From Henricia sp. BOLD:AAB3569 (Eukaryota > Echinodermata > Asteroidea > Spinulosida > Echinasteridae): 64,000 nucleotides of DNA. Each line of letters opens with the position of its first letter. Position 1 is the first letter of the stretch. The stretch is from positions 434,001-498,000 of the forward strand of contig JBBELK010000450.1 in assembly GCA_037783545.1 (NCBI GenBank). The letters run 5' to 3'. The position numbers were made by a program, and so were the translations under genes. Below, piece by piece: positions 1-64,000 of this stretch. A model generated the notes under the pieces. The model saw nothing but the letters and a program-made list of their open reading frames with translations. It did not search any database and was not told the DNA's origin.

Positions 1-3000
1 TGCGGGTAGGATTGATTAGGAGCGTACCATCCACTGATGAAAAGGTGGCTCGGTAGCAGATCATGGTTCTTCCATAATAGATGCGCCAATTCAAACGCCG
101 TGAGACCTCCCAGGCTGTGTCCAAAGAACGAAAATCGACCGCGTTGCAGATGTGGCAGGAGAGCATCGGCAAGCCGACTGACAATATCAACTATGTTGTC
201 GGAGGGTTTTTCGTTCTCCCGGCCTTCCCATCCCGGCATCTGTAGAGAAATCAGCTGCACGTTGTTCTGCTGGAGATGGGGCAGCCACGGTGCGAACATC
301 GATGGACCTCCGCCAACAGACGGGAAACAAACAAGTTGGTGCGTGGGAGACTCAACCTTGTCGTCAATCTTAAACCACAGCTGCTGAATCGAGATCTCCG
401 TCTCTTCTTTGCTTTTGGCAGCTTCTTTTTGCTCCTCCGAAGCACAACTCATCACTTTTGTGTACACATTTTGGGTCAAGTTCTTGACTGTCAGAGTATC
501 ATTCAGAAGCTCCATGGCTGTCATCGTGACCATAAAACTCTCCTGGATCACCGCACTCAGCTCCGTCGACATGTGCGAATCTAAACCAATGGACAAGAGA
601 GTGGCATTCTGACTAACATCAGCACTGAGACCAAGACGCTGCACCAGATGATTAGACAACGTCTTAAAGATCAACTCTAAGGCCTCAGATTTTGGTAGCA
701 ATCTTATTCTCATCTGAATGTCGTTATCCGTAGCCAGGAAACTTTCCCTGTTTGGGAACAGAGACTTCAGAACAGAGAAGGTTCCTGTAGGTTCACTGAA
801 GTGGTGTGACAACATGGGACTGTTGGCCTTGGCATATTCTTTCCTATTCACCGCACCAGTTAGTCCAAGGTGTGGGTAGTCTGTAGCGAGGATACACCCT
901 AGACCTTTCAGTATCTCGGGTGGAGGAAGACTTTGCATTCCCATTTTCTCCCAGTGATGAACAAATCCCGCCCTTGCTGCATGGCCAGCCGTGTTGATGA
1001 TCCCAGGACAGATTATAGTAGCCGGAAGACCAAGCTTTCGCCTCATACTACAAAGGCTTGCCAGGAAGCTGTTAGCAGCACAGTACGCCCCCTGGCCTTC
1101 GTTCCCCAACATCTCAACAATTGAAGAGATCATAACGAAATAGCGAACCGAGAAACCCATCTTAAGGGTCAGCTGGTGAAGCACCAACGCGCCGAATGCC
1201 TTCGGGATCATCACTTCATTCCACATGTCGGCAGTCACCTGCCGCAAGTGGCAGTCATTGTAGACCACGGCACAGTGAAAGATACCCTCCAATGGCAGCT
1301 CCTCATTGTCACGGATGGCACACAGTGCTTTCTCAACCTCGTGGTCTTTAGCCAAATCCACTTTGAGGTGCGTTATACGAGCTCCCGTATCTCGGAAAGA
1401 TTTGAATTTCAGTACGGCCTCTTCCTCTGGGGTCGATCGTGAGATGATGTAAATGTGGCGGGCACCGGACTTGACCAACCATTCCACTGTTGTCAGGCCA
1501 AAACCTTTAGATCCACCTGTCACTAAGTAAGCGGCATCCCCGTTCGCTGTAAAACTGATGTCATCAAAGTCTAAAGTAGTTGGGATACTTTCTTCATCAA
1601 TGGACACCGTCATATCCTCAACAGTAGCGTGCGGGGAGCGGGATAGTTTGGATATCGGAGCAGTGGGAACCGTAAGAGACTTGAGAGCTTGGAAGCCATT
1701 GTGAACACTGAACATCTGCAAAAGGCGTATCATGGAATCTTGAAGTCTAGGCTTCATCTCGTCAAATCTACCAAGCCCCATGTCGATGGAGAGAAAGTAT
1801 ATGTTGGGTGGCATGACGGTGAAGCGAGCTTCACTGGGGCCATTCCGGCCGTGAATGTGAACGATCGTACCAAATGGTCGCAGTTTACCGACCAGTTTCT
1901 TCAGGTTGTTGATGTCTTGTGTCATCTCTCCAGCGAACAGAAGCACGTCCACGGATCCATCGTTGATGAGTGAGTGAAAATTATCACCTGACGTGATGAC
2001 CACTCGAGAATCACCCAAGATGCCAAGTAGCTTCTCGACTGGGAGGATATTGTCGTCATCCGTCTCGACATGAAGAAAGACGTTGGCACCTTGCTCCAAG
2101 GCCAAATGGGTGGTGGCCAGACCTACTCTGTCTCGCAAGGACGACAAACAAATGATCACTGATCCGTTCTCATTGAGTTTCAATGTGTCGTGAAAAGCCA
2201 CGAATGCTGGTAGATAATCTCTGACGATGTTAATGGCCTCTACTGGCGTCAGATTGGCTGGGATAGGCACAAGTTCACTTGCATTAGCCCAAATCGTCGC
2301 CTTTATCTTTCCACCAGATCGAAGACCCAGGACATTGTTTCTCATTCTAAACAGCACTTGAAGTTCCTCGCTACAGTTGTTGATCTTCCCGGCGAAAAGA
2401 TAGCTCAGACCTGCCGTCTTGTCCTTTTCATGTGCGTCTTTCATCTGCTGGACAGAAAAGGCCGAAAGCTTCACCGCAATCTCCTCAGGGCTTCTTGGTT
2501 TCGGTGTCTCTTGATTTTGCTTCACTACGAGCCTCTTCTGTTTGATTGTATCATCCACGTCAACTTGCCAGTTACAGGACAGAGTGGGCGCAGAGAAACT
2601 CGACTGTGGTTGCATGACGATACGAAGGGCGTGTGCCTCGAAGGCCAGCTCTTTAGAATGGTCGACATTCTGCATGGGCATTTTGCGTCGAAGAGCAACA
2701 AAGTTCTCCTCGGTGGGAGCAGATCGCATGTACTGATACAACCACTCGGCGGACTCCTCTGGGTCAAGCAAAGATGGCAGGTCCACGGTGACCAGTGGAA
2801 ACTCCGGGTCTTCGTGCATTAGGGTGAGGTTCACCGCACCTGCAGATGCCATCATCGGATCGGCAACATCCGTATCCTTGACAGCATGAGCTGCGCGCGT
2901 AATCATCCACATACGCGGTCTAACCTTGGCGTCATGCTTGACCACTGCACGATAAAGACTAATAGGAGATGTGGCGGACATGGTTTGGGCTTCTTCAAAG

Positions 3001-5245
3001 CCATCTTTGTTGATACTGGCAAGGACACCTAGCTGCTTAATGTCGAGAGTTGAGAGCATAATAATATCCGTTACCTGACCTAAAGACCTTAAAACCCTTC
3101 TGAACCGTTCGTCTCCATCCACCAAGATTCGTGGATCCAAAACACTGACGACGCTTTCCAACTCCATGCGTCGTTTCAGCTCCCCAGACACCCCTTGTTT
3201 GTCTTTAATAATGATAATGGCTCCGGGGTTCTCCGATCCAATGGCACTGAGAGGCCGAGACAGTGCCCTCTTCAACGGCAACTGATACAGAGCTGTCTCG
3301 GAAAACTCGACGTGGATCGGCGCCCATTCTCTTCTCCAAAGCTGGACTTTCTCATCGGGCTCATTGGAGTGAACATTCTCAAAACCCAGTCGATCCACTT
3401 GGGCGAACACCCATTGGTTAGTTGCGTCCGCTGCGATGACGTCACCAACTGTCTCCCCTTTCTCGATGTGTGTCATTCGAACGTGGAACGCGACCTGCGA
3501 CGGCGCTGTGCCTTTCACACGAACTTTCTTGACAGACCTCGGGACCTGAAACCAAGTCTTGAAAACGGAATGAGCCGACTTGGCCCTCTCTTGCTCAACG
3601 AACATTTGGCAGATCCCAATACCCTGAAACATGCTATCCAGTAGGGCAGGATGGAAGACGTACTGTCGGAATTCCTTTTCAAGGGCTTCAGGAATGGAGG
3701 CATATAGCAAGGCTTCACTATAATCCGGGCTAAAGTAGGCCGTGTTCACACATCTAAAGGTATCACCAAGATGGAACCCTCCCTTCCAAAGTCTGGCATA
3801 AAACTCCTGCTCGTCAACTTCATACGAACATCTGCGCCTTATATCATCGATGGGTAGTTTAAGACACTGGAACTGATCCTCAAGTTGGTGATAAGACAGT
3901 CGCGATTTCCCGGGTATGTCCAAACTGGACTTCCCATGCAGTGTCCATTTCTCATCGGCCTGGTTGTAACTTCTTAAGGTGAACTGAGCTTCGCGTGACC
4001 TCAGTGCCACAGTGCTCTCCAGCGTCCCTGTCATGTTAGACGGGAAGATGAACCTCTCAAACATGGCATCTCTGAGTGTGATGGTTTCAGAGTCGGGATA
4101 CATCGCTCGTGCGGCGGCCAACATGATTTCAGTTTGCCCTGCGGCCGGGATCACAATATTGCCCTGCAGTTTGTGATCTCGCAGCCACGGGACGGTTGAC
4201 ATGCTGTACTTGCCACGCCACACGCGCGGCGCGTTCTCTGTACTGAAGTGAGACAAATTCTGCGGCTTGCCCAACAACGGGTGATGCTTGGCGGGAAAAC
4301 GAAACATCTTATTGGCCTTCTCCGTTGTTGCCGAACACAGAACCCGTTGCCAAGGATACGTCGGTAGAGACATGACCTTGAAATCACCATCTCTGAACAA
4401 AAGGTTAAGATCAATTGGATACCCCTCAACATACAGCTTTGCCAATGATCGGAGTATGTTGACTTTATCATCTGCAACATCTCTGATATCAGATGGGCGT
4501 CTTAAAGAACCAGTCACGAACCTCTGTGAGTTTGAAGGGTTAGCCGATAGACAGTCTCTAATTGCCGGTGACAAGGAAGGGTGGGGACTGACCTCTAAGA
4601 AGCTGGTGTATCCCTCCTTCAGAAGTTTTTCCACAGCACCACGGAACTGAACCGTTTGACGAATATTCTTCCACCAATAATCAGGACTATTGGCCACATC
4701 TCGATCCAAATACTCGTTAGTAACCGTAGACACCATTGGGATGACTGGCGTGGTATTAGCACCCTCTCTACTGGCCGTGTCTAAGAACTTAGCTTTCTTG
4801 AGGAAGTCTTTCTTGATCTCATCTTGTTGGTAGCTGTGAAATGCGTTGTTAACCTTGAGAACAACACAACGTATGCCGTCCCGCTTCAAAGTATCCACGA
4901 AACTCATAACTGATTCACTGTCTCCAGACAGGACAACCTGCGTAGGGCTGTTAACCGCTGCAATGTCAATCACACTAACATACTCGCTGTTCTCAAGACG
5001 GACCTGTATCTCATCCACTGCGTGTAGGACAGCCACCATGGCACCAAGACCACTGGTTTTACGCAGCTGCCGGCCTCGTATGTAGATTATCTTAATGGCG
5101 TCTTCCAGTGAGAGGAGAGCAGCTGCGTAAGCCGCAGCCACTTCACCAACGCTGTGGCCAATAATAGCGTCTGGGCTGACTCCCCTCATGCGGTACAACT
5201 CGGCCAAGGCTATTTGAACTGAGCAGATGCAGGGTTGTGCACACT
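1..5245 (-). CDS. PKS coding exon 4 (AT to TE, 5.2 kb uninterrupted)
   Basis: Acceptor is CTATCCAG|AGTGTGC. I translated it to the window edge without a stop; it covers residues 674-2421. In order: AT Ser705 (codon at 5153-5151), DH His1031 (4175) and Asp1210 (3638), psiKR (LYRAVVKHDAKVRPRMWMIT), degenerate ER, KR Rossmann motif (1520) and Tyr2061 (1085), ACP Ser2230 (578), and a thioesterase starting LVCFPSVGGGPSMFAPWL with Ser2384 (116). The rest of the TE, its Asp and His, and the stop codon lie left of base 1. Such a long coding exon contrasts with the four-exon 5' part. Confidence 0.93.
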
Positions 5246-8200
5246 CTGGATAGGTAAAGGAAGGGAAGGGGGAAACAAAAGTTACTAACTTACTAGGATA
5301 AAATGTGCTCTTGGCATAAGTCTATACCTGCAAGGAGTGAACTACATATATGTAAACACATCTGTAAAGGAAAATAATGCAGTGGGCCTCTGTAGCCTAA
5401 TCGTGACCCGTTCTGGTAAAAGGAGTCGAATGTCGCGCAGTCTTGGTTGATTTTTTGCGACCAGTTCTGGAAATCGGCGGCTGATCCATAAAAGTACGAA
5501 AATACAATGAAAACTCGGGCTGGTTAACTCCCGGTACATGCAAAATATTTCCATTCGTCAATTGCACGGTTCCGCCATATTAGCAAAACAGTGAGGCTTT
5601 CCTTGCATGAACAATTACTCCCTCGCGTCGTTACCATGTCGGTTGCTGTGACGTTGACTTTCGTCCATTGTAAAATATGACGTATGACAGGAATTGTGGT
5701 CACAAAAACTCGGCCCAGTGATATCCGACTTATTTCGCCAGAACAGGTCACAACTCACAATTACAGATTTCTAAATCGCATTTTATCAGCTGGTAAATCT
5801 TGATTGTTGGGTGAGTGAAAACAAAGACATCACATTGAAATCACAACGTGTGTGTGAGGCTGACTCACGCATCCTAACAGACAGACAGGAATTGTTCAAT
5901 TAACCGGTTGCTACATGTACGCGCGAGACTGCCGCGAGTAGGCCTATGTGCTTTCTAAACTTAGAATGGAAAAACCATGGAATGGCATAGAAATCATGTT
6001 ATCTGCGATAGATATACACAGACACAAAACATGATTCACTTTTGACTCCTAAAATACAGTTCGTGTTTCTAGACCGTGAAGATATTATGTCTATTCCAAT
6101 GACGCCTGTTTTCTCTCTGAATGAAACGTATGAAGAAAGGGCGACTCTAAACTTGCTGTGACAGTCACTTCGAAACTCGTTCTTTTAATAGACCGATCCA
6201 GTAAGCTCCGCCCATTTTGGAATTGACCAATCACAGCCTCAGGTTCAGGTAGCCAAAAAGTAGATCGACGTTTTGGCTACCTGGGTCCTCAAAATTGTGT
6301 GCACAGAGCTACGGCGAAATGCAGCACGAGTGACGCAAAAACACCATAAACATCATTTTTATCAGCGCAGAGGACCCTAGCCGGTTTAAAACGGATTGTA
6401 TAAGACTATCCAAACCTACTTTTAATCCCTTCATAAATGTGTTTTTGTGTAAACGGGAAAAACAAAAATTAGCTTGTCGTTTTGCTATGTTGTGCATTCA
6501 CTGCGTTCTAGATGTGTGTCGAGATGTTTTTGTTCGATCGCCCGCGTTACGCGTAATGCAGGCGTGTTGTACGTGCACGCACACGACAGGATACTTATAA
6601 GTGCACATTTTGCTTCGAGCGTGCAGTTTCTGTGTGCGTGTTTCAATACGCGCTGACCAGGGCGCGGACGCTGACGCGGACACGGCCATGCGACTCTACT
6701 GCACACGTGCCTCACGTGTGGCATGTTGCTAGTCAATTTCTAAATGGGCAGAGCTTACTGGATCGGTCTATTCCGTAAGCCCGGTTGATACTAGACTGGT
6801 TCCCGTCCACATATTCCACACAGGAGAATATAAGGACAGGTAAAGGGCGCTTCATATTGATCTGTATAGTTGGTCGTCTTTGCGCGTTCGCATTGTGTTT
6901 TTTATATTTAAAAATTGGCCAAGTCCTTTGCTTTAGGCAATGTACTTTATTTACATAATTGGATATGTTCGACACGCATGGCCAAGTTACAAATGTCAAT
7001 TCAAAATCTGCGCACTTACTAAAAATGTAAAAATAATAATAACCACGTGACGGGCAGAATTCTGCCCGTCATGGCTGCCCTTTACCGATCCCTATATTTT
7101 CGCAAAAAGCGAACCAATCTATAGGGATCGGGAACCAATCTAGGTTGATACGCAAATAACGTCACATGTTTTTTTACGCCACGAATCTTGCGCAGAATTG
7201 AACAAGTTTCAATGTTCGCCACGAAACGTTTGACGTCAGATTTACGTCAAAATTCGCTTTTACGTTTGTTTTCGCGCAAACCATGAACCGAGGATTAAAT
7301 GGTTGTTATTTGTTAAATTGATGTCAATACGTTACTTTCAGATAAGAGTAAAACTTAACGCTGAGAACACTTGTGGCTAAGCAGCAACGGTCGTAAAAAC
7401 AAAAATAATCAGTAAGCTCACCTGTTTGCATAATTTTGTCGCGATCTGCCTCCTTTGTTAGCATGTGTAAGAGCGACCACTTGGCTCCGCATTTTGTTAG
7501 AATTTTGTCAATTCTCTGCAGGAAGAACAATATGCAAAAATTGATTAGCACAGTTGATGTTCGCTGTATGTCTGTAATGAGACGTTGTTGCAACAAGAAA
7601 AGACGCCTATATTGTTGGAATGTTTTCTTAGGAAAGCCCATACCACTGTGCTTAATAGCTCAGCTGATGGAACATCTGCTCGGTTTGCTAGATGCCTCGA
7701 GTTAACATCCCGGCCTCGATATTTTTATTATCCTATGTTTGTTTAGATCATTACATTTCCAGTGATTAGGCACCATATCAAATGCTTCGTTTGTTACTTA
7801 GTTCAGCTGTGCAGTCATGCAACACCGAGAGAAAAGTTGGGTTCGTATAGGAAACCCCTGATAGAGCACATGTCCGGTTTGCTAAAGGTCTCTGGTTTGA
7901 ATCCCAACGAGGACCATATGATGTTTTCTCTCTCATCCCATGTTTATATATTGTGAGAGTGTTAGATTTCATTTTTCTGACCGATACATGTATACTATTC
8001 TCACCTTGATGACACTTTTAAACTGCGGTTCGTCGTCCATGAGTTGCCTTGCCATTCCCCACCACTGTGTCCCCATGCCACTGAACACGAACACCAGCCG
8101 ATGACTGTTGTGGCCCTCCGGAGTCTTCCCCTCAATCACATTGTATGCCACCCTCGGGTCGTGTTCGACCTTCAGTCGGACTTGTTCGGCGGCCTCTCGG

Positions 8201-10513
8201 GCCGTTCGGGCAATCACGCCAAGCCGATACTGATGATGCGTCGCCCGAACGGCTGCCGTACACAGAGCGTTGCTGAAGGAACGCGAATCGTTTCCAATGA
8301 CTTCGTTCAGGTAGTTAACCCAGTCGCGCATGCGCTGCCTGAGTGCGTCCTTACTGGCTGCAGATAAGAAGAGTATCATTGGAACGATTGTCTCCCGTTC
8401 GGGTTGGCTTTGAGACTGTGTCGGTGTTGACAAAGTTGAGCTTCGTTCACCTCGCTGCGATGGCTGCGGCGCACCTTCTAAAACGAGATGAGCGTTTGCA
8501 CCACCGAAGCCGAACGAGCTACACCCTGCAAGCTTCCTGGCACCTTTCGGCCAGCGGGTTAGTTCGGCCGGCACACGAACGTTCAGCGCCTCAAAGTCGA
8601 CATTCTCATTGCCTTGTCTGAAATGGACCACTTTTGGAATCTGCCCGTAGTGCAGACTCAACGTGGTCTTGATAATCCCCGCTACTCCCGCTGCGCCTTC
8701 GGAGTGGCCGATGTTGGATTTGACCGAACCAATATATAGAGGTGGGTGTTCGGGTTTACGATGCAGTCCCATGGCTTCGCCCAGGGCGTTCGCCTCTGTC
8801 CGATCCCCAATCTGAGTCCCAGTCCCGTGTGCCTCCACGTAGCCCACATCCTCGGGATCAACACAGGCTTGTTTGTAGGCCATCTCAGCCAAAGTCACCT
8901 GTGCTTCAAAGCTTGGATTAGCGATACCCGGAGTCCTTCCGTCGTTGTACAGAGCTCCCCCTCGCAGCACGGCGTAGATTCTATCCCCATCCTCCAGGGC
9001 CTGACGTAGAGGTTTCAAGATCACGGAACCGGCGCCTTCACCACGCGCGTAGCCGTCCGCCGAACGGTCAAAACTCTTACTTTTACCGTCGGGAGACAGC
9101 ATCCCCGCCTGGCAGAACCCAATACTCGTCACGGGGATCAGTGAGATGTTAACTCCACCTGCAACCGCCATATCACAGTCGCCATTGCGGATTGCTTCAC
9201 TCGCTAGCTGGATAGCGTACAAAGACGACGAGCAGGCAGTATCGACGACAAAACTCGGGCCATGGAGGTCAAATTCATACGAGATACGATTTGCAGCCAT
9301 GCATGAGTTTGTTCCCGAGTTGGTATATTGGTTAATGTTATCATTCGGCATTGCTATTAGTACACCGTACTCGCTGGCTGTAACGCCGACGTATACGCCA
9401 GTTTTTGACCCTCGAACCGTGGATATGGGCATGCCGGCGTCTTCAAAGCTTTCCCAAACGACCTCTAGCATCAGGCGAACTTGGGGATCCAGATGGTTGG
9501 CCTCCTCTGCAGATGAAATAAGGAGAAGAATCTTTAATCACTTCACTTCGGTTTTTAACCCATCAGTTCTTAAAGTGCCCCAAACTGTGCAGCTTTTTCC
9601 TCAAAATGTCCCAAACCACCTTCTTGCTTTTCTTTCATGTTCAACTCAGTGAAATTCAAGCTTCTGCAGACATGCACTCAATTGATAGGCACGCCTTGTG
9701 CTCAGCGACGTCGCCAAGAGGAGGCCCAATGAGTTTGAGGTTTGAAAAAAAATTGTATGTGCAAGCATGGTGCAAGTATGTGTAAGCTGCTTTGTGTGTA
9801 CCCTCCCCTCCCCCTTCAACGTGTTGTTCCACCCCTTCGCCCCAAACCCCTCCCCCCCCCACCCCACTTTGAAAAATGCTCAATAAAAGTACACTGTATG
9901 TACTTGCTGTTTGATAACTTACGTTATTGACCTGAACAAGGAACTGTATACTTAACATTACCAAACAGTTCTGATGAGTAAAACGACAGACGAGATTACG
10001 TGTGAATTTTTACTCATCAGCTTTCGCAAAGCGGCAAAAGCGAAAGGAAAGTAACCCTCTTTTGAGTTGTGGTTTTATCAACAACATACCTGGCGAAATC
10101 TTGAAAAAGTGTCTGTCGAAGAACTCCGGATGCTGTGTGAGATACCCGGCTGTCTTGTTGAACATTTTCCCCGGCAGTTTCTTGCCAGGATACAGAAAGA
10201 ACGATGCATCGAACCGGTCGGCTGGCGGCGGTATGGTGCAGTCCATTCCCTTGGCTAAAACTTCCCAGAACTTTTTCACACAATCGATGCCGTTTGCATA
10301 ACGGCAACCGATTCCAACGATGGCTACTTTACGGTCAATGGGCAAAGTGGGGTCTTCGTAACCGACTGGTGTGATGGCGCGACGGTTTGGCTTCAGGAAG
10401 GGATCTTGATCTGCCGGAAGACCCCCCTTGAGCTTGGTGGAGCGGCGGAACTTGAAGGATCGCCGTACGTGTCTTGGCTTGTTGCTGAAGCTGGGGTTGT
10501 TTTGTGGCTCCAT
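1..10513 (-). CDS. Type I iterative polyketide synthase (animal FAS-like), 3' end outside window
   Basis: This multidomain megasynthase should build a polyketide from malonyl-CoA in the cytosol. I join four exons (10513-10090, 9506-8005, 7515-7422, 5245-1); all junctions are GT-AG and keep frame, giving 2,421 residues. Domains in order: KS about 58-490 (active Cys233 in DTACSSS, His368 in EAHGTGT, His409 in SNIGHSEG); AT about 610-930 (GHSVG, Ser705; the NAFHS motif suggests malonyl specificity); DH (HKLQGNIVIP, His1031; LLDSMFQ, Asp1210); structural psiKR; ER-like region without the glycine-rich NADPH motif; KR (TGGSKGFG at 1916, Tyr2061 in GAYCAAN); ACP (GLDS, Ser2230); thioesterase (GHSLGG, Ser2384), cut by the window edge. 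The domain order is that of animal FAS and PKS, but the ER is dead and the TE is type-II-like, so it is a PKS rather than FASN. Echinoderm pigment and skeletal PKSs are the closest family I can suggest; the product is unknown. Confidence 0.93.
5246..6186. other. PKS intron 3, left part: nothing recognised
   Basis: Unique-looking AT-rich intron sequence. I see no coding exon or inverted repeat pair here. Confidence 0.5.
6187..6772 (+). mobile_element. MITE family A, copy 1 (586 bp)
   Basis: Starts AATAGACCGATCCAGTAAGC and ends with the inverted equivalent GCTTACTGGATCGGTCTATT. Two near-full copies sit at 51,088-51,684 (+) and 55,610-56,195 (-). It has no transposase; the interior holds short GC- and CGTG-rich palindromes. 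Non-autonomous DNA transposon, superfamily undetermined. Confidence 0.85.
6792..7142. mobile_element. MITE family Z with 9-bp target duplication
   Basis: Inverted termini TAGACTGGTTCCCG and CGGGAACCAATCTA are flanked by a perfect direct repeat GGTTGATAC (6783-6791 and 7143-7151). A 9-bp duplication fits a Mutator-like element. A related single end lies near 42,862. Confidence 0.72.
7422..7515 (-). CDS. PKS coding exon 3 (94 bp, AT)
   Basis: This small exon is required to restore frame between exons 2 (phase 0) and 4 (enters in phase 1). It encodes RIDKILTKCGAKWSLLHMLT and on to MQT, matching the AT segment that carries the WSLL motif before the GHSxG lid. Acceptor is TTCCTGCAG|AGA; donor is ACAG|GTGAGC. 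The split codon gives Glu674. Confidence 0.87.
7636..7945 (+). repeat. Degenerate tRNA-related SINE-like repeat in PKS intron 2
   Basis: TAGCTCAGCTGATGGAAC resembles a Pol III A box and GAGTTAACATCCC a worn B box. Further on, GGTTTGAATCCCAACGAGG and the following GACCATATG recur at 38,782-38,852. Both sites also carry a GGCACCATATCAAA-like module. Family unknown. Confidence 0.4.
8005..9506 (-). CDS. PKS coding exon 2 (KS core and start of AT)
   Basis: Encodes residues 142-642: the KS catalytic triad (Cys233, His368, His409), the KS-AT linker with a Ser/Gln/Glu-rich low-complexity stretch, and the AT start (FVFSGMGTQWWGMA). Acceptor is TCTGCAG|AGGAGG and donor is ATCAAG|GTGAGA, phase 0. Confidence 0.93.
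9640..9990. repeat. Dispersed repeat in PKS intron 1, shared with 59,405-59,600
   Basis: CAACTCAGTGAAATTCAAG near 9642 and ATTGACCTGAACAAGGAA near 9927 recur at about 59,411 and 59,535 with small changes. The middle holds a pyrimidine-rich CCCCTCC stretch. No coding content seen. Confidence 0.5.
10090..10513 (-). CDS. PKS coding exon 1 (N-terminus and start of KS)
   Basis: Encodes residues 1-141 and one base of codon 142. The start is the first ATG in the open frame (MEPQNNPSFS). A basic N-terminal stretch of about 55 residues precedes the KS start (KVAIVGIGCRYANG). The exon ends CGCCAG|GTATG; joined to exon 2 it reads ISPEEANHLDPQ, a conserved KS motif. An untranslated upstream exon cannot be excluded, because a plausible AG acceptor sits just before the ATG. 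Confidence 0.9.
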
Positions 10514-10824
10514 GCTTGAAAAGATTCTGTCGAAGGTAAATCTATATTGACAAACAGATATATGAACACATATATTACTTCAATAAACACATATGCAGGC
10601 GAACATCGATAATAAAAAAAAGAGCAGTGTTAATACAACACTCTCCTTATAACAAGGAAACATTTAGGTTCCAATCCTTTGTTCTTCATTTTCATTTCCG
10701 ATAATACAGGGCTTCTTATTTTGTTACAACAATGAAACCTGCAAAGTCCCAAGAGGACCTTTTGTTAACAAGGTTCCACTGTATTACGTCACTCGAGACT
10801 AAAGTTGTGCCGTACTGACATTCT
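10514..10824. repeat. PKS 5' flank with Tigger/pogo-like remnant
   Basis: The promoter of the synthase is not recognisable. From about 10,622 to 10,796 the sequence matches 40,053-40,185 (TAACAAGGAAA, GATAATACA, TGCAAAGTCC modules). It ends in AACAAGGTTCCACTGTA, an inverted form of the CAGTGGAACC-type end typical of pogo/Tigger elements. Worn fragment. Confidence 0.45.
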
Positions 10825-11378
10825 GTTAGGCCCGCTTCAAACGTCGTGCTTGTGCCGTGTCGAATTAAATTTAACTAGATTTTTTGAATTCGACACGGCA
10901 CAAGCACGACGTTTGAAGCCATTTGGCTCGGCAAAATTAGTTCGACACGGCAGAAGATTTTAGCTCGACAGGGTCTGCCGTGCTAACTCAATTTAGTGCG
11001 GCACAAGCACGGCTTGGCTTTAAACGTCGTGCTTCTGCCGTGTCGAATTTAATTCCAGTTCGAAGTTGGTCCGCAATATTGTTCCGACTAGGAATGCGCA
11101 TGCTCGCAGCGCGTATGTGAGTAAAGAAATAACCAACAAACAAGTGCATCAAAATAATAAAATGGCGACGTACAATGGACAGAATGGAAAACGCACGTGC
11201 ACAACGTCCATGACGTGCACAATACTCATCCGCCATGTTGGATGTATTTAAGCTCGACTGGGAGTTTGCAATTAAGTTCGACGTTTGAAGCCACTGCTGT
11301 GCTAACATCGTTCCAACGTCGTGCCAAGTCGAATTTAATTCGACATGGCATAAGCGCGACGTTTGAAGCGGGCCTAAC
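10825..11378. mobile_element. MITE with GTTAGGCCCGC termini (554 bp)
   Basis: Termini GTTAGGCCCGCTTCAAACGT and ACGTTTGAAGCGGGCCTAAC are inverted copies. The motif CGTCGTGCTTGTGCCGTGTC and its inverse recur internally, forming a nearly perfect hairpin at 10,829-10,917 inside the larger palindrome. No ORF of note. Confidence 0.8.
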
Positions 11379-12223
11379 TCGTGTTGCCAGTTCCGCGCTC
11401 TACTTAAAAGTGCCACACATGCTATGGGCAAACGTTGGGAGCGTACGAGACAAAAGCTGACGTTGTCTATCAGGGGACTGTAGTGAATGGAGGGAGACTA
11501 GCCATAAGCTTTGGGAAAACGAAATGTTGATCCCCGAAACTCTCAAGCTAAAACCCATCTTTGTCAGAGAATTACATTTTGAATGAATACTCGTGTGAAT
11601 CATCGCATCCTGTTCTACTTTTGGAACATGTTTTTAAGTCTGGCATCAGTTTCGGGTGGTTTATGGCAGTCCAATATCGGTTAAAGATACCTTTAAACGT
11701 GTCATTTTTTATTCATCAAAATATTTAGCTACGTCGCATAATTCACAGACTGTGTGGATGAAAAACACGGATGAAAATACACAAAGTCACAAGTGTGAAC
11801 CAGCCTTTGAATGAAATACGTTGGCAGAAAAACACAGGTTTATGACACAAAATAGAAGGTAATAGGGCTGTAAATACATTTTGCTTAATCGCCGGCTTCA
11901 TTTTTCATCGCTAGTCAAACGACAAGAGCGTTTATAAAGCCCCGCCCGGCAACAACCTTTGACCTGTGTTCCCAGAATTCAAAGCGAAACTTTGTGTCGT
12001 TCGTTTTGCATCTTCTGAAGGCTTCCCCCCGGTGTAAACCCCGTGTTACACGATGTAAGCATCTCGAATGCCCCTAATATAATATTGAAACATCCATTTA
12101 GCAGAGTAAGTATCTCTTGTCCATGGGAAGTACCGAATTAACCTGTGGACGCCTGGATTATTTTTGGCAAACAAAATACAAATTTGCAAAAGGGGCAATG
12201 TGATTGGCCAAAGGTTAAGACCA
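11379..12223. other. Intergenic, nothing recognised
   Basis: No coding exon, tRNA or clear inverted repeat seen in this stretch. Confidence 0.5.
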
Positions 12224-12500
12224 GGGGCCAATTTTATAGAGCTGTTTAACAGCCCATTTCCCGTTAATCGAGCGCGATCGAGCGTCAGGCTATTTCATAG
12301 ACATCGTTAACGGTAAGCAACTGAAAACCTGCCTTAACCACAGAGCCAAATTTTACGTGACGCAACCATGGCGGTTTCCAAGCGCGCGCATGATTAAGCA
12401 CACCGCGGCCGTGAAATAGCCTTAACGTTAGCACAACCTTTCTGTTACAGTAAGCACACGTTTTCAGCTAGCGCTTAAGCAGCTCTATGAAGTTGGGCCC
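12224..12500. mobile_element. MITE family C, intact copy
   Basis: Termini GGGGCCAATTTTATAGAGCT and AGCTCTATGAAGTTGGGCCC are imperfect inverted repeats. The interior includes AACGGTAAGCAACTGAAAA and CAAGCGCGCGCATG, shared with copies at 12,502-14,645 and 42,098-42,470. Diverged relatives are at 22,256-22,509 and 43,589-44,065. Confidence 0.75.
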
Positions 12501-12556
12501 AGGGGCCAATTTCATAGCATGCATTGCTTAAGCCTAATGCCTAAGTCACATTCCCA

Positions 12557-13330
12557 CCGATGAGGTTACGATGCGCTACCGGGCTGAAAATCGGGAAGAA
12601 TGAGCGGCGACCCACCAGGTGCCGGAGGGCGACCAGTGATTTTTTGGACGCCGGGGACACGCCGGGAAGAGATCGGGAGAAAATAGCGCGGAGTTATTTT
12701 CTCCCGATGTCTTCCCGGGTGGACCCCCATCGGGGAGGCATCCGTGACACACCAGTGGGGGACCCTCCGGGGGCCTATCGGGCGCCGTCCTAATCGGAAG
12801 GAATTTCGCCGCCGGCGCCCTTCTCCGGTGGCCGGAGGGTGATCGGTGGGTGACTGGTCGGTCATCGGAGAATGTCCGGTGTGTCCCCAGCCGGGCGCCG
12901 GTCATAATCATGACATCGCACGGTGCCCGGTGGGGCACGTACAGGCTTCCGGGAAGCGGCCGGGCGGCGCCCGGCCGCACGCCGGTGAAGAGACAGTGTG
13001 TTGACAGTGTATTAGGTATACAAAAGTCGCAACTGGTACCGGCCGGGCGCTGGCGGGCGTCCTTTTATACGCGAAGGGAACGCGTCCGGCGTCCATCCGG
13101 GTGCCGGCCGATGCCCGGATGACTGCGATGACGCCGGCCGGGTGCCGCCCGATGACCGTTGGAATAGCGGACGATATGGCGCTACCATTTTTTTCGAAAA
13201 TCGAGCGGCGGCCCACCGGCCATCGGCCGGTGACTGCTGGGGGAACCTCCGGACACCTCTCCTATCGCCGATATGTAAAAGATCTGTGGGAACATTTAAC
13301 AGACATCGGGGGTGGGGAGGGGGGGGGGGG
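12557..13330. repeat. GC-rich block of unknown origin
   Basis: About 770 bases of strikingly GC-rich sequence with frequent GCCGG and CCGGG motifs, local inverted matches (TCGGGAGAAAATA against TATTTTCTCCCGA) and a terminal poly-G run. It interrupts a MITE. Open frames exist in several frames, but none looks like a protein I know, as expected from a stop-poor composition. Confidence 0.5.
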
Positions 13331-13365
13331 CATTGATAGGTGCATTAACGGTAAGCAACTGAAAA

Positions 13366-13500
13366 CGTGCCAGGCACATGCTCGTCAGCAATGCGCGCCC
13401 GCCAAATTCGTGCTCGAAACACGCAGCTCCATGCCTTCGCTATGGAGCTGGGTATTGCGTGGCACACATTTGGCGGGCGCGCATTGCTGACGAGCCTGTG
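13366..13500. mobile_element. MITE family D, copy 1 (palindromic)
   Basis: GCTCGTCAGCAATGCGCGC and GCGCGCATTGCTGACGAGC bracket a hairpin whose halves also pair around TGGAGCTG. Copies at 42,232-42,373 and 44,099-44,236 have cleaner ends (AGGCACAGGCTC/GAGCCTGTGCCT) flanked by TTAA. Confidence 0.75.
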
Positions 13501-13575
13501 CCTTTAACTGCAGGGCCAAACTTTGCTTAAGATAGTGACGCAACAATAGCCGTCTCCAAGCGCGCGCATGTTTAA

Positions 13576-14546
13576 AGAGGAAGAATCCCCCTTGACGAAA
13601 ATCCAGCATTTAGGCCTTTTTCGATAGTCCAAACATCCCTCTTGCCGACGTAGATTTTTATTATTTTTTAATTGTCGGTTTTAAGTGGATAAATTGCAAG
13701 CAAAAGTGCGTTTTTCGAAAATGAGATTTTCGCGATTTCTGAAACGCTTATTAGGTATTCATGATATGCGCGTGACCCCGTGACGCAATCCTGAGAAAGA
13801 GAAGTCAACACGATTGTTAGCTCCATACGTTTACACGCAAACAAACTTGGAAACCGTCTCTGTTAGATGGTGTTTTTTGAAGAATTTTGTTGGTCCAAAA
13901 AGCCAGAGATATGCCCAGTAGCTGCGTGGTTGTATGTTTTACCAGACACTATGAACAAAAAGAGCAGAAAGATTTTCTATTACCAAGAGAGAGGAAAATG
14001 AGTCGCTCATTCTAACTTGTACCGACCGAAGTTCAAACACGTGGGAACTACGCCCGCAGGGAACTGGCGTTCCATGCTGTACACAGACCGCTGTGAATGC
14101 CGTTCGTTTCGTGACAAAACCACCCGTCGCAATGCACCAGTATTTACTTCAAAAGAGCTTCATTGTGAGCCACAATTTCACCGTTTTTTCACAAAACAGG
14201 TAATAGTAGATTGTTGTCATATTACATGCAGTGTTTTTCACGTTTGTATTTTGAATTATAAGGACAAAACAGGCATGATAAACATTCACTTCGTGTATTT
14301 TCCATTCAATACTGCGCAGGCCGTTTTGTATGTTTCTCAGGATGACGTCAAAACCCTGTTGATAAACAAACCAAGTGACCTGGAGCGTTTTAGAATTTCG
14401 GATGAAGAGGGTCGGAACTGCTTTACGTTTTTAGCAAAAGCCTGTCGATTTTTTTGTGAAAAACAAGTTGTGATGGTGTTGTAGACACATACACCTCCAT
14501 GATAAACAGAAAAACTTTAAAAATGTGGACGGGGGATTCTAGCTGT
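13576..14546 (+). mobile_element. TTAA element family B, copy 1 (971 bp, Kolobok-like)
   Basis: Imperfect 16-bp termini AGAGGAAGAATCCCCC and GGGGGATTCTAGCTGT are flanked by TTAA on both sides, inside MITE C. Other copies: 15,394-16,338 (-), 19,142-20,073 (+) and 59,665-60,625 (+). Several share a broken frame that starts near [15 protein letters not shown] and resembles a THAP zinc finger. THAP plus TTAA fits the Kolobok superfamily, which is inference. Broken, non-autonomous. Confidence 0.7.
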
Positions 14547-14646
14547 TTAAGCACGACGTGGCCATGAAATAGCGCTTAACTCGTCTGCTATACAGTAAGC
14601 ACGCCTTTTCAGCTAATGCTTAAGCAGCGCTATGAAATTGCCCCCT

Positions 14647-14850
14647 GGGCTGCGTTCCAAACACGCGAACAATGCAAACGTTTGCAACTTTTGCCAACAA
14701 CTGGTACCCGGCTTTCCATAGACGTGTGCACAAAAGCACTGTAACCAGTGGCGAACGTTAGCAAATGTGGAGCGCAGCCCAGGACTGCGTTCCAAACACG
14801 CAAACGTTTGCAAACGTTGGCAACGTTGGCCGCAATTTCGGGTGAAACGA
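14647..14850. mobile_element. Short MITE with GGCTGCGTTCC termini
   Basis: GGGCTGCGTTCC at 14,647 pairs with GGAGCGCAGCCC ending near 14,781. A second partial unit (CTGCGTTCCAAACACGCAAA) follows immediately. The palindromic motif CAAACGTTTGCAA occurs in both. Confidence 0.55.
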
Positions 14851-15389
14851 ATTGTACCGCCCCTGTGACTATACATTACCAGAACGTGTTTACACGTCCG
14901 TCAAGTGGTTAAATTTCTGGCGCTTGCCAATGTACATGTGGACATTATTGAATCCTTTTCTCGAGTCAAACGATGCATAAAGCGCGTTCTTCTTATCCTC
15001 TCACTAAAGTAAAATGGCAAAACAATTATTGCGGGGCTAAGAGACAGCACAACCCATCCAAATTAACGTAAATATAAAAAATGACGAGGAATATCCCTTT
15101 AATCGATCGTTAGTGCTGGACGCTAATTCCAGACTTTCCCGTCTGCACTTTATCGGTGCGCCGTAGTTTAGCTACGTCTTTAAGGAGCTAAAGCAGGAAC
15201 ATGACTCAGCTCAAGCCGGGCACATTGAGCAGGAAACAGGGGAAATATCAAGGCAGGGTCGGTGGTTTATGAAGCACATTCAATGCTGGGTTTACCACAA
15301 GGGCATCAGGGTTCAGGCAACTGCCCCATTTTGTACTTTTTACGTGTGTCAGCCTGTAAAAACGTTTATACATTTAATATTCAAGTTCC
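14851..15389. other. Spacer between inverted family B copies, nothing recognised
   Basis: Unique sequence; no gene or repeat seen. With its flanks it forms the loop of a large inverted repeat of about 2.8 kb. Confidence 0.45.
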
Positions 15390-15393
15390 TTAA

Positions 15394-16338
15394 ACAGCTA
15401 GAATCCCCCCTGTTTATCATGGAGGTGTATGTGTCTACAACACCATCACAACTTGTTTTTCACAAAAAAATCGACTGGCTTTTGCTTAAAACGTAAAGCA
15501 GTTCCGACCCTCTTCACCCGAAATTCTGAAACGCTCCAGGTCACTTGGTTTGTTTATCAACAGGGTTTTGACGTCATCCTGAGAAACATACAAAACGGCC
15601 TGCGCAGTATTGAATGGAAAATACACGAAGTGAATGTTTATCATGCCTGTTTTGTCCTTGTAATTCAAAATACAAACGTGAAAAACACTGCATGTAATAT
15701 GACAACAATCTACTATTACCTGTTTTGTGAAAAAAACGGTGAAATTGTGGCTCACAATGAAGCTCTTTTAAAGTAAATACTGGTGCATTGCGACGGTGGT
15801 TTTGTCACGGAACGAACGGCATTCACAGCGGTCTGTGTACAGCATTGAACGGTTCCCTGCCGGCGTAGTTCCCACGTGTTTGAACATCGGCCGGTACAAG
15901 TTACAATGAGCGACTAATTTTTCTCTCTCTTGGTAATAGAAAAGAAAATATTTCTGCTCTTTTTCTTCATAGTGTCTGGTAAAACATACAACCACGCAGC
16001 TACTGGACATATCTCTGGCTTTTTGGACCAACAAAATTCTTCAAAAAACACCATCTAACAGAGACGGTTTCCAAGTTTGTTTGCGTGTATGGAGCTAACA
16101 ATCGTGTTGACTTCTCTTTCTCAGGATTGCGTCACGGGTCACGCGCATATCATGAATACCTAATGAGCGTTTCAGAAATCGCGAAAATCTCATTTTCGAA
16201 AAACGCACTTTTGCTTGCAATTTATCCACTTCAAACCGACAATTAAAAAATAATAAAAATCCACGTCGGCAAGAGGGATGTATGGACTATCGAAAAGAGC
16301 CTAAATGCTGGATTTTTGTCAAGGGGGATTCTTCCTCT
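15394..16338 (-). mobile_element. TTAA element family B, copy 2 (inverted)
   Basis: Reverse-oriented copy with TTAA at 15,390-15,393 and 16,339-16,342. It is very similar to copy 1, so 13,576-16,338 is a large inverted repeat. It carries the THAP-like remnant on the minus strand (about 15,780-16,034), with [12 protein letters not shown] followed by FLFYYQEREK. Confidence 0.72.
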
Positions 16339-16342
16339 TTAA

Positions 16343-17434
16343 AATCCAGGCAAGCATACAACATTTACATTGATTTGTTGCATGACTTTCACTATTCTGT
16401 ATATTTTGAGAGGTGGCGAGTGGGAGGCGGGGGTTGATGTATTTTACAGTAGCACTTTCCGGTGGAATTATATATTCCTCAAAAGTAATATTCCTTTCTG
16501 ACTATGTTACGCAGTTTATAAAAAGATACTTCTATTCCGAGACAAAATCGCCTTTCCAAGTGGATAATAAGTTCATACACACGCTTGTGTCGCACCGGTA
16601 AAATAATAGAACTATTGGCATTTCAGAGAGGCATTCGTTTTTAATTTGTCTTTAAACATTTTACAAACCATAACAACGAGGGATAGAGAAATGTTTCAGA
16701 TTTAAGAGTATAGAAACACGGGGTAAAGCTATACGTTCATTGCTGTACAGTTTTACGCAAAGTGCATCGGATCTTGTCGTGAGATGCCAACTTTGATACA
16801 TGTATTTTCACCCATCTTATTTTGGTTCAGATCTCAAAATGAGATTGTCCTACTTTCAACTAATTTTACTTGACGGACATAATATACAGTCGAACATTTG
16901 TAAAAGGTTGTGTAGATTGTCTTACGGTCATAACAATAATAGAATTGGGACTAATACGCTTTTTTTTTTTTTAAGAAATTAATTGATTTGGGGTTACGGC
17001 TTAATGCTATAACATTCAAATCACTGACATACTAAGAGCTTCATCAATCATATTAATGGATGGTGAAAAAGGCAAGGAAACATATTTTGTTACTTGATTT
17101 CTTATAAACCCATACACATTAGATGGTTTCCGGTTCGTGGAATGAACAGCAACATGCCTTAAACCTGTTCATGGATAAGAATTATAGGTGCCCGAAGGGA
17201 GAAACATGCGGACTGGTTACATTTTAATCGGTAAATTGGAGGCGGTTTTTTCACACTATTATAGAACGACCTTTCATAATAATTTAGTTGGCCTTCCTTT
17301 TTAATGTTCAAAAACCCTGCATATAGCTTTGAACAGTCATAACTTGCCCAGTTTTTCTTTAACTTTTTTTGGAATTCAAATTACTGAACTTGGTTGCCAT
17401 CGGATTCACATGGGTTATGGTTATGGCAACCCGA
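16343..17434. other. Intergenic, nothing recognised
   Basis: AT-rich unique sequence with no exon-like open stretch or paired termini that I can see. Confidence 0.45.
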
Positions 17435-17500
17435 TATAGACCGTATCAAATAGCTGCCATATTGTAGGGCAGTTTCTTTGTTCCGTTGGGACATGCATGG
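17435..17500. mobile_element. Solo end of MITE family H
   Basis: TATAGACCGTATCAAATAGC matches the terminus of the complete copy at 18,566-18,687; no partner end is nearby. 17,501-18,330 holds nothing else I recognise. Confidence 0.5.
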
Positions 17501-18414
17501 TAGCACATTTTGTGCCTATAAACAATGCTTTGTTGACCGATTTGAATGTCAAAAATTGCCCTTCAAGATGGGCTAAATGTGGATTTATTCCCAAGTACTT
17601 ACCCAAGTAAAACAGGTTATGATGCCAGCATTCACACGTCACACAACTTCAGTTAGCAAGAGTCGACATCACGAATTGCTTCCAAGACGCTTTAATTTGT
17701 CATTATTAGAGTTGCATTTCACCATGAATGTCCTCAAGTATGAGCCTAGTATGAGCCTAGGCATATGATACAGACACGAATTCTTGCGTCTGTCCGACCC
17801 CGAAGGAAACCTTTGACAAACTCCCGGTTCCACATCAACTACCGATGTATTTATTCCACCGTTTCTCCTAGACATGTAATCATGCGAAGTAGTGCTCGGG
17901 ACAACACCGACAAAATCTTAATCTAATTTCTGGCATGTCGGTCCGGCCAGCGCAATGATCACTGCGTATAGTGAAGTTTACCACCAAACTAACTTAACTT
18001 CCCGGTGACTAAGTTCCGATCTTAATGTTGAGGACGTATTAAAGATGTGTTGTTTGGGATCTTAATGGGTACAAGATGTGAGGAAACGATCTATTGGGTG
18101 CTCCACCGGACGCCAAAAATAGGGACAATATTAATGTAGACATAACAGGGAGCGGTCATCATTATATTTAAGTAGGTATTATCTGTGTCTTGGGAAATAA
18201 TAATGTTTGTGCGGTTTGCTGGAACTTGGTTATGGAGCAAAAAGGTGCGATTTATGAAACACGTACCTTTAATAAAGCTAGGTTACCGGTGACTCTTAGT
18301 TGCCATTGCCCCACCCCACCCTTTTCTTCTCTTGAAGGTACATGTTGCTCCGCGAGGAAAGGGGACTGTCCCAACTTATTTATTAAACAAAAAGGGGACG
18401 CCGAGGGAACGTTT

Positions 18415-18505
18415 AACTCTCCCCCACCCCCCCCCCCCCCCCCCACTCCCCACCCCCGCCCCCCCCCCCCCCCACTCCCCACCCCCGCCCCCCCCCCCTC
18501 ACCCA
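18415..18505. repeat. C-rich tracts with G-quadruplex potential
   Basis: Long C runs are broken only by ACTCCCCACCCCCG units. The complementary strand has many runs of three or more G and could form G-quadruplexes. The low-complexity ORFs here (poly-Pro or poly-Gly) are composition artefacts. Confidence 0.8.
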
Positions 18506-18565
18506 ACAAAAAAGTGTCATGCTATCTTGTGATTGCAGTTTGCGCGAACGTTGCCCCTTGGTAGT

Positions 18566-18687
18566 TATAGACCGTATCAAATAGCTGCCATCTTGTAGGG
18601 CAACTTTATTCAAAACGTGCACCATGCATATTTCCAAAGAACAAAGACACTGCCCCACAAGATGGCAGCTATTCGATACGGTCTATA
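18566..18687. mobile_element. MITE family H, short complete copy (122 bp)
   Basis: TATAGACCGTATCAAATAGC at the left end pairs with GCTATTCGATACGGTCTATA at the right. Related termini occur at 17,435 and around 58,298-59,393. Confidence 0.8.
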
Positions 18688-19137
18688 GGTTGTGTCCTTT
18701 GATGAAATCATTCTGGTACCAACTCTGAATAATATCCATACATACGTTTGATCATTAAGAAGATGAAAGAGCTACATCGGCACTGAAAGAGTGTGAATTA
18801 AAGAAACAATAAACCCGATGCCGTAGGGCGTGGCGCCTTTCGCAAAAGCAAAACAAATTTCTAAAACACATTGTCTTCAGTTTCCACTTTTGCCGGAGTG
18901 ATTCGGGAGTGGCAGTCAGTGCGGAGATGCTTCATTTCCCTCCGAGATGAAAACAATGGCGCTTTGAATTACACTGCTTTAATTAGTGGTTCCGGCTTAA
19001 AGAATGTGCGGTAGTCCGTCTTGCCGGATTATATGTCATTGCTAAAATGAAATTTCCCGTGTAACAATAGCAGGTGATAACTGAATGGTCATTCTTAATA
19101 TTGGCTTCTTCCTAAGGAGCTTAATTCGCAGTTTCTC
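18688..19137. other. Intergenic, nothing recognised
   Basis: No exon-like stretch or paired termini seen between MITE H and element B copy 3. Confidence 0.4.
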
Positions 19138-19141
19138 TTAA

Positions 19142-20073
19142 AGAGGAAGAATCCCCCTTGACGAAAATCCAGCATTTAGGCTTTTTTCGATAGTCCAAAC
19201 ATCCCTCTTGCCGACGTGGATTTTTATTATTTTTTAATTGTCGGTTTTAAGTGGATAAATTGCAAGCAAAAGTGTGCTTTTCGAAAATGAGATTTTCGCG
19301 ATTTCTGAAACGCTCATTAGGTATTCATGATATGCGCGTGACCCCGTGACGCAATCCTGAGAAAAAGAAGTCAACACGATTGTTAGCTCCATACGTTTAC
19401 ACGCAAAAACTTGGAAAACCGTCTCTGTCAGATGGTGTTTTTTGAAGAATTTTGTTGTTCCAAAAAGCCAGAGATATGCCCAGTAGCTGCGTGGTTGTAT
19501 GTTTTACCAGACACTATGAAAAAAAAAGAGCAGAAAGATTTTCTTTTCTATTACCAAGAGAGAGAAAAATGAGTCGCTCATTCTATAACTTGTACGGCCG
19601 ATGTTCAAACACGTGGGAACTACGCCCGCAGGGGACCGTATCATGCTGTACACAGACCGCTGTGAATGCCGTTCGTTCCGTGACAAAACCACCCGTCGCA
19701 ATCATGCACCAGTATTTAATTCAAAAGAGCTTCATTGTGAGCCACAATTTCATCGTTTTTTTTCACAAAACAGGTAATAGTAGATTGTTGTCATATTACA
19801 TGTATTTTGAATTACAAGGACAAAACAGGCATGATAAACATTCACTTCGTGTATTTTCCATTCAATACTGCACAGACCGTTTTGTATGTTTCTCAGGATG
19901 ACGTCAAAACCCTGTTGATAAACAAGCCAAGTGACCTCGAGCGTTTCAGAATTTGGGTGAAGAGGGTCGGAACTGCTTTACGTTTTAAGCAAAAGCCTGT
20001 AGATTTTTTGTGAAAAACAGAATAAACAGAAAAACTAAAAAATTGTTTAGGGGGGTGGGGGGATTCTAGCTGT
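19142..20073 (+). mobile_element. TTAA element family B, copy 3
   Basis: Left TTAA (19,138-19,141) then AGAGGAAGAATCCCCC; the right end GGATTCTAGCTGT is followed by CTAA, one change from TTAA. A frame from about 19,452 contains [15 protein letters not shown]. Small deletions separate it from copy 1. Confidence 0.7.
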
Positions 20074-22080
20074 CTAAATGAGACTGTGATTTACGTAAGA
20101 CAAGGTGCAAGATTGGCTTTGGCCATCTTTCTGCCGAAAATATAGATGTGGGTTTTTGTATAAGTTAAAGGCCCAGTGGATCATTTGCAATGACCCAAAA
20201 AGTAATCGACGAGTTTACAGGGGAAAAGTTCTGAAAGTAAAGATTGAATTAATAGCAACTATCCAATGAAAGGTTTTCGCTCAAAATGATATAATTTTAC
20301 CAGAAAATAATCCGTAAAGATGAAATTATTTAGATCGTTTGCAAACGATTTACTTATTTTTGGTTCGCATCTACGCGGTCCAAAATGCATGTGCGCTGTG
20401 CTCCGTGTGCGTGTTCCAACGCGATGCATTTTTATGGATCTCGCGCACACGCCGTATGTGCGCCTATATGTGCATGACGCAAGCCACATAGTACCCGATC
20501 AACTGAGAACGAATATTTGAAACACCCCGCCAAGACCGGGAAAATGCATATGGATTTTCATGTTTTTTTTAAAGTGGTACATTTGTCAAAGCTGAAATTT
20601 CTTCCGATGAGTTTGTTGATGTCTTTCTTTTGATTTATAATGGTTTTATTCGCAGAATCGCTCAAAAACAGATCATCTACAGGGCCTTTAACGCACGTCT
20701 ATCCTACTCCTGGCGGGAAAAATGCCATACACGTTTACTCCTTGCATGCACTAGCTTTTAGGGCAAGACATAGCAAACAAAATCATGTTTTCAACGAAAA
20801 CTGCTTGAACTTTTCTCAGTGCCAAGATCATATGTTTCCTCATCAAATTTTTTGGGGGCGTTATCATTATGTCAATGTAGACTGCCGAAGTGAATACGTC
20901 ATCTTTTGTTAGTTGCCTATAGGCAATGGCTCTACACTAAAAAATCACTAAACCGTGTCCCTGTTTATAGCAATTAGGATTTACCATGGCAACACGTCAC
21001 ACTTCGGCTGTCTATCAGGAAGATTAGTGACCCTGTCACGTATATCCTCGGGCTACCATATTTCACGCACATAAGACTTGTTACTGTTTTGATCACAATC
21101 AAGCAACCAAAAAAAACCTTTTGGCTCCTTTGTCAGATTCCTTATGTCCAACCCTACCTGGGAGTAAAATTTCAAGAAAGAGCAACGTCGCCGTACGACG
21201 CTAGCTTTGTTTTTGCAAACACATGCAAAAGTAGACTTGCCAAAGTTACGTGACGTGAATTCGCTCCCTAGTCCACGCCCTAGTCACATGTCACACTACG
21301 GTGTCCCCGTTGTGCCCAGTATCTGAAAATGATGCTTCTAGAAGAAGTGCTTTCTAATAACTATGGTCCAGTATATATAATTGAAAGATTATTTGAGTTT
21401 TGGAGATGATTAAGTCATATAAACTGCACGCTTTTTCTGGGACATCTATTACCAAAACCAGCAGTGAAGTTGAATATGGAGGGCGGAATGGGCTATATTG
21501 CCGTTGATTTCATTTTAATGTGAAGCCTTCTGTTTTTTATTTTTTTTTATCATGTTTTATTATTTTTATTCTCTCGGTCTGTCTCCCTTGTGGAATGAGA
21601 AAAAAACACGAAATTGTAAATTATAAGTAAATTATTATGATTGACTCAAATTTCTTAAGCAGTATAATTTCGAATTGAAAAGCTATAAGACACATGTCTT
21701 TCCTTAAGCCCCGTACCTTTCAAAGCGCCCTCTTTTGGAAAGTAAAACCTAATCAATATTGTTTTTTAGTGCCTGGAGACTGAGTAGACGATCGGTGGTA
21801 AAAGTTTTCGTGAATTTTAAAGATTTCTCAGAACAGTTTTGATTGTAGTATTTTGTACCTAGTCTATAAGGTAGAATTTTGTATCCTGAATTAACAGTTA
21901 TTCAATTACTTACTGAGAAACCCTTAATTTTTCTCATTTGAATGCAAATTGAAAGATGATGTGACAAACAACTTTCAAGAAAAATTTGACGTCAGTGCGT
22001 GATTTTGTTGAGAAGATACGCCGAGGAAAGCAGCAGCGCGCGAAATTACGTGCGCGCGAATTTAGGTGCTTGCAGGATAC
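20074..22080. other. Intergenic, nothing recognised
   Basis: About 2 kb with no gene-like exon or paired termini that I can identify. The ORF of about 90 codons at 20,640-20,912 has no recognisable motif, and I do not call it a gene. Confidence 0.45.
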
Positions 22081-22229
22081 TAGAGCCTTTGCACGGCGGC
22101 CATGATAGGGGATATAACAGTTACATTGTCAATGTGTGTCGAGCATGAGTAGGTGCTTTGTGGTTTCATTGTCACACATTTAAATAAGAAAACCTGCCCC
22201 CTGTCATGGCCGCCGGTGCAGAAGCTCTA
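22081..22229. mobile_element. MITE family V, copy 1
   Basis: TAGAGCCTTTGCACGGCGGC pairs with GCCGCCGGTGCAGAAGCTCTA. A relative lies at 50,814-50,956 with TAGACTCTTTGCACCGCCGG and GCATGCAAAG-like ends. It contains no ORF. Confidence 0.65.
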
Positions 22230-22255
22230 TTGCAGTCGTTTCCAAAAACAGTCCA

Positions 22256-22509
22256 GGGCCAATTTCATGGCGCTGTTATTGTTAAGCACAAATGTTTGCT
22301 TAGCACAGAATTTCTTTGCTTTATTTTGCGAAAAGGGTTGCCAGACAAAATCGTATGTGAGGTGATGTGTATTTACTAATATTTTGCTACTGTTGCTAAA
22401 AACACAATTTGACGTACAATTTTGGTTGTTATAACCCATTTTACAAAGAAAACAAATTCTGTCACGGTTAAACTTTTTTGTTGCTAAACAGCGCCATGAA
22501 ATTGGCCCC
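22256..22509. mobile_element. MITE of the GGGCCAATTTCATG type (family C relative)
   Basis: Termini GGGCCAATTTCATGGCGCTG and CAGCGCCATGAAATTGGCCC are inverted copies; interior AT-rich with TTGCTTAGCAC motifs. Confidence 0.75.
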
Positions 22510-22752
22510 AGAATTTATTCCGAACTCTTGAGGGCGCTACAGCCCATGACCATGTGGCCTGCGCCTGTGGATGATGACATATGTTGATAACATAACCTTG
22601 AAAGTGAAACTAAACTCTTACATTCATCACATTTGTAAGAAATACAAAGCTGAGTGGTAGAATAAAGGAATTGTAAGTATTTATGGTATTTTTTTCGTAT
22701 ACATTGAACAAAGATTTTAAGGAAATTACCTCCTGGAATCAACACATAATGT

Positions 22753-25510
22753 AATTTTAAGATATACTTCCCACTTGCACTTTTATCGCAAATGTTGCTT
22801 TTCTGTAGAAAAATCACGTTTTCTTCCTCAAAAATTGCCTTCAGTTAGTGCACAAGATAACCATTCACGCGCGCGCGCAGCGCCCTCTGTTGTCGCGCTT
22901 ACGCACAGACTGCTCGCCACGTCATTTTGTGCATTACTTTATGCAGTAATAGGCCATTTCGACATTTTCGCGGCCATTTTGAAGGAGGTGCAAAGAGCGC
23001 CCTCAAGCGCCGCATGTGCGTGCACAAAACATATCTAAGGCGGCTTCGCGCACTGGATACAACTTCGCAATTAATTCTTTTGACTAATTAAATCGATGGC
23101 TTTGACTATAAAGCTGGTTGATTGTGATTCTATATGAATTGTTCTTATGCTTCAGTTGAAAAATCAAAATTAAAAGTGTCTTCTTGTCTGAATAAATCGC
23201 ATTTTAAGACCCCTTCTTATTTCCCAATTTCTCTAAGATTAAGGCGGCTTGATTCCCGCAATGGATACAACTTCGCAATTAATTTGTTTGACTAATTAAA
23301 TCGATTGCTATGACGATAAAGCTGATTGATGATGATTCTACATGAATATTTCTTATACTACAGCTGAAAAATAGTAACAAAAAGTGCCTACTTGTCTGAA
23401 TAAATCGATTTTAAGACCCCTTCTTATTTCCTAATTTCTTTAAGCTAAGGCGGCTTAATTCGCGCACTAGATACAACTTCGCAATTAATTTTTGTGACTA
23501 ATTAAATCGATGGCTATGACAACAAAGCTGATTGATGATGATTCTGCATGAATATTTCTTATATTACAGTTGAAAAATCTTAACAAAAAGTGCCTACTCG
23601 TCAGAATAAATCGATCTTTAAGGCCCCCCTTTTTATCTCCCAGCTACTGTTTTTTTCAAGTAAATATCTTCGGAAAATGAAGTGTCTCTGACCACTTATC
23701 ACAGAAGTATGTTATATAAAAAAAAGTGTGAACAGGCTTGATATTAGTTCGCAGCAAGAAAGGATAAACATAACCCTTTCAATAATTATTTTAACAAAAT
23801 ACAATTGTCAACATTTCTGGTAACTTATTACACTTTAGGCTATTAATTAATACCATGATAAAATATGATCTTTTCCTGGGAAATTTGTATTGTTTCTGTT
23901 AAACCGATCATGATTATTGGAACAAATGATAAAGATTTCAAAATTGTCATGGTGTTTCGACTATTGAAATTAAGTGTCCTTTTATTATCAAGAACAGCAC
24001 GGTGAAAGAAGGAGTAAAGAAATGCGACTTTCTCCACGAGATCGACGGAGAGGTGAGATTGAGGCAAAGCCAAAATTATTTCACACAGATCAACATCCAG
24101 ATGGCTCTAGCAGAGGCTAAACAAGTCTTAAGCGGGCCTCCCACTGTGCGATTTTTGCTACGAATTAGGTACGATTAGCTACGATTTAGGTCGATTATGT
24201 ATACACTCTACACACAATCGTACCAAATCGTAGCTAATTGTACCTAATTCGTGGCAAAAATCGCACAGTGGGAGGCCCGCTTTATTTTGTTATCTGGACT
24301 TAACAGGACACGTTCGTAAAAAAATACCTTTGACAAACAACATTATAAAAAAGTTGCAATGAGCGCAACAGTGTTCTTCAAAACCTGTGCCATGTATATC
24401 AATAAAAACCTATACTTTTGCGGCACTTGTGATAAACAGTGGCTAGACGCCACTGAGATAAAAGAGGACGAAATAGACTGGAGAGCATCCAATGTGACGT
24501 ATGGTTCCAAGTGCCAAGGACTGAAATCTGACGACGATTTAAGCGATGTCACCTGGATCCATTCCAAGAAACTTTATTGGAAGAAAAGTGAAATGAGAAA
24601 AGAAGCCTTAAAAATCGATTTATTCAGACATTGGAACTTTTTGTTTTGATTTTTCCACTGTAATATAAGAAATATTCATCAATCAGCTTTATTGTCATAG
24701 GCATCGATTTAATAAGTCAAACAAATTAATTGCGAAATTTTATCCAGTGAGCCAATTAAGCCGCCTTAGCTTAGAGAAATTATGAAATAAGAAGGGGTCT
24801 TAAAATCGATTTATTCAGACTGTATATAAGAAATATTCGTACAGAATCAACATCAATTAGGTTTTTGTCATAGCCATCGATTTAATTAGTCACAACAATT
24901 AATTGCGAAGTTGTATCTAGTGCGCGAATTAAGCCGCCTTAGTTTAGAGAAATTAGGAAATAAGAAGGGGTCTGAAAATCGAATTTATTTAGACAAGAAG
25001 GCACTTTTAGTTTCGATTTTTCAGCTGTAATATAAGAAATATTCATGTAGAATCATCATCAATCAGCTTTATCGTCATAGCAATCGATTTAATTAGTCAA
25101 ACAAATTAATTGCGAAGTTGTATCCAGTGCGGGAATCAAGCCGCCTTAATCTTAGAGAAATTGGGAAATAAGAAGGGGTCTTAAAATGCGATTTATTCAG
25201 ACAAGAAGACACTTTTAATTTTGATTTTTCAACTGAAGCATAAGAACAATTCATATAGAATCATAATCAACCAGTTTTATAGTCAAAGCCATCGATTTAA
25301 TTAGTGAAAAGAATTAATTGCGAAGTTGTATCCAGTGCGCGAAGCCGCCTTCGATATGTTTTGTGCACGCACATGCGGCGCTTGAGGGCGCTCTTTGCAC
25401 CTCCTTCAAAATGGCCGCGAAAATGTCGAAATGGCCTATTTTATCATTTATTTATCTCAGAAATGCAACATTTGCGACAGAAGTGTCAGTGGGAAGTATA
25501 TCTTAGAATT
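22753..25510. mobile_element. Transposon with compound long inverted repeats (about 2.75 kb)
   Basis: The outer ends (TAAGATATACTTCCCACT near 22,757 and its inverse ending near 25,508) are followed by an inverted CCATTTTGAAGGAGGTGCAAA block. Each arm then carries tandem units of about 205 bp starting AAGGCGGCTT: three on the left (23,037, 23,241, 23,447) and four on the right, ending 24,767, 24,940, 25,147 and 25,351. The left arm has an extra 120-bp piece near 22,810-22,930. The central part (23,644-24,590) includes a nested MITE G. The layout recalls foldback elements; no transposase is seen. Confidence 0.75.
24129..24284. mobile_element. MITE family G, copy 1
   Basis: TTAAGCGGGCCTCCCACTGT pairs with ACAGTGGGAGGCCCGCTTTA; the inner halves also pair, giving a near-perfect hairpin. 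A second copy lies at 33,900-34,046. It is inserted in the middle of the compound element. Confidence 0.82.
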
Positions 25511-25699
25511 GAATAAGCTATCGATTCCAACATATAAATTTACCCAAATCGGTGTTCAATGTATATGAAAAAAATACCGAATTTATACTATAACTGACTT
25601 ACTTTGACATTTCAAATCAATGCAGTAAACATGGTAAAGAGTGTAAGTTTTGCCCAGTTTCCGGACGTAGGCCCTACGTGGTTCCGATTGGATGTCAGT

Positions 25700-26105
25700 C
25701 AAGTCGACCGAATACCAACTCGACTCGGACCATGGAGGAGCTTCCTCCATGCTCGGACCAACTCGACCGGGAAAAAATCTATCGTCAACCAACTCGACCG
25801 CGTACCAACTCGACCGCAAACCAACTCGACCATACAAATGCAAAACAGGAGAAGCCGTACGTGTCGCGTCGCTGGATTCGGCCGGTGAATGTCAGTTCGC
25901 TCGCACACTAAACATGACACGCGGCCGGCCGCGAGTTTGTCGGCATGTCTTTGCCGGCTCCCGGGTTGCTGTCGTCGCGGCGGTGACTGTCGAGTTGGTT
26001 TGGTACGCGGTCGAGTTGGTTTGCGGTCGAGTTGGTTTACGGTCGAGTTGGTACACGGTCGAGTTGGTACGAGTCGAGTTGGTAAACGGTCGAGTTGACC
26101 TGATT
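25700..26105. repeat. Inverted minisatellite arrays (ACCAACTCGACCG)
   Basis: From about 25,710 to 25,835 the unit ACCAACTCGACCG recurs with 2-6 base spacers. From about 25,985 to 26,100 its inverse CGGTCGAGTTGGT recurs at least six times. About 150 unrelated bases lie between. The two arrays can fold on each other. Confidence 0.82.
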
Positions 26106-27280
26106 ATTCAACAAGGCTACCGGGAAAAGGAAAGAATTGAGTAGTTGACCATGGCTTCAAACAGTAGAGGCGCACTTCCAAAAACAGGGACATTCCAGAA
26201 GACTGTCCCCTTTTATGGGGACAACTGACATGGAACTGTCCTGCCTTTCTAATAAGACTGTCTCCGTTTTGGGGGACAGTGGTAACGCAATCTGATTATA
26301 TGCAGCATGCCAAACCAAATCGTATTGTAAACATAACCAGTATCGATTACTACAGACAACTGTGCACAATACAAAGGTGTTTTGATTGATTCCACAACTC
26401 GAGTAAGAATAAAAGTATCGATTAATGATGCCTGCCTTCTTTTTCCGATTGTAACCTGAAAAGTAAACGGTACCCCCGGTAGATTTGTTTTTTTAAATGG
26501 CAGCTTTGAAGATTTTTTCATGAGGAATCCAATGGGGCCAATTAAAAGACCCTACATACATGTAGTGTCAACGGAATCCGAAATCAGCAATTGGGCATAC
26601 TGATATGCTGATACTTGATTTATTGAAGTAATTTTAAAGAAAAATATCCATGATCAACTTCTCAATTCTTTCTATTTTTTCCTCCCTACGTGTGGTTCCA
26701 AATCCAAAGATTGTTTCATAAAGGGAAGTCTAAGAACTGGTCAAAGGACAACGAGGTCATTTTTGAGTTGCAGAGTATTTTACCGTTGTTCTACCCGATA
26801 CTTATTTTTGAAATGTATACCTATTAGGCTCTTGAAACTAAATTTTATGTTTCCTGTAACATTTTTGTCAAGCCCAAATGAGGCAACTATTTCATTATTA
26901 ATTATTCATTATTTTGTAGCATTTCATTATTTGCAAAATAACGGCTATTTGATCAAAACTTAGCACGCTCTATACCCTCTGATAGTGTGTTAAAACACAA
27001 CCCTGATCAATTTATACACAAATTTGTATTTATTAAAATATCCTTCAGCATTTCCTAGGTATTTATGATTTATCTAACTCTAAGGATCAAGATATATTTA
27101 AATAACAAAACACATTTATAACAGTCCACACATTTCAAATGGGAATTGCACCCATGCTTTTCTACCTTTATTTAATAACACTGTTGTTACCGAGTTCGAC
27201 AATTGACTAAATTAACTGCAACAAAATGCACAATTGAGACACAGTCGTGATAGTCCATGGCATCTTGGTTACACCCCTTT
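26106..27280. other. Intergenic, nothing recognised
   Basis: AT-rich. A small imperfect hairpin (GACTGTCCCC and GGGGACA-type motifs) lies at about 26,195-26,290; nothing else seen. Confidence 0.4.
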
Positions 27281-28052
27281 CCTGTATCTTCACTGACACA
27301 AAGATTTTATCTGTCTCAAAACCTTCTCAAAAACACGACGCGTCGACAATAGTATAAAGCTAGCCGCAGTCAACTTAGTGTCAGTACAACCTCGTCCCCA
27401 TGGTGGTCGAGCATCCTCGTTCCTAACTAGGCCGATGTCGGTGTCAGTAGGCCTACGTACTATGGCCCATTTGTGGTCCGCGCTCGCTAACGATAAATAC
27501 AATCGCCCATGTGTAGTTTGTGTAGTTCTAGGCTAGCACTCACAGCTACTAACCACCGATCTAATAACTACGATGGAGCGGACGGTTGTGTTTGTACAGC
27601 AGCGCGCCGGGTTTTGCAAACAGGGTACATGCACAAAAATGGCAGCGCTACATGTATGTCTTCTCCAGGAATTTATTGTAACACACTAATACAAACGTGC
27701 ACGTGCCGGCGGCCAGCCGCGCCAATATACTAGTAGTACGTACTCATAGAGTTGTATAATGTACGTACTACGTTTTGGCGGGAGGACGAGAATGAGCAAT
27801 GTGAAATTCGAGCGCTAATTTTAAAAATCCAACCAAAATGGCAGGGAAAAAAAAATTTTAAACGTGAAATTTTTGGGGAAAATACAAAATAATAAATTGT
27901 TTTAGGATTTTGGCATCTCAAATGCGGCCGAAAAATCCAAACGCCGGCGGCTTACGGGAAACATAAAATTGAGTTTCAAGAGCCTTATCATGATTACCAT
28001 GGAAAGCCGCTTAAATTAAATGAAAATCTTGTTGGAATTTAGAGACTGAATC
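27281..28052 (+). promoter_or_regulatory. LARS1 upstream region (promoter placed by position only)
   Basis: The 770 bases before the LARS1 start codon are where its promoter and 5' UTR should lie. I see no TATA box at a fixed distance. There is a palindrome-rich TAGTACGTAC segment near 27,730-27,770 and a GGCGGGAGG motif near 27,777. The call rests on location, not on a demonstrated element. Confidence 0.3.
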
Positions 28053-28192
28053 ATGGCTGACAGTGCCGACAGCCGACGGAAAGGAACTGCCAAGGTTCGG
28101 ACTTTGCAGGAGATTGAGAAGGCGGTCCGAGCAAGATGGGAAGAAGAGAAGATGTTTGAACAGGATGCTCCGAGTGGGGTCAAAGGTCGTGG
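28053..28192 (+). CDS. LARS1: LARS1 exon 1
   Basis: Start ATG in [15 protein letters not shown], residues 1-46 plus two bases. GTAKV aligns with the conserved N-terminus of animal LARS1. Donor is CGTGG|GTAAGG; joined to exon 2 it gives [16 protein letters not shown]. Confidence 0.9.
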
Positions 28193-31100
28193 GTAAGGTC
28201 ATGTCACAGATTGGTATATTAGAATAACGGACGTTGTAGATTGAGAAGGTTGTCCGAGCAGGATGGGATCAAGAAAAGATGGTTGAAGAGGATGCTCCGA
28301 GTGGGGTCAAAGGTCATTGGTAAGGTCATGTCATAAAATTCACCCATTCTTTCTAATAATTTCATGTATGACATGATAATACCTCAAATTTGGCAAGAAA
28401 ACATACATGATTTCAGCCATGGACATTTTTTTTTTAACATTAAAGATTTAATTTCGTGCTCCATGGACTTGATGCGTGGAGTCTCAACTGGTAAACATGT
28501 ACGGAGGTTTTTCCTAGAATTGTTCACATTGTTATGTAAAGGCTAGTTTCCATACATGACCTGCTCTGGAAAAGGTGGTATAAGTCGCGCAGGCTAGGTC
28601 GAGTTTTCGCAACCATAAGTAGACATCTGTGGCGGATCCATGCTCATTCTAATACCAAAACACACTGGAAATTCCAGACGGAGCACGGACATTCCAGGCG
28701 GTATCTGGGGACTGCCAGGAATTTCCATTGTGTTTTTGTAATTTAATGAACGTGTTAAGTAAGGTTGTTTTTGCCCTTACCCGACGTATTTATTAACATT
28801 GTATACTCAGTGCTTTCCCCGAGACACTATGAACAACTTCATAGCTTGCTCGGGTGGGACTCGAACCCACGACCTCCTGCAAACAAGGCAGATGTCTTAA
28901 CCACTCGACCACCGAGCTAGCCGGTGTTGAATGGCTGGTTCGAATCATTTCGCAACGGGGATTGCAATTAGTCAGAAATTGATTATAACTTGCGTCGGGG
29001 AAATTGAATGTTAAAAGTAAGGTTGTTTTTGCCCTTACCCAACAAAGTTATTAACACTGTACACTCATCGCTTTCCCAAGACACTACGAAAAACTTCATA
29101 GCGTGCTCGGGTGGGACTCGAACCCACGACCTCCTGCATACAAGGCAGACATCTTAACCACTCGACCACTAAGCCAGCCGGTGTTGAATTGTACTTATAG
29201 TTGTGAAAACTCGACCTAGTCTGCGCGACTTATACTACCTTTTTCCAGAGCGGGTCTCATATTCTCTCAGTCAAACATCCTGGCACTTTTGTAGCCCATT
29301 GTAAACTGTTTTTGTTTGATTTACAGGAAAGATAAATACATGGTGTGCTTTCCCTATCCCTACATGAATGGACGTCTCCACCTTGGACATACATTTACAC
29401 TGTCAAAGTGTGAGGTAAATTCACAGCATTTATGTGAAATAAAACCATTATGTATTTAAGAAAGTTACACTTATGCAAAGAAAAAAATTGTATATTTAAA
29501 GGTAGAACACATGATTGGTATCTCTATTAAAAATCAGAAACATTCACAGATTTACACGTAACTTACACAATATAAACATTGATGACCGTAGAAAACTTCC
29601 TCTGAAATGGTTTTGTCTGAAGTGCTATAGTCTTTGAGAAATGAGTAAAATATGAGACGAAAATTCACTTCGTCTCCAAAACCACTTTGCCCTGGACCAC
29701 TTTTCCCTGATCCACTTTTCCCTGATCCACTTTTCCCTGATCCACTTTTCCCTGATCCACTTTTCCCTGATCCACTTCGCCCTGATCCGCCTCGCCCCCC
29801 AAAAACCACTTCACCCTCCAAAACTACTTCGCCTAAATGCCACTTTGCCCAAAAATCAGGGCAGAAGTGTACACAGTTTTTGACTGTTTTATCAGAAGTT
29901 AGATGAAGTACGGAGCTGACTTTTACTCAGGTTGGTTTTAATCATGTATATCTTAAAGGAGATGAAACTATTTGTAACGGTTTGCCAATCATGTGTTCTA
30001 CGGTACCTTCAATAGCAAGAATCATATTTTCAGTCTCTTCAACACAAAAAATTGTAGTTGTCCTCAATTGCCCTGTCCTCATCACAGGATGATGAATTTG
30101 TTTTCTTCAGTAAACTGAATGTGTTTACTGTAACCATATTAATTCCAGTGTGGACTGTCCAGGAACATTAGTTGTCAGATATTATTTTCAAGTCCAGTAG
30201 TCCCTTTTACTGGCCAGCCTTCAACCAGAAAACTGACGAGACCATTTTAATAGAGTCCAATAGTCCAGTTCAGATGACAAAAAAATCTCCTGAGTGCATC
30301 ATGTTCATACATGTATCGGTAAATTTTTACACTGTAACATGTAGTCAATGTGCAAATAGCTGTGACATTTAAAGGGACACACCGGCTTTGTGGGGTTATT
30401 TTGGGCTCGAAATAGACCTATACATTATTCTGAAGCGCTTTCCAGAGTAAATTAGATATATCCTGAAAAGACGGCGTCAAATTTGGCTGTTTTTGAGCAT
30501 TTTTCAAAAAATTTAAGGTCCGTGACTTTTCGGAACCAGATTTTGGTCCTGAAAAGTCCTACGAACACTCACTATGTACATACCGTATTTTCCAATTTGT
30601 ACACAAATCTGCCAACAGATTTCATAAAAAGGGTTTCTGGGTGTTGATATGGACGAGAGAATATCTCAGATTTTCGTGTCTTCGCTTTGCGTTCGCGTTC
30701 GTGGCAATAAATAACATCCGAAGAAAAAAACAGCATAGACCTATTGAGGGCGCTAAAGACACCAAAACGTTGCGTTCGAGTGGCTTCCTCGAGTCAGCGC
30801 TGACCTCAGGGATTATGCATTGTGGGATGAGTCAGGGAAAACAAGGAATCGAGGTTAAACACGTGTCGACCCATATCGAACGCCACCTATTTATTTACAA
30901 ACACATGATACATAATACATCGCGACAGCTGGTAAAGTGTTTAGCCCAACATTTGTCTCTTTTGTTAATTTTAAACATTTCTAGTTAATTACGTGACATT
31001 TTGATATTATTTTTTGACAAGGACCATCGAAAAATTATTGTCAAGGATGCTAGATTATGTAAACAGTAAGCCGGTGTGTTCCTTTAACCACAAAAATATT

Positions 31101-34100
31101 GTAGAGTTTTTCTATGCCAAAATGTACAAACTGTATACAGCTCTTCCTAACATTGTCCTTATTGTTTCCCTTTGTCAGTTTGCAGTGGGTTATGAACGTA
31201 TGAAAGGCAAACGATGTCTATATCCCTTTGCTTTCCACTGTACTGGCATGCCAATTAAGGTAAGATTGTAGTTCTGTTGTCACAATACAGTCACCAAAAG
31301 TCACTTAATCCCAATCACAAGGGCTGTCCGTATTTGACTGGGGAAAACTAAGGCCAAACAAAATAAATGGTGTGTTTACGGTAACCCGACCTACCTGGAA
31401 TTTGAGGCCAAATTACCGACCTCAAACTTTTTATTGCCAATTTTCAAGTTGATAATTTTAAATGAGCACTATTTGCAATAATTTACAACGAACATAACAT
31501 TTTCTGCACTTGTACATGAACATGGTTAATAGTGTTAATAGTGAGTTTCAAACATTGCAAAACAACACGCAAATGTATGAACTGAAATGTAAAAAAAAAT
31601 GCAAAAATTAAATTATTTTCCTACTGTACCTACGTACCTTGATTTTTTTTAGGCCGTTACCGTAAACGCTCTATTTATTTTGTTTGGCCTAACCAATACA
31701 ATGGGTACTTTTCTCATTTTAAGTCCAATGCGGACAGCCTAGGATGTTTTCCTCTCAGTAACTTTTCCTAAATCCAGCGGTTACTTTTCCTGGCCAACTG
31801 CTGCCCAGAAAAAATGACCAGGGAACTTTTCCCGATACGATAAGTCCAGTGCGGACGCAGCGAATCGGTAAAAGCGCTCTGGAAGCGTTCGTTTTGGGCC
31901 GTGAAGGTCAAACTGCGAAAGGACACTGCGCATGCTCTCCTACGGTCTCGGTAAAATTTTCCTGTGTCCAAATAGGGACAGCAGTAGAATATAGCAATGC
32001 GGGACCATTTAGACAGGGTACTGTGTGTCTGGGGGATTCTCCATAACCCGCCTCTTGTGGTATCCCCTGAAAACTGTTTCCTTGTCACCTGCCTTGATTG
32101 CGATGTCATTACATTTATGTAGATTAATATATTTTTTTATTTTTATAAATTAACTTGATTTTGTAACGTCTTTTTGGGTGGTGTTGTGGTCTGTGAAGCG
32201 CTTTGAGGTATTTTACGTAAGGCGCTGTTATAAATATCTATATTATTATTATTATTATTGATCATCGTCTCGGTAAAACCTCCCGAAAAAGTCCAATGCA
32301 GAAACTAAGTCACAAGCTATTCCAGTCATTTCTGACCAATCCAATTTTTTATAGCTTGCAACTTTATAATCATTTTTGTAATTTCTTTCATTCCAAGTTT
32401 GATTGTTTCGTTTCAGTGGTGACAAGGCTCGATACCAGATGTTGTGTTTATAACTTTATAATGTGAATTCTTGAATTGCGATGCTTGCAGATTTTAAAAA
32501 AGTAAAACTTATTTGACTGCAGGCATGCGCTGACAAACTGAAACGAGAGATGGAAGATTTTGGCTGTCCGCCAAGATTCCCACAAGGAGTTGACGAGGGT
32601 GAAGACGAAATTGATCAAGAAAGTGATGTCATCATCAAGGACAAGTCCAAAGGGAAGAAGGTGGGGCTTAGTATGCATAAATTTGAATAAATTAATGTTA
32701 AGTATGGCATTGAGAATGAAGTGATGTCATCATTAAGGACAAGGTTAAAGGAAAAAGGTGTTTGTATGCATAAATTTAAATAAATTAATAATATGGCATT
32801 GAGTATGGCATTGACAGACCTGCCAACTAGTACGATTTGGCCATATTTCGTATGGGAAATCTTTGAAAATACGTTTTCCCCTACAAAAATACGGGTTTTG
32901 ACCGTCTTGATACGCCCTAAAAAAATCCTGGTTTAAGCGTGCGGTAGCGAGTGTAAACTAGGCTTGATAGTAAAAATGGCTGCGAGTCAAGACTATGCAG
33001 GACATGACGTCACGAGGCTCTACACTACATCGTGCTCTCATAAGCTAGGATGTCCATAATTGGTACACGGGGTGTACAATACTGCTGTAGGACCGGGCGT
33101 ATTAGCCAATCTAGCTTTGCAAACAAAAGCACTAGGCATTAGGATAGATGAATGGCGGTTTATACGCAGACCGTGCCGTCCATGCTGCTGGCAATAATTT
33201 TGTGATCCTTGCTTGAGCGTGAAGTGAATATTTAAATATGGCTTCGACCAAAAAAGATAACAGGAAGCAATCGTACAAAGCAGAATACTTCATACATCCA
33301 TCACAGAAAGGAGAAAATCATGTACGATGTACATTGTGTGGTTCGGATTTTAGCATCGTGCACAATGGTTCGTATGACGGTTTTCTTATGAAGAATACAA
33401 CTCTTGGAGTTTCAGAATACAATTTCGTGATTCCAAAGGTTGGCAGGTCTGCATTGAGGGTGAAGATGAGATTGGTAAAGAAGTGATGTCATCAAGGACA
33501 AGGCCAAAGGGAAGAAGGTGGGGCTTATAAATGCATAGATTTGAATAAATTAAATAAATTGTAATTATGGCATTCATGGAAGAGTTTGGCTTTCCAGCAA
33601 GATTCTTACGGGGTGTTGGTAGAGTTGATAATGCATAAATTTGAATAAATAAATGTGAAATTACAGTGAACGATTTCCCCTGTATCGCATCGCAAAATGC
33701 GACGCGTTTTTGACAATCTGCGATGCCACTTTTCAAAGTGCATCGCAGTTTTTCACTTGATTTAGCGATGCAATTTGCGACACAATTTTTTCAAAAATCT
33801 GGTCCTTATCCTTGCACTTCCAGATTAGTTTTGGTAATGTTAGTGAAAAATTAAAAAAATGAAAATGGAAAAATTACCAGAATAACGTACCGCGACGGCT
33901 TAAGCGGGTCTCCCACTGTGCGATTTTTGTTACGAATTTCCTACTATTGGGTACGATTGTGTGTAGAGTCTATAGGCAGTCTCCGATAATCGTACCAATT
34001 CGTAGGAAATTTGTGGCAAAAATCGCACAGCGGGAGGCCTGCTTTACGGCAGGGTTCTCCCGATCCCCACGCACACACGTGCGTATATCGACCCGATACG

Positions 34101-37100
34101 CTGAAATTCCGGTCCGCCGACACGCATAAAAAATTGCGAACGCCGCAAGTAGCTCGTTATGCATGTAAACATTGATGCGGTCCTGGCGCTATTGTGTTCC
34201 AAACCGTGTCGTTGATAACCACCATATTCACGAATAATGGCGCACAAAGTTATCGATAAAGGAGATCTCTTAGTGAAAGCTGGAATTAAGAATCCTTGGC
34301 GATTTTCTTGGCTAGAAACGGAAGTGCAGGGAGACCTAATTCTAATCGATACTTTCTTGTGAAAATTAACAAACCGGGTTAAGCCTACTGCAAGTACATG
34401 TACACGTGGTGCGATTTATTCAATGGGAACAATTTGTCAGAGTTGTCCCGGTTTTCCTGGCCATAGGTGCAGAAAAATCAATCCCATTTCCCTGCAGCAT
34501 AAGCAGCAGTATTCCTTTTATATTCCCTAAGTCGGTAGAAATTGCTTAAAACTTTGATTTATGTTGAAATTTCAGCATTAAATTGGTACATTTTCAGGGG
34601 GGAAAAACGCGACGCGAACCACACTGTCCGGACAGCTGGTGGGGAAAAAACTTGTGCAACTGGTAATCTGCCTGTAATGCCTATGGAGATGGGTACCAGT
34701 TTATGCATATTGTTTTCCTACTATGCTTCCAGATCCACGTGCATATAAGCCACCTTTTTCTTTTGTATAAAAATGATGGCGTTTGGGAGAAAAGGGGAGT
34801 AGATACACTGTACCTAATGCAAGAGTTGGATAGAGGAGGTGGATCGAAAAAGGGGATTTGTGTTGGTATTTTTTTCTCTCTCAATGATATAAATTTAAGA
34901 AATATTTTGCTTAAATGATACAGGGGCATTTTTTACATTTTACATGTACCGGTACTGTACATGTATACATCCACTGCACTCGGTAAAGTTTGCGCGCGAA
35001 GTGCCCTGGGCTGGCGAAGTCATCTGAATTTTTTGTGGAATTTTTGTTCCCTCCAATCTCACCCCTGGTCTAGTCACTTTACTGTAGGTCTCGTATTCGG
35101 GTCATATTTTCATCAAATTTAAAATGTGAATATTAAGAACATTTTTATGGTCTTTAAAATAATTTATATGCAGCCTTTAATCATTCATTTTGAATTTGCT
35201 ATACAAAAATACTGGATTGCTAAACAAAATTTTAAAATTGCTACGCAAAAAAAATGTGCATAGCAAATCTGCTATCCAATATTTCAGAACGAAATCGTTC
35301 ACTGAATTAGCATGGTCTTTAAGCAGGAGCTGTACAGAGTTTTCTGGTACCTCTAAACTCTCGCCCATTCAGTTTGTGGAAAAATTGTATTCGACTTCAA
35401 ATTAGTAGATTGTACCGTTAAAACTTGGCATTTGTTATTGAACTTTTTAGGTAATAAATTATTTTTCTTCTGCAAATAGAGCAAGCTTGTGGCCAAGACT
35501 GGGCCAGCCAAGTATCAATGGGAAATCATGCAATCCCTGGGTATTTCTGAGGAGGAGATCCCCCGGTTTGCTGAGACAGATCATTGGCTGGAATACTTCC
35601 CACCATTGGCCAAGCAGGACCTGAGGGGCATGGGACTCAAGGTGGGTGCTCCTCCTATATGTTGTCCGTTATTGTGTAAGCCATGTTAATTCTAGTAGCG
35701 TTTACTTTGATTGTAAATTAGGGATTAAAAGTAGGTTTGGCCAATCTTAAACACACGTTTAAAGCCAGCTAGGTGTCCTGGGCGCTGATAATGCCCGAGC
35801 CGGCAGGCGAGGGCATTATCAGCGCCCTGGATCCCTAGCTCGTTTTAAACAGGTTGTTTAAGATTGGCCAAACCTACTTTTAATCCCATTCATAAATACC
35901 TTTTCGTGTAAATTTTGGTAAAACTCACCAAAATTAGCTCGTCGTTGTGTCATGTTTTGCATTCACTTTCCTACACCCACAGTATCAACACCGTACCGCG
36001 TTCGTACAACTGCTAGCTGTGCGTGATGTTGTTTTTGTCCGATCGCGCGCACGCATGCACACGACCGGATATAAGTGCACAATTTGCTTTCGGGCGCGTG
36101 CAGTTTCTTTGTGCATGTGCGTGTTCCGTGTACGCGCTGACTAAGGCACAAACGCGGGACAGCCGGCCGGGCATTATCACTATTTTTTATCGCTAATTTA
36201 AGACTGCCCACGTGGCGTGCTCTCAGCCAATAGGGATGCGTAAACTGTCTAAGGTATTTATGAATTTTTGATTAACAATAAGTGTTACGTTATTAATGCT
36301 TTTTCTGCATCATACACTTTGGAAATAATAAGTAAAATTGACTTGTTCTAAGAAGATAGGCTAACAGATAATAATAATAATAATAATAATTTATATTGCA
36401 AGAACTCTGGATGCGGCAATAGGGCGACAATTCGGGAAGCCTTTCCCCGCGGACCACCGAAATTTCGGGAAGAATCACTCAAATTGACACCAAATTTCTC
36501 TACCCGGTTACAGACCTAAGAGAGACCTAATAAAAATGGTTCTCGATTTAAAAAAAATGGTTTTTGACCTTAAAAAATGGTTTTTAAACTCAAAAATTTG
36601 GTGTCGCCCTATTGAGCGTGTCGCCCTAATATAGCTTTTTTACACACAAATTGTCGCCCTATCCTAGCAAACAGAGTTTTTGCGCAAATTCCATAAAATA
36701 AATTATGTTCAAATGCGCATAACAATACAGTGTACAGTGTACGTACACTACAACTAAAAAATTTGTTAAAATAAAAAGATACTAATTACTAATTAACACA
36801 TAAAAAGTACGATAACATAAATCGATCGATCAATCATTTATACATATGCGCTGAGGAACAAGTGTGTTTTAAATTTACGCTTAAAATCAGATGAGAGCAT
36901 ACCTCTCTAAAGCAAATACCTCTCTGTACAAATTTCACATAACTTACATTATAAGACGGACCAACAGGTGTCCACCGTGTTATGTATCATACATGGAGTT
37001 GGCAGATCTGTTACAATTTAGGGGCTTGTTACATGTATCTTCTTAGAACAAATTAAAGTTACTTCTAATTTCAGAGAAGATAAAAAAGTGTTTGTAGAAA

Positions 37101-40100
37101 AAATTAAGTTGATTGGGCTTGATTGCCAGAATAAACTCTGAGAAGGACCCAAAATACAGTCAACAAACAAGTGTTGCTTCTTTCTATTAAAGGTACACAC
37201 CGGCTTTGTTGGGCTATTATGGGCTCGAAATTGACCCATACAAGATTCTGAATGCCCTTCTGAAATAAACTGAACATATCCTGAAATAAAAAACAGAGGT
37301 GTTCCGAAAAGTCACATGGTCTTGCGAGTTAGTTTTGTGTCCAGCCGCATGAAAGATTCTTACTCAAACTGCACCAAATTCAACTCTGATTTTCCCCCAA
37401 TATTTATAAGTAATTGACAAAAGATAGACTATTTATACAGGTATGAAACAAAGTGAAACATAAGTATGAAAATTTGAACATAAATGTTTGTTTCGAGAGT
37501 CCGGAGAAGGGGAGAACGAGCGCGTGCTACGGCAGGCTAGCCTGAGTGCACACACTGCCGCCGGTTGGTGTGCTCCGGTTTACATGTACGTTTGTGAAGA
37601 AAAAACATGATGCCAACTCCTCCGAAGAAAACGGAAATTCCTATTCATTTGTCCGGGCTGTTCAGTGAAATCGTAAGCAGAAAATTTGAGATATCATGTG
37701 TAGGAAAAGAGCGAATCGTTTGTGACAAAGTCGTGAGGCTTGCGCGTACATGTACATGTAGTTGCAACAGCTGGTAAAGCGTATAACACGTCTTTTGACC
37801 GTTTTGGTTAATTTTGCACTTCTTTAGTAAATTACAGGATATTTTGATGATCTTTTTTCACAACGACCATTACAAAAATATTGTCAATGCTGCTACATCA
37901 CTAAATCATGTAAACAGTATAGGCCGGTGTGTACCTTTAAGTCCATATTGCAACAAAAATATTTAAATATAGAGTGTCTTTCCCCCTACAGACCGACTGG
38001 AGACGTAGTTTCATCACCACCGACGCCAACCCATATTACGATTCCTTCGTCCGCTGGCACTTCCTAACCTTAAAGAAGTTAGGCAAGGTCAAGTTTGGCA
38101 AACGCAACACGATATACTCCCCTAAAGATGGCCAGCCGTGTATGGACCATGACCGGCAGTCGGGGGAAGGCGTGGGGCCCCAGGAATACACCCTCATTAA
38201 AATGAAGGCATTGAAACCGTATCCGGAAAGATTACAGTAAGTTAGATTGTGCTCTGTTGGCTAGTTCCTGCATTAAGCCTAGCGTACATCGACCTTGCAA
38301 CTGGAAGCAACTAGTGGCAACTGGTGTTTCTGGCAACTGGGAGCAACTGGGAGCAACTGATCAGTTGCTCAAAAAGGTTGATGTACGCGCACTTGCAACT
38401 ACCGGCAACTTAAAAAATCCCAGTTGCCGCGAGTTGCTCATGTTCTACTTTCTGGCAACTAGTTGTACCCAGTTGCGTCCATGTACGCGTACTTGCAACT
38501 AGTTGCTGCCAGTTTCTCGCATTGCATCAGATCACGTGCGCGCACATCGGCAGCAACTGCAAGCACAGTTGCTTTCAGTTGCAAGGGCAATGCACTCTGC
38601 GCTTTACGGAGTTGCTGTGTCGATGTGCGCGCTCTGGAAATGTAGATATAGCTGGATGCTCCCAGTTGCCTCTAGTTGCGGAACTAATCTGTTTCTGTCG
38701 ATGTGTGCGCTACGCACACATCGACAGCAACTGATCAGTTGAGTTGCTTCCAGTTGCAATGTCGATGTACGCTAGGCGTTAGAGGTCTCGATTTTGAACC
38801 CCAATGAGGACCATATGTCATTTCTGTGGTGATTGGACACCATACCAAATATTGCGATTAATATTTTCAGTTTAAAGTGGATGCAGCATTCTGTTTGAGA
38901 CAATATTTTCTCATACTTTGGATATTTTTGTGAATTATTTTTAATGCACTTGGTATCATTTTATTTTTGCGGATGTGTAACAGTGAATAATTTGCTGCTT
39001 TGCTGGTGCAGTTTCTCATGTTTTTTGTTTTATTTTCGTGGAAGCGATTCAATTTACGAAATTTGCCAAAATAAACACCTCGCTAAAATTTCCAATTGTA
39101 CAGTACAGTGAAACCTCGTTAACCAGTTAACGCTGGGATTATTAACGCTGGGAGGAAGGAAAACAACTGAACTCATTAAACGGACACACCAGCTTTGTTG
39201 GGTTATTTTGGGCTCAAAATAGACCCATATATTATTCTGAAGCGCTATCCAGAGTAAATTAGATATATACTGAAAAGATGCCGACAAATTTGGCTGTTTT
39301 TGAGCATTTAAAAAAAATTCAAGGTCACGTGATTTTTCGGAACCAAATTCGGGTTCCGAAAAGTCACGTGGTCTTGTGAGTTAGTTGTATTTCCAGCCGT
39401 ATAAAAGTTTCTTACTGCAAAACTGCACCAAATTTAACTCTGATTTTCCCCCAATATTAATAAGTAATTGACAAAAGAGAGACTATTTATACAGGTATGA
39501 AACAAAGTTAAACATAAGTATGAAAATTTGAACATAATTGTTTGTTTCGAGAGTCCGGAGAACGGGAGCGAGCGCGTGCTATGGCAGGCTACTGTGGAGT
39601 GTAGGATATTTGCCCCGCGCAGCACGGCAAATAGCCCGAGTGCACACACGGCCGGGTGTGTTGCTCCGGTGTACGTAGAAAAAACATGATGCCAACTCCT
39701 CAAAAGAAAACGGAAATTCCTATTCGGTCGTCCGGGCTGTCCAGTGAAATCGTGAGCAGAAAATTGGAGATATCCTGAGCAGAAGAAGAGCGAATCGTTT
39801 GTGACAAAGTCGTGAGGCTCGCGCGTAGTTGACCGTTTTTGTTAATTTTGCACTTCTTTAGTAAATTACGGGATATTTTGATGATCTTTTTTTACTACGA
39901 CCATCAAAAAAGTATTGTCAATGCTGCTACATCACTAAATCATGTAAACAGTAGGCCAGTGTGTAACTTTAACCATGTGCGGTAAACAATTGTTATGTCA
40001 ATACACCGTCATTGTACACCCCAATGCCTCCGGCGTCAAGTGGTTAATAAGAGCGCTGCTAACACAATATTCTGCTTGTAACGAGGAAAAGTTTAGGTCC

Positions 40101-43100
40101 ATTTTCATTGTGCTTCATAGTTTTTATTCTTGATAATACAAGGTTCGAGTTATAACAAGGCAATCTGCAAAGTCCTGAAAATCTACTAATAATGAGGTGG
40201 GTTTTTATTTTCTTCTTACAAGGAAACTCTCCAAAAAGAACATATTCCTTGTAGCAGCCACTCTACGACCAGAGACCATGTACGGACAGACCAACTGTTG
40301 GGTTCGGCCAGACATGAACTACATCGCTTACGAGACTAAGAATGGTGACGTGTTTATCAGCACGCAGCGAGCAGCGCGTAACATGTCGTATCAGGGATTA
40401 CTGAAGGTAGAGGGCGCTGTAACGGTGCTTGTTGATCTGGTTGGACAGGTGAGGGCGACATTCTTCTCTCTTTTTTGTTTTCCTCGATTTTTCTCTCATT
40501 CCAAGAATTGCAGTAGTACAGTCAAACTTGTATATTTTAAATGCAGCAATTATATTTTCATCTTTAGGACATCATGGGGTTGAAACTGAGTGCCCCTTTA
40601 ACGTCGTTCAAGACCATCTACACACTCCCTATGCTGACCATTAAGGAATCTAAAGGGACCGGCATAGTGACCAGTGTTCCGTCAGATTCACCTGATGATT
40701 ATGCTGCACTCAGAGACCTAAAAAACAAGAAGGTAATAGAGAAAGTTTAAATTGTCATCGAAATTTGCAAATGAAAAAGCATACAATGGTTCACTATGGG
40801 CGTGTTTGTTTCGGACGGATCTAGATTCAGATCGGCGCATTACCAAGGTGAACTCGTTCACTTCGCGCACATCCTGATCGAGATCTGTGATCTGTGGAAT
40901 CCTTCTCGAGAGATGGTTCAGCGCTAGATCCAAAATGGCGACGTAAACATCGCAGAGATTTTGTGTGAGTAAAATCGTGTTGTTTCAGTTTTCAGAGGCA
41001 ACACATGATACAAACAAATTTAGAATGCTTGTTTATTTACGACGAATGTCGTGGGAGAAATTTGGAACAGAAATTTGACAAATTTGGTAAATAAATTGCA
41101 ATTCACGTGATTTGAGATCCGAGTTGAGAGCGGTTTCGTTCGTTTCTACGCGGTAAAACAGATCGGAATCTGGATTCGGATCTGTCATGAAACAAACACG
41201 CCCTACCTAAAACGAGTACAGCGTTTGCCCTTAACTTTTTTCTCTACTGGCCAACAGGGCCAGTTGGCTTAAATCTTCACTGGCCCGTTGGCATTTCAAG
41301 TGGCCCGGTTACCGATAACATTTCTGGTTGTTCTTTTTACACAGTCGACCATTAATGTTTGCAATAACCGCATTTAAGTAAATAAATTAGGAAAATTTGG
41401 TAGTCATAAGGTTGTCCCCATTAACATTTTGAAAATGTGTGGTACATTTTAGAGCTTTCTGGTGAAATTTAGAGCTAAGTCTTGAAAGGCTCTTTTGTTA
41501 TAAATTCTCAAGGATGCATGTTTTTGTACACATTAACCCTTCACAACGGGGAACTGCATGTGCAGATTTCTAAGTGTGAGTGTACGTCTTGGGGGCAGTT
41601 ATACAGAATTAGTCCATAGTACTACCAGGGCAGAGCTGGTCTCTCATCTTGTTGGCTTGGGGTCAAGTCATTTTTTTTTTTTTTTGACCTGTGACTTGAC
41701 TCTGGAGAAAATGACTGGACTTTGGAAATAAGATTGATTTACGGCTTGAAATAAAAACTAGTCATCAAGCCTCCAGCCCCAGAGACATACATGTATACTG
41801 TATAACCAAAACTGCAAGTGCAGTCTTTTGCTCCAGGGGAATAAATTGGAACCAGGCCAGTGTTATGGCCCTGGGAGTCTGAAGAAAGATCAAAGTTTTT
41901 TCATCACTTCTTTACGTAGTCCTTTTTTTATGTAAGAAACTTTAGTATGGTGTGGGTCTGTTTTATTTCAACTAGACAGCCGGACCATTTAGGGAGGCTT
42001 TACAGCTGGCCCGTGTATACTGCATAACCAAAACTGCTAGTGCAGTCTCCCGCTCCAGGGGAATGAATTCAAAATGCCTAGCCATCGCGAAGTGGTTAGC
42101 AGCCTATTTTATCTTAACGGAGTGTCAGGCTATTTCATAAACATCATTAACAGTAAGCAACTGAAAACGTGCCTTAACTGCAGAGCCAAACTTAGTGACG
42201 CAACAATAGCCGTCTCCAAGCGCGCGCATGCTTAAAGGCACAGGCTCATCAGCAATGCGCGCACCAAATTCGTGCCACGAAATATGCAGCTCCAGGTAGC
42301 AAAGGCATGGAGCTGCGTATTTCTTGGCACAAATTTGGCGCGCGCGCATTGCTGACGAGCCTGTGCCTTTAACCATGCCGCGACCGTGAAATAGCGCTTT
42401 AAAACTTGTCTGCTACGGTAAGCATGCCGTTACTGCTTGCACTTAAGTGGCTCTATAAAATTGGTCCCTGGTCACAAATCAAAGACTAACCAAGCATTAT
42501 TTTTTCTTTGTTGTCGACAGGAGTTCCGTGCCAAGTACGGTCTGAAAGACGAGATGGTTTTGCCCTTTGATCCGATCCCTATAATCGATGTCCCTGGTAT
42601 GGGAACCTTAGCGGCCATTGTAGCTTGCGATGAGCTCAAGATTAAGAGTCAAAACGACAAAGATAAACTGGCTGAGGCTAAGGAGAAAGTCTACCTTAAA
42701 GGTTTTTATGAAGGGGTAGGTGCTGAGGGGATTTCACGAAGGTCTATGATCCTTCCTAACTCGAGATGCACATTACTTGAGAGGCACGTTACGGTGGTTA
42801 ACCCATCATAACTGGTGTTATGACGGATCGTAGCACTTTGTGAAATCGGCCCAAGGTATAACCTAGACTGGTTCCCGCTCCACATATTCCACATACAACG
42901 ACTGAATATAAGGACCGGCTACTGTCGTGTTTAAAATAGCACTTTAAGCATTACGTCATGCATTTATTTTTAGGAGCACATAACTGTTAATTTTCAAAGC
43001 GCGCTATATGGCATGAGTGTACAACAATTTGAAAGGGTTATTCCTTATTTGACCAATACAAATATTAAATATGCCCATTTTAATATACATGTACTAATCA

Positions 43101-46100
43101 TGTAGGCTAGCATCAAAAAGAAAATTCAAACCTTGTCTGCATCACCCAGTGAGCTCCTACGGTTACCGTAACTATAGCCACTGCGTAGTTTTAAATCCGT
43201 GGCATCACCAAAAAATACACACGCAGCGGCATGCGTACGTACGTGCACGCGACGTCAATTCAAATTCTCGAAACAATTACAAATTGTCCAGACGACCGGA
43301 CGTGCATTCGGGTAACTTCAGGAACCTACGGAAAAAAGAGGAATTCCTCCTGTTTCAAAATGGCGGAATTGGCGGACCTTAAATTCAGTTTAGTCAAAGA
43401 ATTTGTTGTCCGAGTACCAGGCCGTAGTGGTGGTTCATTTCTAAGGCCGAGTTCTGATAGTCTGTTATTGACACGGGTATACTTACACCCAAACGACGAG
43501 AACATGACCTGAGAAACTGCACTTGGAACAGGATTACACACCACCTATCTATCGAGAACAAGTTACCCGTGTCAAGAACAGACCGCCTGGGGCCAATTTC
43601 ATAAAACATGTTGCGCTTAATCAACAATTTTGGATTAAGCATAGCACGAATTTTCACTTAAGCAAGGTCCTATTTCATAAAGCTTGTTGTTCTAAGCGCG
43701 CCAAGAGAGTGCACGCGCAATGCTGTCATCTGTTCGAACGCGTTCGTCGTCTGCTTTACTTGTATCAACGTCAACATTTTCAAGTACAGTCATCGGTAAT
43801 GTTTCCATTTGTGAATGATTATCACAGAAAACCCTTGCATGTCGCTGACTGATATATTTCAACAACAGCTGAAATCTGTGTATCTGTTGGAAAATGTGTC
43901 TCGAATTTTGCCGAAAATAGCGAAGAAAAAGATGGCGTCGCGTTAGCAAAAAATCGGTAGGTTAGCATGCTGTTTGGTTTGCTAGTGCTTAAACAGTTTT
44001 ATGAAATGGAGAGAGGGCTGCTTAATCACAAATCGGGTGCTAACATGTTTTATGAAATTGGCCCCTGAACTCAACCTAATCTGTTATCAAGGAACATTAA
44101 AGGCACAGGCTCGTCAGCAATGCGCGTGCGCCAAATTCGTGCCACGAAATACGCAGCTCAATAACAAAGGCATGGAGCTGCATATTTCGTGGCACGAATT
44201 TGGCGCGCTCGCATTGATGACAAGCCTGTGCCTTTAAATTCTCATTATATCAATTGCAATGATCCAAAATTTTAGTTCGAGTTGACAAGAAAAAAACTTA
44301 CTAAAAGTGTTGATAGCAATGGTAACAAACACCACATTTCTGTCTAAGATTGTACTTTCTGTAAGAAATTAACAGCTGAAGGTGGTTTCAGGGGTCGAAA
44401 TTAACCTGAATTTCATGCTGGTCGGAAGGATCAGTAGATTAGAGAACTCTACTGGTCCTGCTGAAAATTTGGTGGTCCACTGGCGCTTTTCAATATGGCA
44501 CCAAGATACTGCAACACTTTCTGGTTTAAGGTCATTGAGTGCAGGATGGATGGGATTGCTTTTTGATCCAACACTGGGGCATGTCTGGAGAGATCGGAGA
44601 AAGAAATGTAGTTATCTGAAAATGTCTAAAGCGATCAGGAATTGTTTGTGGTAACCAGAAATTCTTCGCATTGAGTAAGAAATGTTTACTGTGGATTAGG
44701 AATCAGGGAATGTTTCCATGAGTCATGAAATGTTTTCACTGGTCCATCGGACCAGCGTCTTTGAAAGATCTAGATGTCCCTGTGATTTTTTACTGGTCTC
44801 GGACCACGGGACCAGTGTTAATTTCGACACCTGTGGTTTGTAAGACAAAATGTGAGGGAAAATTTGTTACCTTTCACTTTGCACAAAACTATGCATTGAT
44901 TTTGAATGTTTTCTGAAGCATTGATGCATCTGTGAAGCTGAAAATTCTGCAGGCTAGTTAAAAAAAAAATCTTCTATAAAAATGTTATCTTGCAAATGAT
45001 ATATGAGACCTTTATTAAAAACTTTCTCTGCAGGTCATGATTGTAGGAGATGTCAAAGGTCAAAAAGTCCAGGATGTAAAGAAAGTCGTCCAGAAGAAGA
45101 TGGTCGATGCCAACAAAGCGATTATCTACATGGAACCTGAGAAACGGATTATATCGCGATCTGGTGATGAATGTGTGGTGGCGCTGTGCGATCAGTGGTA
45201 CCTGGACTATGGAGAAGAGAAATGGAAAGTGCAGACTCTTGCCGCTTTGGACAAAATGGAACTGTAAGATTTAATATTCTGATCTTAGTTTTGTGGGTAT
45301 TTATTTTGACAGTATTTAAAGAATCTTTAGTGGAGCCAAAATCTTTTTAAATCTTGGTGCAACTAGATTTTCCAAATTCATGGACATTTGTCATTATCTC
45401 TAAACAAATAAAATAAAATTAACCCTTTAGTGCTAGCGACCACCCAGGGGAGTGCGTGTGGTCTAGTGGGTATGAAGCGGGACTCCCAATCAGAGGTTGG
45501 GGGTTCGAGCCCCACTTCGACCAATGTGTCTGTGTCCCTGGGCAAGGCACTTAATCCCAGTTGCCTCGTCAACCCAAGCGATATATGGGAAGCTGTTAAG
45601 GGGAATGCCACAATCTAACTGCTGATAGGGTTGTGCGCCTGACCAGCAGCCACCTAGTTGAAGCGAAATGGTTCTGGTGATTCCCTGATGGCAGCGGTAA
45701 TAATGGTAACAGCGCCTTGAGCATCCTGCAGGGTGGATATGTGCGCTATACAAATCTAATCATTATTATTATTAAAACAATAGAGTTCCAAAACAATCAA
45801 AGGGTTAAGTACTGTCACCAGTAAGACATTTATAGATATTTATTATTAAATTGGATTTAATGTAAGAAAATAATATATCAAATTTTAGCTGAACATATCA
45901 CTCAAAGGAATAGAGCTCAAGAGAGATCATGATGACAAGCTTCACTGAACAGGAATGCAACAAAGGAGTGTGGGGTTAGAATGAAAAACAACAATGCAAC
46001 TTGTGATTTGGGCAATTTGTGTGTAGACAATTAGGAAATGTTTAAGTGAGTTTGGATTTATCAATGTCTTGTCAAAAACATCCAAATCAAAATGGTAAAA

Positions 46101-49100
46101 TTGTCCAATCTGAATCGTGCCATTGCATAAGGTATGGTGGAAGCAAAATACTGAACTGTAACTCCCCTTAATTGAGTGCAATAAAGTTGACATCATTGTT
46201 TTTTTGTGTTTTTCATTCTGACCCCACACTCCTTTGTTGCATTCCTGTTCCGTGAAGCTTGCCATCATGGACTCCGTTGAGCTCTATTCTTGTGAGTGAT
46301 ATGTTCAGCTAAAATTTGATATATAATTTTCCTACAATAAATCTAATTTCATAATAAATATCTACAAATGTCTTACTGGTGACAGAACTTTTTTGGTAAA
46401 GTGTACCGGTATATTAAAATGTAGAAGTTTCTTTTTTTTCCTGATATTTAAAGGTACTCTGAGGACACAAAGAAGAATTTCCTAGCAACATTTGACTGGC
46501 TCCACGAACATGCATGCTCCAGATCATATGGACTTGGTATAAGCTCAGTTTTCTGATAAGAATGCTTACATTAGGGATTAAAAGTAGGTTTGGCCAATCT
46601 TAAACATACAGTTAAAACCAGCTAGGGGTCCTGGGTGCTGATAATGCCCAAGCCGCCAGGGTTGTTTAAGATTGGCCAAACCTACTTTTAATCCCATTAA
46701 TAAATACCTTTTCGTGTAAATCGGTAAAACTCACCAAAATTAGCTCGTCGTTTTGCATTCATTTTCCTACACCTACACCCACACCGCGTTCGTACAACTG
46801 CTAGCTGTGCGTCATGTTGTCTTTGTTCGATCGCGCGCCTTACGTGTAACGCAGGCGTGTTGTGCGTGCGTGCGTGCGCGTGCGCACACACGACCGTATA
46901 TAAGTGCACAATTTGCTTTCGGGCGGAGTTGATTTTTATAAATACCGGGCTTCAGAGAACGGTTACCCTCAGCATATATACTAATTTATATGGCCTCGTA
47001 AATCGAGCAACACCTTTGCCTGTTAATATTACCCAAAACATGACGAGAACGATTCAATAAACTGATGAGATCTTCTAAATGCAAGTGTGACATTTTGAAA
47101 TTTATATTGAAGAATTATTGAAATTTCGCTCATAATATAATTTGAATTTATAAGGTACAGGTTCTACAGATGGGTAAAACCAAAAGCTACCTTTTCCAGA
47201 AAGAACCTGGTCAAAAAGACTTGAAATGTAATCGTAAGAATTTAAAAATGCCTTGGTGTCCCCACTTACGTCGTTAAACAATTTTCTCGAATATTATCAA
47301 ATCTATGACACCAAGAAATGTCTAAATGTTTGGAAATTGTTTCAAATATCCTACACTATTCAGGAATTGCACGGAAATTTCTTCAACATATTTTGTTAAC
47401 TTGAAAAGGTCATTTTTACCAATGCATCAAAATGTCACACTTTGGCCCCCATATTTATGGAATGACCCAGTTCCTAGTTACCGAATTGGTCAGAAAAATT
47501 TCCCAAGTACTGGGTTAACTGCCTTTGTATCGATATTTTCTTCTAAGGTACTAAGATGCCATGGGACGAGCAATACTTGATTGAATCGCTGTCCGATTCC
47601 ACTATCTACATGGCTTACTACACGGTTGCTCATCTACTGCAGGGAGGAGTGTTTGATGGGTCTGGAACCAGTCCAATGGGAATCACGTACGTCAATTTTG
47701 AGATGTGTGGTGGCAGCAAACAAACTGGTCCTTTCCATTGTTTGCATCATTTTGAGCATTTGCACTTTAGCTCAAACGTGATGTTAACAATGGAAAATGA
47801 CTGGTTTGTTTGCTGCTACATGTACCACAAAGTGTCCAATTCTTTTCCAATTGTAATTTAATTGAGCAAAGAGTTTCTTTGAATGGGGAATCGAACCTGT
47901 GGCTCGAACAAGTGCTTAATTAATGTCATTTGTCAACTCTTATAATATACTGAAATGCAAAAGAAACTTACCACTTGTTTAAAATGTAATGAAATTGTAA
48001 CAGTTCAAAATAAAACAAACCAACAATTGCTAATTGAAACATTGTCATTTTATTGATGACATGTCAAGTTTTTGACCAAGATACACCATCTCATCAGTTT
48101 GTTCTACAGTAAAGAACAAAAGAGGGTGCAATGTCAGTCCCCTCTCAATAGAGTGTGTGGCCACCATTGATTTGGATACAGGCAGTGCATCGTCGTCGCA
48201 TACTGCCTACCAATCGTGGCATGTTGCTTGAAATGCCCATTTTGCACTGGCTTTTTTAAAGCCAACATTAAGACATCAGGTGCAGCTCATTACAATCATC
48301 CCATACCCCTTGGCTAATCACTGACAGTCAAAACAGCTGTGCCACGAAGTGACCATTGAAGGTTCAAGTGACCTTCAGACACCGTTTGGTCGACAGTGAG
48401 GACACTATTGTCCACAAATAAGTTCACACATTACTACACGCAGTGTTATTGTTGCTATTTAAAGGTTTAAAAGGTGTTAAGTTTCTTTTGTGTTTCAGTA
48501 TATGTGACCCGCTCTAAAAAAAGGTATAATAAATTTGCGGCAAATCCACGTTCATCAAAATACAAAAACACAATGAAAATTCCTGGCGGTGCCCAGTTAC
48601 CGCCTGGGATGTCCGTGTTCAGCCAGGAATTTCCAGTGTGTTTTTGTATTTTAATGAGCATGGATCTGCCACAGATTTCTTCTTATAGTCGCAAAAACTC
48701 GACCTAGCCTGTGTGACTTATTCTACCTTTTTCCAGAGCGGGTCACATATGTAATTTTGTTCAAATTTTAGGACATGATTTTACACATCTCCATTGCTTC
48801 TGTAAAAATGTATTCTGTAGAAACCTGAATGATAATTGTTTTTAGCAATTCTACCTGGGTCATTTGATCACACTTAACTGGGACATCCAAGCCAGTTTGA
48901 TCCAGATACTACCATCAAGTTTGGCCCAGGTCAACTCTCAACCCAACCACTATAATTCCCTTTTGGAGCGCACCAGCTGACCACCCCCCTCACCCCCCCT
49001 CCCCCTGATATCTGGGATTACATTTTCTTCTCCAAATCCCCCTTTCCCAAATCCACCTCAATCCCAATTTGACCCAGGTCAACCCACATAGTCGCGCATT

Positions 49101-52100
49101 ACGTACGCACTGTGGACGTTTCTTTGTATTCGTGCACTTAAGAGAATTGGTCGGAAAATCGTTGTTTTCTCAAAATTCTTCCCTCATCCACCCCAATTTT
49201 TTCCTTATCCATGTTTCTAAACTTTACTCCTAAACCCTAACCTTTTTTTTTTAACCCTCCACCCCCACCCTAACCCCTTTTCCCAAGTTTGGACAACATG
49301 ACTGTGGACTTGAGCGAACGAGTGCAAGTCCACAATCCGTCACTTTTCCCCGCAAATTGTGGACTTGAATGGGTTTCGAGTCCACACCACGTACGCAAGG
49401 TGCGTACATCTAATTTGACACAAGTCAACTCAAACTCTCAACCCAACTACTATAATTCTCTTTTAGAGCAGATCAGCTGACTCCAGACATCAGGGACCAC
49501 ATTCCCTGTATGTCCGCCATAACTTGGGGCCATCCAGTACCATGAACTGTGCGTTTTGTGTTGATGATCAGCTGTTACATTATGCACATCTTTTGTTGAA
49601 AGCTTGCAAAGCCTGTGTACTTTGAAGGGGGCGCATTGTGCGCTGCTCAATTTAACAACACAGAATGCACACTTCATGGCACTAGATGGCCTCTAGTTAT
49701 GGTGGACGTGCAGGTAAGGAGTCCTTAGTTACTGGATTCGTCTATAATTCTCTTTCAGAGCGAATCAGTTAACCCCCGATGTATGGGACTACATCTTCTT
49801 CTCCAAATCCCCCTTCCCCAAATCCACCAAAATCCCGCGAACGTCCCTCGACAAACTCCGCCACGAGTTCCAGTACTGGTACGGCGTCGACCTGCGCGTC
49901 TCAGGCAAAGATCTGGTACCCAACCACCTCACATACTTCCTCTATAACCACTGCGCCGTGTGGCCTAAGGAACCAGAGCGCTGGCCAGCAGCCGTCCGAA
50001 CCAACGGACATCTGTTGCTAAACAATGAGAAGATGTCCAAATCGACGGGGAACTTTCTGACTCTGTCTGAGGCTCTGCAAAAGTACTCGGCAGACGGTGA
50101 GTCACCGAAATATTTTGCCAAACTTAAGAACTGCATTCTTCAAGTTTAACTTAATAATGTGTGCAACCTTCGTGTGTTGAATTTACACGGAAAATATAAT
50201 TAACGACAAAGACATGCTAAAGCTTTTCAACTTGCATTCATCAGAGCAAAACGCAAAAATGGCGTGGGTGACGCTATCGATAATAGGCGGGAATGACGTG
50301 TTCCGAATGCTGTGTGCTAATTGTTAAGCTGACAACAGCAGGGAGCATGATACTGCGCATGCGCAATTAGACTGCATGTAGCATGTGTACAAATTCTTTC
50401 TGACGACATAACACAGATTTTCTGAAGTGAATGTACATGTATGTACATGTAGCTTCGAGCATGTGCAGATGCATGATACTGCATGCTCTGGCCAGTACAG
50501 TGAACTGCTGTTCACTGTATTGTTTCAAGCACTCGGGGTGATTAAGCAAGAGTTGTCCTATAACATTCGGGCTGTGTGGCAGCTTTGTGAGCGTTCTTGC
50601 AGACACACAAATTGACATGAGTTATACTCATTCATTTAAATCTATCGCACAAAGGCTGGAATACTTCTGTGTCTAGCCACAATGTGTGTGCTTCACGTTT
50701 AAATACATGTGCACTTTGATTGTGGAGCCACTGTAAAAATGGCCTTTCGAATTTGTCTAAGTAACATTTGTGCTTTATAATAATATTGACCCTAACGGTA
50801 CCAAATCCTCCAATAGACTCTTTGCACCGCCGGCCATGACAGGGGGCAGGTTTTCATATTGAAATGATGTGACAATAGATCCACAAAGTGCCTAATGATG
50901 CATGGTGGCATTGTGACTACGGTACACCCAATATGGCCGCCCATGCAAAGGGTCTATTCGTGCACAATTTTGTGTAGGACCAAGAAGTTAAGCCTAATTA
51001 GTTATTATGTTTAATATAATGCAAATTTCATGAATATGTTCTTGTGAACTACACATTGCAGAATGAGCCCATGGACTGATGGAACTCAATAGACCGATCC
51101 AGTAAGCTCCGCCCATTTTGGAATTGACCAATCCCAGCCTCAGGTTCAGGTAACCAAAAAGTGGATCCCCATTTTGGTTACCTGAGTCCTCAAACTTTTG
51201 TGCACAGAGCTACGGCAAATGCAGCACGAGTGACGCAAGAACACCATAAACATCATTTTTATCAGCGCAGAGGACCCTAGCCGGATTCAAACGGATTGTA
51301 TAAAACTATCCTAACCTACTTTTAATCCCTTCATAAATGTGTTTTTGTGTAAACGGGAAAAACTCACTAAAATTAGCTTGTCGTTTTGCTATGTTGTGCA
51401 TTCACTGCATTCTAGATGTGTGTCGAGATGTTTTTGTTTGACCGCGCGCGTTACGTGTATTGCAGGCGTGTTGTACGTGCACGCACACGACCAGATACTT
51501 ACATGTAAGTGCACATTTTGCTTTCGAGCGTGCAGTTTCTGTGTGCGTGTTTCAATACGCGCTGACCAGGGTGTGGACACTGATGCACGGCACCGCCACG
51601 CGACTCTACTGCACACGTGCCTCACATGTGTTTTATGTTGCTAGGCAATTTCTAAATGGGCGGGGCTTACTGGATCGGTCTATTATCGGCCCGTAGGGTA
51701 AAATTGCCTGAAGCTTACATCTGTATTCCACCTAAACATACCTTCTCCTTCAGGCGTACGTCTGGCGCTAGCCGATGCTGGCAACCATGCAGTAGAGTAT
51801 GCCAACTTCATTTAATCCTTAGCTACAACATACAAGCTTAGCATATACACACATGTGCTGCGTCAACTGCAGAAACTGGCATCTCTGTAAGGCGCGAGGT
51901 CAAAATAGACGCTGTCAAATTAGTGGCCTCGCGTTTTAGCTCTAGCAGAGTTTTTATCGAAGGCAAAAATCAAAATGGGTCAAAAAAGAAAGAATTCCTC
52001 TTCAAATTGTTTCTGTTGACAGAGAACCGTGTGCCAGTTTGAAGGGAACCGTTTCCAATTGCTGGGTTGGTCGATGATTGACAGGTTTACAACTAGCCGC

Positions 52101-55100
52101 CTGCACGAAGGGAACAAAAGGCTGCTACTGGCCGACAACTTCAAAGGGAGCCGCCCGACCCTCCAGGCATGAATGGGTTGTGGTTAAACACCCTTGTTCG
52201 GGTGGTCACGTGATAAACAGTGGCAGCGAGTCAGCCAGGAGTAGTCACACAATGGCCCGTAATTCGATAAGCTCTCTATTGTTCAGTGAACGTGGGCTGG
52301 GTTAAACATTGCCCTATATCTATCGTCTGGCCAGACAAGTTGAATCGTTTGCTTGTTAATTCACTGAAAACCGTGCAACGGTGTATCGTTTATGTACCGT
52401 TTCCTGGTTTACAGACCGTTTCTATTTTGACCTCGCGCCTAATTTTTAACTCTTCTTTTTCAGGCATGCGTCTGGCCCTAGCCGATGCTGGTGACCACCC
52501 AGTAGAAGATGCCAACTTCATTGAATCCTTAGCAGACGCTGGTATCCTGCGCCTCTACACATCCCTTGAATGGACCAGGGAAATGCTGGCTGAAGAGAGC
52601 GCCCTTCGGAGGGGAAACATGGACAGCTTTCATGACCGGGTCTTCATTAGTGAAATGCATCATGGGATACAGGAGACTGAGAAAGCCTACGATAGGATGA
52701 TGTACAAAGAGGCTCTTAGAACTGGGTTCTTCGAGTTTCAGGTTTGTTAAGGTCGGATTTGCAATGTCTCAAATTATAATCAATTATTTACCCGGAAAAA
52801 AATCTTACTCGTATAGAAGAAAGAAGTGGTTCCAACTGTCCAATGCAATGATTCCACCCAAAATGATATCTTTTTATAATTAAAATTTTATAAAAAATGC
52901 ATGTGCAATTTTTTTACAAAGGCATCCTCATATGAACAAACTAGTCCCCTAACTACCATAGTATTATGACTCCATTTTCTGTGCAGTATAGCCAAGGAAC
53001 CAGCCTAAATAGGACACTGGCTTTGCACAATTTATTGAAAGCATGGACACAGTTTCCAATCCAGTAATCTATCTTTAACTTTTCATTTCGGTGCACCACT
53101 CACAATAGCTTAAAAAATATCTGCTTCCGGCCGGAAAGCTGCTGCCTGTGGCAGACCTTGGAAAACAATTTAAAGGCAGTATACATGATTGGTATCTCGA
53201 AGAATCAGAAATGTTCACAGATTTACACATAACTTACACGATATAAACATGATGACGGCAGAAAACTTTCCCTGAACTGGTTTTTGAGAAATGAGCAAAA
53301 CAATTATTTTTCGTCTCGCAAGACGTAAATTCAATTCGCCCCAAAACCATTTCGCCCGAGTGCCATTTCGCCCCCAAACCACTTCGCCCCCAAACCACTT
53401 CGCCCCAAATCACTTCGTCCAAACACTACCTCGCCCAAATGCCACTTCGCCCCAAAACCACTTCTTGCACAGGCCGTGGTTCAGGGCGAAGTGGTTCAGA
53501 GCAGTGGTTTTGGGGCGAAATGACTGCAAACCCTTTTTTGACTGTTTTCTCAAAAGTTAGACGAAGTACGGAGCTGGTTTTTGCTCAGGTTGGTTTTAAT
53601 CATGCATATCTTCAATCACAGTTTACCAATCATGTATACTAACTTTAAGTAAAAGAGTTGACTGTTGCGGTCTAATGTCTCTTTTTATCCAAGTCCTGTT
53701 CGCTTTCTGGCAACTCTGGCTTATGGTGTGTCTACACAAAATACTAAAATCTTAAATGCTGTGTTGTACGAGCTGTGATGTTGTTACTCTTTTGCAGGCA
53801 TCGCGAGACCGTTACCGTGAGCGAGCCACAGACGGAATGCATCACGATCTCATCATAAAATTCATTGAGTGCCAAGCTCTACTATTAGCACCCATCTGCC
53901 CTCATCTATGTGAACACATCTGGGGAATGCTAGGCCATGTAAGTATGTTGTTACGCCCCAACTATGCCAACTTATTGTCCAGACTTGACACTTAGTTGGA
54001 GCTGGCCCAATTGTTTCTTGGAGAATCCTAACTAATTTTTGGGAAAGCCTTAACTCTGCTCCTAGCTCCCATCAGCCCACATCTATGGGCGTGTTTGTTT
54101 CATGACAGATCCGAATCCAGATCCCGATCTGTTTTACCGCGCAGAAACAAACGAAACCGCTCTCAACTCGGATCTCAAATCACGTGAACTGCAATTTATT
54201 TACCAAATTTGTCAAATTTCTGTTCCAAATTTCTCCCACGACATTCGTCGTAAATAAACAAGCATTCTAAATTTGTTTGTATCGTGTGTTGCCTCTGAAA
54301 ACTGAAACAACACGGTTCTACTCACACAAAATCTCCACGATGTTTACGTCGCCATTTTGGATCTAGCGCTGAACCATCTCTCGAGAATGATTCCACAGAT
54401 CACAGATCTCGATCAGGATGTGCGCGAAGTGAACGAGTTCACTTTGGATCTGCGCAGATCTGCATCTGGATCCGTCCAAAACGCCCTATGTGAACACATC
54501 TGGGACATGCTCGGCCATGTGAGTATGCGTGTTAACATGGCACTTTTAGACAGCGCGAGACTGTAATCGTGAGCGCATAGTGAAAGGTGATGTGTTTGAT
54601 TAATCCCTGTGTGCATAAGCTGCACGGGACTGCATACTCCATAGGGTGTTGAGAAGGATTAAGGAATGATATTACTGAGCCCAATGACCAGGGGTAATAA
54701 TGTAAACCGCATTGAGACTGTATGAAATGCGTTTTTGTTTTACAATTAGACAATATTATTATTGGAAAATAGAATTAAGTAATGACAAAGTCATGCTAAA
54801 GCTTTTTGACTTGAACTCATCAGAGCAAAACGCAAAAAATGACGTGGGTACGCTATCGATGTAAATATAAGGCTGAAGAGCGGTGATGACGTGATCAGAA
54901 TGCTACGCGCTGATTGGTCAGCTGGCAACAGCAGGGACTATGCTACTTCGCATGCGGCGTTAGACTACATGTAGCGTGTGAACAAATTCTTTCTGGCGAC
55001 ATAACACAGGCTTAGTGAAGTGGATATACATAGCTTCGCGCATGTGGAGATGCATGATACTGCGTGCTCTGGCCAGTACCATGAACTGCTGTTCGCTGTA

Positions 55101-58100
55101 TTGTTCCGAGCACTCGGGGTGATCAAGCAAGTGTTGTCCTTTAGCAGATGTGCATTAGATCGGGCTGTGTTGCAGCTTTGCGAGCATTATTGCGGGAAGC
55201 AGGCACGTTGCTGCGTATGGAGGATGGGACATGCTGTTTAATGCGATCCTCCAGTCTTTGAGACGTAACGAGCTTCACATCGGCACCGAGCAGCAGTTCA
55301 CGGTGCTGGCCAGAGTACTCCATGCTGTTGCCAGCTGACCAATCAGCGCGTAGCATTCTGATCACGTCATAACCGCTCTTCAGCCTTATATTTACACCGA
55401 TAGCGTACCCACGCCATTTCTTGCGGTTTGCTCTGATAAGTGCAAGTCGAAAAGCTTTAGCATGTCTTTGTCGTTACTAAACCTATTAAAAAACCCATAT
55501 TGGGAGCTTTGTATTTTACAATTATCACAGTAATTAATGCAATATCTGGTATAGTGCCTAATCACCATTGAAATAAACAAATTTGGATTTTACACTTATA
55601 TCAGATCGTAATAGACCGATCCAGTAAGCTCCGCCCATTTAGAAATTGCCTAGCAACATTAAACACATGTGAGGCACCTGTGCAGTAGAGTCGCGTGGCC
55701 GCGCCGTGCGTCAGCGTCCGCGCCCTGAAACACGCACACAGAAACTGCACGCTCGAAAGCAAAATGTGCACTTAAGTATCCGGTCGTGTGCGTGCACGTA
55801 CAACACGCCTGCAATACGCGTAACGCGCGCGATCGAACAAAAACATCTCGACACACATCTAGAACGCAGTGAATGCACAACATTCATTGTAGCAAAACGA
55901 CAAGCTAATTTTGGTGAGTTTTTCCCGTTTACACAAAAACACATTTATGAAGGGATTAAAAGTAGGTTAGGATATTCTTATACAACCCGTTTTAAACCGG
56001 CTAGTGTCCTCTGCGCTGATAAAAATGATGTTTATGGTGTTTTTTGCGTCACTCGTGCTGCATTTCGCCGTAGCTCTGTGCACAAAATTTTGAGGACTCG
56101 GGTAACCAAAATGGAGATCTACTTTTTGGTTACCTCAACCTGAGGCTGTGATTGGTCAATTCCAAAATGGGCGGAGCTTACTGGATCGGTCTATTGGCTG
56201 AAAAACAAAATTGTATAAGCCGTGCTTAAATGTTGGCATCTCTCACATAGTAAGCTAAAGAACTTATTCTTAAGAAAGGATGTGGTCAAAATCAAATCTA
56301 AATTTCGTCATCTTGACCCGCAGAAAGAGTCCACTATGAAGGCCCAGTGGCCGGTAAAGTGGATGTCAAACTCCTGAGGTAATCGGAGTCCCTGATGGAT
56401 TCAGCTCATGATTTGCATCTTCGTCTCGAATCAAAAATAAATTTCTTCATCTTGGCTTGCAGAAAGAGTCCATTATGAAGGCCAAATGGCCAGTGGCCGG
56501 TAAAGTGGACGTCAAACTCCTGAGGTCATCAGAATATCTGATGGATTCAGCTCATGACTTCCGTCTTCGTCTCAAGAACTTCATGATTCCTCCCAAGGGA
56601 AAGGTCAGTCAAGGTTTTCTTTCTGACTTGGTCACAGCTAGAATTTGAAGAATTTAATTGTTAGAATTCAAAGGTTTGATGATTCCAAGATACCTGCATT
56701 TACCATTTCCAAATGTTGTCTCACAATGTAGCAAAAGCCAAAATGCAAGAATTACTCGTCGCATTTCTTACACTACCCATCAAAACTTTGTAAACTCCTT
56801 GAAAGTTTCAGGTTTTTGAGAAGAAAATTTTTTGTGAATGTTAATTTTGTGAAAGCAAATGTAGGTGTATTCTAACAAAAAGCAATATATACATGTTAAT
56901 TTTAGTGCCATCTTCGGCTCCAGCAGTGGGCTTTATCAACAAATTGGAGAGCATGCAAAAAGAAACATCTAAACTTGATGTTCATCAAAGATTTCCCCCT
57001 TTTTTTACCTATGACAGCTACACACAATCTCTGCATCCTGATTGTCAGTTTATCCAAACATTCAGTGGAAATACGCATCTTTTAAGACTCTCCAAAGGTT
57101 TTCTTGGCTGGTTGGGCATTTCTTTCTGACCTTACGATCCAACTCCTCCCAGAGCAGCTCAATGGGATTGAGATCAGGTGACTGGGCAGGCCATTCCATG
57201 ATGGACAGCACTCCAGATGCTGACTGCTTTCTCTCCTGATACCCCTTACACCTCCGTTTGCTTTAATAGCTTGGTTTATTATGAATATTAAACAAAATAA
57301 TACTTCTTTCTCAAAAACCTCAAACTTGTTTCTAACGTTTTGATTGGTAGTGTATGCAAGAATTATATTCCCAACTTATAAATTAATGCTGAGGTTTTGG
57401 TCAATCATGGTTAGCCAGTTTAACTTCTAGTGTCGTTTGTGCTTTGATATGTGGGTACTTTTACTCCAATCTTATTAATGTAATTTTGTTGTAAGCACTG
57501 CTAGCAATGCCTCCACACACATTCCTTTCCTTTTTTGGATATTCGAGTTTAAAGGCAGTATACATCATTGGTAATCTCGAAAATCAGAAATGTTCACAGA
57601 TTTACACCTAACTTACACAATATAAACATAATGACCGTAGAAAACTTCCCCTGAAATGGTTTTGTCTGAAGTGCTATAGTCTTTGAGAAATGAGAAAAAC
57701 AATTAGTTTTCGTCTTATGAGACGAAAATTCAATTCGCCCCAAAACCATTTCGCCCAAGTGCCATTTCGCCCCAAACCACTTCGCCCGAGTGCCATTTCG
57801 CCCCAAATTACTTCGTCCAAACACTATATCGCCCAAATGCCACTTCGCCCTAAAACCACTTTGTGCACAGGCCGTGGTTCAGGGCGAAATGGTTCAGGGC
57901 GAAGTGGTTTTGGGACGAAATTACTGCAAACCCTTTTTTGACTGTTTGGTTTTTATCATGCATATCTTCAATCACACAGGGGGATACAACTATTTGTAAC
58001 AGTTTACCAATCATGTATACTATCTTTAACAGTGTACACTCCATCTTGTAACCCAACAGAAGGGCGCAGCTCCACCACCGAAGCCTACCCACGGCACCTT

Positions 58101-61100
58101 GTTTGTAGCCAAGACCTACCCTCCGTGGCAAAATGCTGTCTTGACGACTCTCAAGAAACTTTACGACGTAAGAATTTCAATGTTTTTTGTAAAGGCTGAA
58201 TAAAATATTGATGTACTTGTTAAAGACTTTGCTCAGTGGCCATGCAGCTTTCCCCTCAAAGCACCAACCCCCCCCCCCCATCCCCCCCTCCCCCCTGTAT
58301 AGACGGTATCGAATAGCCGCATTTCGTCGGGCACCTTTCGTTTAAACCGTTCAACAATGGAAGCACAATACAGTAAAATCGCGTTAAGTCGAAACCGGAT
58401 AACTCGAAACTCCGTTTACCTCGAAGTGATCGCAAATTCCCGACATAAGAATAGAATTTTGTGCACACAAATACTCCCGTAACTTGAACTTCCAACACGA
58501 GTAACTTCGTTTAGCTCGAAAATTTTTTCAGCTAGTCCCAAAAGAAACCGCTTCTGACACGATCACAAAGAAGTGTGAAAAGCTCTTCATGTGTCACAAC
58601 TGTCAATTTCAACTTCTCTTTTCATTGAGCAAGTCAAAAAATGCAAACACGCACGCAATCGAACTCGTAACCCCAATGAATCGGGCCTTCCTGGAACGCC
58701 TGAATGGTACCGGGGCCAATTGATGTTCGCCGTGGTTTGGCACATTTCGCGCGTGTGGTAGCATTCAACAACCACGAACAGCATACCCACTGACATTGAT
58801 GCAATAATCGATTCCGCAAGCGGCACGCGATGCGTGGTTTCGTTTGTGCCCGATTGATACCGCCGGGTCGACTATACTAAAACATGAAAGTTGCCGCTTG
58901 CCTTGCAAGCAGTGCCAGTGGACAATAGTGCGCCCTCTATTGACACAGGAAAGCAACGTGTACGTTATGCCTACGCTCGCCGAGACTCCCAAAAGAAGAC
59001 ACAAAACACTTGGTACGTTGGATTTTTTAAGCTTTAATTTTTGTACAAAATACAATCACAGAAAATACACCTTCAATAAATACAAGAAATCATGTGAAAC
59101 CTGCTGATTTTCTAGATTGGAAAAGACTTAAAAAGGGCTAAATATCGAGTCCAAGCCATACACATTTATGGCTAGTATAGGCAAGCGATACAGTGCACAT
59201 ATTTCGAGCGTTGGTACTCAAATGGAAGGAGCAAATCGGGACCTCCGTTTAACTCGAACTCTGGATACCTCGAAGTTTTCGTACATTCCCTTGAGTTTCG
59301 ACTTAACGAGATTTTACTGTATGTGCAACCATGCATGTCCTCAAGGAACAAAGAAACTGCCCCACGAAATGGCGGCTATTCGGTACAGTCTATTTCTTCC
59401 CCGTTAAATTACAACTCGGTGAAATTCAAGTTTCTGCAAACACACCCTCAATTGATAGGCATGTACTCATAGCTTGACTCATTCTCTTTCAAATTTTGTG
59501 TTCAGTAAGGGTGACTACTATTGGATAACTTTGGTTATTGACCTTGATAAGGAACATTACCAAAAAGCTCTGAGGAGTAATGAGATTCGCTACTTGTTAC
59601 CAGTGAGTGCTATTGGGTTAATACTAAGCCCAACCCATATTTCTGTATTCAAAAAGCCATGAAAAAAAAACTTCGATGAAAAATCCAGCATTTGTACCTT
59701 TTTTGATAGTCGACATATCCCTCCAGCCGACTTACACCGCTGTTTTTTTCAAATTGTCCGTTTTAAGTGGATAAATTGCAAGCAAAAGTGCGGTTTTCAA
59801 AAATGAAATTTTAGCGATTTCTGAAACGCTCATTAGGTATTAATGATATGTGCGTGACCCCGTGACGCAATCCCGAGAAACACGAGTAAACACGGTCGGC
59901 AGTTCCATACGTTTACACGCAAAAAACTCAGAAAACCGTCTCTGTTCGATAGTGTTTTTTGAAGAATTTTTCTCGTGCAAAAAGCCAGAGATGTGCCCAG
60001 TAGTTGTGTGGTTGTATGCTTTACCAGACACCATGAAAAAAAAAGAGCAGAAAGATTTTCTTTTCTATTGCCAAGAAAGAGAAAAGGGATTCGCTCTTTA
60101 TAACTTATACCGCCCGATGTTCAAACACGTGGGAACTACGGCCCACAGGGACCGTTCCCACTGCTGTACACAGACCGCTGTGAAAGCCGTTCGTTCCGTG
60201 ACAAAACCACCCATCGCAATGCTCCAGTATTTACTTCAAAAGAGCTTCATTGTGAGCCACAATTTCACCGTTTTTTCACAAAACAGGTGAAACAGGTTGT
60301 CATAATACGTGAAGTGTTTTTCACGTTTGTATTTTGAATTACGAGGACAAACAGGCATGATAAACATTCACTCAGTGTCTTTTCCATTCAATACTGCACA
60401 GGCCGTTTTGTGTTCTCAGGATGACGTCAAAACCCTGTTTATCAACAAACCAAGTGACCTCAAACGTTTCAGAATTTTGGGTGAAGATGGTCGGAACTGC
60501 TTTGCGTTTTAAGCAAAAGCCTGTCAATTTGTTTGTGGAAAACAGTTGTGATGGTGTTGTAGACACATACACCTCCATGATAAACAGGAAAACTTTAAAA
60601 ATGTGGACGGGGGGATACTAGCTGTTTAAACTATTTGGACTGCCCTCATCTAAATACTGAACTCACTGTAAGTATTTTATGACTTTGTTGAATTAATTGA
60701 CATTTTTGTCCCATGTTCCTTTTCAGAGCAATGCCGGCAGTTTTCCAGACAATAAGGAGATTCTTAACCAGTTGAAGTCAATTGACCTGCTCCAGAAATA
60801 CATGAAGAAAGTCATGCCGTTTGTACAACACGTCAAGGTAAAAAACTAATTACAATTGGGACTACCAAGGAGCACCTCACTTTGTAATCACTGAACACTT
60901 TATAATAATTGTTGGCGGCACTGTCTACTCCATTTTAATATCAAGCAAATTGGACTTTTAATTGTACACTTTATACAACTTCTAGTCATATCTTTTGTAA
61001 ATGTGCAAATTTGGCTTTAAGAAACACAATTTCTTAAAGGCCCTATAATTACGTCGGGTAAGGGCCAAACAAACCTTAATTAACATTCAGTTTCCCCGAC

Positions 61101-62741
61101 GCAAACGAAATCAATTTCTGATTGTTGAACCAGCCATTCAACAATGGCTAGCTCGGTGGTCGAGTGGTTAAGACGTCTGCCTTGTTTGCAGGAGGTCGTT
61201 GGTTCGAGTCCCACCCGAGCACGGTATGAAGTTTTGGGAAAGCACTGAGTATACAGTGTTAATAATTACGTCGGGTAAGGTCAAAACAAACCTTAATTAA
61301 CATTCAGTTTCCCCGACGCAAACGAAATCAATTTCTGATTGTTGAACCAGCCATTCAACAATGGCTAGCTCGGTGGTCGAGTGGTTAAGACGTCTGCCTT
61401 GTTTGCAGGAGGTCGTGGGTTCGAGTTCTACCCAAGCATGCTATGAAGTTTTGGGAAAGCACTGAGTATACAGTGTTAATAATTACGTCGGGTAAGGTCA
61501 AAACAAACCTTAATTAACATTCAGTTTCCCTGACGCAAACGAAATCAATTTCTGGCCCTCTGTATCATTTGCAAGATAACACTTTTTACAGATTCGTGGA
61601 ATAAGAGTATAACATTATTGGTAAACTAGCATGAAGATATTTTAGCTACTTAGATTTGTTTATTTATTTATTTATTCACCACATCCAACAGCGGAGGGAC
61701 CGCCAATTACAGGAATGGGAGCAAGTGTAGTTGAGTGCCTTGCTCAAGGGCACAGGTGCCACAACCCGTCACGGCCAGGAATCGAACCTACATTCTAATA
61801 CTAGCACAGGAACTTAAGTTCGACACACTAGACCGCTCGGCCATAACACCCTGATGCATCAATGCTTCAGAAAACCTTGAAAAAATATGGACTTTTTTAG
61901 AAAAATCGCCTTCGCTTGTCAATTTCTAGCATGAAATACCATTTTGGACGGAAATAAATTCATGTGGTGTTTGTTACCATTGCTATCAACACTTTAAGTA
62001 AGGTTTTTCTTGTCAACTCATGAAAAACAAAATTGGGTTATTGCAAATGATACAATGGGCCTTTAAGCAAAAACCTATTATAGTATTGTCGTAGTCGAGA
62101 CTTTCTTGGTTTGGTCTCAGACCTGCTGTTTGTCTCAGACCTGCTGTTTGTCTCAGACCTGCTGTTTGTCTTAGACCTGCTGTTTGTCTCAGACCAGCAG
62201 CCGATTTCACGAAAGAGTGCGCAGCTTGCTCAACTTTTTTAAAAATGGTGATATTATCACCATGGTGATATTATCACCAAATTGTTGTGCGACTTACGCA
62301 ATAAAACGTTGCACAAGTGGCCTTACGCAACTGCGTAAGTTTCATGAAATCGGCTGCTGCTGTTTGTCTCAGACCTGCTCTTTGTCTCAGACCTGCTCTT
62401 TGTCTCAGACCTTCCGTTTGTCTCAGACCTGCCGTTTGTCTCAGACCTGCCGTTTGTCTCAGACCTGCCGTTTGTCTCAGACCTTCCTGATTATTGTAAA
62501 CTTAAGATCCACTTAACTACAGGATCATTTGCACATTTTATTTCTTTGCGATTGAGAATCTAAATTGTCAAACTTCAAAAGAATAACCACAGATCTACCT
62601 CTGAGAGCCTTGAATTCTTTTTATTTGACTGGACAGGAGAACATTGCTAAGCTTGGATCCCGAGCTATGGATCTTACTATGGAGTTTGATGAGAAGGAAG
62701 TCCTTGAAACCAACCTGGTCTATCTGACCAGCACTCTGGAG
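28053..62741 (+). CDS. LARS1: Leucine--tRNA ligase, cytosolic (19 coding exons, 3' end outside window)
   Basis: Charges tRNA-Leu with leucine in the cytosol. I join 19 exons, all GT-AG and in frame, giving 1,038 residues collinear with animal LARS1. Exons: 28053-28192, 29327-29414, 31179-31259, 32523-32660, 35480-35641, 37992-38236, 40223-40448, 40568-40732, 42521-42715, 45034-45263, 46454-46536, 47548-47686, 49759-50096, 52464-52741, 53798-53938, 56463-56603, 58060-58167, 60727-60837, 62637-62741. Seen: the HIGH-type motif HLGH (65-68), CP1 editing domain with [12 protein letters not shown] (298-309), [16 protein letters not shown] (722-726), the helical anticodon-binding domain, and the start of the C-terminal region. 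Vertebrate LARS1 is about 1,176 residues, so about 140 are missing to the right. Six exons have decayed partial duplicates nearby. Confidence 0.96.
28228..28334 (+). pseudogene. Decayed tandem copy of LARS1 exon 1 (3' part plus donor site)
   Basis: It repeats the sequence from base 28,098 at a 130-bp offset. ATTGAGAAGGTTGTCCGAGC and GATGCTCCGAGTGGGGTCAA match exon 1, and the donor GGTAAGGTCATGTCA is kept. The frame [14 protein letters not shown] is still open, but as an internal exon it would not join exon 2 in phase. Confidence 0.85.
28846..28918 (-). tRNA. tRNA-Thr(UGU)-like head of a SINE
   Basis: Read on the minus strand it folds as a cloverleaf: acceptor AGCTCGG/CCGAGCA (first pair A-A mismatched), 3-bp D stem GTC/GAC, anticodon stem TCTGC/GCAGG with loop CTTGTTT (anticodon TGT), and T arm GTGGG-TTCGAGT-CCCAC. 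The B box GGTTCGAGTCC is perfect. Its repetition in a dispersed unit makes a SINE head more likely than a functional tRNA gene. Confidence 0.4.
29103..29175 (-). tRNA. tRNA-Thr(UGU)-like head, second unit
   Basis: Same fold as the neighbour at 28,846; loop CTTGTAT also gives TGT. The acceptor stem has decayed on the 5' side (GGCTTAG), so it is probably a pseudo-tRNA. Confidence 0.28.
29327..29414 (+). CDS. LARS1: LARS1 exon 2 (HIGH motif)
   Basis: Residues 47-76, including [20 protein letters not shown] is the class I synthetase ATP-binding signature. Acceptor TTTACAG|GAAAG, donor TGTGAG|GTAAAT. Confidence 0.95.
29500..30008. mobile_element. TTAA MITE family L, copy 1, with 15-bp minisatellite
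   Basis: AGGTAGAACACATGATTGGT pairs with CAATCATGTGTTCTACGGTA; TTAA is at the left and a TCAA variant at the right. At 29,691-29,790 the unit CCACTTTTCCCTGAT is repeated about six times, changing to CTTCGCCC-type units. Copies at 53,174-53,644 and 57,553-58,025 carry a different array. Confidence 0.75.
30373..31083. mobile_element. TTAA MITE family I, copy 1
   Basis: Termini AGGGACACACCGGC and GCCGGTGTGTTCCT lie between TTAA repeats (30,369-30,372 and 31,084-31,087). Copies at 37,191-37,936, 39,180-39,968 and 63,208-63,847 share GGGCTCGAAATAGACC near the left end and GACCATCGAAAAATTATTG near the right. Confidence 0.83.
31179..31259 (+). CDS. LARS1: LARS1 exon 3
   Basis: Residues 77-103, [20 protein letters not shown] then CTGMPIK: the catalytic-domain segment after the HIGH motif. 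Acceptor TTTGTCAG|TTTGC, donor TTAAG|GTAAGA. Confidence 0.95.
31322..31740. mobile_element. Nested MITE pair in LARS1 intron 3
   Basis: The outer ends GGGCTGTCCG and CGGACAGCC are worn. Inside, TAAGGCCAAACAAAATAAAT pairs with ATTTATTTTGTTTGGCCTAA (31,349-31,692), and GTTTACGGTAAC pairs with GTTACCGTAAAC. Confidence 0.65.
32165..32265 (+). repeat. SINE/LINE-type 3' tail
   Basis: AAGCGCTTTGAGGTATTTTA and GGCGCTGTTATAAATA are followed by an ATT repeat, the usual tail style of invertebrate SINEs and LINEs; no body is identified. Confidence 0.5.
32523..32660 (+). CDS. LARS1: LARS1 exon 4
   Basis: Residues 104-149, [20 protein letters not shown] then an acidic stretch and [10 protein letters not shown]. 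Acceptor GACTGCAG|GCATGC, donor AAGAAG|GTGGGG. Confidence 0.93.
32695..32815 (+). pseudogene. LARS1 exon 4 echo 1 (3' part)
   Basis: GAAGTGATGTCATCATTAAG then AAGGAAAAAGGTG repeat the 3' end of exon 4 and its donor, followed by the same intron start (TATGCATAAATTTAAATAAA). It is diverged and lacks the 5' half of the exon. Confidence 0.8.
32815..33451 (+). mobile_element. hAT-like element remnant splitting the exon 4 echo array
   Basis: CAGACCTGCCAACTAGTACG pairs with AAGGTTGGCAGGTCTG. GCATTGA-type flanks on both sides suggest a target duplication of about 8 bp, as in hAT elements. It holds the start of a zinc-finger ORF (33,238). Confidence 0.6.
33238..33486 (+). pseudogene. BED-like zinc finger fragment of a hAT-type protein
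   Basis: Start [18 protein letters not shown]; then [20 protein letters not shown], a CxxC half-finger similar to the N-terminus of hAT-derived proteins. The remaining finger residues and any transposase are missing, and the frame runs out of the element into the exon 4 echo. Probably a fossil. Confidence 0.5.
33452..33665 (+). pseudogene. LARS1 exon 4 echoes 2 and 3
   Basis: Echo 2 (33,452-33,545): GGGTGAAGATGAGATTGG, GTGATGTCATCAAGGACAAG and the donor AAGAAGGTGGGGCTT. Echo 3 (33,567-33,665): ATGGAAGAGTTTGGCTTTCC and GCAAGATTC match the middle of exon 4, then jump to the intron start ATGCATAAATTTGAATAAA. Confidence 0.78.
33900..34046. mobile_element. MITE family G, copy 2
   Basis: TTAAGCGGGTCTCCCACTGT pairs with CAGCGGGAGGCCTGCTTTA; same hairpin as at 24,129-24,284 with substitutions. 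Confidence 0.78.
34047..35479. other. LARS1 intron 4, right part: nothing recognised
   Basis: AT-rich intron; no paired termini or exon-like stretch identified before the exon 5 acceptor. Confidence 0.4.
35480..35641 (+). CDS. LARS1: LARS1 exon 5
   Basis: Residues 150-203, [20 protein letters not shown] to DLRGMGLK. Acceptor GCAAATAG|AGC, donor CTCAAG|GTGGGT. Confidence 0.94.
35721..36200. mobile_element. Foldback relative of MITE A, copy 1
   Basis: GGGATTAAAAGTAGGTTTGG and its inverse (35,722-35,880) form a long palindrome containing CTGGGCGCTGATAATGCCC. The downstream part matches the interior of MITE A (CGTGTAAA, GTCGTTTTG, GATCGCGCGC motifs). A shorter copy lies at 46,572-46,925. Confidence 0.62.
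36368..36392. repeat. AAT microsatellite
   Basis: Run of about eight ATA/TAA units. Confidence 0.85.
36393..37186. other. LARS1 intron 5, middle: weak repeats only
   Basis: AGGGCGACA and TGTCGCCCTA motifs recur in inverted orientation at 36,410-36,660, hinting at a worn element. Nothing else seen. Confidence 0.35.
37191..37936. mobile_element. TTAA MITE family I, copy 2
   Basis: Termini AGGTACACACCGGC and GCCGGTGTGTACCT with TTAA on both sides (37,187-37,190 and 37,937-37,940), 55 bases before exon 6. Confidence 0.83.
37992..38236 (+). CDS. LARS1: LARS1 exon 6
   Basis: Residues 204-284 plus two bases: [20 protein letters not shown], then [19 protein letters not shown] and [11 protein letters not shown], strongly conserved catalytic-core sequence. 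Acceptor CCCTACAG|ACCG, donor TTACA|GTAAGT. Confidence 0.95.
38277..38777. mobile_element. MITE rich in GCAACT/AGTTGC repeats
   Basis: GCCTAGCGTACATCGACCTT pairs with AATGTCGATGTACGCTAGGC. The interior is packed with GGCAACTGG, GAGCAACTG and AGTTGC units in both orientations, and the motif TGTACGCG/CATGTACGCG recurs. No transposase. Confidence 0.78.
38782..38852. repeat. Fragment of the SINE-like repeat also at 7,820-7,945
   Basis: GAGGTCTCGATTTTGAACCC and GAGGACCATATG match the PKS intron 2 repeat. Confidence 0.45.
39107..40185. mobile_element. Worn Tigger/pogo-like element interrupted by MITE I
   Basis: Left CAGTGAAACCTCGTTAACC end; the right part (40,053-40,185) matches the remnant near 10,622. 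The middle is occupied by MITE I copy 3. Boundaries are uncertain. Confidence 0.4.
39180..39968. mobile_element. TTAA MITE family I, copy 3
   Basis: Left end ACGGACACACCAGC after TTAA (39,176-39,179); right end GCCAGTGTGTAACT before TTAA (39,969-39,972). The interior is close to copy 2 (GTTTGTTTCGAGAGTCCGGA). Confidence 0.8.
40223..40448 (+). CDS. LARS1: LARS1 exon 7 (start of CP1 editing domain)
   Basis: Residues 285-360: [20 protein letters not shown] then [13 protein letters not shown] and [12 protein letters not shown]. The T-rich TLRPETM segment is part of the editing pocket in LeuRS. Acceptor TTACAAG|GAAAC, donor GGACAG|GTGAGG. Confidence 0.94.
40568..40732 (+). CDS. LARS1: LARS1 exon 8 (editing domain)
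   Basis: Residues 361-415: [20 protein letters not shown], then [20 protein letters not shown]. The SDSPDD segment holds the conserved editing-site aspartate region of LeuRS. Acceptor ATCTTTAG|GAC, donor AAGAAG|GTAATA. Confidence 0.94.
40798..41203. mobile_element. MITE family K, copy 1 (406 bp)
   Basis: GGGCGTGTTTGTTTC pairs with GAAACAAACACGCCC. An inverted copy at 54,087-54,486 has a TAT target duplication. A 3-bp duplication and GGGC ends fit PIF/Harbinger-like MITEs. Confidence 0.82.
41204..42097. repeat. LARS1 intron 8 with a direct repeat
   Basis: TATAACCAAAACTGCAAGTG at about 41,807 and CATAACCAAAACTGCTAGTG at about 42,017 start two related segments of about 55 bp, both ending CTCCAGGGGAAT. 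A poly-T tract lies near 41,670. No gene seen. Confidence 0.5.
42098..42470. mobile_element. MITE family C copy with MITE D inserted
   Basis: It carries AACAGTAAGCAACTGAAAAC and CAAGCGCGCGCATG like the copies near 12 kb, and ends GGCTCTATAAAATTGG; the left terminus is worn. MITE D (42,232-42,373) sits at the same point as element B1 in the other copy, at a TTAA-like site. Confidence 0.62.
42235..42370. mobile_element. TTAA MITE family D, copy 2
   Basis: AGGCACAGGCTCATCAGCAA pairs with TTGCTGACGAGCCTGTGCCT, flanked by TTAA on both sides. Near-palindromic throughout. Confidence 0.85.
42521..42715 (+). CDS. LARS1: LARS1 exon 9 (editing domain)
   Basis: Residues 416-480: [20 protein letters not shown], then [20 protein letters not shown] and VYLKGFYEG. 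Acceptor GTCGACAG|GAG, donor GAAGGG|GTAGGT. Confidence 0.95.
42716..43588. other. LARS1 intron 9, left part: a Z-like fragment only
   Basis: CTAGACTGGTTCCCGCTCC with CACATATTCCACA (42,862-42,925) matches one end of MITE Z at 6,792. The rest is unassigned. Confidence 0.45.
43589..44065. mobile_element. MITE of the GGGGCCAATTTCATAAAA type (family C relative)
   Basis: GGGGCCAATTTCATAAAACA pairs with TGTTTTATGAAATTGGCCCC; TTTCATAAAGCTTGTTGTTCT inside suggests a second nested end. Confidence 0.78.
44102..44233. mobile_element. TTAA MITE family D, copy 3
   Basis: AGGCACAGGCTCGTCAGCAA pairs with GATGACAAGCCTGTGCCT; TTAA flanks both ends. Confidence 0.85.
44390..44833. mobile_element. MITE with CAGGGGTCGAAATTAA termini
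   Basis: CAGGGGTCGAAATTAACCTG pairs with CAGTGTTAATTTCGACACCTG-type right end. Internal GGTCC/GGACC motifs pair near both ends. Sequence beside it (44,270-44,345) matches 61,965-62,025 in inverse. Confidence 0.65.
45034..45263 (+). CDS. LARS1: LARS1 exon 10
   Basis: Residues 481-556 plus two bases: [20 protein letters not shown], then [20 protein letters not shown]. The CDQWYLDYG motif is a hallmark of the catalytic fold. Acceptor CTCTGCAG|GTC, donor GAACT|GTAAGA. Confidence 0.95.
45450..45775 (+). repeat. tRNA-derived SINE, nearly full length
   Basis: Head with A box TGGTCTAGTGGGTATGAAGC and B box GGTTCGAGCCC; body with TGTCCCTGGGCAAGGCACTT, a central module common to deuterostome SINEs; tail GCGCTATACAAATCTAAT and an ATT run. 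Confidence 0.82.
45812..46386. mobile_element. Palindromic MITE with about 185-bp inverted arms
   Basis: CTGTCACCAGTAAGACATTT at the left pairs with AAATGTCTTACTGGTGACAG at the right. Homology continues inward to GGAATGCAACAAAGGAGTGT and its inverse. About 200 bases separate the arms. Confidence 0.82.
46454..46536 (+). CDS. LARS1: LARS1 exon 11
   Basis: Residues 557-584 plus one base: [20 protein letters not shown] then CSRSYGL. Acceptor TTTAAAG|GTAC, donor CTTG|GTATAA. Confidence 0.92.
46572..46925. mobile_element. Foldback relative of MITE A, copy 2
   Basis: GGGATTAAAAGTAGGTTTGG and its inverse surround a shortened loop; the downstream part matches 35,880-36,090. Confidence 0.6.
46926..47547. 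other. LARS1 intron 11, right part: nothing recognised
   Basis: AT-rich intron sequence without paired termini. Confidence 0.4.
47548..47686 (+). CDS. LARS1: LARS1 exon 12
   Basis: Residues 585-630 plus two bases: [20 protein letters not shown], then [11 protein letters not shown]. Acceptor TTCTAAG|GTAC, donor ATCAC|GTACGT. Confidence 0.94.
47715..47822. repeat. Short hairpin element after exon 12
   Basis: GGCAGCAAACAAACTGGTCC pairs with GACTGGTTTGTTTGCTGC; TTTCCATTGTT pairs with AACAATGGAAA. About 45 bases of loop. Confidence 0.65.
48030..48300 (-). pseudogene. Tc1-like transposase C-terminal fragment
   Basis: The minus-strand frame reads [20 protein letters not shown] then GHTLY and a stop, matching the C-terminus of Tc1/mariner (DD34E) transposases. 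Upstream parts are not recognisable. Confidence 0.65.
48501..48750. mobile_element. MITE family AA, compact copy
   Basis: ATATGTGACCCGCTCT pairs with AGAGCGGGTCACATAT; AAATACAAAAACACA-like and TGTGTTTTTGTATTTT halves pair inside. It shares ends with 28,553-29,262. Confidence 0.8.
48951..49065 (+). pseudogene. LARS1 exon 13 echo 1
   Basis: TATAATTCCCTTTTGGAGCG repeats the exon 13 acceptor region (its AG changed to GG). Then GATATCTGGGATTACATTTT and following bases still encode [17 protein letters not shown], almost identical to exon 13. A C-rich expansion separates the two parts. Confidence 0.87.
49066..49450. other. Spacer between exon 13 echoes, no gene
   Basis: It contains AATTTGACCCAGGTCAACCC, echoed as AATTTGACACAAGTCAACTC near 49,413, so the duplication unit extended beyond the exon. 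CCCTAACC-type motifs near 49,230-49,280 are too irregular for telomeric repeats. Confidence 0.5.
49451..49510 (+). pseudogene. LARS1 exon 13 echo 2
   Basis: TATAATTCTCTTTTAGAGCA has an intact AG acceptor; GATCAGCTGACTCCAGACAT matches the exon start (real: GAATCAGTTAACCCCCGATG). Homology fades at about 49,508, where a MITE W end begins. Confidence 0.8.
49505..49745. mobile_element. MITE family W, copy 1, abutting the exon 13 acceptor
   Basis: CCCTGTATGTCCGCCATAAC and TTATGGTGGACGTGCAGGTA are inverse; the right end GTTACTGGATTCGTCTATA runs into the polypyrimidine tract of exon 13. Full family structure is seen at 62,819-63,134. Confidence 0.68.
49759..50096 (+). CDS. LARS1: LARS1 exon 13 (KMSKS motif)
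   Basis: Residues 631-743 plus one base: [63 protein letters not shown] (722-726) is the second class I ATP-binding signature. Acceptor CTTTCAG|AGC, donor GACG|GTGAGT. Confidence 0.96.
50200..50620. repeat. Partial copy of the element at 54,777-55,478
   Basis: GACAAAGACATGCTAAAGCT, CGCTATCGATA and CACTCGGGGTGAT match the left and middle of the full element; the right arm is missing. Confidence 0.65.
50814..50956. mobile_element. MITE family V, copy 2
   Basis: TAGACTCTTTGCACCGCCGG at the left and CGCCCATGCAAAGGGTCTA at the right; related to 22,081-22,229. Confidence 0.6.
51088..51684 (+). mobile_element. MITE family A, copy 2
   Basis: Full-length, termini AATAGACCGATCCAGTAAGC and GCTTACTGGATCGGTCTATT. 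Close to copy 1 throughout. Confidence 0.85.
51741..51823 (+). pseudogene. LARS1 exon 14 echo
   Basis: CTTCTCCTTCAG keeps the acceptor. GTACGTCTGGCGCTAGCCGA onward matches exon 14 with about 10 differences in 70 bases by my count. One change turns GAA into an in-frame stop (NFI*), so inclusion would truncate the protein. Confidence 0.88.
51891..52439. mobile_element. MITE family Y with TAA duplication
   Basis: GGCGCGAGGTCAAAATAGA pairs with TCTATTTTGACCTCGCGCC. TAA on both sides (51,888-51,890; 52,440-52,442) fits PIF/Harbinger. It separates the exon 14 echo from exon 14. Confidence 0.82.
52464..52741 (+). CDS. LARS1: LARS1 exon 14
   Basis: Residues 744-836: [52 protein letters not shown]; the start of the helical anticodon-binding domain. 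Acceptor CTTTTTCAG|GC; the donor TTTCAG|GTTTGT is weak. Confidence 0.95.
53174..53644. mobile_element. TTAA MITE family L, copy 2, with CTTCGCCC array
   Basis: AGGCAGTATACATGATTGGT pairs with ACCAATCATGTATACTAACT; TTAA on both sides. The interior has about ten units of CCACTTCGCCC(AA) type and an inverted GGGCGAAGTGG segment near 53,490. Confidence 0.82.
53798..53938 (+). CDS. LARS1: LARS1 exon 15
   Basis: Residues 837-883: [20 protein letters not shown], then [20 protein letters not shown]. The CPHLCEHIW motif is typical of the LeuRS/ValRS anticodon-binding domain. Acceptor TTTTGCAG|GCA, donor GGCCAT|GTAAGT. Confidence 0.95.
54054..54582 (+). pseudogene. LARS1 exon 15 echoes, split by MITE K
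   Basis: CTCCTAGCTCCCATCAGCCC and CACATCTAT (54,060-54,086) continue after the MITE as TATGTGAACACATCTGGGAC and GCTCGGCCATGTGAGTATG (54,487-54,532), copying the 3' end of exon 15 and its donor. Then CAGCGCGAGACTGTAATCGT (about 54,550) copies the 5' end of exon 15, implying a second repeat unit. Confidence 0.85.
54087..54486. mobile_element. MITE family K, copy 2, inside the exon 15 echo
   Basis: Inverted relative to 40,798-41,203. TAT is duplicated at both edges (54,084-54,086; 54,487-54,489), and removing the element plus one TAT restores CATCTATGTGAACAC, the exon 15 sequence. Confidence 0.88.
54777..55478. mobile_element. Element with about 170-bp inverted repeats
   Basis: AGTCATGCTAAAGCTTTTTG at the left and its inverse CGAAAAGCTTTAGCATGTCT at the right. 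Homology extends through GTGATCAGAATGCTACGCGC and its inverse. No transposase. Confidence 0.78.
55610..56195 (-). mobile_element. MITE family A, copy 3 (inverted)
   Basis: Reverse-oriented full copy; with copy 2 it forms an inverted pair about 4 kb apart. Confidence 0.85.
56290..56429 (+). pseudogene. LARS1 exon 16 echo
   Basis: CATCTTGACCCGCAG then AAAGAGTCCACTATGAAGGC repeats intron end plus exon 16 at a 139-bp tandem offset. A small deletion near GCCCAGTGGCCGGTAAAG shifts the frame to an early stop (VKWMSNS*). The acceptor is intact. Confidence 0.88.
56463..56603 (+). CDS. LARS1: LARS1 exon 16
   Basis: Residues 884-930: [39 protein letters not shown]. Acceptor GGCTTGCAG|AAAG, donor GGAAAG|GTCAGT. 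Splicing to the echo acceptor 139 bp upstream would be the obvious error. Confidence 0.94.
56771..57352 (-). mobile_element. Tc1/mariner remnant with TA duplication
   Basis: CACTACCCATCAAAACTTTG pairs with CAAAACGTTTTGATTGGTAGTG-type right end; TA on both sides. The minus strand near 57,100-57,210 reads [20 protein letters not shown], the DD34E catalytic C-terminal block. The frame is broken and internally deleted. Confidence 0.82.
57553..58025. mobile_element. TTAA MITE family L, copy 3
   Basis: AGGCAGTATACATCATTGGT pairs with ACCAATCATGTATACTATCT; TTAA flanks both ends. The CTTCGCCC array is like copy 2. It ends 34 bases before exon 17. Confidence 0.82.
58060..58167 (+). CDS. LARS1: LARS1 exon 17
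   Basis: Residues 931-966: [20 protein letters not shown] then [16 protein letters not shown]. Acceptor CCCAACAG|AAG, donor TACGAC|GTAAGA. Confidence 0.93.
58298..59393. mobile_element. MITE family H copy with a Tigger-like element inside
   Basis: TATAGACGGTATCGAATAGC pairs with GGCTATTCGGTACAGTCTATT. Inside, TA-flanked CAGTAAAATCGCGTTAAGTC and GACTTAACGAGATTTTACTG (58,371-59,319) are pogo/Tigger-style termini. No transposase is recognisable in the nested element. Confidence 0.7.
59405..59600. repeat. Dispersed repeat shared with PKS intron 1
   Basis: CAACTCGGTGAAATTCAAG and ATTGACCTTGATAAGGAAC match 9,642-9,970. Confidence 0.5.
59665..60625 (+). mobile_element. TTAA element family B, copy 4
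   Basis: The right end GGGGGATACTAGCTGT is followed by TTAA; the left end is eroded. One frame from 59,850 includes [20 protein letters not shown] and [15 protein letters not shown], part of the THAP-like remnant. Confidence 0.65.
60727..60837 (+). CDS. LARS1: LARS1 exon 18
   Basis: Residues 967-1003: [20 protein letters not shown] then [17 protein letters not shown], matching the [11 protein letters not shown] block of LARS1. Acceptor CTTTTCAG|AGC, donor GTCAAG|GTAAAA. Confidence 0.94.
61150..61222 (+). tRNA. tRNA-Thr(UGU)-like head, unit 1
   Basis: Loop CTTGTTT gives anticodon TGT; acceptor AGCTCGG/CCGAGCA; the T stem has one G-T pair (GTTGG/CCCAC). Probably a SINE head. Confidence 0.33.
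61367..61439 (+). tRNA. tRNA-Thr(UGU)-like head, unit 2
   Basis: Same fold as unit 1, but acceptor CCAAGCA and T-stem changes weaken it. Confidence 0.28.
61657..61850 (-). repeat. tRNA-derived SINE (Leu/Ser-like head)
   Basis: The minus strand begins GGTGTTATGGCCGAGCGGTC, with a long variable-arm-like segment and B box GGTTCGATTCC. The body TGTGCCCTTGAGCAAGGCAC is a deuterostome SINE core module; the tail is AATAAATAAATA. Confidence 0.82.
62100..62485. repeat. 18-bp minisatellite split by a MITE
   Basis: Unit GTCTCAGACCTGCTGTTT: about five copies at 62,113-62,195 and eight at 62,350-62,485, the second set with CTGCTC and CTGCCG variants. Between them (62,192-62,361) lies a MITE with CAGCAGCCGATTTCACGAAA and TTTCATGAAATCGGCTGCTG ends. 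Confidence 0.85.
62637..62741 (+). CDS. LARS1: LARS1 exon 19 (last in window)
   Basis: Residues 1004-1038: [20 protein letters not shown] then [15 protein letters not shown], matching the LEFDEKAVL and VYLTNSLE blocks of LARS1. Acceptor TGGACAG|GAG, donor CTGGAG|GTAATT. At least one more exon must follow. Confidence 0.94.
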
Positions 62742-62818
62742 GTAATTATATGGCTAGTTATTGTCTTCAAATGATACACTCAAATGTGTATATAAAAGAC
62801 TACACAGTTATGTTTTAC

Positions 62819-63134
62819 TATACACCAATCCAGTAACTAAGGTCTCCTTCCCTGTACATCCGCCATAGCTGGGGGCCTTCCACTGAATGAACTGTATGTT
62901 TTTGCTGTTGTTGAAGCTGCATTTGTTTACTTCGAACAAGTTGCGCGTCTTTGTACGGTTGTGTACGCGAAGGAGGAGCGTCGCGTGCACGCGGAGGGGG
63001 CGCGTTCGTGCATGTAATGAATGAGCGCTTTTCGTTCTAACAGCAACATAAAACGCACAGCCCATGCGCAGAGACGCCCCCCAGCTATGGCGGATATACA
63101 GGGAAGGAGACCTTAGTTACCGGATTGGTCTATA
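62819..63134. mobile_element. MITE family W, full copy
   Basis: TACACCAATCCAGTAACTAA at the left and TTAGTTACCGGATTGGTCTA at the right, then CCGCCATAGCTGGGGG and its inverse. About 316 bp. Confidence 0.82.
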
Positions 63135-63207
63135 CGATTGAGGACAATCCTTTGTGTGTCCCTTTGTTCCTATACTGTAATTCTGTCTCATAGACTAAGC
63201 ACATTAA

Positions 63208-63847
63208 AGGAACACACCGGCCTCGTTTGGCTATTGGCCTTTGGCTATTTTGGGCTCGAAATAGACCCATACATGATCGTGGCCTTGTGAGTTAGTTTTA
63301 TTTCCAGCTGTAGAAACCAGCGCGAAGTGCGAGTTGCTTTTGTCAATTGCGGTTAGTTTCACTTGTTGAATAATAATGTCCTACGAACACTGTGTACTGT
63401 ATTTTCCAATTTGTAGACAAACCTGCCAACAGGTTTCAAAACAAGAAATTCTGGGTGTTGATTAATGATATGGAGGACAGAATCTCTCAAATTTTCGCGT
63501 TTGACTCTTTGGGGCGATAACAAATAGTATCCGAAGAAAAAACAGCACTATTGCGTTCGAGTTGCTTCCTCGAGTCAGCGCTGATCTGAGGGATCATGCA
63601 TGGTGTGATGAGTCGGGGGAAAACAAGGAAACGAGGTTAAACATGTGTAAAACCGCATCGAATGCCACCTTTATTTACAAACACATGATACATAATACAG
63701 CGCCGAGTGTATAGTCCAACATTTGAAACATTTCTAGTTAATTACGTGACATTTTAATGATTTTTTTTTTTCACGACGACCATCGAAAAATTATTGTCAA
63801 GGATGCTAGATCGCTACGTTATGTAAACAGTAAGCCGGTGTTTTAAT
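63208..63847. mobile_element. TTAA MITE family I, copy 4
   Basis: AGGAACACACCGGC at the left; GCCGGTGTTTTAAT, worn, at the right; TTAA both sides (63,204-63,207; 63,848-63,851). Confidence 0.78.
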
Positions 63848-63861
63848 TTAACCCTTTGACG

Positions 63862-64000
63862 CAGTTGTGTAAGCCCACTTGCGCAACATTTTATTGCGTA
63901 AGTTGCGCAACATTAAAACTATTTGTTGCGCAAGCTATAGGGTTTGCGCCATTTTTTAAAAGTTGCGCAAGCTGCGCAGTGTTTCGTGAAATCGACTGCT
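63862..64000. repeat. Partial MITE with TTGCGCAA motifs, cut by window edge
   Basis: GTTGCGCAA and TTGCGTAAG motifs recur. The right end GTGTTTCGTGAAATCGACTGCT matches the terminus of the MITE inside the 18-bp minisatellite. Confidence 0.55.

What the first reader, a model, noticed from the sequence alone, without database searches (positions are those of the whole stretch)
28053..56603. Exon echoes: six LARS1 exons have decayed tandem partial copies beside them
Exons 1, 4, 13, 14, 15 and 16 each have one to three diverged partial copies in the adjacent intron, usually with a splice site and intron bases, so the units were DNA-level tandem duplications. One duplicated exon in a gene is ordinary; six independent cases in one housekeeping gene, all decaying, suggest a recurrent local process such as repeated replication slippage or repair-linked duplication of short segments centred on exons. 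The unit near exons 1 and 16 is about 130-140 bp. Copies lie downstream of exons 1, 4 and 15 and upstream of 13, 14 and 16. Divergence looks too high for allelic variation.
Basis: partly seen in the sequence, partly recalled or inferred. Interest (0 to 1): 0.8.

Follow-up and report, generated by a model that had tools for sequence, protein, structure and literature searches.

The report
Tandem partial exon copies in introns
Six exons of this animal's leucine-tRNA ligase gene have old, decaying partial copies beside them, left by a local DNA-duplication process that also marks other genes of the same genome and resembles the "mirages" already described in lancelets.

Summary
A 19-exon LARS1 model (28053-62741) and a local search give partial copies of exons 1, 4, 13, 14, 15 and 16, all direct, none inverted. 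A second, allele-like copy (contig C97) has exons 1, 4, 11, 13 and 15 echoed, so the four shared ones are not assembly noise.

They are tandem duplications: a copied 5' exon part lies upstream and a 3' part downstream in 26 of 27 exon rows. Echoes differ from their exons at about 11% of sites, against 6.4% between alleles at fourfold sites. Units are also lost: exon 16 on C97 looks like a recombinant of the window's two units.

LARS1 is not special: clathrin heavy chain has 9 of 26 exons echoed, a CCT gene 3 of 4, POLR2B 0 of 21; in ten genes 20 of 105. Random intron segments (310 of 1600) have local direct copies nearly as often as exons (20 of 85). Only units of 90-170 bp are exon-enriched (17 of 24 clusters, 7.2 expected), a range chosen after seeing LARS1; survivorship may give part of it.

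Lancelet "mirages" (PMC3087553) are the same kind; the mitochondrial code here is not a lancelet's and fits an echinoderm. New member of a known kind.

The parts
28053..28192 (+). LARS1 exon 1 (ATG at 28053, donor GTAAGG)
28228..28333 (+). echo of exon 1: 3' part + donor + intron bases, period 130, 86% id; two such copies on C97
32523..32660 (+). LARS1 exon 4
32709..32807 (+). echo of exon 4 (+99), 3' part + donor-side intron, 81% id
33456..33654 (+). further echo(es) of exon 4 (+861; +1026), 73% overall, 86% in the 66-column exon part
49002..49065 (+). echo of exon 13 (exon positions 15-78), 771 bp upstream, 87.5% id, shared with C97
48913..49502 (+). weaker repeats that chain the exon 13 echo to the exon (48913-48981/49407-49481; 49450-49502/49742-49794, the latter crossing the acceptor)
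49759..50096 (+). LARS1 exon 13
51742..51823 (+). echo of exon 14 (12 intron bases + 70 bp of exon), 85% id, inside about 920 bp absent from C97
52464..52741 (+). LARS1 exon 14
53798..53938 (+). LARS1 exon 15
54054..54087 (+). first piece of the exon 15 echo (exon positions 80-113); one 78-bp block on C97 (38810-38887)
54486..54534 (+). second piece of the exon 15 echo (exon 3' end + donor + intron), 88% id
56290..56427 (+). echo of exon 16: intron end, acceptor and 104 bp of exon with a 7-bp deletion and a stop in the exon's frame; abuts the exon unit head-to-tail
56463..56603 (+). LARS1 exon 16 (its unit: 56429-56573)
46454..46536 (+). LARS1 exon 11, not echoed in the window but echoed on C97 (31135-31196)

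Best explanation
The echoes are remnants of many independent small tandem duplications of DNA (units on exons mostly about 95-160 bp), typically spanning one exon-intron boundary. A duplicated 5' exon part leaves its spare copy in the upstream intron, a 3' part in the downstream intron; the exon keeps one intact boundary, so the gene tolerates it. The spare copy then decays by point mutation, insertion and deletion, and arrays expand or contract by unequal recombination. The process acts in introns as well and in other genes, with hot and cold genes; it is the phenomenon called 'mirages' in lancelets. Shown here: tandem geometry, divergence, allele differences, a recombinant-looking contraction, other genes. 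Inferred: that the duplications arise in break repair or replication (for example fill-in of staggered breaks), and that splicing is normal.
For: Every exon copy listed is direct; 0 of 85 exons have an inverted local copy against 317 of 1600 intron segments. Side rule 26 of 27 exon rows, both LARS1 alleles included; the alignment comes within 12 bp of an exon boundary in 22 of 27 and runs 10 bp or more into the intron in 20 of 27 (my count). E16 abuts head-to-tail, E1 with about 21 unaligned bases between; CLTC and CCTe have arrays of 2.9, 3.7 and 6.0 copies over exons. Echo against exon 46/421 sites, alleles at fourfold sites 29/451, echo sites between alleles 10/279 against 3/283 for the same exon parts, not tested for significance. 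E16 on C97: five of six informative intron columns like the window echo (one neither), then 17 of 18 exon columns like the window exon (one neither; seven of the 18 belong to one 7-bp gap). E1: two units in the window, three on C97. E14 and E11 echoes sit in about 920 and 650 bp present on one allele only. Other genes: 20 of 105 exons in ten genes, unequal among genes (permutation p=0.0044).
Against: Echoes of E13, E14, E15 and one of E4 lie 580-861 bp away with only 33-70 bp of exon matched; that these were also head-to-tail is inferred from the side rule and the E13 chain of repeats, not seen. Five of 27 rows do not reach a boundary (E13 on both alleles, CLTC 435734 and 436952, CCTa2). Pooled divergence is nearly equal in exon parts and intron parts of the units (187/1962 against 154/1478), not the twofold difference that simple decay of one against two copies predicts, though alignment ends favour similar intron bases; in the window's LARS1 echoes alone it is 48/425 against 39/199 (my sum). 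The E16 pattern could in part be plain exon conservation plus change in the window's acceptor. No RNA was available.
Confidence: 0.85

Rival explanations
1. Exon-targeted duplication: exons (for instance because a nucleosome sits on them, or through transcription) are true hot spots for duplication of roughly one nucleosome length.
For: Base units of 90-170 bp: 17 of 24 clusters overlap exons, 7.2 expected, p=1.6e-5; without LARS1 14 of 21, 6.5 expected, p=4e-4; other size classes show none (0 of 15, 0 of 4, 2 of 10, 2 of 6). Units on exons 93-179 bp in 16 of 19, off exons 22-498 bp in an ungapped scan that sees short units. Bases in tandem repeats (offset 60-300): exon 9.6%, unique intron 5.1%, transposon-like 6.5%; at 90% identity 4.1, 1.6 and 2.6% (where three CLTC exon copies were still counted as exon).
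Against: Size range chosen from LARS1; CLTC supplies 9 of the 17; without both genes 5 of 11 against 2.5, p=0.07; youngest class (id 0.93 or more) 5 of 6 against 2.6, p=0.054. Whole-set tests on younger copies are weak: id 90% or more, 6 against 3.9, p=0.15, 4 against 3.1, p=0.37; by base p=0.25. The gapped search also finds off-exon units of 90-160 bp. Survivorship of the exon copy predicts some excess. No nucleosome data.
Confidence: 0.25
2. Survivorship only: duplications of this size fall anywhere, and exon-spanning ones stay recognisable longer because one copy is conserved and cannot be deleted.
For: Direct local copies nearly as common for intron segments (310 of 1600) as for exons (20 of 85); enrichment is not significant for copies 90% identical or more. 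E14 and E11 echoes are missing from one allele within larger indels. In the ungapped simulation a pair that mutates on both sides is seen less often than one that mutates on one side at 14% per copy (40-57% against 97-100% for units of 110-150 bp).
Against: In the gapped simulation point mutation hardly favours exons up to 14% per copy (88-98% against 95-98%), only at 18% (48-68% against 95-100%). Pooled intron parts are not twice as diverged. A twofold advantage would not comfortably give 17 of 24 (my estimate, not computed by a call).
Confidence: 0.45
3. Functional spare exons (mutually exclusive or alternative exons).
For: Some echoes keep a splice site and an open frame (E13 piece; E15 piece, ORF read).
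Against: Copies are partial with at most one boundary; E16 and E14 echoes carry stops, E16 also a 7-bp deletion; three of seven LARS1 echoes are missing from one allele; echo sites change more than exon sites.
Confidence: 0.03
4. Assembly or amplification artefact.
For: The assembly has oddities (mitochondrial trimer contig).
Against: Window copies differ from the exon by 8-14% of aligned sites; four echoes (E1, E4, E13, E15) recur on a separately assembled allele 6.4% diverged at fourfold sites.
Confidence: 0.02

Closest known systems
'Mirages' of lancelets (tandem duplications of exon-intron boundaries; globin genes PMC3087553, PGBD5 PMC3902484; Adh3 and troponin C reported there by citation)
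   Same: Tandem, boundary-spanning, either boundary; BflGb6 units 150-160 bp, BflGb9 157 bp, PGBD5 60 and 108 bp; unit number differs between haplotypes (6 and 3 in BflGb6); 81-100% identity among BflGb6 units; signs of concerted evolution. Passages read.
   Different: Not a lancelet by its mitochondrial code (fits the echinoderm/flatworm table), and lancelet-type GFP was not found. Here several exons per gene are affected and the LARS1 copies are old and degraded.
Tandem exon duplication (recalled; papers on it seen only as a search listing)
   Same: Local direct copies of exon sequence within a gene.
   Different: Here exon fragments with at most one splice site, decaying, not whole usable exons.
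Small tandem duplications from break repair (CST/Pol alpha-primase fill-in, PMC8355091; SPO11 double cuts, preprint PMC12918824; passages read)
   Same: Local duplication of tens to hundreds of bases; ectopic SPO11 double-cut inserts had medians of 95 and 67 bp in two mouse mutants.
   Different: Mechanism not testable here; those studies concern mouse cells and mutants, and the first deals mostly with duplications under 100 bp.

Membership tests
Mirage (tandem duplication spanning an exon-intron boundary) | tandem direct copies spanning an exon-intron boundary | tested here: met
   direct; side rule 26 of 27 exon rows; 20 of 27 run 10 bp or more into the intron
Mirage (tandem duplication spanning an exon-intron boundary) | both 5' and 3' boundaries can be affected | tested here: met
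   in the window LARS1, 5' parts for E13, E14, E16 and 3' parts for E1, E4, E15
Mirage (tandem duplication spanning an exon-intron boundary) | unit number varies between haplotypes, unequal exchange | tested here: met
   E1 two against three units; E16 single, recombinant-looking unit on C97 (C97 taken as the other allele)
Mirage (tandem duplication spanning an exon-intron boundary) | mRNA spliced normally in spite of the copies | not testable with these tools
   no RNA data; the CDS is open on both alleles
Mirage (tandem duplication spanning an exon-intron boundary) | somatic instability (reported for Adh3) | not testable with these tools
   needs reads from several tissues; known to me only through PMC3087553
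Functional tandem exon duplication | copy has both splice sites and an intact frame | tested here: not met
   partial copies, stops in the E14 and E16 echoes

The most novel reading that the evidence does not exclude
Some echinoderms and lancelets share a germline process that duplicates roughly one nucleosome length of DNA in tandem, preferring exons, so that about one exon in five carries fresh or fossil copies of its own splice boundary; alleles constantly gain, swap and lose splice sites this way, as in exon 16, whose acceptor on one allele may descend from the former echo.
Probability: 0.2. Interest if true: 0.75.

Novelty: new member of a known kind. Interest (0 to 1): 0.5.

Why it matters
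Boundary duplication is a proposed raw material for new introns (PMC3087553 argues this for lancelet globins) and could shift splice sites. A genome with such copies of several ages, on two divergent alleles, lets birth, splice-site turnover and loss be measured directly. It also warns annotators that exon-like matches inside introns in such genomes can be debris.

Tried and rejected
LARS1-specific cause: rejected, other genes show it. First guess that the species is a lancelet: GFP family and mNeonGreen searches found nothing (an empty answer proves little) and the mitochondrial code speaks against it; the tRNA order looks like the sea-star inversion, which I recall and did not test.

A missing class of short units in my first spectrum was an artefact: simulated units of 75 bp or less were almost never seen by self-BLAST (0-2%); the ungapped scan replaced it. 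One search's difference between exon and intron unit lengths (medians 130 and 154) should be read with that in mind, and other self-BLAST counts may miss offsets under about 90 bp.

Detection bias from point mutation as the main cause of exon excess: small up to 14% per copy, larger from 10% up, so not settled. Twofold divergence of intron parts: not found in the pool.

XPO1 gave no match and was dropped. C97, CCTa2 and MYO_C155 (second alleles) were left out of the 105-exon counts. CCTc exon 2009991-2010239 has a weak copy counted but not in the 20 of 105; CCTa2's 25-bp match is not counted either. Three CLTC match rows that are themselves copies (440648, 440774, 454023) were dropped from exon counts, not. 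The 20 of 105 pools searches with flanks of 5, 4 and 1.5 kb. Exons of the CCT, POLR1B/3B and myosin genes are incompletely mapped (family or protein matches only). The intron control includes transposon-like repeats.

Literature: searches found no paper; others (20 of 46 listed; 15 of 15; 2 of 2; 15 of 865; 15 of 43) listed two papers on lancelet mirages and none that I recognised as such copies in echinoderms; of the rest I saw titles and the beginnings of abstracts. One search was for mechanism. Canestro 2002 (PMC117041) is not held.
Full report
WHAT IS THERE. The window is G000:C450:434001-498000 of a 740.7-Mb, 2104-contig assembly. Family TIGR00395 and the PDB agree on the gene. Contig C97 (79 kb, of which 60 kb were fetched) carries a largely collinear second copy with the same 19 exons open and matches to further exons: 61 of 3114 CDS differences, 29 of 451 at fourfold sites. 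I treat it as the other allele; other genes also came up in pairs of contigs.

THE ECHOES. Each exon was searched against 5 kb on both sides. On C97 five of 19 do: 1 (twice), 4, 11, 13, 15. None is inverted. In one search (1.5 kb, four gene copies) 0 of 85 exons but 317 of 1600 intron segments had an inverted local copy.

TANDEM ORIGIN. If a segment spanning one exon boundary is duplicated head-to-tail, a 5' exon part must end up upstream and a 3' part downstream, in the same orientation. That holds in 26 of 27 exon rows over the genes fetched and both LARS1 alleles (the best direct copy per exon); the exception, CLTC 435734-435868, has a 146-bp offset larger than its 135-bp matched exon. The alignment comes within 12 bp of a boundary in 22 of 27 rows. 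E16 abuts its copy and E1 lies about 21 bases from its own (periods 139-146 and 130). E13-E15 and one E4 copy lie 580-861 bp off; E13 has intermediate repeats that chain copy to exon.

DECAY AND TURNOVER. Window echoes differ from their exons at 46 of 421 aligned sites; the shared echoes differ between alleles at 10 of 279 sites, the same exon parts at 3 of 283. The duplications thus look older than the allele split. E16 is single on C97: along the unit C97 matches the window echo at five of six informative intron columns (one neither), and after the exon start the window exon at 17 of 18 (one neither; seven of these are one 7-bp gap). Exon conservation could explain the second half alone, but the acceptor region fits a contraction in which the exon took over the outer unit's splice acceptor; this reading is inferred. 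E1 has two units in the window and three on C97, and by eye the window echo joins the start of one C97 unit to the end of the other, with exceptions at single sites. The E14 echo lies in about 920 bp absent from C97, the E11 echo of C97 in about 650 bp absent from the window.

NOT ONLY LARS1. CLTC on C1058 shows copies already in the protein search. With DNA search: LARS1 6 of 19, CLTC 9 of 26, POLR2B 0 of 21, POLR1B/3B 0 of 6, CCTa 0 of 6, CCTb 1 of 5, CCTc 0 of 6, CCTd 1 of 8, CCTe 3 of 4, a myosin 0 of 4: 20 of 105, unequal among genes (p=0.0044). Arrays over exons reach 2.9 copies of 126 bp and 3.7 of 120 bp in CLTC, 6.0 of 122 bp in CCTe.

ARE EXONS PREFERRED? Random intron segments of exon length had a local direct copy in 310 of 1600 cases, exons in 20 of 85 (both LARS1 alleles, CLTC, POLR2B). 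Rotating the repeat map against exons: 19 of 105 exons touched against 11.2 (p=0.003) for offsets 60-300; 6 against 3.9 (p=0.15) for copies 90% identical or more; by base 1567 against 1330 (p=0.25); offsets up to 1500: 21 against 15.8 (p=0.07); LARS1 alone 6 against 2.65 (p=0.04) for offsets up to 1500. Bases in tandem repeats: exon 9.6%, unique intron 5.1%, transposon-like 6.5%. A second, ungapped scan: 19 against 12.7 (p=0.024), and 4 against 3.1 (p=0.37) for 90% or more. Splitting by base unit, only 90-170 bp is enriched: 17 of 24 clusters against 7.2 (p=1.6e-5), 14 of 21 against 6.5 without LARS1 (p=4e-4), 5 of 11 against 2.5 without LARS1 and CLTC (p=0.07); other sizes 0 of 15, 0 of 4, 2 of 10, 2 of 6. 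So there is a modest, size-specific exon excess whose range I chose after seeing the data. A conserved exon cannot be deleted, which should raise survival of its pair up to about twofold (inference).

WHOSE GENOME. COX1 on a 16.2-kb mitochondrial unit keeps what I recall as conserved residues when AAA reads Asn, ATA Ile and AGR Ser, the code of echinoderms and flatworms, not of lancelets; the tRNA order resembles sea stars as I recall it.

KNOWN KIND. [quoted passage not shown] lancelet PGBD5 has 60- and 108-bp ones (PMC3902484, passages). What is seen here works like these. Mechanism candidates in print: fill-in at staggered breaks by CST/Pol alpha-primase (PMC8355091, passages) and SPO11 double cuts (preprint PMC12918824, passages). 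I favour break repair with fill-in, unproven here.

Noticed in passing
window 28747-29189 and 61045-61554; L004 1869-2559: Tandem units of 217-258 bp each holding a tRNA-Thr(TGT)-like gene lie in LARS1 introns; two tRNA hits in the window, three on C97 at the first site.
   Followed up: partly
window 7972-9537, minus strand: Polyketide/fatty-acid synthase-like coding stretch: ketoacyl synthase domains and the start of an acyltransferase domain (Pfam).
   Followed up: partly
window 23045-23627 and 24582-25351: Two arrays of about 206-208-bp units that by eye look like reverse complements of each other and flank about 1 kb, as in a transposon with terminal tandem repeats.
   Followed up: no
window 13571-20168, 59679-60629: A roughly 900-bp element recurs in both orientations here and on C97.
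   Followed up: no
G000:C955 and C2104: Mitochondrial COX1 appears three times on C955 at a period of 16,221 bp and once on C2104, as in a concatenated mitochondrial contig.
   Followed up: partly
C97 55322-55581 (L008): A LARS1 match beyond the window (about residues 1063-1108) also has a direct copy, period 151, 77%.
   Followed up: partly
   Followed up: no
C219:930205-930510 and C155:1941948-1942434 (L033, L035): An intron array in a myosin gene with units of about 77/154 bp seems to differ in length between two contigs.
   Followed up: no
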